Positions 1-59,453 of a DNA stretch of 59,453 nucleotides are shown one piece after another; the first letter of the stretch is position 1, and every line of letters starts with the position of its first letter. Under the pieces are notes generated by a model that worked only from the letters and a program-made list of their open reading frames with translations, did no database searches and was not told the origin of the DNA. A program made the translations under genes and the position numbers. This stretch comes from Bacteroidaceae bacterium (lineage in GTDB: Bacteria; Bacteroidota; Bacteroidia; Bacteroidales; Bacteroidaceae): positions 1 to 59,453 of the forward strand of contig JAKSLI010000015.1 in assembly GCA_024401305.1 (NCBI GenBank), in the 5' to 3' direction.

Positions 1-1390
1 GCATGATCATTGAACCGCCATGATCCTGGAACTCATATACGTAAGGGTCCATACGGCCTGCTGTAGTAGGTCCCATTGAACCGCAAGGCATACCCTCTGG
101 AGTCTTTGCAGGTCCAGCGTAGTAGATTGGGTGGTTCTTGAGATATTCTGGCATTTCCTCACCAGCATCAAGACGTGCCTTGATCTTAGCGTGAGCAATG
201 TCACGACCTACGATGATAGTACCGTTGAGAGAGAGACGAGTTGAAACAGGATACTGTGAGAGGATCTTGCAAACTTCGCTCATTGGCTGGTTAAGGTCGA
301 TCTTGACAGCTTCACCTTCACCTGCCTGACGGAGTTCCTCTGGAATGAGTCGTGTTGGATTATCGTCCATCTTCTCGATCCAGATACCGTCCTCGTTGAT
401 CTTTGCCTTGATGTTACGGTCGGCAGAGCATGATACACCGAGACCTATCGGACAAGAAGCACCATGACGAGGAAGACGGATAACACGGATGTCGTGAGCA
501 AGATACTTACCACCGAACTGTGCACCGAGACCAATCTTGTAAGCTTCTTCAAGGAGCTGCTTCTCGAGTTCTACATCACGGAAAGCACGACCAGTCTCAT
601 CACCTGTTGTAGGAAGACTGTCGTAGTAGTGAGTAGAAGCGAGTTTCACAGTGAGGAGGTTCTTCTCAGCAGAAGTACCACCGATAACGAATGCTACATG
701 GTATGGAGGACAAGCGGCAGTACCGAGAGTCTTCATCTTTGCTACGAGGAAAGGAACGAGAGTTCCAGGGTTCTGGATGCGAGCCTTAGTCTCCTGATAG
801 AGGTAAGTCTTGTTGGCAGAACCACCACCCTTTGTAACCATAAGGAAGTGATACTCAGCACCTTCAGTAGCCTCGATGTCAATCTGTGCAGGAAGGTTGC
901 ACTTAGTGTTCACCTCGTCATACATGTTGAGAGGAGCGTTCTGTGAGTAACGGAGATTCTCCTCTGTATATGTCTTGTAAACACCGAGAGAAAGAGCCTC
1001 TTCATCACAGAAGCCAGTCCAAACCTGCTGGCCCTTCTCACCGTGGATGATAGCAGTACCTGTGTCCTGGCAGAGAGGAAGCTTGCCCTTGGCAGCAACC
1101 TCTGCATTGCGTAGGAAAGTGAGTGCTACATACTTGTCGTTCTCTGAAGCCTCTGGATCAGAGAGAATCTTCGCAACCTGCTCATTGTGTGCAGGACGAA
1201 GGAGGAAAGATACATCACGGAATGCAGTGTTTGACATTACGGTAAGAGCCTCAGGAGTAACCTTGAGCATCTTGTGACCTTCGAACTCTGCTGTACTAAC
1301 GAGCTTCTCTGAGCCTGGAATCTTGTAGTACTCAGTGGTGTCTTCTCCAAGCTGGAACATTGGAGCGTACTTGAATTCTGGATTTGCCAT
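1..1390 (-). CDS. Class I fumarate hydratase (4Fe-4S), C-terminus cut off by window edge
   Basis: Translating the minus strand from the ATG at 1390 gives [20 protein letters not shown] and an uninterrupted frame of about 463 codons running off the left edge. Recognisable parts are the class I fumarase motif [12 protein letters not shown] near the window edge, [14 protein letters not shown] in the middle, and a CQDTGTAI segment. Class I fumarases convert fumarate and malate reversibly in the TCA cycle or its reductive branch and bind an oxygen-labile 4Fe-4S cluster through cysteines in these regions. The family is usually around 540 residues, so roughly 80 residues lie outside the window. No TAnnTTTG promoter is visible in the 137-bp gap upstream, so co-transcription with the upstream AICAR transformylase gene is possible. 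A 25-bp dispersed repeat lies in that gap. Confidence 0.93.
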
Positions 1391-1433
1391 AGTTTTTTTA
1401 TTTACTGAATTACGAATTTTCGATTTGGATCAG

Positions 1434-1458
1434 AAGCTTACGCTTCAGACACGGGGGC
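1434..1458. repeat. Dispersed 25-bp repeat, copy 1
   Basis: The plus strand reads AAGCTTACGCTTC then AGACACGGGGGC. Copies with about 80 percent identity are at 4921-4945 (inside queA) and 24634-24658 (touching the thrA stop codon), all in the same orientation. This copy lies between the AICAR transformylase stop and the fumarase start. Just beside it (1470-1525) are repeated TAGCCT phrases and a perfect hairpin TCGCGC-aaa-GCGCGA. Confidence 0.75.
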
Positions 1459-1527
1459 AAGCACTTGGGCTTTTTGCCTGTAGCCTGTAGCTTTTAGCCT
1501 TTAGCCTCGCGCAAAGCGCGAACGATA

Positions 1528-2709
1528 TTAATGATGGAACAGACGTACGCCTGTGAACGCCATTGCGATACCGTACTTGTCGCAAGTCTCGATGACATTG
1601 TCGTCACGAACAGAACCACCAGCCTGTGCGATAACTGTTACACCACTCTTGTGAGCACGCTCGATGTTGTCACCGAATGGGAAGAATGCATCTGAACCGA
1701 GAGCCACATCCGTGTTCTTTGCAATCCACGCCTTCTTTTCCTCGCGTGTAAGAGGTTCTGGTTTCTCTGTGAAGAACATCTGCCATGTACCTTCTGCGAG
1801 AACATCCTCGTAATCGTCAGAGATGTAGATGTCGATAGTGTTGTCACGATCAGCACGGCGAATCTTCTCTACCCATGGAAGGTTCATCACCTTTGGATGC
1901 TGACGGAGCCACCAGATGTCTGCCTTGTTGCCTGCAAGACGAGTACAGTGGATACGGCTCTGCTGACCAGCACCGATACCGATAGCCTGACCATCCTTCA
2001 CATAGCAAACAGAGTTTGACTGAGTGTATTTCAATGTGATGAGAGCTATCATGAGGTCGCGCTTAGCCTCGTCAGAGAATGTCTTGTTCTGTGTAGGCAT
2101 ATTCTCGAAGAGAGCAGGATCAGCAAGGTTTATCTCGTTACGACCCTGTTCGAATGTTACTCCGTAGCACTGCTTTGTCTCAACAGGATTTGGCTTGTAA
2201 GCAGGATCAATCTTGATGACATTGTATGTGCCCTTACGCTTCTCACGGAGAATCTGGAGAGCTTCCTCTGTATAGTCAGGAGCAATGACACCATCAGAAA
2301 CCTCACGCTTGATGAGGAGAGCAGTAGCCTTGTCGCAAGTGTCGGAAAGCGCAATGAAATCGCCATAGCTTGACATACGGTCAGCACCACGGGCACGAGC
2401 GTATGCACAAGCAACAGGAGAATCGTCGATGTCGATACCGTCAACGAAATAGATCTGCTTGAGAGTGTCAGAGAGAGGCAAGCCTACAGCTGCACCAGCA
2501 GGCGAAACATGCTTGAAGCTGGCAGCAGCAGCAAGACCAGTGGCAGCCTTGAGTTCCTTGACGAGTTGCCATGAGTTGAGGGCATCAAGGAAGTTGATGT
2601 AGCCTGGACGACCGTTAAGCACCTCAATAGGGAGTTCACCTTCCTGCATAAAGATGCGTGAAGGCTTCTGGTTCGGATTACATCCGTACTTGAGTTCGAG
2701 TTCTTTCAT
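1528..2709 (-). CDS. Phosphoribosylaminoimidazolecarboxamide (AICAR) formyltransferase, stand-alone
   Basis: This 393-residue protein matches only the C-terminal transformylase half of PurH. The diagnostic KHVSPAG motif, whose Lys-His pair is catalytic in AICAR transformylase, is near residue 66; later segments such as IGIGAGQQSRIHCTRLAG and DAFFPFGDNIE are typical of the domain. The N-terminal IMP cyclohydrolase domain of bifunctional PurH is absent. The predicted role is formyl transfer from 10-formyl-THF to AICAR, the penultimate step of purine synthesis, in the cytosol. Start is the ATG at 2709. A -7/-33 promoter lies at 2787-2817, and a hairpin-bearing 36-bp element shared with the purE leader sits just upstream of the ATG. 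IMP cyclohydrolase must be encoded elsewhere. Confidence in the enzyme class is high; whether it is the main AICAR transformylase of the cell is not shown. Confidence 0.92.
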   Translation of the reverse strand: MKELELKYGCNPNQKPSRIFMQEGELPIEVLNGRPGYINFLDALNSWQLVKELKAATGLAAAASFKHVSPAGAAVGLPLSDTLKQIYFVDGIDIDDSPVACAYARARGADRMSSYGDFIALSDTCDKATALLIKREVSDGVIAPDYTEEALQILREKRKGTYNVIKIDPAYKPNPVETKQCYGVTFEQGRNEINLADPALFENMPTQNKTFSDEAKRDLMIALITLKYTQSNSVCYVKDGQAIGIGAGQQSRIHCTRLAGNKADIWWLRQHPKVMNLPWVEKIRRADRDNTIDIYISDDYEDVLAEGTWQMFFTEKPEPLTREEKKAWIAKNTDVALGSDAFFPFGDNIERAHKSGVTVIAQAGGSVRDDNVIETCDKYGIAMAFTGVRLFHH

Positions 2710-2714
2710 AAAAA

Positions 2715-2750
2715 AGCCTAAGCAAGCCCTTCCAAAGGAAGGGATGTTTA
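2715..2750 (-). repeat. 36-bp hairpin element in the AICAR transformylase leader
   Basis: An ungapped 30/36 match to the element at 48056-48091 in the purE leader. Its core is the hairpin CCCTTCC-ttt-GGAAGGG (minus strand). The hairpin ends 17 nt before the start codon at 2709. Confidence 0.75.
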
Positions 2751-2786
2751 TTTGTATTTAAATTTGATTTTCTATAATTATCGCTG

Positions 2787-2817
2787 CAAAGTTAATAAAA
2801 AATAACTTGCAAACAAA
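2787..2817 (-). promoter_or_regulatory. Promoter of the AICAR transformylase gene
   Basis: On the minus strand the -7 element TAACTTTG (2794-2787) is preceded by TTTG (2817-2814) with a 19-bp spacer, the Bacteroidota primary sigma pattern. It predicts a leader of about 70 nt. Confidence 0.75.
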
Positions 2818-2867
2818 ACTTCAATAGGATAATCTTATATTTTATGCGAAATTTATCTTATTATTCG

Positions 2868-2875
2868 TACCTTTG
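2868..2875 (+). promoter_or_regulatory. -7 element of the acyltransferase gene, giving a near-leaderless mRNA
   Basis: TACCTTTG matches TAnnTTTG exactly and ends nine bases before the ATG at 2885. No clear -33 TTTG is seen. Confidence 0.6.
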
Positions 2876-2884
2876 CAGCTGATT

Positions 2885-3880
2885 ATGGCGCAAAACAAAA
2901 AGAACAGAATAATTTCTTTCCTTCACAGCTTCGCAATCATTGGCATAGTGATTTGGCACGCGCAAGCCATTAGCGGAAGCAGTTTCCTGATGGACTGGCT
3001 CTACACCTTCGTACTGCCAGTAATGTTTTTAGCGTCTGGATATTTGTTCAACGAGAAGGATTTCTGGAAGAAGAAATCGCGCAGAATACTCCTACCCTAC
3101 CTTGCATTCTCCACACTGGTTTTCTTTCCAAAGGTTCTGCTCTCGCAATTTGCACTGAGACCTGTGGAACTGTCATGGCAGAGCTATTTCCATCAGCTCG
3201 TGATTGATCCAACGGAGAATGTGATGATAACTCTGTGGTTCTTGCCTGCACTATTCATTATAATGCTGCTGTTCAGACTGTTACGAATAGCATTCCATAA
3301 GATGAAACTGGAAAGATACCGCTGGATTCTGCTTGCTGCACTGTATGTTTGTTGCGGTGCATATTATGGCATTACGATTGAAGATGACCTTTTTTATTCG
3401 CGCATCGTTATGTATCTGCCCGTATTCGTGCTTGGTCATGAAATGAAAAAGAAAGACTTCTGCACATCTCCGTTCAAGTATGACTATGCCTTGGCAGCAG
3501 CAGGATTGGTTGTGACGGCAATGGTAGCTTTCGTATCGGACAACCATAGTTGGCCATATCTCTTTTTCATGCCTATTGGAACCGCAATGACAATAGCTTT
3601 CGCAAGCATCTACGAGCGTAACGGATGGAGATTCCTTGACCATCTGCACGGTGCACACATGTCGATATATCTGTTTCACTGGTTCGTACAGACCATGGTT
3701 ATAGCTATTTTCAGGAAGGTTTCAGGCGAGAGTCCAGCACTCGTCTATATCTTTGTTTTTCAAGCATTTGCAATTATAGGAGGCATCTACATACCGCTGC
3801 TGTTGCACAGAGCGATTAATGGTTGCAAAAAAAATCCGCTGATGAAATGTCTTCGTATCATCAGCGGAATTAAAGCGTAA
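2885..3880 (+). CDS. Acyltransferase family 3 integral membrane protein
   Basis: The protein (about 331 residues) has around ten hydrophobic segments and the layout of OafA/YrhL-type acyltransferases: an N-terminal IISFLHSFAIIGIVIWHAQA helix containing the histidine that is usually catalytic, a following FVLPVMFLASGYLF helix, a basic KKKSRRILLPYL segment, and a late MSIYLFHWFVQTM helix. Such proteins transfer acyl groups to cell-surface sugars or lipids; the substrate is not predictable. I chose the ATG at 2885 over an in-frame TTG at 2873, because the TTG lies inside a -7 element (2868-2875). That implies an almost leaderless mRNA. The last codons (from about 3835) coincide with a strong terminator for the opposite strand. 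It stands alone between two minus-strand units. Confidence 0.85.
   Translation: MAQNKKNRIISFLHSFAIIGIVIWHAQAISGSSFLMDWLYTFVLPVMFLASGYLFNEKDFWKKKSRRILLPYLAFSTLVFFPKVLLSQFALRPVELSWQSYFHQLVIDPTENVMITLWFLPALFIIMLLFRLLRIAFHKMKLERYRWILLAALYVCCGAYYGITIEDDLFYSRIVMYLPVFVLGHEMKKKDFCTSPFKYDYALAAAGLVVTAMVAFVSDNHSWPYLFFMPIGTAMTIAFASIYERNGWRFLDHLHGAHMSIYLFHWFVQTMVIAIFRKVSGESPALVYIFVFQAFAIIGGIYIPLLLHRAINGCKKNPLMKCLRIISGIKA
3827..3868 (-). terminator. Rho-independent terminator of the bat-queA unit, embedded in the acyltransferase 3' end
   Basis: An 11-bp perfect stem (3835-3845 with 3858-3868) is followed, on the minus strand, by eight T (A run at 3827-3834). It lies inside the last codons of the convergent plus-strand gene and about 170 bp beyond queA. 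Confidence 0.88.
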
Positions 3881-3984
3881 TATTTCTCTTAGTCAGAAAG
3901 TGAGGTACATTTTTTAATCGGGACTATAAAAGTGTTTATTTCCAAATTTTGTACACTCTTATTTTTCTTCTATAATTACTCTTT

Positions 3985-4030
3985 TCCTCATTACTCATTA
4001 CTCAACAGTCATTACTCAACAGTCATTACT
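3985..4030. repeat. Tandem CATTACTCAACAG-type repeats after queA
   Basis: CATTACTC recurs four times here; two of the copies are CATTACTCAACAGT. The same phrase in the same orientation occurs on the other side of queA at 5380-5412. On the minus strand it reads GAGTAATGA, with TAATG stop-start overlaps. Confidence 0.7.
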
Positions 4031-4036
4031 CCAAAA

Positions 4037-5359
4037 TCACGGTATAAGCAAGGAGCTGTCTCCGTAGGAGAGGAATCGGAAATCGTGTGAGAGAGCATAG
4101 TCGTAAACCTTGTGCCAGTCGTCGCCGATAAGTGCGGAAACGAGCAAGAGGAGTGTGCTTTGTGGTTGGTGGAAATTGGTCACAAGCATCTTCACTATCT
4201 TATAGTCGTAACCAGCAGGAGTAATGATAATCTGCGTAGAAGCGTGAAGCGTATCAAGCTTATTGTCAAGAAGATAGCTCTCAATAGCCTTCAATGCTTC
4301 GAGCGATGATATTTCATTGGCTCCAGGCTGATAAGGCTCCCACTGTGAAACGTGGAAGAGGTGGTTTGACCCTAACCCTAACTTTGAGTCTGCGTTATCG
4401 TTAAGGTTATCGTTAAGGTTAAGGTTATCGTTAAGGTTACAAAGCTGTGCTCCGATATAGTAGAGACTTTCGAGTGTGCGTACTGAAGTGGTACCGACAG
4501 CAATAGCCTTGGCATCGTGACGGATAAGGTTCTGGATAGTAGAGAGCTTGACGGCGAAATGCTCAGCATGCATCTCATGGTCGGCAACGTCCTCTGTCTT
4601 TACTGGTTTGAATGTGCCAGCACCAACATGAAGTGTCACTTCATCGCGTTCAATGCCCAAGGAATCAATTCCTGAAAGTACATTAGGCGTGAAATGAAGT
4701 CCGGCTGTAGGAGCTGCAACAGAGCCTTTTATCTTGGAATAGACGGTCTGGTAAGTTGTGAGATCGCTCTTTTCGGTGTCACGATTGAGATACGGAGGAA
4801 TAGGTAGTTCGCCAGCAAGGTCAACAATCTCAGCAAACGAAAGGTCACCATTCCACGAGAACTCGATGATCTGGGAAGTGGCATGAGGAGCTATGTAACG
4901 AGCTGAGAGGGTGATATCAGAAGCTGATGCTTCTGACACAGGGGCAGATGACTCTTCGGGAACGGTGGCTTGATTCAGTGCTAAGTGCTTAGTGTTTAGT
5001 GTTTGAGACAGCACTCCTTCTTTCCACTTCTTCTTATTGCCCACAAGACAAAGCCATTGGCACTTGCCTCGTGTCTGGAACATCTGCTCATAATCGGCAG
5101 GGGCGTATGGTTCAAGAAGGAAAATCTCGATAAGTGCACCGGTCTCCTTGCGGAAATGCATGCGTGCTCGGATAACTCGTGTGTTGTTGAACACCATGAG
5201 TGCTCCTTTCGGAAGATAATTTCCGATGTTGTAGAATGTATCTTCAGAAATCTCACCCTGGTTATAGACAAGCAGTTTGCTTCTGTCGCGTTCAGCTACA
5301 GGAAACTTTGCAATTCGCTCGTCTGGTAGATTATAGTTGAAATCTGATATCTTTAGCAT
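4037..5359 (-). CDS. queA: S-adenosylmethionine:tRNA ribosyltransferase-isomerase QueA with internal insertions
   Basis: QueA transfers the ribosyl part of SAM onto preQ1 in tRNA, giving epoxyqueuosine. The family signatures are present: an N-terminal DFNYNLPDERIAKFP, VFNNTRVIRARM, PTAGLHFT, HVGAGTFKPVK, and a C-terminal TNFHQPQSTLLLLVSALIG. The protein is about 440 residues against a usual 340-350. The excess is in two loops. One (plus 4918-5007) encodes roughly LNTKHLALNQATV to SAPVSEASASD; the other (about 4375-4440) encodes CNLNDNLNLNDNLNDNADSK. Both are built from DNA phrases that occur elsewhere in the window as extragenic repeats. Start is the ATG at 5359 (MLKISDFNYNLP); an upstream in-frame TTG would read through a repeat. 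It lies 43 bp after batD-batE, probably in the same transcript. The frame is intact, so a working enzyme is likely. Confidence 0.95.
   Translation of the reverse strand: MLKISDFNYNLPDERIAKFPVAERDRSKLLVYNQGEISEDTFYNIGNYLPKGALMVFNNTRVIRARMHFRKETGALIEIFLLEPYAPADYEQMFQTRGKCQWLCLVGNKKKWKEGVLSQTLNTKHLALNQATVPEESSAPVSEASASDITLSARYIAPHATSQIIEFSWNGDLSFAEIVDLAGELPIPPYLNRDTEKSDLTTYQTVYSKIKGSVAAPTAGLHFTPNVLSGIDSLGIERDEVTLHVGAGTFKPVKTEDVADHEMHAEHFAVKLSTIQNLIRHDAKAIAVGTTSVRTLESLYYIGAQLCNLNDNLNLNDNLNDNADSKLGLGSNHLFHVSQWEPYQPGANEISSLEALKAIESYLLDNKLDTLHASTQIIITPAGYDYKIVKMLVTNFHQPQSTLLLLVSALIGDDWHKVYDYALSHDFRFLSYGDSSLLIP
4921..4945. repeat. Dispersed 25-bp repeat, copy 2, inside queA
   Basis: Plus strand AAGCTGATGCTTC then TGACACAGGGGC, related to 1434-1458 and 24634-24658. 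Here it is translated (as part of SAPVSEASASD) within an extra loop of QueA. Confidence 0.75.
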
Positions 5360-5379
5360 TGGATGTTCATTTTTGTACT

Positions 5380-5412
5380 CATTACTCAAAAATCATTACT
5401 CATTACTCAACA
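5380..5412. repeat. CATTACTC phrase between batD-batE and queA
   Basis: Minus strand reads GAGTAATGAGTAATGA, then GAGTAATGAG again. The first GAGTAA supplies the final Glu codon and stop of the batD-batE fusion. Confidence 0.65.
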
Positions 5413-8012
5413 ATTCGCGTGAAAGAGCCAGTGGTGATCCAGCCGGCATTACCATCAGGAAGTTCCACTTCCTTCCAGTCTTTCATACCATCGTCGATGA
5501 TGTCGATGTGAGTACCTTCGTGGATAGTGACTACATTTTGGCTGTTTTGCTCAGGCGACTTCTTCAGTGCGACTTCCTTGACGGTTATTATCGCACCCTT
5601 GTCGTTGTTGATGATGTAGCTTTGGTGAAGCGCAAAAACAACACTCATCAGGAATAGCACAAACGAGAGCAATGTAAGCCAGAAACTAACCTTGCGGAGT
5701 ATGTCGTTGTTTGTGAAGAGGTAAGTGAGCAGCGCCACAAGACTTATCACTATCAGCATGAGTGAGAACACCGCCCAACCGTAAACGGAAAGACTGTAGA
5801 GCAGGTCCTTGTACCACGAAACGAAGAAGATGTCGGCAGAAGGAAGAAGCTTGTCAACGGTCTTTGTGCGCACATAGTCAAGGTTATGGCGAACATCATC
5901 GTCGGCAGGATTATAGAGATACGCCTTTTCGTAGTTGAGCAAAGCCTTCGTGATGTTGTTCGTACGATAGTAGGCATTACCGAGATTATAGAAAAGTTCC
6001 GGACTATCGCCTGCTTTCAAGGCTTGTTCGTAAAGAGTGATGGCTTGCTGGTAATTGCCTGACTGATAAGCAGTATTGGCAGTCTCAACAGTTGTCGCCG
6101 CCTTTGATGGAAGCGAACAGAAAGTGGCAATAATGGCAAACATCAGAATCGCAGTCACACCAGACTTGGAAGCCTTGGCAGTCTTGAGCGACTCTTCGAT
6201 CTCTGTTATGGCAGTAACAGCCATTTCGTATGTATTCTTCATACTTGATTTTTCGTCTTGTGAAGGAGCATAGCGCGCAAACTCACACTCAGAGATAGCA
6301 TCGGTGAACTTCTCTACCGAGTATGTGTTGCAACCACGATCAAGAAGCTTCTCCTGGATATTATCCTTTGAAAGAGACTCGGCAGGAATGTTGATCTTAT
6401 CGGCAGCATATCCCCAGAGGGCACGAAGCACCTCGTCGTAGAACTCATCCTTCTTACGAATATGCATGAGCATAGAGGCTTTCTGAAGTTTCTTTGCGGC
6501 AACCTTATTTGCACTCTTAGCCTTCATTCTCACAATGTCTGCACGCTCAATGGCACGCTTTCTGAACACATAAAGAAGTACGAAGAAAGCAATGAGAAGC
6601 AAGAGCAATATGATGATGTAGGCAGCAGAGAGGAAGAAGCTGTCGTTATTGCGATATGTTGTATCCGAGAATTGCTTTATCGAATAAATATCAGAGTTAC
6701 GAAGCTGGTTTTGATAGTCGAGTGTTGACGATGAAGAAGGGTCAGCCTCATCTACCTTAAGCGACATGGCATTTCCCTTAAGTGTCTTATAGCCATTCTC
6801 TTGCGAATCATAATATGTAAACTCAATGGCAGGAATCTTGAAGCTGCCCTTGTTTTGAGGAACCGCAATATACTCGTAAGTCATTGCGCCTTCAACGCCA
6901 TTGGTAGTATTGCTTGTATTGTCCGTAACCTTTGGATCATATACCTCAAAATCGTCAGGGAAATTGACGGTTGGCTGCTTGAGGAGCTTCATGTTACCAG
7001 TTCCGGAAATACGAACAGTCACAGTGATTGGCTCGCCAGCCTTGACAGTATTCTTGGAAAGATTGGTTGTCATATTGAAACGACCAACACCACCCGAGAA
7101 ATTGGCAGGACGCTCTGGTAGCGACACCACATTAAGAGCGATGGAAGGCACAGGAATGTTCATTTCTTCCTCATGGTAAGTGGCACCAGGATTGAACATC
7201 TGCTCTATTGGATCGACATTATGATGTCTGACAACACGATTTATCTGAACACTACTGCCAGGGACTGTAAGTTTGCCTGTGCTTTGAGGATAAACGATGT
7301 ATTGCTTCCATGTAACGCACTTGTAGGTTCTTCCGTTAATGTTCTCTGTTGACCATTGTGCATTTTGTGGCTGTGGAATCTCATAGATGGTAAAGTCCTG
7401 AACATTAGGCATCTTGAGATCGGAAGGCACAGTAATCTGTGCAGCCGTATATAGCTTGTAGGTAAGCTTTATCGGCTCTTGTTCAACGGCAGTATTCTTA
7501 TTCGCGGTAACACGGATAAAGACGCTATTGCCATCAGCTGGAGCAGAAGAAGCCGCAGAATGATCTTCCTGATGTTGCTGTGGTTGCTGATGCATACGAG
7601 GAGCCGACTGAGGCTGTTGCGACTGATTTCCACTGCCTGCAACCTTCACTTGGTGAGGACGAGACTGAATGGTCTTTCCACCTATACGAATAGCAACGGC
7701 AGGAATAATATAATTGCCTGCTTTTGCCGCATAAAACACGTATGAAATGCGAGCACTACTGCTGCTTGATGTATGGCCGTTGATTATCTGGTAGCTTGAT
7801 TGAGTTGACACGTATGGTCCAGCAATCTCTTCCAAACCATCAGGAATGGAGCCATTGAAACGGACTTCCGAAACATCATCAGAAGAAACATGATACTCTA
7901 CGCGGAAATTCTCTCCAGTAGCAACCGTAGAAGGCGCCGTAACCTGAACACCTTGTGCACAGATCGCAATGGAAAGGAGTAAGAATATGTATAATGAAAA
8001 AGCTTTCTTCAT
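5403..8012 (-). CDS. BatD-BatE fusion: BatD-type membrane protein with C-terminal TPR and SH3 domains
   Basis: The 869-residue protein has a signal peptide (MKKAFSLYIFLLLSIAICAQ), BatD-type beta-rich periplasmic repeats to about residue 450, a Gln/Pro/His-rich linker near 130-155, and a membrane helix near 465-490 (AAYIIILLLLLIAFFVLLYVF). A cytosolic helical part follows. A second signal-like hydrophobic stretch near 625-645 leads into TPR repeats (NTAYQSGNYQQAITLYEQAL), two more membrane helices and a C-terminal SH3-like domain (GTHIDIIDDGMKDWKEVELP). In Bacteroides the TPR/SH3 part is, as I recall, the separate protein BatE, so this reads as a BatD-BatE fusion. Bat proteins were named for aerotolerance but their molecular job is unsettled. 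The stop codon is part of a GAGTAATGA repeat that continues towards queA. Confidence 0.88.
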   Translation of the reverse strand: MKKAFSLYIFLLLSIAICAQGVQVTAPSTVATGENFRVEYHVSSDDVSEVRFNGSIPDGLEEIAGPYVSTQSSYQIINGHTSSSSSARISYVFYAAKAGNYIIPAVAIRIGGKTIQSRPHQVKVAGSGNQSQQPQSAPRMHQQPQQHQEDHSAASSAPADGNSVFIRVTANKNTAVEQEPIKLTYKLYTAAQITVPSDLKMPNVQDFTIYEIPQPQNAQWSTENINGRTYKCVTWKQYIVYPQSTGKLTVPGSSVQINRVVRHHNVDPIEQMFNPGATYHEEEMNIPVPSIALNVVSLPERPANFSGGVGRFNMTTNLSKNTVKAGEPITVTVRISGTGNMKLLKQPTVNFPDDFEVYDPKVTDNTSNTTNGVEGAMTYEYIAVPQNKGSFKIPAIEFTYYDSQENGYKTLKGNAMSLKVDEADPSSSSTLDYQNQLRNSDIYSIKQFSDTTYRNNDSFFLSAAYIIILLLLLIAFFVLLYVFRKRAIERADIVRMKAKSANKVAAKKLQKASMLMHIRKKDEFYDEVLRALWGYAADKINIPAESLSKDNIQEKLLDRGCNTYSVEKFTDAISECEFARYAPSQDEKSSMKNTYEMAVTAITEIEESLKTAKASKSGVTAILMFAIIATFCSLPSKAATTVETANTAYQSGNYQQAITLYEQALKAGDSPELFYNLGNAYYRTNNITKALLNYEKAYLYNPADDDVRHNLDYVRTKTVDKLLPSADIFFVSWYKDLLYSLSVYGWAVFSLMLIVISLVALLTYLFTNNDILRKVSFWLTLLSFVLFLMSVVFALHQSYIINNDKGAIITVKEVALKKSPEQNSQNVVTIHEGTHIDIIDDGMKDWKEVELPDGNAGWITTGSFTRIVE

Positions 8013-8029
8013 TTTCTAATTCGTTAAAG

Positions 8030-8115
8030 AGATATTTCGAATAATCGAATAATCGATATTTCGAGAAATCGAATAATCGAGACTTCAAACAATCGAGGTT
8101 TCGAGGTTTCGAGAA
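8030..8115. repeat. Degenerate TCGAATAATCGA / TTTCGAG repeats between two bat genes
   Basis: Within 86 bp, AATCGA occurs five times and TTTCGA five times in varying combinations (for example AATCGAATAATCGA). It is the only sizeable gap between batB-batC and batD-batE. No ORF or promoter box is seen in it. Confidence 0.65.
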
Positions 8116-8121
8116 CCATCA

Positions 8122-9873
8122 TTACCAGTTCTTTTGGCGACTTTGATTTTGTCTTCGCCTCTGGGCAGCCTTCACCTTCTCTTGAGTTATGCGCTCTTGA
8201 TTTTTGGCGGCATTGAGAAGTTGCTCGGCATTTTCCTTGTTCAACTGCTCTTGCTTTTGCTGCTGTTCGTCTTGTTTTGGATCTTGCTTGTCCTTGTTTT
8301 GATCCTTGTTCTTGTCTTTATTCTGGTTCTTGTCTTTATTCTTGTCCTTATTCTTGTCTTGGTTCTTATCTTTGTTTTGGTCTTTATCCTGATTCTTCTG
8401 GTTTTGTTGTTGCTTCTTCAGAAGAGCCTGGCAAAGAGCAAGGTTGTAGCGAGTCTGGTCGTTCGTATAATCATTTCGGAGACTCTCCTTGTAAGCCTCA
8501 ATGGCTTTCGCATAATCCTGACGGTTTTGTAGGATAACGCCAGCATTATGATATATCTGTGCCTTACGCTTCTTGTCCTTTTGAAGTTGGGCAGCCTTGT
8601 CAAAATAGTTTAACGCGAGAGAATCTTTCTCTTGCATCATCTTGGCACAAGCCATGTTATAGAGAGCCTCCGGATTGTTAGGATTTCTCTCCAAGGCTTT
8701 CTTGTATTCGATGTCAGCCTTGTCAAACTTTTGGTCGCGATAGTACTTGTTACCACTACGGATAAACTGCCTGTCAGTCTGGGCATTAGCATCCATGGCA
8801 CTAAAACCTAGCGCAAAAAGAAGCAGCAAGATCTTAGTGGAAGAAGAGAGAGTCTTGCGAGAAGCCATTCTGGAAAGTTTTGTAAAGAATCCGTTGGATG
8901 TGTCAGATATGAACAACTCAAGGACGAGCAATAGAAGAACTATCCAAATGACTGGCTGATATTGTTCCTCATAGTCGCTGTAAACAACGGCATCCATCTG
9001 TCCTTTCTGGAGTTGAGAGAGTTTTTCGTTAAGAAGTTCCTGAGCACGGTTGTTATTGTCAACATGAATGAAAGCGCCATGACCAGCTTCAGCAATGGAC
9101 TGACACATTTCAACATTGAGTCTTGACATCACTTCCTCGCCTGAATTATCGCGCATATATCCGCCATCAGGACTTGGAACAGGCGCACCTTTCTCACTTC
9201 CTACACCAAGAACAAACACATTGTAGCCTTTGTTGAAAGCCTCGGCAGCCATTTCTTCCGCACCTCCTTCATGGTCTTCACCATCAGTGATGAGAATAAT
9301 TGCCTTGCCAACACCTTCCTGATTGGTAAAACTCTTCATGGAAAGGTCTAGGGCATCGGCAATATTGGTACCTTGAGAGGCAATAAGCTCAGGAGTAATG
9401 CTGCGCATGAACATCTTTGCCGAAACATAATCGCTTGTTATAGGCAGTTGCACGAAAGCATCTCCCGCGAAAACAATAAGTCCAACACGGTCTTTCGTGA
9501 AATGATCAACAAGATTCTCAATGAGCAATTTCGTCTTCTCCAATCGCGAAGGCACAACATCTTCTGCTCGCATGGAGTTACTGATGTCCATGGCAATCAT
9601 CACCTCTATACCGTTTCGCTCCTCTTTGCTTACCTTTGTGCCAAGTTGTGGACGAGCAAGAACAACGACCAGGAGTGAGAAAACAAGCATGATGATGCTG
9701 AACTTGATATTCTCACGAAGAAGTGAAAGCTCTGGCATCATCTTATATACAAGCTGCTTGTCACCTAGTTTACGCAAGGCTTGTCTGCGCTTGTAGTAAG
9801 TGTACAAACGCAAACCTACGAAAACAGGAATGAGCAACAGTAGGTAGAAATATTCTGGAGAAGCGAATTTCAA
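8122..9873 (-). CDS. BatB-BatC fusion: VWA membrane protein with C-terminal TPR domain
   Basis: Residues 1-330 form a BatB-type protein: two N-terminal membrane helices, a von Willebrand A domain with the metal-binding motif DISNS (about residue 96), and a third helix near 305-325 (PVIWIVLLLLVLELFIS). A second signal-like helix near 345-365 (ILLLLFALGFSAMDANAQ) is followed by three TPRs (KYYRDQKFDKADIEYKKALE onward) and a low-complexity tail of KDKNQDKN-type repeats (about residues 495-540), encoded by a tandem DNA repeat at 8258-8400. The second half corresponds to BatC, so this is a BatB-BatC fusion retaining an internal signal-like sequence. It sits between batA and batD-batE, with an unusual TCGA-rich 109-bp spacer downstream. 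It is predicted to be anchored in the inner membrane with VWA and TPR parts available for partner binding. Confidence 0.9.
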   Translation of the reverse strand: MKFASPEYFYLLLLIPVFVGLRLYTYYKRRQALRKLGDKQLVYKMMPELSLLRENIKFSIIMLVFSLLVVVLARPQLGTKVSKEERNGIEVMIAMDISNSMRAEDVVPSRLEKTKLLIENLVDHFTKDRVGLIVFAGDAFVQLPITSDYVSAKMFMRSITPELIASQGTNIADALDLSMKSFTNQEGVGKAIILITDGEDHEGGAEEMAAEAFNKGYNVFVLGVGSEKGAPVPSPDGGYMRDNSGEEVMSRLNVEMCQSIAEAGHGAFIHVDNNNRAQELLNEKLSQLQKGQMDAVVYSDYEEQYQPVIWIVLLLLVLELFISDTSNGFFTKLSRMASRKTLSSSTKILLLLFALGFSAMDANAQTDRQFIRSGNKYYRDQKFDKADIEYKKALERNPNNPEALYNMACAKMMQEKDSLALNYFDKAAQLQKDKKRKAQIYHNAGVILQNRQDYAKAIEAYKESLRNDYTNDQTRYNLALCQALLKKQQQNQKNQDKDQNKDKNQDKNKDKNKDKNQNKDKNKDQNKDKQDPKQDEQQQKQEQLNKENAEQLLNAAKNQERITQEKVKAAQRRRQNQSRQKNW

Positions 9874-9895
9874 AGCGTTATGAGTTTTATTGTTG

Positions 9896-10891
9896 TTAAG
9901 GAAGCTTGCGCAACCAAGTCTGGCGAAGAAGAATTTCCGTCAAGAGGAGCAGCAAGGCAATGAGAGCAAATATCTGATACGCTTCATTCTTGCGAGAGAA
10001 TTTCTTGATGTCAACCTTGGATTTCTCAAGAGAGTCAATCTCCTTATAAATGGAGAAAAGCTGGCTTGAGTTAGTTGCGCGATAGAACTTACCGTCAGTC
10101 ATTTGCGCAATCTGGGCAAGCGACTTTTCATCGACTTGGTCTTTTGTATGAATATACTGGATTGTTCCACCAACTTGAACCGGCACAGACAGCAACTTAC
10201 CACTATAGGCAGCAATAGTGTAAACTCTTATGCCATAAGTCTTTGCAATCTTAGCGGCTTGAAGTGGTGAAATCTCTCCGCAGTTGTTGCTACCATCTGT
10301 AAGCAAGATCACGACTTTGCTCTTCGCCTTGGAATCCTTAAGACGAGAGAGAGAGTTTGCCAAGCCCATGCCAATTGCTGTACCATCTTCAAGAATACCA
10401 CTTTCTGCCATCTCGGTTCCAACACTTCTAAGCATGTTTAGCAATGAAGCATGGTCGGTAGTCATCGGACATTGTGTAAAGGCTTCAGCAGCAAAGACTG
10501 TCAAACCAATATTATCATCAGGACGATTATTGATGAACTCAGCGGCAACGCTCTTCGCTGCACTAATGCGAGAAGGTGTGAGGTCTGTAAGAGTCATACT
10601 CGTTGAAACGTCCATAGCAAGCATTATGTCAATGCCTTCTGCTGTGCGAGTGCCCCAGGAACTGCTTGTCTGAGGTCTGGCAAGGGCAAAGATGAGCATT
10701 GCAATCATAGCGGCACGCAACGCATTTGGCAACCACATCAGTCGTTGGCGTAATGACTTCGGCAACTTGGAATAGCCCGAAGTATCAGCAACAAGCATTG
10801 TGGCTGATTTCTTTGAGCTGCGATAGAGATACCAGATATAAGGTATCAGCAGCAGAAAGAGAAGGAAATATTCTTTGTTTGCGAAAATCAT
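9896..10891 (-). CDS. batA: BatA-like von Willebrand factor A domain membrane protein
   Basis: This 331-residue protein begins with a membrane helix (YFLLFLLLIPYIWYLY), has a second one near 60-75 (RAAMIAMLIFALARPQ), then a VWA domain with MIDAS motif DVSTS near residue 95 and LLTDGSNNCG further on, and ends with a helix (QIFALIALLLLLTEILL). That order is the standard BatA/BatB architecture. MIDAS residues bind Mg2+ and mediate protein-protein contacts. Its start overlaps the upstream gene by 4 bp (ATGA at 10888-10891), indicating translational coupling. It is followed after 22 bp by the BatB-BatC fusion, a second VWA protein. Expected to act with the MoxR ATPase at the start of the operon. 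Confidence 0.92.
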   Translation of the reverse strand: MIFANKEYFLLFLLLIPYIWYLYRSSKKSATMLVADTSGYSKLPKSLRQRLMWLPNALRAAMIAMLIFALARPQTSSSWGTRTAEGIDIMLAMDVSTSMTLTDLTPSRISAAKSVAAEFINNRPDDNIGLTVFAAEAFTQCPMTTDHASLLNMLRSVGTEMAESGILEDGTAIGMGLANSLSRLKDSKAKSKVVILLTDGSNNCGEISPLQAAKIAKTYGIRVYTIAAYSGKLLSVPVQVGGTIQYIHTKDQVDEKSLAQIAQMTDGKFYRATNSSQLFSIYKEIDSLEKSKVDIKKFSRKNEAYQIFALIALLLLLTEILLRQTWLRKLP

Positions 10892-11949
10892 ATCAAATTA
10901 ATCAACTGCCATCCACAGTAAACCGTAAGAGCAGAACCAATCAATACCAGTGTGACTATCAATGCCTTATATATTCTTCGCCAAAGAATCATCTGCTTTT
11001 CCTCAGCTGACTTCTTTGGTTTCTTATCTTCTTCCTTTTTCTCTTCCGGTTTCGTTGAAGTGACGAACTGAAGAGCATTTGCAAGGTTCATGTCGTTCTC
11101 ATTGAGTGGAACCTCAAACTTAGCAAACTTAACGAGGTCGGCAGTCTCAAAGAGTTGCTTGAGTTCGTTGATCATTGTTGCCTTGTCCTGCTTTTGCAAT
11201 GCCTCAACAATCTCGGAAGTAATCATTTCCTTTGCATTGAATCCAAAGCGAGCCTCGATGTAATTGCGCAAAGAATCCGTAAGCGCAGAATAGTAATCCT
11301 TCTGATTCTCCGAGTGAGAAGAGCCATTGTTCTTGAGAGTAGTGATGTCTTTCATCGCCTGCTCGTATGGAGTAAGCTTCTTACGGAAGGAGAACTTGAA
11401 GTTGATAGGCTTGTTCTCCTTGAGGCGCTTGTAGAAATAAATCGCAAGCAAAAAGAGCAGCAAGGCAACCATTCCCAGGTAAATGATGGATGTCCATTCG
11501 CTCAAGACAAACGGAGGATTCTGCACATCTTGTGGAGGGAAGAACATCTCTGGATGCAAGGTATCAACCTCGCATGTGATAACCTTCAAAGCAAGATTGC
11601 TGCCTTGATAATCCTTTCCGTCAACCTTTACCTTAACGGCTGGTATATAATATAATGTGTCTTCGAAAGAAGTCAGCGTGTATTCGCGAGAAGTCTCAAC
11701 GGTATTGTTGTCAAGTTCTTCAGTCTTTTCCTCACCATTACTAAGCACTTCCACGCCAGGCGTGATGTATTCACTTGGCTTGAACACAGGCATAACCACC
11801 TTTTGTCCTTTCTTCGCCTGAACGGAAACCTTCAAATGAGCCTGACAACCGATGAAGATCTCAACGGAGTCAATCTCCTGCTTCACGCTTTGCGCAAAGG
11901 AAAGAACTGGTAGAAGTGAGAATAATATTATTGAAAGAAGTTTCTTCAT
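10888..11949 (-). CDS. Bat-operon membrane protein with BatD-like architecture, function unknown
   Basis: The 353-residue product has a signal peptide (MKKLLSIILFSLLPVLSFAQ), a beta-rich extracytoplasmic region to about residue 160, a membrane helix (IIYLGMVALLLFLLAIYFY, about 170-190), a cytosolic helical domain with the segment YYSALTDSLRNYIEARFGF, and a second helix near the C-terminus (ALIVTLVLIGSALTVYCGW). The helical domain resembles the one after the membrane segment in BatD, so this may be a shortened BatD-like paralogue. It lies between the DUF58 gene and batA and overlaps batA by 4 bp. I do not recognise a more specific family, and no catalytic motif is evident. A role as a membrane partner of the MoxR/VWA assembly is inference from position. 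Confidence 0.8.
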   Translation of the reverse strand: MKKLLSIILFSLLPVLSFAQSVKQEIDSVEIFIGCQAHLKVSVQAKKGQKVVMPVFKPSEYITPGVEVLSNGEEKTEELDNNTVETSREYTLTSFEDTLYYIPAVKVKVDGKDYQGSNLALKVITCEVDTLHPEMFFPPQDVQNPPFVLSEWTSIIYLGMVALLLFLLAIYFYKRLKENKPINFKFSFRKKLTPYEQAMKDITTLKNNGSSHSENQKDYYSALTDSLRNYIEARFGFNAKEMITSEIVEALQKQDKATMINELKQLFETADLVKFAKFEVPLNENDMNLANALQFVTSTKPEEKKEEDKKPKKSAEEKQMILWRRIYKALIVTLVLIGSALTVYCGWQLINLI

Positions 11950-12009
11950 TATTTTTCAACCTTACGATTTAACAACCTCTTGACCTCAAGACCTTATAGC
12001 CTCAAGACT

Positions 12010-12882
12010 TTACTTCGCTCTCTTTTTGAAGAGTCCAGTCAAAGCCTTGACATAATCGTCTGTTGTTGAAACCGAAATGTTATCTACTTTTGCCTTATTG
12101 AATAGCGCAGTAAGCACAGCTTGCTTATTCTTCCAAACCATTGCATGAGCGGCACGAACCTCACGACTTGAGGTATCAAGATAAGTTTCCTTGCCGCTTT
12201 CCGCATCAAGAACCTTGATAAGTCCTACATTTGGCAATTGTTCCTGGAATTTATCGTAAACTTGGATAGCTATCACATCGTGCTTCTTTCCGCTGATATT
12301 CAGCGCTTTCTCAAAGTTTTCGTGAGTGTAGAAGTCGCTGAGAAGGAAAGTTGTGGAACGACCTTTAACGAGTCTGTTCAACGATTCCAATGCAACTGAA
12401 ACATCAGTCTTTTTGCTCTGTGGCTTGAAGTCGAGCATCTCACGAATGATGTGAAGTATGTGCTTGCGTCCTTTCTTGGCAGGAATAACCTTCTCTATCT
12501 TGTCAGAGAAGAAGATAACACCTATCTTATCATTGTTTTCAATGGCAGAGAAAGCAATGGTAGCGGCGATTTCTGTCGTTATATCCTTCTGAAGTTGTCC
12601 ATGGAGACCAAAGTTCTGACTGCCACTCACATCAACAAGCAAGAACACAGTCAGTTCTCGTTCCTCTTCAAACTCTTTCACGTATGGATGGTTGAAGCGA
12701 GCTGTAACATTCCAATCAATATCGCGAACATCGTCGCCATACTGATATTCACGCACTTCGCTGAACACCATTCCTCGTCCTTTGAAGGCAGAGTGATATT
12801 GGCCAGCGAATATGTTCTTAGACAATCCGCGGGCTTTAATATCGAGTTTTCTTACCTTTGCTAAAAGAGTTTGAGAATCCAT
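12010..12882 (-). CDS. DUF58 domain protein of the MoxR/Bat operon
   Basis: The 290-residue protein has the DUF58 signature near the N-terminus (REYQYGDDVRDIDWNVTARF), followed by a VWA-like fold containing LLVDVSGSQNFG. There is no signal peptide or membrane helix, so it should be cytosolic or peripheral. DUF58 proteins regularly follow moxR and precede VWA membrane proteins in bacterial genomes. The biochemical role is not established; association with the AAA+ ATPase is the usual inference. Its start codon overlaps the moxR stop (TAATG at 12880-12884), a coupling arrangement. A 60-bp spacer separates it from the next gene and contains a repeated CCTCAAGAC phrase. Confidence 0.92.
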   Translation of the reverse strand: MDSQTLLAKVRKLDIKARGLSKNIFAGQYHSAFKGRGMVFSEVREYQYGDDVRDIDWNVTARFNHPYVKEFEEERELTVFLLVDVSGSQNFGLHGQLQKDITTEIAATIAFSAIENNDKIGVIFFSDKIEKVIPAKKGRKHILHIIREMLDFKPQSKKTDVSVALESLNRLVKGRSTTFLLSDFYTHENFEKALNISGKKHDVIAIQVYDKFQEQLPNVGLIKVLDAESGKETYLDTSSREVRAAHAMVWKNKQAVLTALFNKAKVDNISVSTTDDYVKALTGLFKKRAK

Positions 12883-13877
12883 TATGGTACCTGAACCTTG
12901 TTAAGTATCTCAGAGATAATTTGTTCCGTGCTTACATTTGTTGCCTCTGCCTCGTATGAAAGACCAATACGATGGCGAAGTACATCATAAGCTACAGCGC
13001 GAACATCCTCAGGCACCACATAACCTCTGCGCTTCATGAACGCGTATGTGCGAGCTGCCTTGGCAAGATTGATACTTGCACGAGGACTTCCGCCAAAAGT
13101 AATCATCTGACGCAAGTTGTCAAGATGGTAACGCTCTGGATAACGAGTAGCAAAAACAATGTCTGCGATATATTGTTCAATCTTCTCGTCAATGTAAACC
13201 TGGTTTACAACCTCACGAGCCTCAAGAATATCCTTGGCAGTAGCAACAGGCAAAACCTTTGCTTTCTCACCAGAAAGGTTCTGGCGGATGATGAGTTTCT
13301 CCTCTTCAAGCGTAGGATAATCAACGATAACCTTAAGCATGAAACGGTCAACCTGTGCTTCAGGAAGCTGGTATGTACCTTCCTGCTCGATTGGATTTTG
13401 CGTTGCCATTACAAGGAAAGGCTTTGGAAGCGAGAATGTTTCGCTACCGATAGTGACCTGACCTTCCTGCATGGCTTCGAGCAATGCACTCTGCACCTTT
13501 GCTGGAGCACGGTTAATTTCATCTGCAAGCACGAAGTTTGCAAACACTGGACCTTTCTTTACATGGAACTTCTCATCTTTCTGAGAGTAAACCATAGTAC
13601 CGATGACATCGGCCGGGAGAAGGTCTGGTGTAAACTGAATGCGAGAGAAATCAGCATCGATGAGATCAGAGAGAGTCTTGATAGCCAAAGTCTTTGCAAG
13701 ACCAGGAAGACCTTCAAGAAGGACATGGCCGTTGGAAAGAAGTACAAGTACCAGACTTTCCACAAGATGTTTCTGACCAACGATAGTCTGGTTCAAACCC
13801 ATCACAAGGTTCTGAACGAAGGCGCTGTGCTGCTCGATGTGAGCATTAAGAGCGCGTATATCTAATGATTCTGCCAT
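12882..13877 (-). CDS. MoxR-family AAA+ ATPase
   Basis: This 331-residue protein is a compact AAA+ ATPase of the MoxR type. Visible motifs are Walker A GLPGLAKT (about residue 56), Walker B with FVLADEINRAP (about 115), sensor 1 ATQNPIEQEGTYQLPEAQ, and the sensor 2/lid region GGSPRASINLAKAAR. MoxR proteins are thought to act as chaperones or metal-cofactor insertion factors together with VWA proteins; several VWA and DUF58 genes follow directly. A -7 element with matching -33 box lies at 13944-13975, partly inside the preceding gene, so this is the first gene of the bat transcript with a leader of roughly 60 nt. The unit probably runs through queA to the terminator at 3827-3868. Confidence 0.95.
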   Translation of the reverse strand: MAESLDIRALNAHIEQHSAFVQNLVMGLNQTIVGQKHLVESLVLVLLSNGHVLLEGLPGLAKTLAIKTLSDLIDADFSRIQFTPDLLPADVIGTMVYSQKDEKFHVKKGPVFANFVLADEINRAPAKVQSALLEAMQEGQVTIGSETFSLPKPFLVMATQNPIEQEGTYQLPEAQVDRFMLKVIVDYPTLEEEKLIIRQNLSGEKAKVLPVATAKDILEAREVVNQVYIDEKIEQYIADIVFATRYPERYHLDNLRQMITFGGSPRASINLAKAARTYAFMKRRGYVVPEDVRAVAYDVLRHRIGLSYEAEATNVSTEQIISEILNKVQVP

Positions 13878-13943
13878 TTATTATATTGAGTTTACGATTT
13901 CTGGTTTATGGAATTAGCCAACATAGTTCGTGCTAACCGACTG

Positions 13944-13975
13944 CAAAGTTAACTAATTATTTGTGTTCAAGCAAA
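13944..13975 (-). promoter_or_regulatory. Promoter of the moxR-bat-queA operon
   Basis: Minus strand TTTG (13975-13972), 20-bp spacer, TAACTTTG (13951-13944). The -33 box lies within the last codons of the HU-LysM gene. The leader would be about 60 nt. Confidence 0.78.
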
Positions 13976-14925
13976 GGAATTCTAATCTTTTGACCTTCTT
14001 TAACACTTTCTAACGCATTGTGATATTGTATAAGGAATTCACCGCGCTGCAGACCGTATGTTGCTGCAATGTCTGTAAGCGATTGTCCCTGTTCAACTTC
14101 CACCACTTCTTGCGTACCAACAATCTTATATCCGGCATGTGGAAGCAGTTGTTTTGCTCTTTCAAGAGTCATCGTACAAGGATATTCAGGCACGCCTTTC
14201 TTGCCTTCGCCTGTTATCAAACGCTTTTGTTCGTCAGTAAGGTCAATAGCGTCAACATTCTTCTTTATATTGTCTATTGAGTCTTGCTTATGCTTTATCT
14301 CTGCTGCCTTCAAAGCGGCAATACGCTCTTTCTCAGCAAGTTCCTCCTGTGTCTTAAGATGTTGGTTATACGAATAGCCTCCGAAAGCAATCAAAGCTAT
14401 CAGAACGGCAACAACGGAAACTATCGTCCAGCGCTTTCTCGTCATTCGTTTCTTCTCCATCTGTTCTGTCAAGGCGTCAACTTTTTCTGTCAAGGCATCA
14501 ACCTTCTCTTCCACATCTGGAGTTTCCTCTTCTGGAATAGCAACTTGATTTACAGAAGGATTCTCATCTCCTGCGACAGCATTCGCAGTAGCATCAGCAG
14601 CTTCCTTTGACACATTATCAGCATTATCTACTGACACTTCTTCATCAGGCAGGTCAACAGTTATCTCTACCGTTTTGAAGTTCTCAAACGGAGCATTAAC
14701 AAGTCTTGCTATTTCCGTATCAGGAGTAAAAGTAACAATCTCTTTCTCTTTAAGCACAGACATCTTAAAGGTACCGAACCCATTGATAATAACCTGTTTA
14801 TCTTGTTTCAGTCCTTCACAAATGGTGCTGAACATTTCTGTAACGAAACGCTCAGCATCTCCGATTGACATGTGCTGTGTCTGTGCAAGTTGTCGTGAAA
14901 TTTCTCTTATCTGAAGTCTTTCCAT
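13957..14925 (-). CDS. Membrane-anchored HU-type DNA-binding protein with periplasmic LysM domain
   Basis: Residues 1-90 form an HU/IHF-like DNA-binding fold (ISRQLAQTQHMSIGDAERFV, then VIINGFGTFKMSVLKEKE). An acidic linker follows (about 90-135), then a heptad segment (VEEKVDALTEKVDALTEQME), a single membrane helix at about 165-185 (WTIVSVVAVLIALIAFGGYS), a charged helical stretch, and a C-terminal LysM-like domain (VEQGQSLTDIAATYGLQRGE ... GQKIRIPLL). LysM domains bind peptidoglycan. The positive-inside charges (KKRMTRKR before the helix) place HU in the cytosol and LysM in the periplasm. It directly follows a small HU gene (3-bp gap) in the rpmB-ftsY-rimO unit. The architecture suggests a physical link between DNA and the cell wall; that role is inference. 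Confidence 0.9.
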   Translation of the reverse strand: MERLQIREISRQLAQTQHMSIGDAERFVTEMFSTICEGLKQDKQVIINGFGTFKMSVLKEKEIVTFTPDTEIARLVNAPFENFKTVEITVDLPDEEVSVDNADNVSKEAADATANAVAGDENPSVNQVAIPEEETPDVEEKVDALTEKVDALTEQMEKKRMTRKRWTIVSVVAVLIALIAFGGYSYNQHLKTQEELAEKERIAALKAAEIKHKQDSIDNIKKNVDAIDLTDEQKRLITGEGKKGVPEYPCTMTLERAKQLLPHAGYKIVGTQEVVEVEQGQSLTDIAATYGLQRGEFLIQYHNALESVKEGQKIRIPLLEHK

Positions 14926-14928
14926 AGC

Positions 14929-15177
14929 TTACTTTCCTGTAAAGTTTAGTTCAAGTCTTGGTGGAACAAGCATCTTTTTCTTTGTGCTTGGGTCAACAAT
15001 AATCTTGTCTTCTTTCAGATTAACTTCAAAAAGTCCGAAAGACGACACATTTATCTGGTTTCCTGACTTCAGGTTATTGGTAAAGATGTCAAGCAAAACA
15101 TCAAGTTTCGCTTGAGTATCTTCAGCCGTAGTTCCGATTTTCTCGGATAAATTATCTATGAATGATTTGTGATTCAT
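14929..15177 (-). CDS. Small HU-family DNA-binding protein
   Basis: The product (82 residues from the ATG at 15177) has the helical N-terminal half and the beta-arm half of HU/IHF proteins: MNHKSFIDNLSEKIGTTAED, then INVSSFGLFEVNLKEDKIIV and a PPRLELNFTGK end. The conserved Gly-x-Phe turn of the family appears as SSFGLFEV. HU-like proteins bend and compact DNA. An in-frame TTG at 15198 would add seven residues but is less likely than the ATG. It is separated by 3 bp from the HU-LysM gene downstream and by 26 bp from rimO upstream, so the three are probably co-translated. The two HU proteins could form heterodimers, tying ordinary HU to a membrane-bound partner; this is a hypothesis. Confidence 0.9.
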   Translation of the reverse strand: MNHKSFIDNLSEKIGTTAEDTQAKLDVLLDIFTNNLKSGNQINVSSFGLFEVNLKEDKIIVDPSTKKKMLVPPRLELNFTGK

Positions 15178-15203
15178 CGTATTATTCTCAAGTGGCAATT
15201 TTA

Positions 15204-16517
15204 TTATGAAACCACATTTCCATAAAGATCAAACTCATCAGAGCCTGTAATCTCAACATTGTAAAACTCGCCAACAGCAAGTTCATTGTCGGATTTCACG
15301 AGAACTTCCGGATCAACTTCTGGCGAAGAATATTCAGAACGACAAATGAAATATTCGCCTTCCTTGCGATCAACGATAACTTTCAATGTCTTTCCTACGA
15401 AAGTTGCTGCAACCTGCTCACTAATAGACTGTTGCAACGCCATCAGTTTATCGAGTCGAGCCTGCTTTACTTCTTCAGGAACATCGTCAGAATAATTGTC
15501 AGCGCTGTATGTTCCGTCTTCCTCCGAGTAAGCGAAAGCACCCATTCTGTCGAACTTAACCTCACGGGTAAAGTCCATAAGTTCGTTGAAATCCTCTTCT
15601 GTTTCTCCCGGGAAACCTACCATAAGCGTAGTTCTCAAGCAGATGCCTGGCACTTCCTTTCGCATGGCAGCGATAAGATTGAGTGTGTCTTGCTTGCTAA
15701 TGTTACGGCGCATCTTCGTAAGCATATTGTCGGAAATATGCTGAAGAGCGATGTCCATGTATTTGCAGACATTATCTCTTTCACGGATAACGCGAAGCAA
15801 ATCCATAGGGAAATGTGTAGGATAAGCATAGTGCAGACGAATCCACTCAACGCCTTCTACAGCGGAAATTGCTTCAACGAGTTCGGCAATGTGCTGCTTT
15901 CCACCGATATCAATACCATAATAAGTGAGTTCCTGCGCTATGACATTAAACTCCTTAACTCCTTCAGCCACAAGCGATTTCACTTCTGCTACGATTTCCT
16001 CTTGCGAACGACTTCTATGCTTGCCTGTCATGATAGGAATTGCGCAATATGCACAATGACGGTCACAGCCTTCCGAAATCTTCAAATAAGCATAATGTGA
16101 AGGAGTTGTTATATGGCGACCAATAGTTTCCTTGTAGCATCCGGCAAAAGAAACCTTTGCTCCATGCTTTTCCGCCAAATCTTTTGCAAGTTGCTTAAAG
16201 TCGAACTTGCCATAAAACTTATCGACTTCAGGAATTTCTTTCTGCAAATCTTCCATGTAACGACCTGACAAGCAGCCCATTACATACAATTCTTCTATTC
16301 TGCCCTCTTCCTTTGCTTCGGCAAACTCAAGTATTTTCTCGATGCTTTCTTCCTTGGCATCCTGAATGAATCCGCAAGTGTTGATAACTACAATCTCGCC
16401 CTTCGGATTCTGACTGTCGTGAGTACAGTCAAAACCGATGGCTTCAAGTTGCTTCATGAGTGTCTCGGAATCAACAAGATTCTTTGAGCAGCCGAGAGTG
16501 ATTAAGTCAATTGTCAT
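15204..16517 (-). CDS. rimO: Ribosomal protein uS12 methylthiotransferase RimO
   Basis: A 437-residue radical-SAM methylthiotransferase. It has the N-terminal MTTase domain (MTIDLITLGCSKNLVDSET, VINTCGFI, VMGCLSGRY), the radical-SAM cluster motif as EGCDRHCAYCAIP, HYAYPTHFP, and a C-terminal TRAM domain. The N-terminal LGCSKNLVDSE and the PLMV-like order distinguish RimO from the MiaB paralogue at 39640-40950. The enzyme adds a methylthio group to an aspartate of ribosomal protein uS12. The gene begins immediately after the ftsY stop codon with no gap, so it is co-transcribed with ftsY. Length and motifs are complete. Confidence 0.96.
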   Translation of the reverse strand: MTIDLITLGCSKNLVDSETLMKQLEAIGFDCTHDSQNPKGEIVVINTCGFIQDAKEESIEKILEFAEAKEEGRIEELYVMGCLSGRYMEDLQKEIPEVDKFYGKFDFKQLAKDLAEKHGAKVSFAGCYKETIGRHITTPSHYAYLKISEGCDRHCAYCAIPIMTGKHRSRSQEEIVAEVKSLVAEGVKEFNVIAQELTYYGIDIGGKQHIAELVEAISAVEGVEWIRLHYAYPTHFPMDLLRVIRERDNVCKYMDIALQHISDNMLTKMRRNISKQDTLNLIAAMRKEVPGICLRTTLMVGFPGETEEDFNELMDFTREVKFDRMGAFAYSEEDGTYSADNYSDDVPEEVKQARLDKLMALQQSISEQVAATFVGKTLKVIVDRKEGEYFICRSEYSSPEVDPEVLVKSDNELAVGEFYNVEITGSDEFDLYGNVVS

Positions 16518-17480
16518 TTACTTGAACAATGTGTTTACGAAATCCGTTCTATTGAAAATCTGCAAGTCTTCCATGCCTTCACCAAGTCCGATGTACTTGA
16601 CTGGCACCTGGAGTTGGTCGCTGATGCCAATGACAACGCCACCTTTGGCTGTTCCGTCAAGCTTGGTGATTGCGAGAGAAGATATCTGGGTAACTGCAGA
16701 GAACTGCTTAGCCTGCTCGAAAGCATTCTGTCCTGTAGAACCGTCAAGAACGAGAAGTACCTCGTCTGGTGCTTCTGGCATGACTTTCTTCATCACATCC
16801 TTGATCTTCTTGAGCTCGTTCATCAAGCCCACCTTGTTATGGAGACGACCGGCTGTATCAATGATTACGACATCTGCTCCGTTGGCTTTTGCAGAAGAAA
16901 TCGTGTCGAAAGCAACACTTGCTGGGTCAGAACCCATCTTCTGCTTGATGACAGGCACGCCTACACGTTCACCCCAAATACAAATCTGTTCAACGGCAGC
17001 AGCACGGAATGTGTCGGCAGCACCGAGATAAACCTTCTTGCCAGCCTGCTTGAATTGCCAAGCAAGCTTACCGATAGTCGTAGTTTTTCCAACACCATTA
17101 ACGCCAACAACAAGTATCACATATGGCTTGTGGTCCTCTGGCAATTCCCATTCGTCGCCGTCCTTGTTGCCTGTATCTGCCAAAAGGTCAGCGATTTCTT
17201 CCTTGAGCATACGGTTAAGCTCAGAAGTTGAGACATACTTGTCTCTTGCCACACGTGCTTCGATACGCTCAATGATCTTGAGAGTAGTGTCAACGCCAAC
17301 ATCAGAAGTGATCAAAACCTCTTCAAGATTGTCGAGAACCTCATCATCTATCTTGTCCTTACCGGCAATGGCACGAGTAATCTTAGAGAAGACGCTCTGC
17401 TTTGTCTTCTCCAAACCTTGATTGAGAGTTTCTTGCTTCTGCTCTTTGTTCTTGTTGAAAAATTTACTGAAAAAGCCCAT
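16518..17480 (-). CDS. ftsY: Signal recognition particle receptor FtsY
   Basis: A 320-residue SRP GTPase. After a basic N-terminus (MGFFSKFFNKNKEQKQETLN) come the N-domain helices and the NG domain motifs: G1 VVGVNGVGKTTTIGKLA, G2-like DTFRAAAVEQ, G3 IIDTAGRLHNK, G4 TKLDGTAKGG, and the closing IGLGEGMEDLQIF. The acidic A domain of E. coli FtsY is lacking, as in many bacteria. It receives ribosome-nascent-chain complexes from SRP at the inner membrane. It follows the DUF4295 gene after 144 bp that contain a strong hairpin (17548-17585), so its expression may be uncoupled from the ribosomal protein genes upstream. No TAnnTTTG box is evident in that gap. Confidence 0.96.
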   Translation of the reverse strand: MGFFSKFFNKNKEQKQETLNQGLEKTKQSVFSKITRAIAGKDKIDDEVLDNLEEVLITSDVGVDTTLKIIERIEARVARDKYVSTSELNRMLKEEIADLLADTGNKDGDEWELPEDHKPYVILVVGVNGVGKTTTIGKLAWQFKQAGKKVYLGAADTFRAAAVEQICIWGERVGVPVIKQKMGSDPASVAFDTISSAKANGADVVIIDTAGRLHNKVGLMNELKKIKDVMKKVMPEAPDEVLLVLDGSTGQNAFEQAKQFSAVTQISSLAITKLDGTAKGGVVIGISDQLQVPVKYIGLGEGMEDLQIFNRTDFVNTLFK

Positions 17481-17547
17481 CTATGTATGTGTTATTATAT
17501 TATATGAATGTTATCCCGAACGAAATCCGTGCGTTTTTGATAACTCA

Positions 17548-17585
17548 AAAGGAGTTACCCAGCCGTGAAGCCGCGTAACTCCTTT
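17548..17585 (-). terminator. Hairpin terminator or attenuator between DUF4295 and ftsY
   Basis: AAAGGAGTTAC (17548-17558) pairs perfectly with GTAACTCCTTT (17575-17585). On the minus strand the stem runs into TTTTGAG. It separates ribosomal genes from ftsY, so partial termination is likely. Confidence 0.7.
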
Positions 17586-17624
17586 ATATTTATAGAGCTG
17601 AAAGGCTATACAGCCTAGTTCTTT

Positions 17625-17783
17625 TTACTTCTTGAAGTAGTCCTTAACTGCCTCGTTAGGAACCATCTTCTCCTCGAAGATGTAAGCACCAGTCTTAGGG
17701 CTCTTCACCATCTTGATAACCTTTGAATAAGCGCGACCATCCATCGAACCTTCGTGGAGAGTAGCGACCGCTTTCTTTGCCAT
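17625..17783 (-). CDS. DUF4295 family small basic protein
   Basis: Reading the minus strand from the ATG at 17783 gives a 52-residue basic protein, MAKKAVATLHEGSMDGRAYS ... VPNEAVKDYFKK, ending at the TAA at 17625. It is lysine-rich without membrane helix or signal. It matches my memory of the DUF4295 family that follows rpmB and rpmG in Bacteroidota, where it is suspected to be ribosome-associated. Position supports that: 27 bp after rpmG and in the same direction. The function is unknown. A hairpin terminator or attenuator follows 40 bp downstream. Confidence 0.88.
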   Translation of the reverse strand: MAKKAVATLHEGSMDGRAYSKVIKMVKSPKTGAYIFEEKMVPNEAVKDYFKK

Positions 17784-17810
17784 ATCTTATTAATGTGTTT
17801 AGAGCTGTTA

Positions 17811-17999
17811 TTACTTAATCTCCTTGTGTACAGTCATGCGCTTCAAGATTGGGTTGTACTTCTTGAGCTCGAGACGTTCTGGAGTATTCTTGCGGTTCTT
17901 TGTTGTTACATAGCGTGAAGTACCGCCAAGACCGCTTTCCTTCATTTCTGTGCATTCGAGCACTACCTGTACTCTATTGCCTTTTGCCTTCTTTGCCAT
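17811..17999 (-). CDS. rpmG: 50S ribosomal protein bL33
   Basis: The 62-residue product [20 protein letters not shown] ... [15 protein letters not shown] is a typical bL33. The hallmark segments are [31 protein letters not shown] and the basic C-terminal end. It lacks the CxxC zinc pairs of the zinc-binding form (only one cysteine), so it is a zinc-independent type. It follows rpmB after 5 bp in a conserved large-subunit protein pair. Confidence 0.96.
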
Positions 18000-18004
18000 T
18001 GCGA

Positions 18005-18268
18005 TTATTCTCCTATAACTTTAATGTCTTTGTAATCGCAGTAACCCTTAGCAACTGCCTGCTTGAGGGCTGCATCAAGACCGAGTTTATTAATTACGCG
18101 AAGACCTGCAGCGCTAATCTTGAGTGAAATCCAGCACTGTTCCTCTACATAGTAGAACTTCTTGCTGAAGAGATTAACGTCGAAGCTGCGCTTTGTGCGA
18201 TGCTTTGAGTGGGAAACATTGTTGCCGATCTGAGCCTTCTTTCCCGTAATCTGACATATCTTTGACAT
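18005..18268 (-). CDS. rpmB: 50S ribosomal protein bL28
   Basis: The 87-residue product begins [20 protein letters not shown] and contains [19 protein letters not shown] and [20 protein letters not shown], the conserved bL28 core. It is the first gene of the unit rpmB-rpmG-DUF4295-ftsY-rimO-HU-HU/LysM. A promoter with both elements lies upstream at 18316-18346. There is no zinc-binding CxxC pair. Confidence 0.96.
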
Positions 18269-18315
18269 TGTCTTAGATTTGCTAATTGTTAATAACTACT
18301 TATTCCAAACGGATG

Positions 18316-18346
18316 CAAAATTACAACTTTTCTTCCGACCAGCAAA
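18316..18346 (-). promoter_or_regulatory. Promoter of rpmB operon
   Basis: Minus strand TTTG (18346-18343), 19-bp spacer, TAATTTTG (18323-18316). About 45 bp upstream of the rpmB ATG. Confidence 0.78.
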
Positions 18347-18433
18347 GTTTTCCTCTTACTTTTTGCACCACTTACTATAGTAAAAATGTTTTTTTTGACT
18401 TATCTAAAGCACTATCAACACATTTTCTTCTCG

Positions 18434-18521
18434 AAAAGTGCCTAATTACGCTTCCTAAAGCACTCTAACTCGCATCAAAAAGTACCCTAACTCGACCCGT
18501 AAAGTACCCAATTACGACCCG
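18434..18521. repeat. Four tandem 22-bp degenerate repeats
   Basis: Units at 18434-18455, 18456-18477, 18478-18499 and 18500-18521 are each exactly 22 bp. Shared core is AAAGTrCCCTAAyT followed by ACGACCCG-like ends. A looser 29-bp unit precedes (18405-18433). The reverse complement resembles the array at 59079-59187. Confidence 0.85.
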
Positions 18522-18591
18522 AGTTTGTATGCTTTTCATATAGAGTTCCTAGGGAATAAAAAAGCACTTTCTAATAATTAGAACAAAATTG

Positions 18592-18622
18592 TTTGGAAAA
18601 ACGATAGAATTTATTAACTTTG
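18592..18622 (+). promoter_or_regulatory. Promoter of the antiporter-pyrD unit
   Basis: TTTG (18592-18595), 19-bp spacer, TAACTTTG (18615-18622), 33 bp before the ATG at 18656. Confidence 0.8.
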
Positions 18623-18655
18623 CACCGATAAAATAGGAATACAACCAGAAAAACC

Positions 18656-20794
18656 ATGTCATTTCTAACCCAATATTTCCCTGTACATGACCCCACTTGG
18701 GTGTTTTTCATCGTACTGCTGATTATCCTTTTTGCTCCGATAATCATGGGTAAGTTGCGTATTCCTCACATCATCGGCATGGTTTTGTTCGGTGTCTTGA
18801 TCGGCGAATTTGGACTCAACATCATTGAACGCGACGACTCTTTCGAGCAGTTTGGCAAGATTGGTCTTTATTATATAATGTTCCTTGCCTCGCTTGAGAT
18901 GGATATGGACGGATTGCGAAAGAACCTGAAGCGCATTCCCGTATTCGGAATACTTTCCTTCTCAATTCCTTTTCTCCTCACATTCGTCACATGCAAGTGG
19001 GCTCTATCCTACTCCACTCTCGCATCCCTACTGCTTGGTTGCATAATGTCGTCTAACACTCTCGTGGCTTATCCTATCGTTGGGCGTTACGGTTTGCAGC
19101 AGAAACCGAGTGTTACGCTAAGCGTCGGAGGCACGATGATTTCCCTTCTCATCTCGCTCATCGTACTTGCCACTCTCGTTGCATCAAACAACGGCAACAG
19201 CAGTTTCATGTTCTGGACAATATTCCTCTTGAAATTCGTTGCTTTCTGCGCTGGTATGTTCCTGCTTATTCCACGCTTAACACGATGGTTCTTACGTAGT
19301 TATAGTGATACGGTCATGCAGTACATATTCGTAATGAGTGTCGTAGTGCTATCGGCTGCAATGTCACAGGCTATCGGCATTGAGGGTGTTTTCGGAGCCT
19401 TTCTCGCGGGACTTATCCTAAACCGCTATATTCCACGCATTTCCGCGCTCATGAACCGCATTGAGTTCATCGGCAACGCCATATTCATTCCGTACTTCCT
19501 GATTGGTGTGGGCATGCTCATCAACATCAATTTGCTCTTTGAGAAGGAAGGCGTCATTTGGATTGTGCTTTGCATGGTAATATTTGGAACTGTTGGCAAG
19601 GCTTTGGCATCTTACATTGCTTGTCTTGGATTCAAGTTGCCTTTGTCGTCAGGTCATATGATGTTCGGACTTACCTCCGCTCATGCTGCAGGTGCAATTG
19701 CGATGGTAATGGTTGGAATGAAGATGGAGATTGCTCCAGGCGAATTTCTCGTAACCGAAGATATGCTCAACGGCGTAGTGATAATGATCCTCTTTACATG
19801 CGTCATCTCCACTATCGTTACCGAGCGTTCTGCACAGAAAATTGTGCTTAGAGATGCGGAATTTGCTCCTACCGACGAACAACATGATGACGAGAAGTTC
19901 CTCGTTCCGGTTAAATATCCTGAGTACGCGAACAGGCTTGTCACCCTCGCTCTTCTCATGCGCAACCCGAAACTCAATCGCGGAATCGTTGGTTTGAATG
20001 TAGTTTATGATGACGAGAACATGCGTCGCAACCAGGTTGCTGGCGAAAAACTTCTCGAACAGATTACAAAGCACGCAAGTTCCGCTGATGTTTTGATGCA
20101 GACCCAGGTCAGGATTGCAGCCAACATAGCCAACGGAATCAAGCACGCTTTCAACGAATTCCAGGCATCCGAGATTATCATCGGTCTTCACATGCACAAG
20201 GAAATATCAGCTAAGTTCTGGGGACAATTCCACCAGAGTCTTTTCAACGGCTTGAATCGTCAGATCATAATGGCGCGACTTCATACTCCGCTCAACACAA
20301 TTCGCAAGATTCATGTCGCTGTTCCTTCGCGTTCTCAGTACGAGCCTGGCTTCTACCGCTACCTCGATCGACTTGCACGCTTGGCAGAGAACCTTGAATG
20401 TGGCATAAACTTCAATGCACGCGGCGACACAACCGAACTTATCACTGAGTATATGAAGGTGAAACATCCTCGCGTACGCGTACAATATTTTAATATGGAG
20501 CATTGGAACGAGATGCCGGCTCTTGCTGCAACGATCAAGCCTGACCATCTTTTCGTTGTCGTCACAGCACGAAAAGGAACCGTCTCTTACAAGAACGCGC
20601 AAGAGCGTCTGCCGGAAGAACTCACTCAGTATTTCTCTGGCAAGAATCTCATGATCATCTTCCCAGACCAGCACGGCAATGCTTCTACCATGACATTCGC
20701 CGAAGCCACCCACACTGAGGAACTTTCCGCTTACGATAACATTCGCATTTTCATTAATAATATCTTTAGGAAAAGAGCACAATCCATACAATAG
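18656..20794 (+). CDS. CPA2-type cation:proton antiporter with C-terminal USP-like domain
   Basis: The 712-residue protein starts with about 12 membrane helices of the Na+/H+ exchanger fold (residues 15-395; for example PHIIGMVLFGVLIGEFGLNI, IGIEGVFGAFLAGLILNR, SSGHMMFGLTSAHAAGAIAM). The C-terminal 290 residues (about 420-712) are soluble and resemble universal-stress-protein-like regulatory domains fused to CPA2 antiporters in Bacteroidota. No KTN/RCK motif is evident. It should exchange Na+ or K+ for protons across the inner membrane; the ion cannot be told from sequence alone. A full promoter (18592-18622) is present, with pyrD following after 24 bp. Upstream is a tandem 22-bp repeat array. 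Confidence 0.88.
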   Translation: MSFLTQYFPVHDPTWVFFIVLLIILFAPIIMGKLRIPHIIGMVLFGVLIGEFGLNIIERDDSFEQFGKIGLYYIMFLASLEMDMDGLRKNLKRIPVFGILSFSIPFLLTFVTCKWALSYSTLASLLLGCIMSSNTLVAYPIVGRYGLQQKPSVTLSVGGTMISLLISLIVLATLVASNNGNSSFMFWTIFLLKFVAFCAGMFLLIPRLTRWFLRSYSDTVMQYIFVMSVVVLSAAMSQAIGIEGVFGAFLAGLILNRYIPRISALMNRIEFIGNAIFIPYFLIGVGMLININLLFEKEGVIWIVLCMVIFGTVGKALASYIACLGFKLPLSSGHMMFGLTSAHAAGAIAMVMVGMKMEIAPGEFLVTEDMLNGVVIMILFTCVISTIVTERSAQKIVLRDAEFAPTDEQHDDEKFLVPVKYPEYANRLVTLALLMRNPKLNRGIVGLNVVYDDENMRRNQVAGEKLLEQITKHASSADVLMQTQVRIAANIANGIKHAFNEFQASEIIIGLHMHKEISAKFWGQFHQSLFNGLNRQIIMARLHTPLNTIRKIHVAVPSRSQYEPGFYRYLDRLARLAENLECGINFNARGDTTELITEYMKVKHPRVRVQYFNMEHWNEMPALAATIKPDHLFVVVTARKGTVSYKNAQERLPEELTQYFSGKNLMIIFPDQHGNASTMTFAEATHTEELSAYDNIRIFINNIFRKRAQSIQ

Positions 20795-20818
20795 TAACTG
20801 CAAATAAAAATAATTTAT

Positions 20819-21724
20819 ATGGCAAATATTCAAGTAAATATAGGTGAGTTGTCACTTAGAAATCCTGTAATGACAGCATCTGGCACATTCGGTTATGGCA
20901 TCGAATATGCTGATTTCATGGATCTCGCCAACATTGGCGGCGTAATAGTAAAAGGCACCACCCTACTCCCTCGTGAAGGCAACGACTATCCTCGCATGGC
21001 AGAAACGCCAATGGGTATGCTCAATTGCGTGGGACTTCAGAACAAAGGCGTTGATTATTTCTGCGAAAACATCTATCCGAAGATCAAGGACATAGACACA
21101 AACATGATTGTGAATGTGAGCGGCAATGCACCAGACAACTATGCAGAATGTGCAGCTCGCATCAACGAACTCGAGAACATCCCTGCTATCGAGCTCAACA
21201 TATCTTGTCCAAATGTAAAGCAGGGCGGCATGGCTTTCGGAACTTCTGTTGAGGGAGCATCAGCTGTTGTAAAGGCTGTTCGTGAAGTTTACAAGAAGGC
21301 TCTCATCGTGAAGCTCTCACCAAATGTCACGGATATCGTTTCCATTGCTAAGGCAGTAGAGGCAGAAGGAGCTGACGCCGTTTCACTCATCAACACATTG
21401 ATGGGCACAAAGATTGACATTGAGAAGCGCAAGATTGTTCTTTCCATTGGCACCGGCGGTTTGAGTGGTCCTTGCGTAAAGCCAGTTGCCGTTCGCATGG
21501 TCAACCAAGTGAGCAAGGCTGTCAAGATTCCAGTTGTTGGTCTCGGTGGCATTTCGTCTACAGAAGATGCTATTGAATTCCTCATGGCAGGTGCTACAGC
21601 CATTGAAATCGGCACAGCCAACTTCCTCGACCCTGCAATATCAGAGAAAGTAGCCATTGGCATCAACGAATGGCTTGACAATCATGGTGTAAATGACATC
21701 CACGAAATCATCGGCTGCGTATAA
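20819..21724 (+). CDS. pyrD: Dihydroorotate dehydrogenase B, catalytic subunit
   Basis: A 301-residue class 1 dihydroorotate dehydrogenase. It has the FMN-binding TIM barrel with ASGTFGYG at the N-terminus, the class 1 catalytic cysteine in [13 protein letters not shown], and the late phosphate-binding segments VGLGGIS and [12 protein letters not shown]. Class 1B enzymes oxidise dihydroorotate to orotate and pass electrons through a PyrK flavoprotein to NAD; pyrK is not in this window. The start is the ATG at 20819, 24 bp downstream of the antiporter, so co-transcription is likely. A perfect 14-bp stem terminator follows at 21762-21798. Confidence 0.94.
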
Positions 21725-21761
21725 CAACTTCCGCACAAAACACAAACTTTCTCCACAATAA

Positions 21762-21798
21762 AACAAGACCTGTTGGCGATTTGTCAACAGGTCTTGTT
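21762..21798 (+). terminator. Terminator after pyrD
   Basis: A perfect 14-bp stem (AACAAGACCTGTTG with its complement at 21785-21798) and a 9-nt loop. The T run is better on the minus strand (TTTT), so it may act in both directions. Confidence 0.8.
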
Positions 21799-21888
21799 AG
21801 ATAGTGAGTAAGATCACATCGTCAGCTGAAGGAAGGACAGCTGAAGGAAATGATTACAATAAATCATCTCGTATTCCATCTTGAAGTG

Positions 21889-21919
21889 CCCCCGAAAGTT
21901 TTTGTCTAGCTTTCGGGGG
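21889..21919 (-). terminator. C/G-rich hairpin, possible thrC-side terminator
   Basis: CCCCCGAAAG (21889-21898) pairs with CTTTCGGGGG (21910-21919). No T run follows on the minus strand, so its action is uncertain. Confidence 0.55.
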
Positions 21920-22035
21920 GCTTATCATTTGTGTGGAGTTCGGGATTTTGTGTTTATTTGTTGCAACGTTGCGTTTGTTGCAAATGTTACAGAGGGTCTT
22001 GTAAAGAAGCCAATGAGGATATACTCGCAGATTGA

Positions 22036-23340
22036 CTAACGGTTCATGAGGAATGCCTTGAAGTCGGCGAAGTCCTTTGAACATTCAACGCTTAGCTTTG
22101 TGCCCTTCATGAACTCTGCGAGACGTTCCGGGATTGCTACTTCTGCTCCGATGATGTCTTCAACGGTTTCCTTGAACTTTGCAGGATGGGCTGTCTCTGC
22201 GAAGACTGCGTGCTCACCTGGCTGAAGTTGCTCCTTGAGAGCGCGATAACCACATGCGCCGTGAGGGTCGAGAGTGTAACCTGTCTCAGCATAGCACTGC
22301 TTCATGGTCTCTGCAATCTGTTCGTTTGTGTAAGTAGAACCAGAGATGAGGGAAGTGATCTGTGCGTGATCGCCCTTATAGAGTTCGTAGATGCGAGCGA
22401 AGTTGCTTGGATCGCCTACGTCCATGGCATTGGCTATGGTCTGTACAGAAGCCTTTGGCTCGTACTTGCCTGTCTGAAGGTAGTTGTAGAAGATGTCGTT
22501 TGCGTTGTTGGCTGCGATGAAGCGCTTTACAGGCAAGCCCATCTGATGACCGAAGAGAGCGGCGCAGATGTTGCCGAAATTACCGCTTGGCACGCAGATA
22601 ACAAAATCCTTCTCCTTGCCAATCTTCTTGAGCTGTGCGTATGCGTAGAAATAATAGAACGCCTGTGGAAGGAAACGAGCCACATTGATAGAGTTTGCTG
22701 ATGTAAGCTTCATGTGGTTGTTGAGATCCTTGTCCATGAAAGCAGACTTCACGAGCGCCTGACAGTCGTCGAACACACCGTCAATCTCAACGGCTGTGAT
22801 ATTCTGTCCAAGTGTAGTGAACTGACTCTCCTGAATCTTGCTGACCTTACCCTTTGGATAGAGTACATAGACATGGATGCCGTCAACACCAAGGAAACCG
22901 TTAGCTACGGCAGAACCAGTGTCGCCGGAAGTTGCAACGAGAACATTGACGAGTCCTTCCTTATTCTGACGCTTGATAAAGTACTGGAGAAGGCGAGCCA
23001 TGAAACGTGCGCCAACATCCTTGAATGCGAGTGTTGGACCATGGAAGAGCTCGAGTGAGTAGATGTCTTCTTCCACTTTGTTTATTGGGCAATCAAAGCG
23101 GAGAGTGTCTGCAACGATGTCGTAAAGAGCATCAGCATCAACGTCTTCTCCGAAGAATGCATTAGCAACCTGATATGCAATGTCTACGAAAGAGAGCTTG
23201 TCGATATCGTCGAAGAACTGCTGTGGGAGTTTCTTTATCTGGTATGGCATGTAAAGACCGCGGTCTTCTGCCAATCCGTTTACAACTGCCTGCTCAAGAG
23301 TGGCGTCGGCAGCTTTATGGTTTGTTGAGTAGTAGAGCAT
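22036..23340 (-). CDS. thrC: Threonine synthase
   Basis: A 434-residue fold-type II PLP enzyme. MLYYSTNHKAADATLEQAVV at the N-terminus is typical of the long ThrC class; the PLP lysine is in HGPTLAFKDVGARFM, the phosphate loop in TSGDTGSAVANGF, and CVPSGNFGN follows. It turns O-phosphohomoserine into threonine. The gene starts 4 bp after the PGM-like gene, which follows thrA, so all three form the threonine operon. A C-rich hairpin (21889-21919) lies about 115 bp beyond the stop and may end the transcript, though it lacks a clear T run. Confidence 0.96.
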   Translation of the reverse strand: MLYYSTNHKAADATLEQAVVNGLAEDRGLYMPYQIKKLPQQFFDDIDKLSFVDIAYQVANAFFGEDVDADALYDIVADTLRFDCPINKVEEDIYSLELFHGPTLAFKDVGARFMARLLQYFIKRQNKEGLVNVLVATSGDTGSAVANGFLGVDGIHVYVLYPKGKVSKIQESQFTTLGQNITAVEIDGVFDDCQALVKSAFMDKDLNNHMKLTSANSINVARFLPQAFYYFYAYAQLKKIGKEKDFVICVPSGNFGNICAALFGHQMGLPVKRFIAANNANDIFYNYLQTGKYEPKASVQTIANAMDVGDPSNFARIYELYKGDHAQITSLISGSTYTNEQIAETMKQCYAETGYTLDPHGACGYRALKEQLQPGEHAVFAETAHPAKFKETVEDIIGAEVAIPERLAEFMKGTKLSVECSKDFADFKAFLMNR

Positions 23341-23344
23341 AGTT

Positions 23345-24601
23345 TTATTTCATGAATGTTTCTATGAATTCGCGGAGACGAAGCAAACCGTATGCACCTG
23401 AAACACAGCTTTCCTCGTTGTATTCCTGCACGCTGTCGGGTGTGATCTCCTTATGCCAAATGATGAAAGGCACAGGTTCATTGACATGGGTGCGCGTCTC
23501 GCAAGGTGTTGGATGATCTGGAAGAATGGCGATGGAGATATTCTCATCTACTGACATGATATAGTCATAGATAGGCTTCACGATGCGGTCGTTGAGATAT
23601 TCCGTAGCCTTAACCTTAAGTTGTACATCGCCATCGTGACCAGCTTCATCGGTTGCTTCCACATGAACGAATACGAAATCGTCGCCATTCTTGAGAGCGT
23701 TGACAGCAGCTTCCGCCTTACCTTCGTAATTGGTGTCGGCAAGTCCTGTGGCACCTTCCACATTTATGACATTAAGTCCGGCATAATGTCCGATGCCTTT
23801 GATGAGGTCAACGGCTGTGATGACAGAGCCTTTCTTTATCTCAGGGAACTGCGAAAGGAGTGTTTCCATTGAAGGACGATAGCCGCCGCTCCAAGGCCAG
23901 ATTGAATTTGCCTGAAGCTTTCCGTTTGCTTCGCGTTCCTTGTTGAAAGGATGTGCTGCAAGGAGTTCCTGCGAGCTGTGGATAAGCAGATTGATGAGCG
24001 TTGCCGTAGCGTATGCCTTCATAAGGTCTGCCTTGGGAGCTTTTGTGTCAGGCTGTACGAGCAAGCCTCCCCATTCCTCGTTCGGATGGTCGTGTGGAGG
24101 ATTGCAAATGATGTTCTTGTTACCGCCCTTTATTATAAGAAGGTGGCGATACTGAATGCCTTTAACGAACTTTACGCCAAATGTCTCACCATCGATGGAG
24201 TAGTCGCCAGCAAGGTTCTCGTTGAGATAATCAATGAGCATGTGAGCGTCTTCCGTCTGAAGATGACCGCCGTGGTGAGTCATTATCTTGCCATCCTTGA
24301 GCGATATGATGTTGCAACGGAGAGCGAGGTCATCGTTAGCCATATCATAACCGATGGATGCTGCTTCAAGAGGTCCGCGACCTTCATAGACGGTATTCAG
24401 GTCGTAGCCGAGAATGGCAGTGTTTGCCACCTCACTACCTGGAGGAAAACCTTCCGGAACAGTCACGAGGCGACCAGTCTTTCCTTCGCGTGCAAGCTGG
24501 TCTATGATCGGGATGTTGGCAGCTTGGAGAGGAGTTTTATCTTGCAAAGACGCCTGCTTGTGGTCGGCCATTCCGTCGCCTAATATTATTATATGTTTCA
24601 T
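23345..24601 (-). CDS. Phosphoglycerate-mutase-like protein in threonine operon, probable homoserine kinase
   Basis: The protein (about 418 residues from the ATG at 24601, MKHIIILGDGMADHKQ) belongs to the alkaline-phosphatase-superfamily group annotated as cofactor-independent phosphoglycerate mutase of archaeal type. Metal-site motifs are visible: GDGMAD, a nucleophile segment GSEVANTAILGYD, HVEATDEAGHDGD, and LPDHPTPCETRTH. It lies between thrA and thrC, the place of homoserine kinase, and no GHMP-type thrB is in the window. I recall genetic evidence from other bacteria that members of this branch act as homoserine kinase, which fits. By homology alone, phosphoglycerate mutase remains the conventional annotation. 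An in-frame extension upstream would read through a 25-bp repeat adjoining the thrA stop and is unlikely. Confidence 0.88.
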   Translation of the reverse strand: MKHIIILGDGMADHKQASLQDKTPLQAANIPIIDQLAREGKTGRLVTVPEGFPPGSEVANTAILGYDLNTVYEGRGPLEAASIGYDMANDDLALRCNIISLKDGKIMTHHGGHLQTEDAHMLIDYLNENLAGDYSIDGETFGVKFVKGIQYRHLLIIKGGNKNIICNPPHDHPNEEWGGLLVQPDTKAPKADLMKAYATATLINLLIHSSQELLAAHPFNKEREANGKLQANSIWPWSGGYRPSMETLLSQFPEIKKGSVITAVDLIKGIGHYAGLNVINVEGATGLADTNYEGKAEAAVNALKNGDDFVFVHVEATDEAGHDGDVQLKVKATEYLNDRIVKPIYDYIMSVDENISIAILPDHPTPCETRTHVNEPVPFIIWHKEITPDSVQEYNEESCVSGAYGLLRLREFIETFMK

Positions 24602-24633
24602 TAAGTCTTTGGTTTTGTGTTGTTGGGAACCCA

Positions 24634-24658
24634 AAGCTGACGCTTCGGGCACGGGGGC
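24634..24658. repeat. Dispersed 25-bp repeat, copy 3
   Basis: Plus strand AAGCTGACGCTTC then GGGCACGGGGGC. Abuts the thrA stop codon (24659-24661) in the spacer before the PGM-like gene. Confidence 0.75.
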
Positions 24659-27109
24659 TTAGACATTCGCAATAGACATGATGTTCGCGAAGACGCCGGC
24701 AGCTGTTACGCTGGCACCTGCTCCATATCCTTGAATAAGCATAGGATAGTCAAGGTAGCGCTCAGTGGTAAGAAGCACGATGTTGTTGCTACCTTCGAGC
24801 TCATATAGAGGATGATTGCTAGGGATTTCCTTGAGTCCGATGCTTAGTTTTCCGTTTTCCATCTTAGCTACGAAACGCTGACGCATGCCCTTGGTTGCTA
24901 GTTCCTTGCGTTTCTCCTCGAACTCAGCGTCAAGCTGTGGAAGGTTCTTCCAGAAGTCTTCAAGGGTGCCGTCGAAGTATGACTGTGGCACGAAGAGGTT
25001 CTTCTCAACATCAGTCTGCTCAACCTTATAGCCAGCCTCACGCGAAAGGATGATGAGCTTGCGCAGAACGTCCATTCCACTGAGGTCGATACGTGGGTCT
25101 GGTTCTGCATAACCTTCCTCCTTAGCAAGGCGAACTGTCTCGCTGAAAGGAACTGTTTCGGAGAGTGTGTTGAAGATATAGTTGAGCGTACCAGAGAGAA
25201 CTGCCTCAATCTTCAGAATCTTATCGCCAGAGTTCACAAGGTCGTTTATTGTGCCGATGATAGGAAGGCCGGCACCTACGTTTGTCTCAAAGCGGAACTT
25301 CACGCCGCGAGCGAGAGCTGTGTCCTTGAGGAGTTTGTAGTTTTCGTAGTCAGAAGAAGCAGCTATCTTGTTGCAAGCGATGATGCTTACGTTATGCTGA
25401 AGTAGTGGCAGATAGATGTCGGCAACTTCCTTTGAAGCTGTACAATCCACGAATACGCTGTTGAAGATATTCATCTCCAGTACCTTGTCACGAAGAGAAG
25501 AGATTGTAGAAGGTTCAGCAGCATCAAGCTGTTCGCGATAGTTTGTAAGGTCAAGACCGTCACGATTGAAGATAGCCTTCTTGCTTGAAGCGATGCCCAC
25601 TACATTGAGCTTAAGGCGGCGAGTCTTTTTAAGTTCTTCCTGCTGTGAACGGATCTGCTCAATGAGTTTGCCACCCACATTTCCTACGCCGCAAAGGAAA
25701 AGGTTGAGCACATTGTATTCACTCAAGAAAAAAGAGTCGTGGAGCACATTGAGCGACTTGCGAAGCAAATCCCTATTCACCACGAACGAGATGTTTGTCT
25801 CGGAAGCGCCTTGTGCACAAGCAATTACACTAATACCAGAACGTCCAAGAGTGCCGAAGAGCTTGCCCGCAATACCTGGAGTATGCTTCATATTCTCGCC
25901 AACGATGGCAACTGTGGCAAGTCCACGTTCAAGATGCATTGGATACATTGCACCAGTTTCAATCTCGTTTGCAAACTCTGCGTTGAGAACATCAACAGCT
26001 GTCTGTGCGTCTTCTTCCTTAACACCGATTGAAGTTGAGTTCTCGGAAGAAGCCTGACTTACCATGAATACGCTGATTCCTGCATTGGCAAGCGAAGTGA
26101 AGATGCGGCGGTTTACACCGATAACGCCCACCATGGAAAGACCTGTAACGGTAATAAGCGCTGTGTCTGAGATTGAGGAAATACCCTTGATAGGCTTTGC
26201 ATCAGTTGTTACATGTTCGCAAATGATGGAACCAGGGTTGCTTGGGTTGAATGTGTTGAGAACGCGGATAGGAATGTTCTTCACACAAACTGGGTAGATT
26301 GTTGGCGGATAAACCACCTTTGCGCCGAAGTTGCAAAGCTCTGTTGCCTCAACGTATGTGAGTTCGTTGATGGTATAGGCTGTTGGAATGACGCGAGGAT
26401 CGGCTGTAAGGAAACCGTCAACGTCTGTCCATATCTGGAGTTCCTCTGCATCAAGGGCAGCTGCAAGAATGGCTGCTGTGTAGTCAGAACCACCGCGACC
26501 GAGGTTTGTAGTACGACCTGTGTTGACGTCGCGAGAGATGAAGCCGCCGCAGACCGTAATCTTTGGCATATCCTCAAATGCTTCCTTGATGAGTCGGTTA
26601 GTCTCTTCTGTTACGAGAGTGTGCTTTCCGCCCTTGCCAACCTTTCGTTCAGTGCGGATGAACGAGCGAGAGTCCTTCCACTGCGCTCCTTTTATCAGGG
26701 CGGCAGTTATTTGTGAAGACAAGCGTTCGCCGTAAGCCACAATGGCATCTTGTGTCTTACCGCTGAGGTCGTGTATGAGATAAACTCCGAAAAGAATGCT
26801 CTTGAGCTGTTCGAAGAGTTGGTCAACAGTCTTGAAAAGTTCCTCTCTCTGCTTGGCATGAGTGATAATTGTGTCTATCATCTGATGATGACGCTCTACC
26901 ATCTGCTCAAACTCTTGCTTGTAAGCTTCGTCGCCCTTAAGTGCAAGGTCTGACATTCTAAGCAACTGGTCGGTAACACCACCGAGTGCCGATACTACAA
27001 CGATTACTGGTTGTCCACTCTGTTTAGCCTCTTTTTCTACAATGCGCTTGAGGCTCTGGATACTGCGCACGGAGCCAACACTGGTTCCGCCAAATTTCAA
27101 TACTTTCAT
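24659..27109 (-). CDS. thrA: Bifunctional aspartate kinase / homoserine dehydrogenase I
   Basis: The 816-residue protein has an aspartate kinase domain (MKVLKFGGTSVGSVRSIQSL; FISRDVNTGRTTNLGRGGSDYT; WTDVDGFLTADPR), two ACT regulatory repeats at about 310-450 (VIGVNRRIFTSLANAGISVF; SENSTSIGV), and a homoserine dehydrogenase domain from about 465 (LFLCGVGNVGGKLIEQI; NVGAGLPIIGTINDL; GYAEPDPRIDLSGMD). It catalyses the first and third steps of the homoserine branch from aspartate; the ACT domains suggest threonine feedback. A -7 element lies at 27211-27218, giving a leader of about 95 nt. No threonine-rich leader peptide is visible, so classical attenuation is not supported. It is the first gene of the thrA/PGM-like/thrC unit. 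Confidence 0.97.
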   Translation of the reverse strand: MKVLKFGGTSVGSVRSIQSLKRIVEKEAKQSGQPVIVVVSALGGVTDQLLRMSDLALKGDEAYKQEFEQMVERHHQMIDTIITHAKQREELFKTVDQLFEQLKSILFGVYLIHDLSGKTQDAIVAYGERLSSQITAALIKGAQWKDSRSFIRTERKVGKGGKHTLVTEETNRLIKEAFEDMPKITVCGGFISRDVNTGRTTNLGRGGSDYTAAILAAALDAEELQIWTDVDGFLTADPRVIPTAYTINELTYVEATELCNFGAKVVYPPTIYPVCVKNIPIRVLNTFNPSNPGSIICEHVTTDAKPIKGISSISDTALITVTGLSMVGVIGVNRRIFTSLANAGISVFMVSQASSENSTSIGVKEEDAQTAVDVLNAEFANEIETGAMYPMHLERGLATVAIVGENMKHTPGIAGKLFGTLGRSGISVIACAQGASETNISFVVNRDLLRKSLNVLHDSFFLSEYNVLNLFLCGVGNVGGKLIEQIRSQQEELKKTRRLKLNVVGIASSKKAIFNRDGLDLTNYREQLDAAEPSTISSLRDKVLEMNIFNSVFVDCTASKEVADIYLPLLQHNVSIIACNKIAASSDYENYKLLKDTALARGVKFRFETNVGAGLPIIGTINDLVNSGDKILKIEAVLSGTLNYIFNTLSETVPFSETVRLAKEEGYAEPDPRIDLSGMDVLRKLIILSREAGYKVEQTDVEKNLFVPQSYFDGTLEDFWKNLPQLDAEFEEKRKELATKGMRQRFVAKMENGKLSIGLKEIPSNHPLYELEGSNNIVLLTTERYLDYPMLIQGYGAGASVTAAGVFANIMSIANV

Positions 27110-27210
27110 TTGTTTTTAAGAGTGCCCGTTAAGGCTAATATTACATGGTCTGCCCAAAGACGAGATGGGTTTTACGCCATGGAGTTAATATTATATGTCT
27201 TTATCGCGTG

Positions 27211-27218
27211 CAAATTTA
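27211..27218 (-). promoter_or_regulatory. -7 element of thrA operon
   Basis: Minus strand TAAATTTG, an exact TAnnTTTG. The leader (about 95 nt) holds two start-stop triplet pairs (ATG-GCG-TAA; ATG-TAA) but no Thr/Ile-rich peptide. Confidence 0.6.
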
Positions 27219-27260
27219 GAAAAATATTCCACAATACTATTATATTTGAAAAAAGATTGT

Positions 27261-27268
27261 TAACTTTG
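27261..27268 (+). promoter_or_regulatory. -7 element of rhaM
   Basis: TAACTTTG, about 47 bp before the rhaM ATG. The nearest TTTG lies only 12 bp upstream, so a proper -33 box is not evident. Confidence 0.55.
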
Positions 27269-27315
27269 CCCCAAATAATTTGATATAATACGCTAATAAA
27301 TAAACCAAAAATATC

Positions 27316-27630
27316 ATGAGATTTGCTTTTAAAATGAAACTTAAGCCTGGTTGCGAGGCTGAATATGCCAAGCGCCATGCTGAAATCTGGCCTGAACTGA
27401 AGGCTATGATCAAGGAACAAGGTGTCAGCGATTACAGCATCTTTTTCGACAAGGATACAAACATTCTATTCGGCGTTCAGAAATGCAGTAGCGACACAAA
27501 CAGCCAAGATACCGAGAATGTTGACCCAATAACACAGAAATGGTGGGATTTCATGGCAGACATAATGGAGGTTAATCCTGACAATTCTCCTGTAACAATT
27601 CCGCTTGAAGAGGTTTTCTATCTTGAATAA
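27316..27630 (+). CDS. rhaM: L-rhamnose mutarotase
   Basis: This 104-residue protein has the RhaM/DUF718 pattern: MRFAFKMKLKPGCEAEYAKR, HAEIWPELKAMI, DYSIFFDKDTNILFG, and a late KWWDFMADIME. The fold is a dimeric alpha-beta barrel interconverting alpha and beta L-rhamnose, with a conserved histidine in the KRHAEIWPE segment. It stands alone with its own -7 element and its own strong terminator, away from other rhamnose genes. A rhamnogalacturonan lyase lies 24 kb to the right, so rhamnose use is plausible, but nothing ties the two regulons. Confidence 0.92.
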   Translation: MRFAFKMKLKPGCEAEYAKRHAEIWPELKAMIKEQGVSDYSIFFDKDTNILFGVQKCSSDTNSQDTENVDPITQKWWDFMADIMEVNPDNSPVTIPLEEVFYLE

Positions 27631-27660
27631 TAAATGAAAACTGCGAGAATAAGCAAAAGA

Positions 27661-27707
27661 AAATCGGCAAGGAAGAACGATTATTGTTCAAATCCTTGCC
27701 GATTTTT
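27661..27707 (+). terminator. Terminator of rhaM
   Basis: A 13-bp perfect stem (27661-27673 with 27693-27705) followed by T5. Confidence 0.88.
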
Positions 27708-27713
27708 ACTTAT

Positions 27714-27742
27714 AAGGGATTGCCTAAAAAACGCAATCCCTT
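27714..27742 (-). terminator. Terminator of the pnp transcript
   Basis: AAGGGATTGC pairs with GCAATCCCTT (27733-27742). It lies 15 bp beyond the pnp stop on the minus strand, back to back with the rhaM terminator. Confidence 0.75.
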
Positions 27743-27757
27743 TATTATGAGTGATGA

Positions 27758-30103
27758 TTAGATGTCATCGCTTATACGATCGAGAGAGTCGTTGAAATCC
27801 TTTGGCTCCTTTGGTGCGTATGGATCGTTAGCCTGCTCACGACGATGCTCGAAGCGACGTGGTTCGCCATCGTTGAAGCGGTCGTTGTTGAAGCGACGCT
27901 CAGGACGTGGACGACGCTCGCCACGCTCTGGGCGCTCACGACGTGGACGAGCCTCACGCTCCACATAACCTTCTGGTTTCTCAACGAGAACACGGTGAGA
28001 AAGCTTGTACTTGCCAGTCTTTGAGTCAATGTCAAGAAGCTTAACCTGGATGTGATCACCTTCCTTGATGCCTGCCTCTTCTACTGTCTCAAGACGCTTC
28101 CAAGCGATTTCAGAGATGTGGAGAAGACCATCCTTACCTGGCATGATCTCTACGAAGCAACCGTAAGGCATGATAGAACGAACAACACCATCGTAAACTT
28201 CACCAACTTCAGGAACAGCTACGATAGCACGAATCTTACCGAGAGCTGCGTCGATAGACTCCTTGTTAGGGCCAGAAACCTGAACCTTGCCTACGCCGTC
28301 AGTCTCTTCGATAGTGATTGTAGCACCTGTATCTTCCTGCATCTGCTGGATAATCTTACCACCAGGGCCGATAACAGCACCGATGAACTCCTTAGGGATA
28401 GTGATCTGAACGATGCGTGGTACATGTGGCTTGAGCTCTGCACGTGGTTCAGCGATAGTATCTGTGATGCAACCGAGGATGTGCTCACGACCTTCCTTAG
28501 CCTGCTGGAGAGCCTTCTCAAGGATTTCGTAAGAAAGACCGTCGCACTTGATGTCCATCTGAGTAGCAGTAAGACCGTCCTTTGTACCAGTAGTCTTGAA
28601 GTCCATGTCGCCAAGGTGGTCCTCATCACCGAGGATGTCAGAGAGAACAGCATACTTGTCCTCACCCGGGTTCTTGATAAGACCCATTGCAATACCAGAA
28701 ACAGGCTTCTTCATTGGAACACCAGCATCCATGAGAGCGAGTGTACCAGCACAAACTGTAGCCATTGATGAAGAACCGTTAGACTCAAGAATCTGAGAAA
28801 CCACGCGTACTGTATATGGATAATCTGCTGGAATCTGACCCTTAAGACCGCGCCATGCGAGGTGACCGTGACCGATTTCACGACGACCTACACCACGCTG
28901 TGCCTTAGCCTCACCTGTACAGAATGGAGGGAAGTTGTAGTGAAGGAGGAAACGCATGTAGCTCTTGTCGAGAACATCGTCAACCATCTTCTCATCCATC
29001 TTTGTACCGAGGGTAACAGTTGTCAAAGACTGAGTTTCACCACGAGTGAAGATAGAGCTTCCGTGTGGCATTGGGAGTGGAGAAACTTCGCACCAGATAG
29101 GGCGGATTTCGTTTGTCTTACGACCGTCAAGACGTACGCCTTCGTCGAGGATACAACGACGCATAGCGTCCTTCTCTACATCGTGATAGTACTTATCGAT
29201 AAGAGCACACTTCTCTTCGAGCTCTTCCTCTGTGAGTTCTGCATGAGCCTCGCAGTAAGCAGTCTTGAACTCTTCCTTGATAGCCTCGAAAGCCTCAGCA
29301 CGAGCGTGCTTCTCGAGAGCCTGCTTTACAACATCGTAGCACTTCTGGTAAGTGTCAGCCTTAACCTGCTCCTTGAGATCGTCATCGTTAACCTCATGGC
29401 AGTACTCGCGCTTAACGTCTGTTCCGAGTTCCTTCATGAGTTCCTCCTGGAGTACACACATAGGCTTGATAGCCTCGTGAGCAGCCTTGAGAGCACCGAG
29501 AAGGTCAGCCTCAGAAACCTCATCCATCTCACCTTCCACCATCATGATGTTGTCCTTTGTAGCGCCGACCATAAGATCCATGTCAGCGTTCTTCATCTGA
29601 GCGAAGGTTGGGTTTATTACATATTCGCCGTTAACACGAGCCACACGAACCTCTGAGATAGGGCATTCGAAAGGAATGTCAGAGCAAGCGAGTGCAGCAG
29701 AAGCAGCGAAACCTGCGAGAGCGTCTGGTTGATCAACGCCATCTGCAGAGAAGAGAATTACGTTTACGAAGACCTCAGCGTGGAAGTCTGATGGGAAGAG
29801 TGGGCGAAGAGCACGGTCAACAAGGCGGCAAGTGAGGATTTCATTGTCAGAAGCCTTGCCTTCACGCTTTGTGAAACCGCCAGGGAAACGACCTGCAGCG
29901 GCATATTGTTCGCGATACTCCACCTGAAGTGGCATGAAATCTGTTCCAGGAACAGCGTCTTTTGCGGCACAAACAGTGGCCAGGAGCACAGTGTTACCCA
30001 TACGGAGGGTACAGCTACCATCGGCTTGTTTTGCCAATTTTCCGGTCTCAATTGTGATGGTGCGACCATCAGCCAATGTGAGAGTTTTCTGAATTACGTT
30101 CAT
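27758..30103 (-). CDS. pnp: Polynucleotide phosphorylase
   Basis: A 781-residue PNPase. Two RNase PH-like cores are present ([20 protein letters not shown]; later [18 protein letters not shown] and [19 protein letters not shown]), followed by a KH domain ([20 protein letters not shown]), an S1 domain ([20 protein letters not shown]) and an extended disordered tail rich in Arg, Glu and Pro (about residues 705-781; [17 protein letters not shown]). It degrades RNA 3' to 5' by phosphorolysis. It is the last gene of a minus-strand series beginning at the GT5 gene, 40 bp after the YhcH-like gene. The hairpin at 27714-27742 fits its terminator. Codon use is strongly biased, as for a highly expressed gene. 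Confidence 0.97.
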
Positions 30104-30143
30104 CTAAATTTTATTTATTACATCAAAAAAATATTGTTTCGTT

Positions 30144-30812
30144 TTATCTGTGCCTGCCAGGAAGTTCTGGCTTTGGAGCTTCTTCCTCAGCATAGTCAAG
30201 CTTTACTACGATAACGCGGATTACTTGGTCGTCAGTATCATTGGCTATCTTTGCTACATGCCAATCGTAAGGGAAGAAAAGCACGAACTTGTCGTGAGCA
30301 GGTTCAAAGTACTTCGCCTTATCTTTCTCGTATGCATAGTGGATAACGTCTGGACGATATGCCGTATTAGGCTTGCTAGTCTCGTGGTCGATAATGGCGA
30401 AACGTTCAGTACCTTTCACAACCCATTGGAAGTCAATGTGATGATAATGGCTTTCCGATCTGCGCTTCACCTCTGGCTCGTTGTTTGAATCCTCGACACT
30501 AACAACGAGGTTCGTGCCTTCTATAGGATGCTTGCCTTTTTCAATAGTTGTCAAGTCATGCTCGCCAAGCCACTTGAACATGGCATCCCATTGCTGTGGA
30601 TTCTTCTTGTACTGAGTATAAAACTCAACGATGTTCACGGTTTCATCAGGCGAAGCTGACTTGAAGCCGTTGCGCCACGTGCCTTTCTTTGCCCATTTCT
30701 TTGCTTCCTTCATGAGTTTCTTGTCGGTACAAGGCTTTGTGTAAAGTTGTGCCGAAGCCGTTGAGAATGGGAGAAGCAGAGCTGCTATTATATATAATAA
30801 TGTGTACTTCAT
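30144..30812 (-). CDS. Exported YhcH/YjgK/YiaL-family (DUF386) protein
   Basis: The 222-residue protein starts with a signal peptide (MKYTLLYIIAALLLPFSTASAQ). The rest resembles the YhcH/YjgK/YiaL cupin-like family, with clustered histidines in ESHYHHIDFQWVVKGTERF and a late FVLFFPYDWHVAKI, plausible metal ligands. Members often sit in sialic-acid or sugar operons, and some are called beta-galactosidase beta subunits; the reaction is not settled. The signal peptide is odd for a family I know mostly as cytosolic. Neighbours are panB (43 bp upstream) and pnp (40 bp downstream), which say nothing about substrate. Confidence 0.82.
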   Translation of the reverse strand: MKYTLLYIIAALLLPFSTASAQLYTKPCTDKKLMKEAKKWAKKGTWRNGFKSASPDETVNIVEFYTQYKKNPQQWDAMFKWLGEHDLTTIEKGKHPIEGTNLVVSVEDSNNEPEVKRRSESHYHHIDFQWVVKGTERFAIIDHETSKPNTAYRPDVIHYAYEKDKAKYFEPAHDKFVLFFPYDWHVAKIANDTDDQVIRVIVVKLDYAEEEAPKPELPGRHR

Positions 30813-30855
30813 TGATGGAGACCCAGAGGATAACCGCTAGGAATAGTCGTTTATG

Positions 30856-31677
30856 TTAATACGATTCTTCTTTTGAAGGGAAGTTCTTTTCCTTTACATC
30901 AGTAATGTATGAGCCGATAGCGTCAGTCATTATTGCGTTAAGGTCGGCATATCGACGAAGGAACTTTGGCGAGAAGCCTTTTGTCATGCCAAGCATATCG
31001 GCAACAACAAGCACTTGTCCGTCAGTTTCAACGCCAGCACCGATACCGATTGTTGGACAAGAAACCATCTTTGTCACCTTTGCAGCAAGATCTGCAGGCA
31101 CTTTCTCAAGTACGATTCCAAAGCATCCTGCTTGGTCAAGGAGAACAGCATCTTCAAGGAGTTTGTTGGCTTCCGCTTCCTCCTTAGCACGAACGGCATA
31201 TGTTCCGAACTTGTTGATGCTCTGAGGAGTGAGTCCGAGATGTCCCATTACAGGGATTCCTGCATCAAGAATACCACGAACGGCATCAAGAATCTCCACG
31301 CCACCTTCAAGTTTCAATGCGTCGCAACCACTTTCCTTCATTATCTTAACCGCGTTCTGAACAGCTTCCTTGCGGTCAACTTGGTATGAACCGAACGGCA
31401 TGTCGCAGATTACGAGCGCACGTTTTGCTGCGTTAGTAACAGACTTTGCGTGGTAAATCATTTGCTCTACCGTGATAGGCAAAGTAGTAGCATTACCAGC
31501 CATCACATTACTTGCCGAGTCGCCTACAAGAATGCAGTCGATTCCTGCTGCGTCAACGATGGACGCGATGGTATAGTCGTAAGAGGTGAGCATGGAAATC
31601 TTCTCGCCTCTTTGTTTCATTTCCTGGAGTCTATGTGTTGTGACCTTGCGAGTGTCACTTACCAAATATTGAGCCAC
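30856..31677 (-). CDS. panB: 3-methyl-2-oxobutanoate hydroxymethyltransferase
   Basis: The 273-residue protein has PanB motifs: [64 protein letters not shown], and [14 protein letters not shown]. It makes ketopantoate from ketoisovalerate and methylene-THF in pantothenate synthesis. The start is a GTG at 31675-31677. It lies 32 bp behind the DUF4270 gene, while panC and panD are on the opposite strand 2.7 kb away, so the pathway is split over two divergent transcripts. Confidence 0.96.
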
Positions 31678-31709
31678 GATATTTAATAATCTTAAGTATT
31701 AATTATACA

Positions 31710-33275
31710 TCAATCCGACATCTTCGTGTAAACCACAGAAATCTTTGTCTTGTCCATAGCGTTTGGACCTCCTACAAGCTTCGCTGACGACAAGCCCATC
31801 TCCGGGAAAATTGCCGTGATTGTTCCGCCTGATGAAGATGACGAGCTGCCATAATAGCCGCCATAGAGCAAAGAGTAATAACCGCCATAATAATATGAGT
31901 CTGACGATGAAGAGCTTGTGGTAGAGACTGTTACAGGAACGAGAGCCACCTTATTCCAGTTCTCGCCAGCCATGCCAGTCTTCTTTAGGTTTTCCATATA
32001 AGCCACGATACCGGCGAAGTTATCGAATGTATATGAACTTGTTGAAGAATTGTATGATGCGAGGAAAGCCGTGCGACCGTCAGTCAACTTCTTCTCATTG
32101 AAGAAAGTCTGCACGCTATCAGTAGGAATCATGAGCAAATAGCTTGGAGCCTTGTAAGTATTGCCTTCATAACCTTCCATGTTCATGCACTGGAAAGTAA
32201 CCTTCGCCTTGCTCAAGCTGTCGGTTTCATGTCCGTACATAATCTGTTCTACAGGAATTGTCATCTCAGTATAAAGACCAGCTGGAGTCTTCAGGTAAGA
32301 GCAACTGCCATCATTAGCCAAAGCTTGGAGCGCATCCTTGTTAGTCTCAACATAAGTAGTCTGGAGAACTTCGTCAGTACCGAAGATTGTAGTATGAGCT
32401 TTCAGGCGTGTTGTTGAATCGTTCACCCAGCAACGGTACGAAATGTTCATACCTGTACCAGTGATGGAAGCCATGGCACCTTCGCCATTATCCACGGTAA
32501 CATAGATGCCTGGGAACACCTTGTGTGCAAAAGCGTTAGAGTTTGCGAAAGCTCCGTTCTTGTCACGCTTGCTCTTGTAATAGCTTTGCATGATGTAAGA
32601 ACCAAGGTTATTGTAGGTAACACCATCCTTTGTGTACTCGTCAGTAAGAGGAATCTTGAAGATGGCAGTATAATCCTTGGAATTTACAGTTGCACTATCA
32701 AGCGTCTGGTCAGCCATTGTGAATGTCATGGACTTCAAAGGCTTGCTTGTATTCACATAGCCTTCCTTCACAGGGTCGAAGTCAGAGAAATAAGTTCTTC
32801 CGTCAGGGATAGGCTTGATGAGTTCGTACACATTAAGGTGCATAGGCTGAAGCGAGTCGCCTATGATGTTTGTAGGAACAACATAGATGTATGTGCTATC
32901 AGACATTACCTGTTCGATAGCGACATGAGTTGTATCCGAAAGAGTTTCAAAAGAAGGATTCGTGCTACGAATAGAATCAAGTTCCGGGAAGAGAGCCCCG
33001 CCGAGAAGGTAGAATTGAGTTGTGTAGCTACCACGAATCAGAGCACCTGTATCATAGTCTCTGATGCATCCAAGATTAGCCTTAGCACTTCTACTCTGCA
33101 CAGCACCAAGCATTCTTGTTTGGGTTTGTACGAGGAAAGTGTCAGACTTTAATATGAAGTTATCCATGTTACCTGCAAGTCCGGAACCGATATCGTCAGT
33201 GGTTTCGTCGCAAGAGGTAATAGAAAACAATGCGGCAGCGAAGAGTAATAGAGAATATAGATTAAAGCGATTCAT
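31710..33275 (-). CDS. DUF4270 family outer-surface lipoprotein
   Basis: This 521-residue protein has a lipoprotein signal peptide ending in the lipobox SITSC (about residue 22). The mature part starts with DETTDDIGSGLAG and is beta-rich; a low-complexity Ser/Gly/Tyr patch (SSSSDSYYYGGYYSLLYGGY) lies near 455-485. This matches my memory of DUF4270, common in Bacteroidota next to the GT5-like gene. No enzymatic motif is seen. The start overlaps the end of the upstream GT5 gene by 14 bp, suggesting coupled translation. The function is unknown; anchoring in a membrane by the N-terminal cysteine is expected. Confidence 0.86.
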   Translation of the reverse strand: MNRFNLYSLLLFAAALFSITSCDETTDDIGSGLAGNMDNFILKSDTFLVQTQTRMLGAVQSRSAKANLGCIRDYDTGALIRGSYTTQFYLLGGALFPELDSIRSTNPSFETLSDTTHVAIEQVMSDSTYIYVVPTNIIGDSLQPMHLNVYELIKPIPDGRTYFSDFDPVKEGYVNTSKPLKSMTFTMADQTLDSATVNSKDYTAIFKIPLTDEYTKDGVTYNNLGSYIMQSYYKSKRDKNGAFANSNAFAHKVFPGIYVTVDNGEGAMASITGTGMNISYRCWVNDSTTRLKAHTTIFGTDEVLQTTYVETNKDALQALANDGSCSYLKTPAGLYTEMTIPVEQIMYGHETDSLSKAKVTFQCMNMEGYEGNTYKAPSYLLMIPTDSVQTFFNEKKLTDGRTAFLASYNSSTSSYTFDNFAGIVAYMENLKKTGMAGENWNKVALVPVTVSTTSSSSSDSYYYGGYYSLLYGGYYGSSSSSSGGTITAIFPEMGLSSAKLVGGPNAMDKTKISVVYTKMSD

Positions 33276-34065
33276 AGAATTTCATATAAGCATCGGCAAT
33301 ATTTGCCTCATCAACAGGTTGGTCGAGCATTGGTTTGCCTGTTTGTTTTGCATGCTCGAGCAGAACCTCATCAACATCTTTTCCTGCAACGACGATTGCG
33401 TCAGAATAGTCCATTGCAAGTTTTTCAAGTTCCACAAAGTTAAATTCCTTAGAGTAAGGCTTCAAAACTGACTGGCGAACGCCCTTGAACTCAATAGTCT
33501 TCTTGAATTCAGGAACTATGCCGTTCTGAAGTTCGTTTTTGAAAAGCGAAGTAACCACCTTTGCCTCCTTGAACGCAGGGTCTTCACTGAAAGAACGCTT
33601 GATGTACATAGGCACAAGTGCGCTCATCCAACCTTGACAATGGATAATGTCCGGGGTCCAACGAAGTTTCTTGACAGTCTCAAGCACACCACGAGCGAAG
33701 AATACTGCACGTTCAGCATTATCCTCATACTCTTTTCCTTCTGGGTCGTATGCCATCTTTCTGTTTGCAAAGAAGTCGTCGTTATCGATGAAATAGACTT
33801 GGATTCGAGTCTGTGGAATAGAGGCTACCTTGATTATCAAAGGGTGATCTGTTTCGTCTATGATAATCATTATTCGAGAAAGTCGTATAACCTCATGAAG
33901 CTGGCCTCTTCTCTCGTTCACATGTCCCCATTTCGGCATAAAGGTACGCACTTCGCAACCAGCCTCCTCTTGGAGAGCTCGGGCAACGTTTGTACCGAGT
34001 TGTGACAATTCCGACTCCTCAACATAAGGAGTCATTTCTTGGTTGATGTAAAGGATTTTCTTCAC
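33262..34065 (-). CDS. Glycogen/starch synthase N-terminal (GT5) domain protein, lacks GT1 half
   Basis: The 267-residue protein resembles only the N-terminal Rossmann domain of GT5 glycogen/starch synthases: KKILYINQEMTPYVEESELS, then VRTFMPKWGHVNERRGQLHE, VYFIDNDDFF, and DIIHCQGWMSALVPMYIK. The C-terminal nucleotide-sugar domain is missing, so catalysis as a normal glycogen synthase is unlikely. I placed the start at GTG (34063-34065), since the longer frame begins at a TTG in the leader and the aligned part starts at KKILYI. A -7 element is at 34131-34138. It is divergent from panC and opens the unit GT5-DUF4270-panB-YhcH-pnp. This arrangement beside pan genes recurs, as I recall, in Bacteroides; the role is unknown. 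Confidence 0.85.
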   Translation of the reverse strand: MKKILYINQEMTPYVEESELSQLGTNVARALQEEAGCEVRTFMPKWGHVNERRGQLHEVIRLSRIMIIIDETDHPLIIKVASIPQTRIQVYFIDNDDFFANRKMAYDPEGKEYEDNAERAVFFARGVLETVKKLRWTPDIIHCQGWMSALVPMYIKRSFSEDPAFKEAKVVTSLFKNELQNGIVPEFKKTIEFKGVRQSVLKPYSKEFNFVELEKLAMDYSDAIVVAGKDVDEVLLEHAKQTGKPMLDQPVDEANIADAYMKFYESL

Positions 34066-34130
34066 TTGATATTGATTTTTACGGACCCAACATGTCAAAC
34101 AAGCCCGTTATTTAACGATAATTATCGCTG

Positions 34131-34138
34131 CAAAGGTA
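34131..34138 (-). promoter_or_regulatory. -7 element of the GT5-DUF4270-panB unit
   Basis: Minus strand TACCTTTG, followed by CAGCGATAATTAT. The same CTTTGCAGCGATAATTAT run follows the -7 box of the AICAR transformylase gene, hinting at a shared initial transcribed sequence. Confidence 0.65.
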
Positions 34139-34244
34139 AGAAAAAGTTGCGTAAAATAGGCTTATTTTTTGATGTTTTTATAAAAAGGGCTCACTTTAAT
34201 GATTCTTTTTAACACTTTTTGACCTATATATCATAAAAAAGTAG

Positions 34245-34252
34245 TTACTTTG
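34245..34252 (+). promoter_or_regulatory. Candidate -7 element of panC
   Basis: TTACTTTG differs from TAnnTTTG at one position. An upstream TTTTTG (34216-34221) is 23 bp away. Confidence 0.5.
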
Positions 34253-34381
34253 CAGACGTATTTGGCTTAAAATCCCTAAGGGATATGATTGAAAAAATGC
34301 ATTTTTTGAGGCAAAACTCATACAAATAACAAGCGTATTCGATACATAAGCCTAAAAACAAGACAAAACAAACAAAAGGAA

Positions 34382-35230
34382 ATGAAAGTAATCAACAAGG
34401 TTGTTGACCTCCAGAACGCGCTCTTCGACGAGAGGAAAAGCGGAAAGAAGGTAGGTCTCGTACCAACAATGGGCGCTCTCCACGAGGGTCACGCTTCGCT
34501 CGTCAAGCGCTCGGTAGCAGAAAATGACGTTACTGTAGTATCGGTTTTCCTCAACCCTACACAGTTTAACGACCCTAAAGATTTGGAGAGATACCCACGC
34601 ACGCTTGATGCCGACTGCGAGCTTCTTGAAGCTTGCGGTGCCACATACGTCTTTGCACCTTCCGTAAGCGAGATGTATCCGGTAGAAGACAAGCGTCAGT
34701 TTGAGTTCCCACCAGTATCAACAGTTATGGAAGGCGCCCATCGTCCTGGCCATTTCAACGGAGTATGCCAGGTAGTAAGCCGACTCTTCTATATCTCAAA
34801 GCCTGACCGCGCATATTTCGGCGAGAAGGATTTCCAGCAGATTGCCGTTGTAAAGGCGATGGTAAAGTACCTGAAGCTTGGCGTGGAAATCGTGGAATGT
34901 CCTATCATACGCGAAGAAAACGGCCTTGCACGCTCTTCCCGCAACTCGCTCCTTGCTGAGGACGAGAAGGCAATCGCGCCAAAGATATACGAGGCGATGA
35001 AGGAAAGTCTCGACTATGCAAAGAACCATTCCGTTAAGGAAACCCACGATCATGTCGTTGAGACCATCAACGCTGTTGACGGACTTGAAGTGGAATACTA
35101 CTCTATCGTTGACGGAGACACTCTGCTTGATGTAGAGGACTGGAAGGATGCCAAGCACATCGTAGGCTGCATCACAGTCTATTGCGGAAAGAAACCAATC
35201 CGACTTATCGACCACATTCGTTATATCTAA
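34382..35230 (+). CDS. panC: Pantoate--beta-alanine ligase
   Basis: A 282-residue pantothenate synthetase with the nucleotidyltransferase signature [19 protein letters not shown], then [39 protein letters not shown], and [14 protein letters not shown]. It joins pantoate to beta-alanine with ATP. The start is ATG 34382 behind a leader of about 130 nt. That leader has a candidate -7 box (34245-34252), a perfect 16-bp palindrome (34296-34311) and complementary ends that could fold. panD follows after a large hairpin element, so panC and panD may be transcribed together but are not tightly packed. Confidence 0.97.
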
Positions 35231-35232
35231 AA

Positions 35233-35395
35233 AAGTAATAAGTAACAAGTAGTAAGTAATAAGTATGATTTGCTATGGTAGGGCGAGGATTTCCGAGCCG
35301 CAATAATAGCAATAATGGTTCTGAAATCTTCGCCCCACATTATCTTTGCTAAAGAGTAATCATACTTATTACTTGTTACTTATTACCTATTACTT
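35233..35395. repeat. Nested inverted repeat with 38-bp arms between panC and panD
   Basis: Arms 35233-35270 and 35358-35395 match at 34 of 38 positions as inverted copies and are built of AAGTAATAAGTAAC phrases. An inner pair, GGGCGAGGATTT (35281-35292) and AAATCTTCGCCC (35324-35335), matches at 11 of 12. The centre has GCAATAAT twice. No ORF lies in it. Confidence 0.85.
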
Positions 35396-35409
35396 AGAAG
35401 TTGAACAAA

Positions 35410-35757
35410 ATGCAAATAGAAGTTTTGAAGAGCAAGCTGCATTGCGTTAAGGTGACGGAAGCCAACCTCAACTACATGGGCAGCATAACAATAGACGAGG
35501 ATCTCATGGACGCGGCAAACCTTATTGCCGGCGAGAAGGTGTCTATCGTAAACAATAACAATGGCGAGCGCATCGAGACTTACATCATCAAGGGCGAACG
35601 CGGTTCCGGTTGCATCTGCCTCAACGGTGCGGCTGCAAGGAAATGCCAGGTTGGCGATGTGGTTATCATCATGTCGTACGCACTGATGGACTTCGAGGAA
35701 GCCAAGACTTTCAAGCCATGGGTAGTGTTTCCTGAGAACAACAAGGTTGTCAAATAA
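35410..35757 (+). CDS. panD: Aspartate 1-decarboxylase proenzyme
   Basis: The 115-residue proenzyme starts [20 protein letters not shown] and contains the self-cleavage site in NYMGSITID, where the Gly-Ser bond is cut to yield the pyruvoyl cofactor on Ser25. Late motifs [20 protein letters not shown] fit PanD. It makes beta-alanine from aspartate for PanC. The ATG at 35410 is preferred over a TTG at 35401. The plsC-like gene starts 12 bp after its stop. Confidence 0.97.
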
Positions 35758-35769
35758 AACGAAATCACA

Positions 35770-36318
35770 TTGAAAAAGAAATTATTCTCTTGGCTATTGT
35801 ATAAGGCACTTGGATGGAAATCGGAGCTGACCATTGAATTTCCCGACAAATACATCCTCGCTCTCGCTCCACACACGAGCAATTGGGACTTCATCCTCGG
35901 CGAACTTTTCTGCTTGGCTGAAGACGTCAGGATAGGTTTCATGATGAAGAAAGACTGGTTCTTCTGGCCTCTCGGACCCATCTTCCGCGCTCTTGGTGGC
36001 ATTCCGGTCAACAGGACAAGGAACACGAGCATGACGCAAGCCGTGGCAAATGCCGCAAGGGAGTCTGACAAGTTTGCCCTCTGCATAACGCCCGAAGGCA
36101 CGCGAAAAGCCGTTGGGGAATGGAAGAAAGGATTCTACTATATTGCCTACAACGCAAACATCCCTATCCTTCTCATCTCTGCTGATTACGAAAAGAAACT
36201 CATACGATGCACGAAAAAAGTCATCCCTTCAGGCGACTTCGACAAGGACATCGTGGAAATCAAGGCGTACTACAAAGGCGTGAAGGGAAAGAAACCCTTG
36301 AACTTTATATGCGAATAA
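35770..36318 (+). CDS. PlsC-like lysophospholipid acyltransferase family protein
   Basis: The 182-residue protein has the acyltransferase motif I as HTSNWD (H-x4-D, near residue 34), a glycine/proline motif ALGGIPVNR, and motif III as PEGTR. These mark 1-acylglycerol-3-phosphate acyltransferase-like enzymes; at 182 residues it is on the short side for PlsC proper, so the acceptor is uncertain. No in-frame ATG precedes motif I, so the start is taken as TTG 35770 (MKKKLFSWLLYKALGWKSEL), a rare codon choice. It follows panD closely and its 3' end overlaps the lipoprotein gene downstream by 10 bp. Confidence 0.87.
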   Translation: MKKKLFSWLLYKALGWKSELTIEFPDKYILALAPHTSNWDFILGELFCLAEDVRIGFMMKKDWFFWPLGPIFRALGGIPVNRTRNTSMTQAVANAARESDKFALCITPEGTRKAVGEWKKGFYYIAYNANIPILLISADYEKKLIRCTKKVIPSGDFDKDIVEIKAYYKGVKGKKPLNFICE

Positions 36319-38042
36319 GAACAATTCTATACATAACGACTCTGCTTCTGCTTGCTTCCTGTAGCACTCAGAAGCAGTTTGTTGTTACGCCTCCTTCTTT
36401 CCATAAGGGCTACCCTACTTACGAAGGACCTGCTTGGGTGAAGAACGAGTCGAGACCGTTCCGCATCACAAAGGGTCTTGAGAACAAGCATGTGGCGGTA
36501 ACAGCAAGCCACGGACGCTATTTCAACAACAAGAAAGGCGAATGGGACTGGCAGCGTCCTTACATGAACGGCACTCGCGAAGACCTTTTCACAAGCACCA
36601 TCGTGGTGCCTTACCTCATTCCGATGCTCGAAAACGCTGGAGCTAACGTGTTTTCAGCCCGTGAGCGCGACAATCAGATGGAAGAGATCATCGTGGATGG
36701 CGGCAAGGAATACAACATCTTCTACAATTGGGAGCACTGCCCCACCCCAGGCTTTGCCGACAGCAAGGCAGTTTACGACGACAACTACCATCCGTTTTCC
36801 GTAGGAACAACGCGAATGGCAAAGACGCATAAAAAGAAGAAATGCGAGGTTCAGTATGTTCCAAGCTTCAAGAAGAGCGGAAAATACGCCGTTTATGTGG
36901 CTTATGCAAAATACAAGGACCAGAATGTTCCCGACGCAAAGTACATCGTGATGCACGGCGGAACATGTACGGAGTTTACGGTAAACCAAACAATCGGACA
37001 AGGCACTTGGGTTTATCTCGGCACTTTCCATTTCGAAGCTGGCAGACCGGAACGCAACTTCGTAAGCCTTTCCAACGAGAGCAAGTACAAAGGTTATGTT
37101 ACGGCTGATGCTGTTCGCTTCGGAGGTGGCAAGGGAAGGGTTCTTCGTGGCGGCACGACAAGCGGTGAACTTCGCTGCGTCGAGGCGGCAAGATACAGCG
37201 CACAATGGTACGGAGCACCCGACAAGGTTTGGAACACTTTCAAGCATGAGAACGACTATAACGACGACATCCGCACGCGCCCTTCAATGGCAAACTGGAT
37301 GGCTGGCGGTTCATGCTTCAACCCAAAGGAGGAAGGACTGAATGTGCCGATAGAACTTGCCCTCGCCGTCCATAGCGATGCCGGCAAGACTACCGACTCG
37401 TCATACATCGGAACTCTCGGAATCTGCACTACAGACCATAACGGAGGAAAACTTGCCAGCGGTGCTTCTCGAGACCTCTCGAAGGTCTTTGCCGACAATC
37501 TCCAGAAGAACATCAAGACGGACCTTACGAACAAGTTTGGCAATTGGCGCTCACGCGGTTTATGGGACAAGAACTATGGCGAGACAAGAATCCCGGAAAT
37601 GCCATCGGCAATCATAGAGGTCTTGTCTCACGAGAACCCAGCCGACATGGAAAAAGGCCACGATCCTGAGTTCAAGTTCACTCTAGCGCGAAGCATGTAC
37701 AAGACAATCCTTCGATTCCTCGCCAACCAGCACGGACAGAACATCGTAGTGCAACCGCTTCCGCCATGCAACCTCTCCGCCTTCATCAACAAGAATGGCA
37801 AGTTGCAGGTTCAATGGCAAGCACAGACCGACAACACCGAACCGACATCACGCCCAAAAGGTTACATATTATATATAGCAACAAACAGCGGCGATTTCGA
37901 CAACGGACAGATCGTCAGCGGCAACGCCATCGCCATCACGCCGCTGCCAAACACCTCCTACACATTCAAGGTAACAGCCTTCAATGACGGCGGAGAAAGC
38001 CTGCCAAGCTACACCGAAATAACACTAAGCACTAAACACTAA
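36309..38042 (+). CDS. Lipoprotein with N-acetylmuramoyl-L-alanine-amidase-like, golvesin-like and FN3 domains
   Basis: The 577-residue protein starts at ATG 36309 with a lipoprotein signal (TTLLLLASC lipobox). Residues 60-150 and 290-450 resemble a split zinc amidase (amidase_3) fold: HVAVTASHGRYFNN, then LALAVHSDAG and MPSAIIEVLSHENP. Between them is a golvesin-like sandwich (YVPSFKKSGKYAVYVAYAKY ... GYVTADAVRFGG). The C-terminus is a fibronectin type III domain (about 475-570). Related Bacteroidota proteins are often called xanthan lyase, probably wrongly. A role in peptidoglycan cleavage is the best guess. The start overlaps the plsC-like gene. The last codons, including the stop, come from a CACTAAGCACTAAACACTAA phrase also found inside queA. 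Confidence 0.8.
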   Translation: MRIRTILYITTLLLLASCSTQKQFVVTPPSFHKGYPTYEGPAWVKNESRPFRITKGLENKHVAVTASHGRYFNNKKGEWDWQRPYMNGTREDLFTSTIVVPYLIPMLENAGANVFSARERDNQMEEIIVDGGKEYNIFYNWEHCPTPGFADSKAVYDDNYHPFSVGTTRMAKTHKKKKCEVQYVPSFKKSGKYAVYVAYAKYKDQNVPDAKYIVMHGGTCTEFTVNQTIGQGTWVYLGTFHFEAGRPERNFVSLSNESKYKGYVTADAVRFGGGKGRVLRGGTTSGELRCVEAARYSAQWYGAPDKVWNTFKHENDYNDDIRTRPSMANWMAGGSCFNPKEEGLNVPIELALAVHSDAGKTTDSSYIGTLGICTTDHNGGKLASGASRDLSKVFADNLQKNIKTDLTNKFGNWRSRGLWDKNYGETRIPEMPSAIIEVLSHENPADMEKGHDPEFKFTLARSMYKTILRFLANQHGQNIVVQPLPPCNLSAFINKNGKLQVQWQAQTDNTEPTSRPKGYILYIATNSGDFDNGQIVSGNAIAITPLPNTSYTFKVTAFNDGGESLPSYTEITLSTKH

Positions 38043-38057
38043 ATCCCCCAGCCACCG

Positions 38058-38077
38058 TTCTCGGCGTTTTTACGCCG
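38058..38077 (+). other. GC-rich hairpin before the 101-residue gene
   Basis: CTCGGCG and CGCCGAG form a perfect 7-bp stem around TTTTTA. No long T run follows; it may be an mRNA structure between two cistrons. Confidence 0.6.
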
Positions 38078-38097
38078 AGCCCCAACCCCCAAAGAAT

Positions 38098-38403
38098 ATG
38101 AAACTAATCCAAGCAAACGAGCGCGGCACTCGCTCAATCGCCGTAACTGAACAGCATTTCGTAACGCTTCAGAAATACTCCCTGCTCAAGAACCTTGTTG
38201 ACAGCAACGGTTTCATCGACGAAGGTGTTCTCGAAAAACTTCAGCTCAATCTCCGTGCACTTCTTGAATCTGCGCCAAAGGAAGAGCAGAAAGACCTCAT
38301 GAACCTCGCTTTCGATGTCATCTTCAATCTCAACATGAAGGCATTCGGTCTGCATCAGCTCCTCCTTTCATACGTAGAATGGGAGAATGAACATAAACAA
38401 TAA
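38098..38403 (+). CDS. Small helical protein of unknown function
   Basis: The 101-residue product MKLIQANERGTRSIAVTEQH ... LLSYVEWENEHKQ is predicted helical, without signal peptide, membrane helix or cysteines. I do not recognise the family. It begins 55 bp after the lipoprotein gene, behind a GC-rich hairpin (38058-38077), and ends 16 bp before the DUF2027-Smr start (or overlaps an alternative start of that gene by 17 bp). Coding potential is supported by codon use like its neighbours and by tight packing. A role with the Smr protein is only positional inference. Confidence 0.75.
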   Translation: MKLIQANERGTRSIAVTEQHFVTLQKYSLLKNLVDSNGFIDEGVLEKLQLNLRALLESAPKEEQKDLMNLAFDVIFNLNMKAFGLHQLLLSYVEWENEHKQ

Positions 38404-38419
38404 TACTACTACTGACAAA

Positions 38420-39559
38420 ATGAAAATCGGAGATAAAGTATCATTCCTGAGCGAAGTAGGAGGTGGAATCGTTTCGGGCTTCCAAGGAAACAACATCGTT
38501 CTCGTGGAAGACGAAGACGGCTTTGAGATTCCCATGCGCATGAACGAGGTTGTCGTAGTAAGCAATGAGAACTACGACAAGCCAAACCCATACGCAAAGA
38601 AACCTTCTGCACCATCCAAGGCTACTGTCATCGTTGATGACGACGAGGAAGAAGAAGTTGAGATCGAGCCTGCCGACCTTCCCATAGCCTACAAGGCAGA
38701 ACCAGAAGAGCGAAAGGGCGGCGACAAGCTCTACGCTTACCTTGCATTCTTACCGCTCAACGGCAAGGACATGGTCAACAATCGCTACGCCGTGTTCTAC
38801 ATCAACGACAGCAACTATTACCAGCAGTTTGTCATTTCCACACGAGAGAACAACGTATGCCACCTCTTCAAGGCAGCTCTCGTTGAGCCAAACACAAAGA
38901 TGCTCATCGACGAGATTGGCAAGGAAGACCTCAACAAGATTGAGCGCATTCTGGTTCAGATGATTTCATACAAGGAAACAAAGCCGTTCATCCGTCGTCC
39001 CGTCGTAGATGTCGAGCTGCGTATTGACGGCAGAAAGTTCTACAAGATTACATCCTTCAAGGAAAACGATTTCTTTGATGACGACGCCCTCATAGTGCCA
39101 ATCGTGGAAGACGACAGGACAATCACTGAAGAACCAAAGCATACTGCCGAGCTTGAACTTCGCTTGAAGAAGGCAATGACGGAGAAGAAGGCTGCAACCG
39201 AAAAGAAGGCAACCACACCACAGACAAATTCAGCTGCACATTCTGCCGTTCGCTTCAAGGAAGACATCAACGGAAAACTAATTATCGTTGACCTTCATGC
39301 ACAGGAAATCCTCGACTCCACATCAGGTCTTGAACCGATAGACATTCTTCGTTATCAAACGGATTTCTTCAACAAGATAATGAAGGACTACGGAAACAAG
39401 GCAGGACAGAAGATTGTGTTCATTCATGGCAAGGGCGAAGGCGTGCTCAGAGCCGCCATCATCAATGAGCTCACTTACCGCTACAAGCGTTGCAAATACC
39501 AAGACGCCTCATTCCAGGAATACGGCTTCGGAGCAACAATGGTAACTATCAGACACTAA
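38420..39559 (+). CDS. DUF2027 and Smr domain protein (MutS2-like C-terminus)
   Basis: The 379-residue protein starts with a small barrel (MKIGDKVSFLSEVGGGIVSG), continues with DUF2027 (about 85-215, LYAYLAFLPLNGKDMVNNRY), a charged linker with Lys/Ala repeats (EKKAATEKKATT), and ends in an Smr domain (VDLHAQEIL; FIHGKGEGVLRAAI). Smr domains are nucleases or nucleic-acid binders; those with HGKGxGxLR are usually catalytic candidates. I chose ATG 38420, matching the start of homologues I know; ATG 38387 would add eleven Asn/Thr-rich residues. It closes the panC-to-Smr series and is followed by a terminator. Confidence 0.88.
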   Translation: MKIGDKVSFLSEVGGGIVSGFQGNNIVLVEDEDGFEIPMRMNEVVVVSNENYDKPNPYAKKPSAPSKATVIVDDDEEEEVEIEPADLPIAYKAEPEERKGGDKLYAYLAFLPLNGKDMVNNRYAVFYINDSNYYQQFVISTRENNVCHLFKAALVEPNTKMLIDEIGKEDLNKIERILVQMISYKETKPFIRRPVVDVELRIDGRKFYKITSFKENDFFDDDALIVPIVEDDRTITEEPKHTAELELRLKKAMTEKKAATEKKATTPQTNSAAHSAVRFKEDINGKLIIVDLHAQEILDSTSGLEPIDILRYQTDFFNKIMKDYGNKAGQKIVFIHGKGEGVLRAAIINELTYRYKRCKYQDASFQEYGFGATMVTIRH

Positions 39560-39585
39560 TACATACTATACTATACCATACAAAT

Positions 39586-39618
39586 AAAGGCTGACTCTTT
39601 AACGGAGCCAGCCTTTTT
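39586..39618 (+). terminator. Terminator after the DUF2027-Smr gene
   Basis: AAAGGCTG pairs with CAGCCTTT (39609-39616), with CTC/GAG extending the stem inward, then T5. It may also serve miaB from the other side. Confidence 0.85.
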
Positions 39619-39639
39619 GTTATCAAAAAAACATTCTAA

Positions 39640-40950
39640 TTATTCTACAATTGTTCCGAGCAAAGTGGCGCTTGAGGAGCCTGTGATCTTTGCCATGAGG
39701 TATTCGCCGATGTGGTGGTTGCCCTTGTCGAACACGACTACCTTGTTCTGCTCCGTGCGACCGAAGAGTTGTTCGCGCGAGCGCTTGCTGTAGCCTTCCA
39801 CGAGTATCTGGTATGTCTTGCCTATTTCCGCTTGGTTGCGTTCTGCTGAGATTTGCGTCTGAAGGGCGATGAGCTCGTCGAGGCGGCGAAGCTTCACTTC
39901 CTCTGCCACATTGTCAGGAAGGTGCTTTGAGGCGTATGTGCCTGGGCGCTCGCTATACTTGAACATGAAGGCTGAGTCGTAGCCAACCTCACGCATGAGG
40001 GAGAGCGTCTGCTGATGGTCTTCCTCCGTCTCGTTATGATAGCCCACGAAGACATCGGTGGTGAGTCCGCAATCAGGAATGATGCGACGGATGGCTGCCA
40101 CACGCTCAAGATACCATTCGCGAGTGTATTTGCGATTCATGAGCTTGAGGATTGTGTTTGAACCGCTCTGCACAGGCAAGTGGATCTGCTTGCACACATT
40201 TGGCTCGTCGGCAATGACCTGCAGAGTCTCGTCGCTCATATCCTTCGGATGTGAAGTGGTGAAACGAACGCGCATCTCGGGAACTGCACGAGCTACCTTT
40301 CGCAACAACTCTGGGAAGTTGACGCCCTCGAAATTGTAGGAGTTAACATTCTGACCGAGAAGAGTGACCTCCTTGAAGCCACGGTCACGAAGGTCAACAC
40401 ATTCGCGGATGATGCTTTCCACCTCACGCGAGCGCTCACGACCGCGAGTGTATGGCACGATGCAATAGTGGCAGAAGTTGTTGCAGCCGCGCATGATGCT
40501 CACGAATCCGCCGAAGTTCCTGCCATGGGTAATGCGCTGTGGCACAATGTCCTTGTAAGTCTCTGATGTAGAGAGTTCGATGTTCATTGCCTTCTGTCCG
40601 AGTTCGCACTGGGCAATAAGGTCTGGAAGCGAGAGGTAGGAGTCAGGACCAGCCACGAGGTCTGCGTGATGGTTGTTAAGCAAATCTTCCTGAACACGCT
40701 CTGCCATGCAGCCGAGCACGCCGAGGATGCGCTTCTTTCCCTTCTTGTTGAGATTGTGAAGGGCATCAAGGCGATGAAGGATTTTCTGCTCCGCATTGTC
40801 GCGCACGGAACAAGTGTTGAGGAACACTGCATCTGCCTCGTCGAGAGTCTCGCAGAGTTCGTAGTCAGCCATCTTCATTACAGAGGCAACTACCTCGCTG
40901 TCAGCAACATTCATCTGACAGCCGTATGTTTCTATATAGAGTTTTTTCAT
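39640..40950 (-). CDS. miaB: tRNA-2-methylthio-N6-dimethylallyladenosine synthase MiaB
   Basis: A 436-residue methylthiotransferase. The N-terminal MTTase domain (MKKLYIETYGCQMNVADSEV, FLNTCSVRDNAE, VLGCMAERV) carries three cluster cysteines, and the radical-SAM motif is MRGCNNFCHYCIVPYTRGRE. A C-terminal TRAM domain follows. YGCQMN and the RGRERSR segment identify MiaB rather than RimO. It methylthiolates i6A37 in tRNAs reading UNN codons. It is the last gene of a minus-strand set; the terminator at 39586-39618 may serve both converging units. Confidence 0.96.
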   Translation of the reverse strand: MKKLYIETYGCQMNVADSEVVASVMKMADYELCETLDEADAVFLNTCSVRDNAEQKILHRLDALHNLNKKGKKRILGVLGCMAERVQEDLLNNHHADLVAGPDSYLSLPDLIAQCELGQKAMNIELSTSETYKDIVPQRITHGRNFGGFVSIMRGCNNFCHYCIVPYTRGRERSREVESIIRECVDLRDRGFKEVTLLGQNVNSYNFEGVNFPELLRKVARAVPEMRVRFTTSHPKDMSDETLQVIADEPNVCKQIHLPVQSGSNTILKLMNRKYTREWYLERVAAIRRIIPDCGLTTDVFVGYHNETEEDHQQTLSLMREVGYDSAFMFKYSERPGTYASKHLPDNVAEEVKLRRLDELIALQTQISAERNQAEIGKTYQILVEGYSKRSREQLFGRTEQNKVVVFDKGNHHIGEYLMAKITGSSSATLLGTIVE

Positions 40951-40982
40951 TTTACGATTGGTGATTTGTCGATTATTCGGGC

Positions 40983-41765
40983 TTATTTCACTCCCTTCAT
41001 TGAGGTGAGGAATGCTTTGGCAGAGCCGAACTTTAGGGTAAGGTCAAGGCGAATAGGGATATGGCGAGAATCGTCTGTCACATAGAAGCGTACTATTTCC
41101 TTCCATTTTCCCTTTTCAAGTTCACAGAAAGAGAGTTCAAGGCAGTTGTACTTGTTGCCGTCGTCAGCCTTCACCGTGGTCTTTCCACGATAGACGAGCT
41201 TTGTCTGGTCAACATCATCGCCGTCAGCCATCTTGAACTTCACCTCATGTCCTTTGTTCCAGCTTGAGGCGTCCATGTTTCTGGCACGAAGGAAGGAACT
41301 CATCATATCGACGACACAATCGCTGACAGCCGTCTTCTTTTTCTTGAGTTCGCCATGCCTGTTAAGATAATGCTGGGTAAGGTTTGCCTTGCCTCCGCTG
41401 TAATCGTACCAAACCTCATCAACGGTGTATCGCTTGCCTTCCTTTGCTCCTTTACGGAAATAGAGAGGCGCTAGGTCTTTTCCCACATGGCAAAGCAGCG
41501 TATCGCGCATGACGAAGAACTTGTCTGCCTTGCTGTTTCCACGGGTTATCAGACTTCCTTTGTACGAAGGCTTCCCCTTGTATGTAGCGTTCGACACCGC
41601 CATGGTAGCAGTGCCAGCCTTTACCCACACGAACTGCCAATTGTAATACAGGTTGTAGGTAAGATACTCGCCACCAAGGAAAGCGGTATTCTTCATCGTG
41701 CATTGCGCATTTGCCACTGTAGCAAAGAGCAGGATGCTGATAATAGCTGAGAATATTCGTTTCAT
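40983..41765 (-). CDS. DUF3108 family exported protein
   Basis: The 260-residue protein has a signal peptide (MKRIFSAIISILLFATVANAQ) and a beta-rich mature part with GEYLTYNLYYNWQFVWVKAG and FYVTDDSRHIPIRLDLTLKF, which fits DUF3108, a periplasmic family with a lipocalin-like fold and no settled function. It lies 3 bp after the Ig-like lipoprotein gene and 32 bp before miaB. Coupling with the lipoprotein suggests a joint envelope role; no enzyme residues can be named. Confidence 0.85.
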   Translation of the reverse strand: MKRIFSAIISILLFATVANAQCTMKNTAFLGGEYLTYNLYYNWQFVWVKAGTATMAVSNATYKGKPSYKGSLITRGNSKADKFFVMRDTLLCHVGKDLAPLYFRKGAKEGKRYTVDEVWYDYSGGKANLTQHYLNRHGELKKKKTAVSDCVVDMMSSFLRARNMDASSWNKGHEVKFKMADGDDVDQTKLVYRGKTTVKADDGNKYNCLELSFCELEKGKWKEIVRFYVTDDSRHIPIRLDLTLKFGSAKAFLTSMKGVK

Positions 41766-41768
41766 AAG

Positions 41769-43805
41769 CTATCTTCTTTGGTTGTTATTGTCGTTGGAAC
41801 CGGTTACAGGCGTGCCGTCAGGGAGGAACTTCAAGCCCATGTCGCGAGCGCGTTTCATGTTGCGGTCGGTCTGGAGAACCTTCTTCCTGTCAGCCTTTTG
41901 CTTGATGATCGCTGCTGGCTTCTGGCGGTTGAGCGGAACACGGAGCGGATTCCATGAGATGGTCTTGTCCCACTTTTCCTTTATCGGAAGTTTCTCTTCG
42001 TAGTAATAGACTGCTTCCGGCTGAATGCCTTCGTCATACAAGCCTGTGGTAAACTTGCCGTCGCAGTCGTCGTCAACGATGAGCTTCAGGTAGTAATCGC
42101 CCGATTTCAGATAGCGGAACTCAGCGGAAGGCTTTGTCGTTATGACTTGCTTTGCTATCTTTTCAGCGCCTGAATAAAGCTGGAAGACATACTGATTGCC
42201 ACTTATTCCCGTAACATCCACGATGAGTTTGCCGTAGCTGTCTTCCTCGCCTATCTTGATGTTCGCCTTGTAGGCTGGGGAGAGTCGGTCGTAAATGTCG
42301 CGAATGGCGAATGAGTCAACCTCCAGTTTGTATTCTTCCTTCTCCTTGAAATCGGTTATAAGATAATATGTTCGCGCGTAAAGGGAGTCTTCCTCGAGTC
42401 GGAAAGGCTTGTCTTCATAGAGCGTGTCAACCTTCATCTTCAGATGGATCATCGAGGAGTCGATAACGGCAACAGGCGACGGAACGACGAACGAGATTCT
42501 GTCTTCTGGCGTCATCGTGGAATGTGCGTTCCACTTTATGTTGAGAGGTTGCTTCGGGAATTCCGTTTCGAAAGGTTCGTTCTTCTTTTGCTTCTTGTCC
42601 TGTTCCTTCTTCCACTTCTTGTATTCCTCGTCCTTCAGTTTCTGTCGTCTCTCAAGACTGAGTTTCGGAACAAATTCAAGAGTGTCCAATTTCTGTTGGA
42701 GTTCGCCGAGAGTGTCAGTGTCAAGATATGAGAGTTCTACGATAAGCGAGTCGTTATTGATAAGCAAACTATCTGAAAGCCAATATATTATAGAGTCATT
42801 TTCAACGGAATGCTCCACAAGGTAGTTCACATTCTCTTTCGCCTCAAAGTTGAGAGGTCGGAATGTTGGCAAGGATTTGTCGCCGTATGTAAAGAAGAGC
42901 TTGAGCTGTTCTGGTTCGTTTCGGTCCTTCTTGAGCAGATGGCGCTCTTGCTGCTTCACCTTAGACATTCGGAGAACGATGTCATCAGGAGTGAAATGCG
43001 TGAATGGTACTCGCACCAAGTCCTTGATTCTCAGTTCGTCAGCCCATATCGTGTCAAGGCGGTTATCAGGATAGCAGTCGGGCGATATTATCTGATTGCT
43101 GAAAGCCATGCCCTCAGATGCCTGCGAATACTTCAAGTCGCCATCCATGTCTTCAAGGGCAAACACGCGATACTGCTTGTCCTTCGCCACGCCCTTTATG
43201 CAGAAACGGCCTTCGCCATCCGAACGGGCAACGCGAATCATGGTCTGCGTGCGGAAGATTGTGTCGCCCTTTTCCTGCGTGAAAAGGTCGTTCTCGTACA
43301 AACCTACAAGTGCACCTTTTATCGGTTCGAGCGTCTCGGCGTCTATCACATTGCCGGAAACCTCCATCGTATCGATATGGTCGCCGGTAGAGAATGTGAA
43401 GGTGTAGTTGCCCATCGGATTGTTCTCGTTGTTGTCCGAAATGCAATCCGAGAAGTCTATCGTGTAAGTCTGGTTTGCAATGAGCGAATCCTTCAGGTCG
43501 ATGCGAATGCGATTGCCCTGAAGCTTTATCTCCGGTTGCTCAAGCTGCGGCGGAGAAACGACAACCTTCTCCTGCGCGTTCTCCAGCTTTATGTATTCGT
43601 TGAAGAGCAGATAGACGCGGTTGCCATTGAAGTTCACAGCGTTCTCCATCGGAGATGTTGCGACAACATAAGGAGGTTCCTCGTCATACCAGCCGCCGTC
43701 AGGGTTTCCCATTCGGGCACAAGAGGCTATCATCAGCGTGAGCATCACGATGATGAAAGTGTAAAGTGAAAAGTGAAATGTGAAATGTCTGCTTCCGCGC
43801 TTCAT
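41769..43805 (-). CDS. Lipoprotein with SbsA Ig-like domain
   Basis: The 678-residue protein has a lipobox (LTLMIASC, cysteine near residue 29), then ARMGNPDGGWYDEEPPYVVA and an SbsA-type Ig-like (Big_5) domain (residues 45-135, AVNFNGNRVYLLFNEYIKLE). A carboxypeptidase-regulatory-like sandwich follows (SGNVIDAETLEPIKGALVGL). The remainder is beta-rich with a charged patch (KKWKEQDKKQKKNEPFE, about residue 410). The family is conserved in Bacteroidota and of unknown function; surface exposure is likely. The first 15 codons are encoded by a tandem AAGTGAAAAGTGAAATG repeat (43758-43789), so the signal peptide region appears to have been extended or replaced by a repeat. Confidence 0.82.
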   Translation of the reverse strand: MKRGSRHFTFHFSLYTFIIVMLTLMIASCARMGNPDGGWYDEEPPYVVATSPMENAVNFNGNRVYLLFNEYIKLENAQEKVVVSPPQLEQPEIKLQGNRIRIDLKDSLIANQTYTIDFSDCISDNNENNPMGNYTFTFSTGDHIDTMEVSGNVIDAETLEPIKGALVGLYENDLFTQEKGDTIFRTQTMIRVARSDGEGRFCIKGVAKDKQYRVFALEDMDGDLKYSQASEGMAFSNQIISPDCYPDNRLDTIWADELRIKDLVRVPFTHFTPDDIVLRMSKVKQQERHLLKKDRNEPEQLKLFFTYGDKSLPTFRPLNFEAKENVNYLVEHSVENDSIIYWLSDSLLINNDSLIVELSYLDTDTLGELQQKLDTLEFVPKLSLERRQKLKDEEYKKWKKEQDKKQKKNEPFETEFPKQPLNIKWNAHSTMTPEDRISFVVPSPVAVIDSSMIHLKMKVDTLYEDKPFRLEEDSLYARTYYLITDFKEKEEYKLEVDSFAIRDIYDRLSPAYKANIKIGEEDSYGKLIVDVTGISGNQYVFQLYSGAEKIAKQVITTKPSAEFRYLKSGDYYLKLIVDDDCDGKFTTGLYDEGIQPEAVYYYEEKLPIKEKWDKTISWNPLRVPLNRQKPAAIIKQKADRKKVLQTDRNMKRARDMGLKFLPDGTPVTGSNDNNNQRR
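43758..43789. repeat. AAGTGAAAAGTGAAATG tandem repeats within the Ig-like lipoprotein signal region
   Basis: GTGAAA-type units repeat four times in 32 bp and are translated on the minus strand as HFTFHFSLYTF. Confidence 0.65.
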
Positions 43806-43883
43806 TAAAATCCAATTATTTAGATGATTATATACAATTTGCCATTTTAGCTTGGATTCTTTTAGACAAAAACATTAAAAACC

Positions 43884-44009
43884 GTTTTTATAAGAAAGTG
43901 CCTCTTTAGAGCCACTGCTAGATTGCTTCTGAATTGTTCTTATGAAAGCGAGCTTTCAACGCCCAATCCATAATCAATCCAGCACCATAAAGGTTTTCCT
44001 TATAAAAAC
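43884..44009. repeat. Long imperfect hairpin 1
   Basis: Outer arms GTTTTTATAAG (43884-43894) and CTTATAAAAAC (43999-44009) are perfect. Middle arms at 43916-43936 and 43964-43984 match at 17 of 21. The apex GAAAGC-GA-GCTTTC is perfect (43944-43957). Confidence 0.8.
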
Positions 44010-44044
44010 AAAAAACAACGCTTCGCTAAAAACAAGGTCGCAGT

Positions 44045-44138
44045 CAACTGAAGATTATCAATAAATTATACTTATATAACTGATGCACACGATAAGTCAA
44101 ATAAGTTAGATTTATTAATCAGATATAGTTTTCAGTCG
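44045..44138. repeat. Long imperfect hairpin 2
   Basis: Arms 44059-44075 and 44101-44117 match at 13 of 17. Outer CAACTGAAGA (44045-44054) faces TTTTCAGTCG (44129-44138) with 8 of 10. Weaker than its neighbours. Confidence 0.6.
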
Positions 44139-44162
44139 AAATGTTTTTTCTGTTTTTTGCCT

Positions 44163-44276
44163 GAAAGAGAAGAAAGCCCTTCGGGTGATGGTTTGAACTT
44201 GGGATTTTATCTGTGAGCTCGCTCACAAGGAAAATTACAAGAGCAAATCATCAATGGCAAAGCCATCTTCTCTTTC
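44163..44276. repeat. Long imperfect hairpin 3 with perfect 11-bp ends
   Basis: GAAAGAGAAGA (44163-44173) and TCTTCTCTTTC (44266-44276) are perfect. Next come GATGGTTTG/CAAATCATC, TTGGGATTTT/AAAATTACAA and the apex GTGAGC-TC-GCTCAC, giving an almost continuous 114-nt fold. Confidence 0.82.
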
Positions 44277-44307
44277 GTGCGGTTATTATTGTTTTTGTTT
44301 TATCATC

Positions 44308-44334
44308 ATCTGACATTGTGCCAAATCGTATATA
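44308..44334. repeat. 27-bp motif shared with the gap upstream of the lyase gene, copy 1
   Basis: TGACATTGTGCCAAA then TCGTATATAGTT. A copy at 50873-50899 differs at about four positions. Both lie just beyond a long hairpin. Confidence 0.65.
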
Positions 44335-44341
44335 GTTCCTA

Positions 44342-45850
44342 TTACTTATTATTCATTTCAAGCAGAGCTTCGAGATGTTCACGCGAATTCGATAGTCTTG
44401 GCACCTTGTTCTGACCGCCAAGTTTTCCGCGAGACTTCATCCATTCGTTGAAGAGTCCTTCGCGAGCCTTCACGATTTCAAGATGCTGGAGCGTGATGTT
44501 CTTGTAGCGCTTTGCCTCGTAGTCGCTGTTTATCTCCTGAAGACGCTTGTCGAGAAGGTCTGAGAACTGCTGGAGATCACTTGGTTCCTTCGAGAATTCT
44601 ATAAGCCATTGGTGGCGACACTTGGCATTAGCATCCATGAAGACAGGAGCTGCCGTATATTCAAGTACCTGAGCGCCAGTCTGTTCGCAAGCGTATTTCA
44701 AGCCTTGCTCTGCGTTATCCACTACAAGTTCTTCGCCGAAAGCGTTTATGAAGTGCTTTGTTCTACCGGTGATGATGAACTTGTAAGGATTGGTCTTCGT
44801 GAACTTCACAGTATCGCCAATCATGTAACGCCAGAGACCACAAGAAGTGGAAATGAGCATGGCGTAGTTGACTCCCGGCTCTACTCCCCAGAGCGGAACG
44901 ATTGTCGGGTTCTCCTTGCCAAATTCGCTCATTGGCATGAACTCATAGAAGACGCCGTAATCGAGCATGAGAAGCATGGCTGGGTCTGTCAAATCGCTCT
45001 GCAAACCGAAGAAACCTTCCGACGCGTTGTATGTCTCCATATAGTGCATGTCAGGCTTCGTGATGAGCTGCTTGTATTGCTCGCGATAAGGCGTGAAAGC
45101 AACACCACCATGGAAGAACACTTCAAGATTTGGCCAAACTTCTTCAAGATGAGTCTTTCCCGTCTTCTCCATGATTACGGTAAGCACGGAAAGCATCCAA
45201 GAAGGTACGCCAGAGAGGTTCGTTACATTCTTCGTCATGGTCTCGGCGGCTATCACCTGTCGCTTCACCTCGAAGTCGGAAATGAGCGCAGTCTTCTTCT
45301 TTGGCACGCGAACCATATTTGCCAACGGATTGATATTCTCGATGAGAATGGCAGAAAGGTCGCCTACGAGAGAGTTCGGCAGATTATAGTTTGGCGCGTG
45401 AGAACCACCAAGAATCATGGCTCTTCCGTCGAATATCTTGCTCTTCGGATTTGACATCAGATAGAGAGCAACGGCGTCAAAGCCTCCTGCGTAGTGGATT
45501 TTCTGCAAGCCTTCGTTGGAAACAGGAATGAACTTGCTCTTGTCGTTCGTCGTACCAGAAGACTTCGCATACCACTTCACCTGTCCAGGCCAAAGTATGT
45601 CACGCTCTCCACGACGCATTCTGTCGATATAGTCCTTGACTTCCTCGTAGGTATTCACGGGCACATTCTTCGCAAAGTCCTCGTAAGTGTGGATGTTTGC
45701 AAAGTTATGCTTCGAGCCATAGAGCGTATCCTTGGCACGATTCACGAGATCGCGAAGCACCTTCTGCTGGAGTTCGGCTCCGAAGTTGTTATGTCGTTCA
45801 AGATCATGCTGACGAGCTTTGAACGCCAGCTTGGCAATTTCTGTTATCAT
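44342..45850 (-). CDS. GH3 auxin-responsive-promoter family protein (acyl-adenylate-forming fold)
   Basis: A 502-residue member of the GH3 family, related to the ANL adenylating enzymes. Motif-like segments are WYAKSSGTTNDKSKFIPVS (the P-loop-like motif), MHYMETYNASEGFFGLQ, LISTSCGLWRYMIGDTVKF and FIITGRTKHFINAFGEELVV. Plant members join amino acids to hormones; bacterial substrates are unknown. No carrier protein or other biosynthetic genes adjoin it. Upstream lies ispG with a 137-bp gap holding an inverted repeat; downstream is the 536-bp gap with three hairpins. Confidence 0.9.
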   Translation of the reverse strand: MITEIAKLAFKARQHDLERHNNFGAELQQKVLRDLVNRAKDTLYGSKHNFANIHTYEDFAKNVPVNTYEEVKDYIDRMRRGERDILWPGQVKWYAKSSGTTNDKSKFIPVSNEGLQKIHYAGGFDAVALYLMSNPKSKIFDGRAMILGGSHAPNYNLPNSLVGDLSAILIENINPLANMVRVPKKKTALISDFEVKRQVIAAETMTKNVTNLSGVPSWMLSVLTVIMEKTGKTHLEEVWPNLEVFFHGGVAFTPYREQYKQLITKPDMHYMETYNASEGFFGLQSDLTDPAMLLMLDYGVFYEFMPMSEFGKENPTIVPLWGVEPGVNYAMLISTSCGLWRYMIGDTVKFTKTNPYKFIITGRTKHFINAFGEELVVDNAEQGLKYACEQTGAQVLEYTAAPVFMDANAKCRHQWLIEFSKEPSDLQQFSDLLDKRLQEINSDYEAKRYKNITLQHLEIVKAREGLFNEWMKSRGKLGGQNKVPRLSNSREHLEALLEMNNK

Positions 45851-45885
45851 TATATTTTGACTTCTAAGAACTCGGATTTATTTTT

Positions 45886-45959
45886 GAACACGAATTAAAC
45901 GAATCAAACGAATTCAAACCATCATATCCTTATTCGTGAGATTCGAGAGATTCGTGTTC
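45886..45959. repeat. Inverted repeat between ispG and GH3 genes
   Basis: Arms 45886-45913 and 45932-45959 match at 22 of 28 around an 18-bp spacer. The right arm is made of ATTCGTGAGATTCGAGAGAT-type phrases. Confidence 0.78.
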
Positions 45960-45987
45960 TCTTAATAATATCGGTGTTCTTAAATCC

Positions 45988-47400
45988 TTATTTCTTCAAA
46001 TCTGTCTTGATGAATTCAAGCAGTTTCTCCACAGCATCTTCCTCAGGAAGGTTCTTCATGATACATTCCTTCTGCTTGTAGAGAGATATTTTTCCGCGTC
46101 CGGCACCAACATATCCGTAGTCGGCATCTGCCATTTCGCCAGGACCATTCACGATGCAACCCATGATTCCAATCTTCAGGGTAGAGAAGCGCGGGTCGTT
46201 CTTTGCTTCCGTGAGGATGGCTTCCTTGATGCGGGCGATTGTTGACTGAAGGTCATAGAGCGTTCTTCCGCAGCCTGGGCAAGAGATGAACTCAGGTTTT
46301 GTGAAACGAACGCGAGCCGCTTGGAGGATGCTATCCGCGAGGTTCTTCAGCTCTTCCTTCGTGAAGTTAGGATTCTCTATGACAAGTTCATGCGCACAGC
46401 CGTCGATAAGCAAAGCGCCAACAGTCATGGCTGCCTTCAGCTGAAGGTCTTCGAGATCGGATTCTTTGAGGGCTAGGGTGATGGTATCATCCTTGATATT
46501 TGCCTTTGCCTCGTGACGAAGCTTTGCGCAATCTTCAATCATCTCCACGAGTTTCTTTGCCACAGGAATCTCGCATTCAGGCTCTTCCGAGAGAGAGACG
46601 CGGATTGTGTCGCCAATACCTTCTACCAACAAAGCTCCGATACCTACGGCGCTCTTTATTCTTCCGTCCTCACCTTCGCCAGCTTCCGTTACGCCAAGAT
46701 GCAGAGGGAAGTGCATATCCTCCTTGTCCATCTGCTCAACGAGAAGTCTAACCGAACGAACCATAACGACTGTGTTGCTCGCCTTAATGGAGATAACCAC
46801 ATTCATGAAATTCTCCTTCACGCAGATGCGAAGGAATTCCATGCAGCTCTCGACGATCCCTTCAGGAGTATCGCCATAATGCGACATTATTCTGTCGGAA
46901 AGCGAACCGTGGTTTACGCCGATTCTGATAGCCGTGTTATGCTCCTTGCAAGAACGGAGGAAAGGCACGAAGCGGTCTTCAAGGCGTTGGAGTTCAGCTG
47001 CGTATTCCTCTGGGGTATATTCCAGTTGCTTGAAAGTTCGGGCTGGGTCGATATAGTTTCCCGGATTGACGCGAACCTTCTCCGTATGAAGGGCTGCCAC
47101 ATCTGCCACGGCAGGGTTGAAGTGGACATCGGCCACGAGCGGAACATTCACGCCAAATTCCTTCAGACGCTCATGGATAGGCGTAAGGTTCTCAGCCTCA
47201 CGAGTGCCTTGGGTGGTAAGTCTTACATATTCGCCGCCAGCATCCACGATACGCTTAGCCTGCTGAGCAGAGCCTTCGGTATCCATCGTCGAGGTGGTTG
47301 TCATGGACTGAACGCGGATAGGATTATCTCCACCAAGCGGAGTATTGCCAATCTGCACCTCAACGGTCTTGCGACGAGAATAAGAATTGGAATTAGTCAT
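45988..47400 (-). CDS. ispG: 4-hydroxy-3-methylbut-2-enyl diphosphate synthase IspG with shortened insertion domain
   Basis: The 470-residue protein begins with the IspG TIM barrel (VEVQIGNTPLGGDNPIRVQS; VADVHFNPAVADVAALHTEKVRVNPGN in two parts; SAVGIGALLVEGIGDTIRVS) and ends with the 4Fe-4S domain (CPGCGRTLYDLQ; IMGCIVNGPGEMADADYGYV). It makes HMBPP from MEcPP in the MEP pathway. Bacteroidota and plant enzymes normally carry a large extra domain of over 200 residues between the two and exceed 600 residues. Here only the tail of that domain is recognisable (VGALLIDGCAHELVIENPNF), so about 130 residues seem absent. It is longer than the 370-residue E. coli type. No frameshift is visible and both catalytic parts look intact. 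Confidence 0.94.
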   Translation of the reverse strand: MTNSNSYSRRKTVEVQIGNTPLGGDNPIRVQSMTTTSTMDTEGSAQQAKRIVDAGGEYVRLTTQGTREAENLTPIHERLKEFGVNVPLVADVHFNPAVADVAALHTEKVRVNPGNYIDPARTFKQLEYTPEEYAAELQRLEDRFVPFLRSCKEHNTAIRIGVNHGSLSDRIMSHYGDTPEGIVESCMEFLRICVKENFMNVVISIKASNTVVMVRSVRLLVEQMDKEDMHFPLHLGVTEAGEGEDGRIKSAVGIGALLVEGIGDTIRVSLSEEPECEIPVAKKLVEMIEDCAKLRHEAKANIKDDTITLALKESDLEDLQLKAAMTVGALLIDGCAHELVIENPNFTKEELKNLADSILQAARVRFTKPEFISCPGCGRTLYDLQSTIARIKEAILTEAKNDPRFSTLKIGIMGCIVNGPGEMADADYGYVGAGRGKISLYKQKECIMKNLPEEDAVEKLLEFIKTDLKK

Positions 47401-47418
47401 TTTGATTATATATTTTTA

Positions 47419-47536
47419 TCAAGAATTAGTGAATTTGAGAATTTTAACCTGTAGCATTCTTATAAATTCTTTTTGAATTCATCTAAATGTGAGATACCTT
47501 CCGGATGGATAAATTCTCTAATTCACAAATTCTTGA
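47419..47536. repeat. Inverted repeat with 28-bp arms between purE and ispG
   Basis: Arms 47419-47446 and 47509-47536 match at 24 of 28; all mismatches are A/T exchanges. Phrase AAGAATTAGTGAATTTGAGA. The spacer is 62 bp. Confidence 0.82.
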
Positions 47537-47545
47537 CAAATAACC

Positions 47546-48046
47546 TTACTTAACCAAGCATTTATAATCCAAAGCCTTGAGATCCTCGTTTGCCTTGGCA
47601 ATCTTCTGCGCGAGATTCTTCTTGTAAACGGCGAACTTCTCTGCGAGCTTCTCGTCAGAAAGCGAAAGCATCTGAACAGCGAGGATGGCTGCGTTCATGG
47701 CACCATTGATGGCAACGGTAGCCACAGGAATGCCTGGAGGCATCTGGAGGATAGAATAAAGTGCGTCCTGACCATCGAGAACACTACCCTTGATAGGCAC
47801 GCCGATGACAGGAAGAGTTGTCTCAGCCGCAATAACACCAGGAAGAGCTGCTGCCATACCTGCGCCGGCGATGATAACCTTCACGCCACGAGACTTGGCA
47901 TTCTTTGCAAAGTCGGAAACTTGCTCTGGTGTGCGATGTGCAGAGAGAGCGTTCACTTCGAATGGAACTTCCATTTCGTCGAGCAATTTCATAGCCTTTT
48001 CCATTACAGGAAGGTCGCTAGTGGAACCCATAATTATTGAGATCAT
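47546..48046 (-). CDS. purE: N5-carboxyaminoimidazole ribonucleotide mutase
   Basis: A 166-residue PurE class I protein: SIIMGSTSDLPVMEKAMKLL, FEVNALSAHRTPEQV (with the catalytic His), IAGAGMAAALPGVIAA, and GVPIKGSVLDGQDALYSILQ. It converts N5-CAIR to CAIR in purine synthesis. The leader carries a 36-bp hairpin element shared with the AICAR transformylase leader. It is followed by ispG after 145 bp that contain an inverted repeat with 28-bp arms. Confidence 0.96.
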   Translation of the reverse strand: MISIIMGSTSDLPVMEKAMKLLDEMEVPFEVNALSAHRTPEQVSDFAKNAKSRGVKVIIAGAGMAAALPGVIAAETTLPVIGVPIKGSVLDGQDALYSILQMPPGIPVATVAINGAMNAAILAVQMLSLSDEKLAEKFAVYKKNLAQKIAKANEDLKALDYKCLVK

Positions 48047-48055
48047 ATTAAAAGG

Positions 48056-48091
48056 AGCCCACCCAAGCCCTCCCCAAGGGAGGGATGTTTA
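48056..48091 (-). repeat. 36-bp hairpin element in the purE leader
   Basis: Partner of 2715-2750. On the minus strand the hairpin CCCTCCC-ttg-GGGAGGG is followed 21 nt later by the purE ATG. Confidence 0.75.
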
Positions 48092-48161
48092 AATGCTTTT
48101 GCGGGCGGAATTTATATTAGTTTATATTTAAAATTCAGTAAGTTATACTATAAGAAGTTCC

Positions 48162-48188
48162 CCCTTCGGGGGTTAGGGGGCTTTTTAT
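48162..48188 (-). other. CCCCC-ttc-GGGGG hairpin at the PAP2-like gene end
   Basis: CCCCCTTCGGGGG followed by TTAGGGGGC; the gene's stop codon is directly beside it. Possibly a weak terminator or an extragenic repeat. Confidence 0.5.
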
Positions 48189-48796
48189 ACCAAAAGTATC
48201 GTCACCAAAGCCCCTACGAATCCAACGCAATATCCGCCTACAACCTCTCCGAGAGTGTGCTGACGAAGTATCATTCGGCATGTTCCGATGACGCCTCCAA
48301 CGAGGTTTACTACGCAGAACCACCAGATAGGATTGAAGTAGAATATGTAGGAGTACGCGATAAGTCCGCCGAGGAAACTACCTATGGCAGCCGTATGCGT
48401 GGAGATTTTCCATTTAATGTTTATCAGCGAGCATGTCATCTGTACTATCAAAGCTGCCATGACGACGGCTTTCATCGTATGATGGGCATTGATAGCCGTG
48501 AGAATCCAATAGCACGCGAAGTAGCAGATTATGGAAATCATGTATGGCACATGGCGATGCTCCTTTGAAACGAACGGAAGGAACTTCAAGCCGTGAGTCT
48601 TGTGATAGATGGAAATGAGCAATTGTGGCATGGCAACCGTAAAGCACCACACAAGAACAAGCACCATGATGCGATAAGAAAGCGGCAGAATACTCAAGAC
48701 AGAAAACAAGAATAGCGCTGCCAACCCCATAAGAGGCAGGTAGAATGGGCGAAACAAGATTGATATCGCGTGCGCTATTTTCAGTACTATTTTCAT
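48185..48796 (-). CDS. PAP2-like phosphatase family membrane protein
   Basis: The 203-residue protein has about six hydrophobic helices. Loop motifs resemble PAP2: a basic KEHRHVPYMIS region, KISTHTAAIGSFLGG where PSGH would be expected, and CRMILRQHTLGEVVGG resembling SRxxxxxHxxxE/D. The departures from consensus make activity uncertain. PAP2 enzymes dephosphorylate lipid phosphates such as undecaprenyl pyrophosphate. It overlaps the end of rpoN by 4 bp (ATGA), so it is coupled to the sigma factor gene. A C-rich hairpin follows its stop. Confidence 0.8.
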   Translation of the reverse strand: MKIVLKIAHAISILFRPFYLPLMGLAALFLFSVLSILPLSYRIMVLVLVWCFTVAMPQLLISIYHKTHGLKFLPFVSKEHRHVPYMISIICYFACYWILTAINAHHTMKAVVMAALIVQMTCSLINIKWKISTHTAAIGSFLGGLIAYSYIFYFNPIWWFCVVNLVGGVIGTCRMILRQHTLGEVVGGYCVGFVGALVTILLV

Positions 48797-50358
48797 TCTT
48801 TTCTTAATCGGGCAACCTTTATGCCGAGTCGTTCACGATGTTTTGCTATTGTTCTTCGTGCAAGATTGAAGCCTTTCTCGTTCATGATCTTCGCAATCTT
48901 GTCGTCAGAGAGCGGTTTCTTCTTGTCTTCTGCGTCTATTATTTCCCTCAAAGCCGAATAAATCTGCTTGAGAGTATATGAATCTTCGCCTTCGCCATAC
49001 TGCTGAAGGAAGAAATGCTTCATCGGGTAGATGCCCCACTCCGTCTGCACATATTTGCTCTGGCACACTCTCGAGATTGTCGAGATGTCATAGTCCATCG
49101 CAGCTGCCACATCCTTTAGATAGAGTGGTTTGAGGTCGTTGTCATCACCAGAGAGGAAGAACTGCTTCTGGCGTTCCACGATATGCTTCATCGTAATGTA
49201 GAGCGTGCGGAAGCGAAGCATGATGAGCTGGATGTAAGCATGTGCTCTTTTCACCCTGTTCTGGGCATAGACATAAGCCTCATATTCCTTCTTGCGAATC
49301 TTCTCGCGGTCGAGTCCCTCGTATTTCTTTATGAGGTCCTCAAAGTCTTCTGCTACTGCGAGCGACGGAATCTTGCCATAATTCACGAAGAATGACACAT
49401 CGTTTTCGTTTGTTTCGACGATGATGTCCGGAGTAATCTGCTGCGAAGCATTCGAGACCACCTCACCAAGACCAGCGCCTGGACGCGGATTAAGTCGGGT
49501 TATCTCATGGAAAGCGTCGTCGATGAGTTCCTCTTCCTCGTCAATCTTCCGGTATATCAGTTTCCAGTTCCTGTGGATGAAATCGTCATAATAATCCCTC
49601 AGGATTCGCTTCATGATGGTCGTCACAGCCGATTTCTTCCTTCTTTCCACCTGAATGAGCAAACATTCCTGAAGCGAAGAAGCGCCGATGCCTGCCGGGT
49701 CGAGCGATTTCAGTTGCTCTATAAGTCTCGTCAACTTCTCCGCGTCAACATCGATGCCTTGGTAGATCATCAGTTCCTCTGCCATGATGATTGGCGATTT
49801 CTTGAGAAGTCCGTCATCGTCGAGCCATCCGAGGATGTATTCCATCAACTGCTTTTCCTCTTCGTCGAGCGAAAGCAGATTTATCTGGTCAATGAGTTGT
49901 GAGTATAGCGTCTCGCCTTCATTCAGGGTATTCTCCATGATAGAACGCTTGTCGCGAGCATCATTTGGGTCATAGAGCACATCATCGCGATACTTTGAGC
50001 CACCAAGATAGCTGTCGTCATCGTATGACATATCCTGTTCCATCTGCGTTTCATCGTTATCATCGCCATTGCTATCCTCACGATTCGACTTGCCGAGTTT
50101 CACCTTGCTGCTATTGGTCGTCGAGAGACCTTGCATGTCTGGTGAGGAGAACATGCTTTCCTGATCAGAGGAGTTGCTTGGAAGTTCCCTGTTTCTGGCT
50201 TCGCAGAGCGCAGGATTGTCGCGAAGTTCGTTCTGCAAGTCCTGCTCAATTTGGGCGAGAGGCATTTCCAACATGCGCATATATTGCACCTGTTGCGTCT
50301 TGAATCTGTGCTGCTGAACTTGCTGCTGATTCTGCGATTGTGTCTGCTCAAAGTCCAT
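48793..50358 (-). CDS. rpoN: RNA polymerase sigma-54 factor
   Basis: The protein (521 residues from the ATG at 50358) has the glutamine-rich region I (QQVQQHRFKTQQVQYMRMLE), an acidic region II (about 60-140), the core-binding domain (LEYILGWLDDDGLL-like repeat near 180), an HTH (LKDVAAAMDYDISTISRVCQ) and the RpoN box ARRTIAKHRE near the C-terminus. It directs transcription at -24/-12 promoters with enhancer-binding proteins; none of those is in the window. A well-formed promoter (50368-50398) lies so close that the ATG would follow the -7 box by nine bases, implying a nearly leaderless mRNA. Confidence 0.95.
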   Translation of the reverse strand: MDFEQTQSQNQQQVQQHRFKTQQVQYMRMLEMPLAQIEQDLQNELRDNPALCEARNRELPSNSSDQESMFSSPDMQGLSTTNSSKVKLGKSNREDSNGDDNDETQMEQDMSYDDDSYLGGSKYRDDVLYDPNDARDKRSIMENTLNEGETLYSQLIDQINLLSLDEEEKQLMEYILGWLDDDGLLKKSPIIMAEELMIYQGIDVDAEKLTRLIEQLKSLDPAGIGASSLQECLLIQVERRKKSAVTTIMKRILRDYYDDFIHRNWKLIYRKIDEEEELIDDAFHEITRLNPRPGAGLGEVVSNASQQITPDIIVETNENDVSFFVNYGKIPSLAVAEDFEDLIKKYEGLDREKIRKKEYEAYVYAQNRVKRAHAYIQLIMLRFRTLYITMKHIVERQKQFFLSGDDNDLKPLYLKDVAAAMDYDISTISRVCQSKYVQTEWGIYPMKHFFLQQYGEGEDSYTLKQIYSALREIIDAEDKKKPLSDDKIAKIMNEKGFNLARRTIAKHRERLGIKVARLRKE

Positions 50359-50367
50359 ATTACCGAG

Positions 50368-50398
50368 CAAAATTACAGTTTTTTAGACTCTTATCAAA
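50368..50398 (-). promoter_or_regulatory. Promoter of rpoN, implying a near-leaderless mRNA
   Basis: Minus strand TTTG (50398-50395), 19-bp spacer, TAATTTTG (50375-50368). Nine bases separate the -7 box from the ATG at 50358. Confidence 0.78.
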
Positions 50399-50639
50399 AT
50401 CTTATCCCATTTTTTAATGTTATTTATGGCTTTCTGCTTTTTATGCTTGATAAGGGTCACACCTACGCCTTTATAAATTATAAATTTATATCCATTTTTC
50501 ATACAAAAAATAGGGCATCTATATAAAATCAGGCACATAAACCGCGGAATATTTTTAAACCGCAGATTCAACCTAATTTACAGGAAACAATTGGGAACAA
50601 ATATGTTTTAGGACAGAATGATATAAAAGATTTATAGAT

Positions 50640-50862
50640 GGATTTATGGTAGATTTTAGGTAAGATTCAAGGAGCAACGCGACGCCTCAAAATAAATACT
50701 CTCAATCATTTACGCGAGATTTACAACAAGATTTACGCGAGATTTAAATCCTAACGAAGATATCTTTCCATAAATCATGCATAAATATCTTTAGAATGAG
50801 ATTAAAAAAGGCGCTTCGCTTGAATCTCACCTTAAATCTAACAGAAATCTTACCCTAAATCC
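50640..50862. repeat. Long GATTTA-rich inverted repeat upstream of the lyase gene
   Basis: Arms 50650-50671 and 50819-50840 match at 20 of 22. GGATTTATGG (50640-50649) has a counterpart near 50853-50862. Inside, ATTTACGCGAGATTTA is repeated exactly at 50708-50723 and 50731-50746 (23-bp period). Confidence 0.78.
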
Positions 50863-50872
50863 TTAAATTCTT

Positions 50873-50899
50873 TGACTTTGTGCCAAACAGTATATAATT
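50873..50899. repeat. 27-bp motif, copy 2
   Basis: TGACTTTGTGCCAAA then CAGTATATAATT; see 44308-44334. Confidence 0.65.
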
Positions 50900-51037
50900 A
50901 CCAAAATCAAAGAGCATTTGGAGCAATTATCGGATATAAATCGTGATTTTGCAGCTGTTTTTAAGCCGATTTGTTTGGTCATATCAAGTACAAGGCAATA
51001 AATTGCCGAAAAAGTAACATATATTAACAAATATTAT

Positions 51038-51045
51038 TAAATTTG
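51038..51045 (+). promoter_or_regulatory. -7 element of the rhamnogalacturonan lyase gene
   Basis: TAAATTTG, about 125 bp before the ATG. No -33 TTTG at the usual spacing, which suits an activator-dependent promoter; the palindrome at 50994-51007 is a candidate site. Confidence 0.55.
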
Positions 51046-51170
51046 CTCCGTGTTATGACACTATTGCATCCATTAGCAAAATGCGGTATTGTATAACCAA
51101 CCACACACAAGGAACCAATAAATCCGAATAACTAACCCTACTAAATCATAGCATTTTGAATTACCTTAGC

Positions 51171-54100
51171 ATGAAAATAAGATTCGTGTTGCTTCTTTTG
51201 GCAACAATTATTTCCAACACAGTATCTGCACAGCGTTTCACAGACAAATTGGATCGTGGACTTGTAGCAGTAAAGACTTCAAGTGGTGTTTTTGTAAGTT
51301 GGAGAAACCAGGCTGACGAGTATTACGATGTTACGTATAATCTTTACCGCAACGGAGCAAAGATTGCGTCTAACCTCAACACTTCCAACTATAGTGATGT
51401 TGCCGGCAACACAAGTTCTTCTTACCAGGTGGCTGCCGTAGTGCGTGGCGTTGAGCAGGAAAAGTGCCAAGCCATCACACCATGGGCTACTGATTACAAG
51501 GAAATCAAGATTCAGCACGACCCTTCTCTCAAATGTACTTACATCCCTAACGACGCTTGTTGTGCCGATGTTGATGGCGACGGCGAGTTGGAGATTCTTC
51601 TCAAGCTCACGAACAAGCAGGAATATGAGGGCGGTTATCAGACAAGAACAACCGTAAACGGCGAAAAGGTTTACGAATATGCTATCCTCGAAGTGCTCAA
51701 ACTCGATGGAACTGTCCTCTGGTGGGTAAACACAGGCGTTAACATGGGTGACTTCCAGAACAACGAGCAGAACATCGTTGGTTACGACTGGGACATGGAT
51801 GGCAAGGCAGAAGTAGTGATTCGTCTTTGCGAAGGTGCTATCGTTCACATGGCTGACGGCTCTACTTACACAGTAGGCACAGACGGAAAGAACAGCACAA
51901 ACTATAAGGAATACCGCACACCTGCAGGCGACGGACAGTGGTTCTCACACTGGGGTAACGAATATCTCTACTATTGCGAAGGTGCTACTGGTAAGCCTTA
52001 CCTCCAGAATGGTGGTCTTTTGAAATACCCTTGCGCTCGTTTTGAGCCAGGAGAATCTGACCTTAACGCTGCATGGGGCGACGGATATGGTCACCGCGCA
52101 GGCAAGTTCTTCTTCGGTGCTCCTTATCTTGATGGTCATAAGCCAAGCATTTTCCTCGGTCGTGGTATCTACACTCGTCACAAGTTTGTTGCTCTTGATG
52201 TTGATCCTGCTACACACAACCTCACAGAGCGCTGGCGCTGGATGAACAACAGCAACGGTCCTTGGAAGGGACAGGGCTACCACAACTATGGTGTAGCCGA
52301 TGTTGACATGGACGGACGCGACGAAATCGTCTGGGGTTCTATGGTTATTGACGACAATGGTCTCGGTCTTTCTACTACAGGTCTTGGACACGGCGACGCT
52401 CAGCACCACGGCGACTTAGACCCTTATACATACGGACTTGAAGGTTTCTTCTGCAACGAAGACCAGCCAGCCAACAACTACCGTGACCTTACGACATCTA
52501 AACTTTACCACCGCTATGCTGCTTCTGGCGATGACGGTCGTGCCATTGCAGGTAACTTCTGCGGAACAGTACCAGGAGCAATGGGCTTCTCTGCTCACGA
52601 AAACGCCATCAGTTGTGTTACAGGCAATGTGGAAGGCGCTCTTACAAAGAACGGTGTCGGCATGAACTTCAACTGCTTCTGGGATGGCGACCTTCTCGAA
52701 GAGACTTACAACGGTGGTGACAATGCTCCTGGTTCCATTTCAAAGTACAATGGCACTTACTTCAAGGAGTTCACTGGCTCGTTGACAAACAACTCAACAA
52801 AGGCTACTCCTTGTTACAAGGGTGACATTCTTGGTGACTGGCGCGACGAATTCATCGTGCGTACACCTAATAATAATATACGCATATACACAACAAGCAT
52901 AAAGACACAGCATCGCATGGCGTCTCTCTGGTACGATCATCAGTATCGTAACGGTATGGTTTGGGAGCCTTGTGGCTACAACCAGCCTCCTCATGTGTCT
53001 TATTTCGTTGGTGAACTTGAGGGCTATACAGCAGCTCCTCCTTCACTTACAATGACTGGTCGTACGGAAGTTTCAAACGGCGGAACAATCTCTGGCACAG
53101 GCAAGGAGCTCATCATGCGTGAGACAAACAACATGACTGTAGCTGTAAGCGAAGGCGCTGCTCCTACAAACTTTGTTGACAACGCACCTTCATGGGTTCA
53201 GGGTTGGGCACCATCTGAAGTTACAACTGCCAACGACCCAACAAGAATCAAATACACTTACTATACTCACACGCTTACCGGTGGCGCTTTCACAGGTGCA
53301 ATGAACCTTACAAAGCAGGGCGCAGGCACACTCGTTATGCCTAGCACTACACACACTTACACAGGTAAGACTGATGTTTGGGAAGGACAACTCACACTCG
53401 TGGGCAATCTTCCAAACAGCCGTGTATTCCTCAACCGTCACACAGTTCTCAACGCAGAAGGTGAGTTCGGTAAATCCATTGAGGCTTATTACAATGGCGT
53501 TATCCGTCCGGGCGGCGAGGAAGCCAAGGCTGCTACCATCTCTTGCGACTCTCTCATAATGCGTTATGGTGCTACAGCAGAACTCGACATCTTCTCTGAA
53601 GGTAACGCTTCTGACAAGATTAATGCTAATGTTCTTGTTATCGAGAAGAAGGATTGGACTATCGGCCCTAAGTATCTCGCACCTGTATTCCGCATCAACC
53701 ACCACGGCATCGGCGAAGATCCTATCGCTGACGGTGTCTATGATCTCGGAACAGTCGGAGAAATCAAGGGCAACCTTTCAAACATCATCATTGAAGGCTT
53801 CGTAATGCAGAAGGCCACTCTTTCTCACGAAGACGGAAAGCTCCTGCTCACCGTGAAGAACTTCGACGCAGAACCTGTGACATGGACAGGTGCAAACAGT
53901 TCAAACTGGAATGTTGATGCCGACGCGAACTTCAAGTCTAACAACACGGAATCAACAACATTCCTGAACGGCGCTCCTGTAACATTCGACGACAACGCAA
54001 CTAACACCAATGTTGTGCTCACTTCAAATGTTGCTCCAGCTTCTGTTACCTTTGCCAACGAAACAAAGGCATACACTCTTTCTGGCGACTACATCATCGA

Positions 54101-55850
54101 CAACACACCTGTTCTCACAAAGCAGGGCGCTGGCAAGACTACCATTAATAATATTAATAATGTAGGAAATACTATCATCGAGGGTGGTTCGCTCTACGCA
54201 AGTTCACTTGCCAACAATGTGGGCACTGATATGGGTGCGCTCGGAACGAAGGACAAGACAATCACACTCAAGAACGGAGGTACATTCGGTGTTGTAGGTT
54301 CTACAGAAGGTGCTCATAAGATTATCTGCTCTACAGGCAACGGTCAGATTGAAGTCCCTTCAAGCTCTACATTCACTCAGACAGGTTCTGTCACTTCTGA
54401 CAACGGTGGTACACTTACCAAGAAGGGCGGTGGTACCCTTGCACTCAGAGGTTCTCTAACAGCATCTTCATTGACCATCAAGGCTGGTACAGTGGATTAC
54501 ACAGGTTCTGCATACGGCAAGACTGTCTATCTTGAAGGATCGTCAGGCATTTCCGGTTCAGGATTCTTCGGAACTCCATTCAACTTGTCAAACAGTGCAA
54601 AGGTTACATACAACTCTGCCAACCGCGTGACATCTTCCAACAGTCTTATCGGTGGCGGTCAGATTACGGTTGTTTGCTATCTTGAGAAGGGTTCAAACTA
54701 CTATGCTACACGTAACCCTATGCAGCTTAAGATGTCGCAGTTTGAAGGTACTCTCATCCCAGGCTGCAACTATGCTAAAGAAGACGGACGCTTTACTTTC
54801 GACACTTCTACAGGTTCCGCAAACTGGACTCTCAACATCCCAGAAAACATCCACGTCCAGAACTCAGGAAAGACTCTCCGCATCGGACAGCTTGCCGGCA
54901 AGGGTACTCTCGGAGGTACTTGTACTTTCTCTAACGGAGGTGGTACTTCCGCCGTGAACACATGGCAAGTTGGTAACGACAAGGACTTCACAAGTGCTGT
55001 TGTAGTTGTTGACAACGCCAAGCTCACGAAGATGGGAACTGGCAAGATGACAGTTAGCTCGGAATGGACAACAACAGGAGCCGTAAGCGTCAACGAAGGC
55101 GAACTTCATGCCAACAGCACAAAGAGCCTCGGTACAGGTGCTCTCACTGTAGCTGAAGGTGCTACATTCTCAGGTCTTTCAAACATGATTTACGCAACTG
55201 CCAAGAAGTATCCTATCACTAACAGCTCTGTTACCGTAAGCGGTACTATGCAATGCGGATTGACATCTACTACAACTTCAGGATCATTCTTCTATTTCGG
55301 AGCAAAGAAGCTCACCATCAAATCTACAGGTACTTATCGTGTAGGTGTTGACAAGTGTAGCACAGGTGAGTCTTATCCTGGTTGTGCACACATCTTCGGC
55401 GATGGAGCAAAGGCTGCCCTTGTGATGGAGGACGGAGCTACTGTAGATGTATTTACTGCAACTACTTACGATCCGGCAGCATCTATTGGCACAGACGAGC
55501 AGAAGGCAGACTCTTTCTGCATCTTCAGCGGCTTTGCAACGGTTTCTATTGGCAATGTTAAATTCAACCTCCCTACCCTTCCATCTGGATATTACTGGGA
55601 CACAACCAAGTTCAAGACTGGCTATCTCTATGTTCGTTACACAGGCTCAGACGCTATTCGCGGAATACAGTCTAGCGAGCAGGTAACCGTGGATATCATT
55701 TCTGCAAACGGTAGTCTTGTTGGCACATTCCATAGCACAGCTGGTAATGCCAAGGCTGTATTCTCTCGCAAGCAGCTTTCAAGAGGCGTCTATATCCTCA
55801 GAATGAGAAATGCAAAGGGCAAGACTGCAAGCATCAGAATGACTAAATAA
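51171..55850 (+). CDS. Secreted rhamnogalacturonan lyase (PL11-like) with PATR beta repeats and T9SS sorting domain
   Basis: The 1559-residue protein has a signal peptide (MKIRFVLLLLATIISNTVSAQ), an FN3-like sandwich (GVFVSWRNQADEYYDVTYNL) and a PL11-type eight-bladed propeller to about residue 620, with calcium-loop-like DVDGDGELE, DWDMDGKAEV and DVDMDGRDE and the segment GHGDAQHHGDLDP. From about 710 to 1330 come at least four autotransporter-associated beta-strand repeats (NLTKQGAGTLVMP; VLTKQGAGKTTIN; TLTKKGGGTLALR; KLTKMGTGKMTVS). The end (about 1495-1559) is a type A T9SS sorting domain closing with GVYILRMRNAKGKTASIRMT. It should cleave rhamnogalacturonan I backbone outside the cell. 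ATG 51171 is preferred to an upstream TTG. A -7 box lies at 51038-51045. Confidence 0.92.
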   Translation: MKIRFVLLLLATIISNTVSAQRFTDKLDRGLVAVKTSSGVFVSWRNQADEYYDVTYNLYRNGAKIASNLNTSNYSDVAGNTSSSYQVAAVVRGVEQEKCQAITPWATDYKEIKIQHDPSLKCTYIPNDACCADVDGDGELEILLKLTNKQEYEGGYQTRTTVNGEKVYEYAILEVLKLDGTVLWWVNTGVNMGDFQNNEQNIVGYDWDMDGKAEVVIRLCEGAIVHMADGSTYTVGTDGKNSTNYKEYRTPAGDGQWFSHWGNEYLYYCEGATGKPYLQNGGLLKYPCARFEPGESDLNAAWGDGYGHRAGKFFFGAPYLDGHKPSIFLGRGIYTRHKFVALDVDPATHNLTERWRWMNNSNGPWKGQGYHNYGVADVDMDGRDEIVWGSMVIDDNGLGLSTTGLGHGDAQHHGDLDPYTYGLEGFFCNEDQPANNYRDLTTSKLYHRYAASGDDGRAIAGNFCGTVPGAMGFSAHENAISCVTGNVEGALTKNGVGMNFNCFWDGDLLEETYNGGDNAPGSISKYNGTYFKEFTGSLTNNSTKATPCYKGDILGDWRDEFIVRTPNNNIRIYTTSIKTQHRMASLWYDHQYRNGMVWEPCGYNQPPHVSYFVGELEGYTAAPPSLTMTGRTEVSNGGTISGTGKELIMRETNNMTVAVSEGAAPTNFVDNAPSWVQGWAPSEVTTANDPTRIKYTYYTHTLTGGAFTGAMNLTKQGAGTLVMPSTTHTYTGKTDVWEGQLTLVGNLPNSRVFLNRHTVLNAEGEFGKSIEAYYNGVIRPGGEEAKAATISCDSLIMRYGATAELDIFSEGNASDKINANVLVIEKKDWTIGPKYLAPVFRINHHGIGEDPIADGVYDLGTVGEIKGNLSNIIIEGFVMQKATLSHEDGKLLLTVKNFDAEPVTWTGANSSNWNVDADANFKSNNTESTTFLNGAPVTFDDNATNTNVVLTSNVAPASVTFANETKAYTLSGDYIIDNTPVLTKQGAGKTTINNINNVGNTIIEGGSLYASSLANNVGTDMGALGTKDKTITLKNGGTFGVVGSTEGAHKIICSTGNGQIEVPSSSTFTQTGSVTSDNGGTLTKKGGGTLALRGSLTASSLTIKAGTVDYTGSAYGKTVYLEGSSGISGSGFFGTPFNLSNSAKVTYNSANRVTSSNSLIGGGQITVVCYLEKGSNYYATRNPMQLKMSQFEGTLIPGCNYAKEDGRFTFDTSTGSANWTLNIPENIHVQNSGKTLRIGQLAGKGTLGGTCTFSNGGGTSAVNTWQVGNDKDFTSAVVVVDNAKLTKMGTGKMTVSSEWTTTGAVSVNEGELHANSTKSLGTGALTVAEGATFSGLSNMIYATAKKYPITNSSVTVSGTMQCGLTSTTTSGSFFYFGAKKLTIKSTGTYRVGVDKCSTGESYPGCAHIFGDGAKAALVMEDGATVDVFTATTYDPAASIGTDEQKADSFCIFSGFATVSIGNVKFNLPTLPSGYYWDTTKFKTGYLYVRYTGSDAIRGIQSSEQVTVDIISANGSLVGTFHSTAGNAKAVFSRKQLSRGVYILRMRNAKGKTASIRMTK

Positions 55851-55898
55851 TCACCAAAAGGTTTTAAAATCGTAAATAAACACAGAATAATTTATTAT

Positions 55899-56034
55899 CA
55901 AACGCGAGTTGCACGAGTTACACGAGTTCTTTTATTCTTATAGTCTTTAAAAGTTTCACAAGTTATCTTTGCAGTAAGTAAAACTCATTAATCTTTTATA
56001 AACTATAAAAACTCGTGACACTAGTGAAACCCGT
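55899..56034. repeat. CACGAGTT-type inverted repeat between the two secreted-protein genes
   Basis: GCGAGTTGCACGAGTTACAC on the left faces an ACTCGTGACACTAGTGAAAC run (about 56013-56032) as an imperfect inverted copy. The promoter of the next gene lies between the arms. Confidence 0.6.
55964..55971 (+). promoter_or_regulatory. -7 element of the 960-residue secreted protein gene
   Basis: TATCTTTG, an exact TAnnTTTG, followed by CAGTAAG. It predicts a leader of about 120 nt lying partly in an inverted repeat. Confidence 0.6.
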
Positions 56035-56099
56035 GTTTAAATAAAAAAATAAACTTTTTATTAACTCAATATTTTATTAACCTATTAAAAATTCAAATC

Positions 56100-58982
56100 A
56101 TGAAAAAGTTTTTACTTTTCACTTGTGCACTGTTTAGTGCCGTGGCTGGATTTGCACAGGAGTATGTTTATACTGCCAATGCAAAGTACAAGCTCAACGG
56201 AGCTAGCATTGTATCAAATGTAGTGAATGCTGATTTTGCTGGTTGGAATGTAATTACAGCTACAGAAGGTACTGCCCTCAGTTCTATCTTCGCTTATGCT
56301 GACGGTGCTTACGTTTCTCAGCAGACAGTAGCAACAGAAGGTATGTCTTACAACATCGCAGGCATCTCTTCAGGTGATTCTTATGTAGTTGCAGTGAAGA
56401 TGACTCAGACTGCTGAGACAACTCCTCACAACAGCACTCGTATGGGTCTCGCTTGTACTCACCTCAACCATGACTTCAATGTACTCAGCATCACTGGTAC
56501 AAACATGGAAGATGCAGAAGACATTGTAGAATGTGCTACTGCTACTGAGATTATGCCTGGTGAAGCTGGCACAACTTACTACTATGCTATCCCAGCTACA
56601 GAAGTAGGTCGCAGCTACCAGATCAAGCTCATCGGTTTCTCTACAAACATCGCTATCAACAGCATCGAGGTAATCCCTGCTACTCAGGTTGTTGACGATC
56701 GCTCTTACGCTTCTCTTGTTGACTATGCAAACAAGATCATGAACGCTCGCGATTGGGCAGAAGCTGGCAAGGACGTTTCTGGTCTTCAGGAAACTCTCGG
56801 CTATGTAAGCGCTCTCACTCCAGAAACTGACCTCGAGGAGGCAGCTGGTATCGTAGAAGGTCTTCAGGACGCTATCAAGGAGTTCCTTGGTGAGCTTGAC
56901 GACTTCCTCCCTAGCAAGGAGTCTAAGATTCCTGCTCCTGCATCAACATTGAACCTCCAGAAGAAGAACGATATCGGTGGCACTTGGATTGGTTTCGGCG
57001 GCGGTGAAGGTCGTGTCCATTCAGCAAAGGCTGACGGTGGTGGCTATTATGACGTAGGTCACTATGCTGGTAACACTGCATGGGGCTTCGGTAGTGGCTG
57101 TAACGGTCTTATTTATAAGGTAGATCTTGAGCCAGGTACTTACATCTTCTCTATGAAGGGTCGCGCAGTATCTCGCGAACAGGGTACATCTTCTTGCTGG
57201 TGTGAAAACCAGGGTCTTTCTTGTGCTTACGGTGTAATGTATATCCGTCCAGTAGGCACTGACGAGGAAGAAGCTAACATCGTTAAAACTGACGCAGAAT
57301 ACGAAAAGAGCAAGGCTCTCGCATTCGAGCAGTTCAACATGAGCCCAATCAACTACGAATTGCATTCAATCGCTGTTACTGTAACAGAGGCTGGCACATA
57401 CGAGTTCGGTTACAAGACATACGCTCAGGATCACTACGGCGAGACTAAAAACGGTGGTTCATTCTATCCACTCGACGCAGCTATCTATGCTAAGACTAAC
57501 GCTAAGTACACTAAGGCTCAGTATGCTTACGAAGAGGACGTTCGCGGACAGATCCAGGCTGGTCTCGACAACATCCAGACAGCTAAGGACAACCTCGCTA
57601 ACGCTGAGAAGTACTGGGGCAAGGCCGACCTCCAGGCTGCTCTCGAGGCTGCTGAAGCTGCAATCGCAGCATACGCAGCAATGGATCAGGATGCTATCAT
57701 CGCTACATACGATGGTGACATCTACGACAAGGATAAGGGTCTTGAAGTGATTTCTGACGTTGACGGTGAGTCATACGCTCGCCTCCTCGCTTCTGAGGTT
57801 TACCGTACAGTAGTTAAGGACCTCATCGCTGCTAACACTGCATTCGCTAACAAGAACGCTGTTCTTGAAAGCCTTGACAAGGCTATCGCTGATGCTGAGG
57901 CTGCACTTGAATTCCGTATCTACGACAAGGCTACTGGTAAGTCAGCTCTCGAGGCTGCTATCAAGGAAGCTAAGGCTATGCTCGCTGACATGAAGACTAA
58001 GGAGTACTCAGAGGATGAGGTTGATTCAACTGATGACGGAAACGTTGTAGTAATCTCTAAGGGTAACAAGACTATCGTTAACGAAATGGTTGACAAGCTC
58101 AAGAACGCTGTTGACGAATTCAAGGCTACTATCCCTGCTTCTGCAGTAACTGTTCTTGCTGACATCGACTTCGAGGCAGTTCCTGTAGCTGTTGACCCAA
58201 CTGCTGACCTCGCTACTGCTAACGGCGAAGCTACTCTCGCAGGTGCAGTTAACTCTATGTTGATGACTTCATTCACTGCTTCTGACAACGCTGCTTCTAT
58301 CAACAATGCTTGGCAGATTGGTTACTGGTCTAACGGTGAAGACATCCGCGCAGGTATCGTTCACGTTGGTAACGGTCAGGGTATCGTAGAGATGGAAGTT
58401 CCAGCTGACGCTTACGGAACTGACGTTATCCGCGTTTCTATGGACTGGTGGTTCGGCTCTCTCAACAAGGGTTATGTAGGTTTCTATCTTAAGGATGCTG
58501 AAGATGCTAACGTAGGTGGCTTCTACTTCAGCCCATACGATAACGCAAGCGAATATGACCCATGTTCTATCCGTGCTACAGGTTATGTAGCTAAGGGTAA
58601 GAGTGGCGTTGAGAACGACCAGATCTGTATGGATGACGACAAGACTCACATGGAGTACGTAGTTGACTGTGGTAACAAGGTTATGTACGCTATCTCTAAC
58701 ACTCCTAAGGGTGTATATCAGACAGTTCCTGTAGCTCTTGACAGCGCTAACCCAATTGCTAAGTTCGTCTTGACGTCTAACTACACTAACATGAACCGTC
58801 GTACTTGGTTCGACAACCTCAAGATTGAGCGTATCGCTGCTGATCCTAACACAGTTACAGCTATCCAGAACGTAGTTAACCGCAAGGCTATTTCTAACGC
58901 TATCTACAACCTCGCTGGTCAGCGCGTTGACGCTAACTACCGTGGTGTAGTTATCAAGAATGGCGTTAAGGTTATGCAGTAA
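56100..58982 (+). CDS. Large secreted protein of unknown function with T9SS-like C-terminus, likely highly expressed
   Basis: The 960-residue protein has a signal peptide (MKKFLLFTCALFSAVAGFAQ). Beta-rich regions (about 20-200, 275-475 and 695-920) alternate with helical, Ala/Glu/Lys-rich stretches (205-260 and 480-690, for example ADLQAALEAAEAAIAAYAAM), reminiscent of FIVAR-type spacers between carbohydrate-binding modules. The end (AISNAIYNLAGQRVDANYRG ... NGVKVMQ) resembles the short T9SS-type tails of Prevotella proteins. I cannot name a function. Codon use is extreme: GCT, GTA/GTT, AAC, AAG, ATC, CTC and TCT dominate, as in pnp and ribosomal genes, suggesting an abundant surface protein. 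A -7 box at 55964-55971 gives a leader of about 120 nt, and a strong terminator follows, so it is transcribed alone. Confidence 0.85.
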   Translation: MKKFLLFTCALFSAVAGFAQEYVYTANAKYKLNGASIVSNVVNADFAGWNVITATEGTALSSIFAYADGAYVSQQTVATEGMSYNIAGISSGDSYVVAVKMTQTAETTPHNSTRMGLACTHLNHDFNVLSITGTNMEDAEDIVECATATEIMPGEAGTTYYYAIPATEVGRSYQIKLIGFSTNIAINSIEVIPATQVVDDRSYASLVDYANKIMNARDWAEAGKDVSGLQETLGYVSALTPETDLEEAAGIVEGLQDAIKEFLGELDDFLPSKESKIPAPASTLNLQKKNDIGGTWIGFGGGEGRVHSAKADGGGYYDVGHYAGNTAWGFGSGCNGLIYKVDLEPGTYIFSMKGRAVSREQGTSSCWCENQGLSCAYGVMYIRPVGTDEEEANIVKTDAEYEKSKALAFEQFNMSPINYELHSIAVTVTEAGTYEFGYKTYAQDHYGETKNGGSFYPLDAAIYAKTNAKYTKAQYAYEEDVRGQIQAGLDNIQTAKDNLANAEKYWGKADLQAALEAAEAAIAAYAAMDQDAIIATYDGDIYDKDKGLEVISDVDGESYARLLASEVYRTVVKDLIAANTAFANKNAVLESLDKAIADAEAALEFRIYDKATGKSALEAAIKEAKAMLADMKTKEYSEDEVDSTDDGNVVVISKGNKTIVNEMVDKLKNAVDEFKATIPASAVTVLADIDFEAVPVAVDPTADLATANGEATLAGAVNSMLMTSFTASDNAASINNAWQIGYWSNGEDIRAGIVHVGNGQGIVEMEVPADAYGTDVIRVSMDWWFGSLNKGYVGFYLKDAEDANVGGFYFSPYDNASEYDPCSIRATGYVAKGKSGVENDQICMDDDKTHMEYVVDCGNKVMYAISNTPKGVYQTVPVALDSANPIAKFVLTSNYTNMNRRTWFDNLKIERIAADPNTVTAIQNVVNRKAISNAIYNLAGQRVDANYRGVVIKNGVKVMQ

Positions 58983-59036
58983 TAACTAACATTCTTCGCC
59001 CAATGATGAATCATTTCATCATGAAGGCATAATATT

Positions 59037-59078
59037 TCAGGGACAGGCATTTCAGATGTCTGTCCCTGATTTTTTTTG
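59037..59078 (+). terminator. Terminator of the 960-residue secreted protein gene
   Basis: TCAGGGACAG pairs with CTGTCCCTGA (59060-59069), extended by CAT/ATG inside, followed by T8. Strong and complete. Confidence 0.93.
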
Positions 59079-59187
59079 TTGAGTTACCGTCGATTACGGG
59101 TTGAGTTACCGTGAGTTTTGGGTCAAGTTACCGTGAGTTTTGAAATTATCTCTATGAGTTATGAAATTATCTCCGTGAGTTTTTGAG
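59079..59187. repeat. Five tandem 21-22-bp degenerate repeats
   Basis: Units at 59079-59100, 59101-59122, 59123-59144, 59145-59165 and 59166-59187. Core of the first three is GAGTTACCGTGAGTTTTG; the last two share ATTATCTCyrTGAGTT. Confidence 0.82.
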
Positions 59188-59285
59188 TTTTTTCCAGAGG
59201 AATTTTATCGAAAATCCGTCACCCGTCACCATCACACCGTAACAGTCTGATAATAAACAAAATAGACCCGTGATAGATCATCTTG

Positions 59286-59368
59286 ACCCGTCACCACCCG
59301 TCACCACCCATCACAGAAATTTTCGGCGTGACAGGTTTGTGATAGATGCGTGACAGGTTGTGACGGGT
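59286..59368. repeat. CCCGTCACC-type inverted repeat at the right end
   Basis: ACCCGTCAC (59286-59294) faces GTGACGGGT (59360-59368); a second ACCCGTCAC (59296-59304) faces GTGACAGGT (59350-59358); ATCACA faces TGTGAT near the centre. Confidence 0.75.
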
Positions 59369-59453
59369 TTTTCTTCAACAAAAACTCTATCGCATTAATT
59401 ATCAGTATCTTACAGCGCATGCGTGACAGGTGACAGGTTTTTCGAGAAATTCT

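Follow-up and report, generated by a model that had tools for sequence, protein, structure and literature searches.

Mirrored repeats in the window

The window analysed here is the whole 59,453-nucleotide stretch of contig JAKSLI010000015.1 from a Bacteroidaceae bacterium, for which a preliminary description had listed long imperfect inverted repeats at nine intergenic loci (35233, 43884, 44045, 44163, 45886, 47419, 50640, 55899 and 59286). The first is a family A element, with a heptad array of AAGTAAT/AAGTAAC ending in AAGTATGATT as its left arm (35233..35270) and a mirrored heptad array as its right arm (35358..35395); within the loop between them (35271..35357), positions 35274-35341 are a copy of another dispersed hairpin family, GTAGGGCGAGGATTTCCGAGCC, which occurs in many places in the relative G398. 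Further along lie a 144-bp hairpin element at 43883..44026 (the 43884 locus), a family P hairpin at 44050..44140 (ATCAATAAAT..ACTTAT), and a long quasi-palindrome at 44163..44276 that contains three small palindromes and has four other copies at 87–93%. The fold-back at 45865..45982 has arms of ~9-bp phrases (ACGAATTAA / CGAATCTCA) and relatives at L095 and L097, while the family M fold-back TATCAAGAATTAGTGAATTTGAGAATTT at 47415..47540 has its arms at 47415-47444 and 47511-47540. Inverted GC-rich hairpins (AGCCCCCTAACCCCCGAAGGGGGAAC ...) occupy the gap at 48047..48184, with 20 related places in the genome sample. Family H is represented by a fold-back at 50641..50849 (arms 50641-50671 and 50819-50849; GATTTATGGTA..GATTCAAG) whose loop is conserved among copies, the one at L099 matching at 95% over 259 bp, and family L by a fold-back at 55872..56065 with arms of a 9-bp CACGAGTTN phrase, of which a copy at L056 matches at 91% over 186 bp. 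Last come degenerate 21–22-bp tandem arrays at 59078..59183 (GAGTTACCGTGAGTT..; dispersed relatives at L101 and L104) and a fold-back with CCCGTCACC phrase arms at 59204..59449 (relatives at L101 and L115). A heptad array of ATTACTC, the family C phrase, lies at 3975..4031, outside the range described before; evidence for it is weak, because the reversed-sequence control also gave many matches (34 against 72).

The inverted repeats at the nine listed loci are real. At eight of them the best score (28.0 at 35233, 12.5 at 43884, 16.0 at 44163, 13.0 at 45886, 22.5 at 47419, 21.0 at 50640, 18.5 at 55899 and 19.0 at 59286) was reached by none of 200 shuffles, and the ninth (44045, score 11.0) beat 198, with two shuffles as high. 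Density relative to dinucleotide-shuffled sequence had been set beforehand as the refuting check, and the claim came through it: ungapped repeats scoring at least 15 numbered 122 in 123,644 noncoding bases, and five shuffles gave 0, 0, 1, 0 and 0. Inverted-repeat density was 982 per Mb in noncoding sequence vs. 27 per Mb in mechanical ORFs. The architecture described as common to the loci, short degenerate phrases that are then mirrored, was also read correctly and is the key clue to what follows.

Ten of the 21 window gaps of at least 60 bp scored above every one of 100 dinucleotide shuffles of the same gap. Within the range of the preliminary description this was true of eight of nine gaps, the sole failure in this self-complement shuffle test being the gap at 48047..48184, which fell short of significance. 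One of the eight, the 39560 gap, holds a short terminator-like hairpin that had not been listed. The statement that such repeats fill most long gaps holds for this stretch of the window, but not genome-wide, where a fold-back element (short-loop hairpins not counted) is present in 73 of 242 gaps of at least 150 bp in a 1.0-Mb genome sample. An Rfam search of the window gave no matches at the gathering score.

Dispersed families and insertion events

All nine listed loci have relatives elsewhere in the same genome (0.94 Mb searched), and because of this the earlier view that the phrases are locus-specific, in contrast to REP or MITE families with their shared sequence, had to be abandoned. Relatives of 43884, 44163, 50640 and 55899 are nearly full length at 91–95% identity; the weakest relative, in a single place, is that of 47419 (66% over 131 bp). 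A reversed-sequence control gave no matches for eight loci and one for 45886. The window contains many families with few copies of each. For family A, the exact core occurs in 22 copies in this genome and, among 397 other congeneric genomes, as one copy in a single genome; exact AAGTATGATTA occurs 39 times in the genome vs. once for the reversed pattern. Its elements are inverted pairs of conserved arms with loops unrelated to one another, and the idea that these loops are relics of the L204 S23 gene region was rejected (0/10 above shuffles).

As the preliminary description had suggested checking at orthologous gaps, whole elements come and go between relatives. The relative L031 lacks the elements of four gaps (purE-ispG, ispG-GH3, GH3-Big5 and PAP2-purE), among them the 47415..47540 element of the purE-ispG gap; the 45865..45982 element is missing from the ispG-GH3 gap in both L031 and L032. 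The panC-panD gap is filled in this genome, empty in G398, and occupied by a different fold-back in G399, and the gap adjoining uppS, where this genome has a family A element, contains a GxxExxY element in G398.

Two nested insertions were found among repeat copies, each with a 7-bp duplication. One is seen in the L068 copy, where a family N element of 255 bp sits inside a family P hairpin with AATAAGT duplicated (window 44100-44106). The same copy of this composite lacks the 144-bp hairpin element, which in the window is bordered by 7-bp direct repeats of TAAAAAC at 43876..43882 and 44027-44033. Family N has terminal repeats TAGGGTGTCCAGTT along with its 7-bp duplication; a search for the terminal inverted-repeat pattern gave six sites, and one family N copy lies between 11-bp direct repeats. 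Target duplications are inconsistent: both nested events have 7 bp, one S23 comparison shows an imperfect duplication of ~10 bp, and the other S23 comparisons have small deletions.

Genes between the arms

Most element copies are without a gene. In several families, however, there are fuller copies whose loop contains a single small gene, encoding a GxxExxY (PDDEXK_3), endonuclease-like DUF559 or four-helix-bundle/S23 protein. Inverted arms enclose 20 of 26 testable genes of these classes vs. 17 of 1075 other ORFs (Fisher 1.4e-27; the control set was 1084 ORFs before family members were flagged). By class, at a score of at least 18, enclosure was found for 8/8 testable GxxExxY genes, 8/12 testable DUF559 genes and 4/6 S23 genes from three genomes, figures that change with the width of flank examined (L193 and L206 rise from 7 and 13 with the narrower window to 23 and 22 with a wider one). 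The S23 loop gene matches PF05635 (E 6e-34, L088:9474-9827). Among 36 aligned GxxExxY proteins, E, D and E-x-K are kept (conserved E in 35, D in 36, E in 35, K in 35), columns that we take to be the PD-(D/E)XK catalytic ones.

Several window elements can be linked to such genes through their arms. Family A arms, as at 35233, surround an S23/four-helix-bundle gene in G399 (L204). Three loci match GxxExxY flanks: 44045, since family P arms surround a GxxExxY gene at G000:C34 (L180); 44163, where the element shares 31 bp at 90% with the flank of GxxExxY locus L183; and 47419, arms like those of family M surrounding a GxxExxY gene in G398 (L186). The 48047 gap matches DUF559, with similar arms flanking DUF559 genes at L190, L196 and L197. 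No match to any gene-bearing flank compared was found for 43884, 45886, 50640, 55899 or 59286.

Arm grammar is tied to the class of the loop gene. Thirteen of the 15 S23 arms are built of heptad units (7 or 14 bp); for GxxExxY, 28 of 28 have 8–13-bp units, several of these lengths resting on weak lag matches (0.41–0.5), and none of the 28 has a 7- or 14-bp unit (Fisher vs. S23, 2.9e-9). DUF559 arms, which are palindromic and rich in GC, show no clear tandem unit.

When 30 GxxExxY loci from across the phylum, all taken by match position, were compared with 100 shuffles of their own flanks, 22 scored above the shuffles and eight did not. A prior cross-locus control (99% quantile 97.9, exceeded by 0/27 loci; three of the 30 had no recognised ORF) was set aside in favour of these shuffles, because it was spoilt by phrases that the loci have in common and by near-identity among some of the loci. 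On plasmids, all 10 tested S23 genes, drawn from 34 records, are enclosed by arms (nine cyanobacterial, one Gemmatimonadota), and the nine plasmid S23 loci that are annotated have protein genes on either side and are not inside a 23S rRNA gene. Empty sites were identified for four named cyanobacterial S23 elements, with inserts of 408–518 bp and junctions at or near the arm ends; junction placement was scattered when gaps were cheap, and that alignment was replaced. Five of eight plasmid GxxExxY records had no arms above shuffles, and for DUF559 on cyanobacterial plasmids the count above shuffles was 0/3, one of the three being a domain of a large protein.

Explanations and known systems

The mirrored repeats probably represent many families of small mobile fold-back elements, dispersed in the genome, the fuller copies carrying a loop gene of one of three families; a relative without four of the elements and the nested insertions with 7-bp duplications argue for mobility. 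Weighing against this reading are the five listed loci with no match to a gene-bearing flank, the family A loops that do not trace to the S23 gene region of L204, the GxxExxY and plasmid DUF559 genes with no arms above shuffles, the weak lag matches of several GxxExxY units and the inconsistent target duplications. Dispersal, presence or absence at orthologous gaps, nested insertion, gene enclosure and class-tied grammar all characterise these elements. Each would consist of a loop flanked by two inverted arms of a degenerate short phrase, with intergenic DNA as its usual site of insertion. The loop protein would recognise its own arms and help the element move, and gene-less copies would move in trans. 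We infer that loop proteins drive this movement, which may take either a DNA or an RNA route, an association of genes with arms not in itself establishing action on the arms. The repeats may have a role as processed RNAs or binding arrays.

Like MITEs, the elements are short, dispersed, devoid of a transposase gene and accompanied by duplications at some insertions. They could be ordinary MITEs, i.e., internal deletions of conventional insertion sequences with a DDE transposase, with the GxxExxY, DUF559 and S23 genes as passengers. Family N, with its terminal repeats and 7-bp duplication, fits this description, yet we consider it unlikely for the whole: in several arm families the only loop gene belongs to one of these three gene families, each with class-specific grammar, a pattern repeated across Bacteroidota and (for S23) Cyanobacteriota, and S23 junctions show no constant duplication. 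A non-exhaustive search found no parent transposase, nor any transposase tied to the element families. In REPINs and BIMEs, conserved arms form inverted pairs around variable loops, and the copies are scattered between genes. The present elements share this design, and family A, with its unrelated loops, resembles REPINs; the arms here differ in being tandem phrase arrays. The genome also has two Y1_Tnp matches, but mobilisation by a RAYT (Y1) transposase is improbable, as no inverted repeat of these families surrounds the one Y1 gene inspected, family A arms read by eye are tandem heptads and not a REP palindrome, and other families have nuclease-like or S23 genes in their loops.

Selection for pairing in structural RNAs or transcription elements (terminators, processing hairpins) is very improbable. 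Long hairpins do occur in operon gaps, and stems of intervening sequences (IVSs) of several bacteria are described as RNase III substrates (PMC4990558), but the elements are missing from relatives. Long elements are not enriched at convergent gene ends (0.74 per kb, 14 elements, vs. 1.12 per kb in co-directional gaps, 66 elements), and since this gap preference is the wrong one for intrinsic terminators we rejected that reading; the terminator pattern is shown instead by short-loop hairpins (0.64 convergent vs. 0.14 co-directional). Nor do family A arms covary. At variable heptad positions, arms of the same element agree at 0.656 vs. 0.672 across elements (permutation p 0.77, 8 pairs), and the same test in G399 gave 0.450 vs. 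0.463 (p 0.68; 5 pairs, two with an arm in common). Template switching that regenerates mirrored copies by mutation, which had been offered as a possible meaning, fails in family A for the same reason, arms of one element being no more alike than those of different elements. Such a mechanism has been proposed for RNA hairpins (PMC8794818) and would suit arms that are imperfect and mirrored, but whole elements recur elsewhere and come and go as units, and we regard it as extremely improbable here.

Among the closest known counterparts of the proposed fold-back elements is the 23S rRNA IVS, described as a selfish element whose terminal inverted repeats form a stem with an S23 ORF in the loop (PMC4990558). 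S23 loci share the terminal inverted-repeat stem and the PF05635 loop gene, a likeness in the loop ORF that holds for the S23 class alone and not for the gene-less window copies. Unlike the IVS, the elements lie between protein genes, have heptad-array arms and many gene-less copies, and include sister classes with GxxExxY or DUF559. Long inverted arms with internal repeats are also a feature of the Drosophila fold-back transposon FB. They are described for Galileo as well (PMC3573991); the elements here differ in being bacterial, mostly 100–520 bp, and without a transposase gene.

More tentatively, and with somewhat less than even confidence, we suggest a widespread autonomous selfish DNA without a conventional transposase, in which one and the same fold-back architecture was captured by each of three small proteins that are unrelated to one another (two of them nuclease-like, the third a four-helix bundle); each protein would read its own arm phrase grammar, and together they would be the source of most intergenic heptad and 8–13-bp phrase repeats in Bacteroidota and Cyanobacteriota. 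If true, several intergenic repeats that have been a puzzle (heptad arrays, CACAGAG-type phrases, GC-rich hairpins) would have a common origin, three little-studied gene families, GxxExxY, DUF559 and four-helix-bundle/S23 outside rRNA, now annotated without a role, would gain a likely one, and much turnover of gaps within operons would have a testable cause. Among the matches listed in our literature search, no paper linked these genes to such arms; most subscription journals lay outside its scope, and because of this limited scope the link may have been published before. The heptanucleotide repeats of cyanobacteria are known as STRR. Heptad arrays in gaps are patchily common to Beggiatoaceae, Cyanobacteria and Bacteroidetes, and the passages on the TAACTGA sets of Beggiatoaceae describe direct repeats with no evident transmission mechanism (PMC4679880). 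Our arrays resemble both in being heptads in gaps; unlike the TAACTGA direct repeats, they form inverted arms around S23 genes.

Inverted repeats and the families they belong to

The window corresponds to contig C23 in a genome of 3.22 Mb (115 contigs, 86% complete), whose closest relatives by IspG in one named collection are two Bacteroidaceae MAGs, L031 (from horse faeces, 87%) and L032 (82%). The inverted repeats listed in the preliminary description are real: those at 35233, 43884, 44163, 45886, 47419, 50640, 55899 and 59286 outscored 200 of 200 shuffles, and that at 44045 outscored 198. Among gaps of at least 60 bp, the self-complementary alignment beat all 100 dinucleotide shuffles of the same gap in 10 of 21; within 35233..59368 this held for eight of nine, including a terminator-like hairpin at 39560 that had not been listed. 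Their density is likewise far above chance: 469 noncoding segments from a 1.0-Mb genome sample, 123,644 bases in all, contain 122 ungapped inverted repeats scoring ≥15, compared to 0, 0, 1, 0, and 0 in five shuffled versions; at this score the rate is 982 per Mb in noncoding vs. 27 per Mb in mechanical ORF sequence. Such elements were also said to fill most long gaps, which is true of this stretch but not of the genome: in the 1.0-Mb sample 73 of 242 gaps of at least 150 bp have one, short-loop hairpins left out. Degenerate 12–24-bp repeats lie at 8271–8397 within an ORF (8122–9873), so phrase-like arrays occur in coding sequence too.

The proposal that each phrase is specific to its locus did not survive comparison with the other 0.94 Mb of the genome, where all nine loci have relatives. 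The closest are those of 50640 (95% over 259 bp), 43884 (94% over 134 bp), 44163 (93% over 117 bp), 55899 (91% over 186 bp), and 44045 (98% over 57 bp); 35233 has relatives in 23 places, and 45886, 47419, and 59286 have weaker matches. Reversed queries gave no match in the same 0.94 Mb, apart from one for 45886. The repeat list shows over a dozen phrase families, and rules set in this analysis divide 127 noncoding repeats into 42 with heptad arms, 29 with 8–13-bp phrase arms, 10 with GC-rich arms, 25 short-loop hairpins, and 21 others.

The core of family A (the heptad arms at 35233), AGTAATAAGTATGATTA, has 22 copies in the window's genome and one copy in one of 397 other congeneric genomes. 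This family is over-represented in the 1.0-Mb sample because most of one stretch set was chosen for its phrase; the remaining sets are contig starts. In G399, the genome of L032, family A has different heptads (AAGTACT, AAGTAGT) with the inner end unchanged, and it was not found in the stretches searched from G398, the genome of L031. By eye its loops are mostly unrelated to one another, and the partner of some arms comes from a different family. Template switching that keeps regenerating mirrored copies, one of the origins suggested earlier, is contradicted for family A, as the arms of one element are no more alike than those of different elements: variable heptad positions agree at 0.656 within vs. 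0.672 between elements (8 pairs, p 0.77), and in G399 at 0.450 vs. 0.463 (p 0.68; 5 pairs, an arm being common to two of them). The same phrase is arrayed in both arms, and this is why they pair.

Small hairpins stand directly outside the heptad arms of families B, C, and D (e.g., L106:16571, L108:11310, L097:16050), and by eye their sequence varies among copies while palindromy is kept. An apex resembling CCATCCGGATGG recurs in some loops of families B, C, D, and M. A Y1-transposase-like gene at L101:14214-15194 has none of the repeat families around it.

Occupied and unoccupied gaps

Read from the sequences, L031 is without elements at purE-ispG, ispG-GH3, GH3-Big5, and PAP2-purE, and L032 at ispG-GH3 and GH3-Big5. 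The panC-panD gap measures 170 bp and holds a family A element in the window's genome, measures ~60 bp without it in G398, and in G399 measures ~210 bp with an unrelated fold-back. The gap at 43806–44341 is a single composite with copies elsewhere. Two segments distinguish the window's version from the copy in L068: 144 bp present in the window's version, together with a duplicated TAAAAAC, and a 255-bp family N element present in the L068 copy, together with a duplicated AATAAGT. A family N copy in L082 has ATAAAGTTATT on each side. Judged from such sequence comparisons, the inverted-repeat elements move.

IspG (45988–47400) is 470 aa in the window's genome. Of 56 congeneric genomes with an IspG match, at least 22 have that match split in two within a reading frame longer than 600 aa, indicating a large internal segment carried by some members of one genus and lacking in others.

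Genes enclosed by the arms

The first loop gene was an ORF in one copy of family P (the family of the window's hairpin at 44050–44140), which we took to be GxxExxY-like and then searched as PF13366 (PDDEXK_3). When 1084 ORFs were screened for inverted flanks, irrespective of gene family, DUF559 (PF04480) and S23/four-helix-bundle (PF05635) genes also stood out, identities that Pfam confirmed. Taking every member found in G000 (the window's genome), G398, and G399, and with a threshold of 18 chosen after scores were seen, enclosure scores (the strength of inverted repeats between a gene's flanks) reached the threshold for 8/8 GxxExxY genes (a ninth, at a contig end, was left out), 8/12 stand-alone DUF559 genes (another, embedded in a 985-aa frame, was left out), and 4/6 S23 genes, vs. 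17 of 1075 scanned ORFs outside the three families (Fisher 1.4e-27). Several of these 17 apparently score because both adjoining gaps carry copies of one family. By eye, one arm of a DUF559 element in the window's genome appears to lie in the opening codons of the uppS frame (L199 ~1433–1468), a stretch missing from G398.

Arms differ by gene class. Among those scoring at least 14, 13/15 S23 arms have a best unit of 7 or 14 bp and 28/28 GxxExxY arms one of 8–13 bp (Fisher 2.9e-9), several of the GxxExxY units being weakly defined; the ten DUF559 arms had no clear unit. Gene-bearing flanks are matched by 35233 (S23 gene L204, E 3e-8), by 44045, 44163, and 47419 (GxxExxY genes L180, L183, and L186; E 3e-12 to 6e-7), and by the 48047 gap (DUF559 genes, E 1e-9 to 3e-8); reversed queries at a limit of E 0.01 gave one match each for 35233, 44045, and 48047. 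The remaining five listed loci matched none of the gene-bearing flanks compared.

The GxxExxY proteins keep E, D, and E-x-K in 35–36 of 36 aligned sequences, and 12 DUF559 proteins have an invariant D-F and E-x-D-G..H in common. One DUF559 protein has an endonuclease-like PDB relative (3hrl), one S23 protein matches 2gsc, and one GxxExxY protein had no PDB match. We suggest that the loop protein would recognize its own arms and promote copying or insertion of the element, with gene-less copies possibly served in trans.

Distribution in the phylum and on plasmids

Of 296 genomes from the phylum, 151 carry PF13366, and at 22 of 30 GxxExxY loci, taken from among the best-scoring, inverted flanks outscore every one of 100 shuffles; AACCACAGAGGCACAGAGACACAGAG is among their phrases. 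On plasmids, arms exceeded 200 shuffles at 3/8 GxxExxY loci and at all 10 S23 loci tested (out of 34 records); for DUF559 on cyanobacterial plasmids, 0/3 had arms above shuffles. S23 genes were found between nrd genes and within cas operons, the latter as elements at cas6-cas4 and cas10-cmr3 on three cyanobacterial plasmids (L245, L246, L251). Eighteen such genes in cas loci are reported in PMC3936711; these may be insertions instead of CRISPR parts.

For four named cyanobacterial S23 elements, nine empty sites were available for comparison (flank identity 85–97%). The inserts measure 517–518, 486, 408 (425 vs. two of its three empty sites), and 494 bp, and their junctions fall on the outer limits of the heptad arrays or within ~20 bp of them. 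At three sites, 10–11, 42, and 13 bp present in the empty site are absent from the filled one; at the fourth, one comparison shows an imperfect duplication of ~10 bp and two show 7 bp missing. The direction of change, insertion or loss, we infer from the many empty records. At L253:1408-1925, with the junction read by eye, an integrase gene has its end replaced by the insert, which supplies a new in-frame stop codon.
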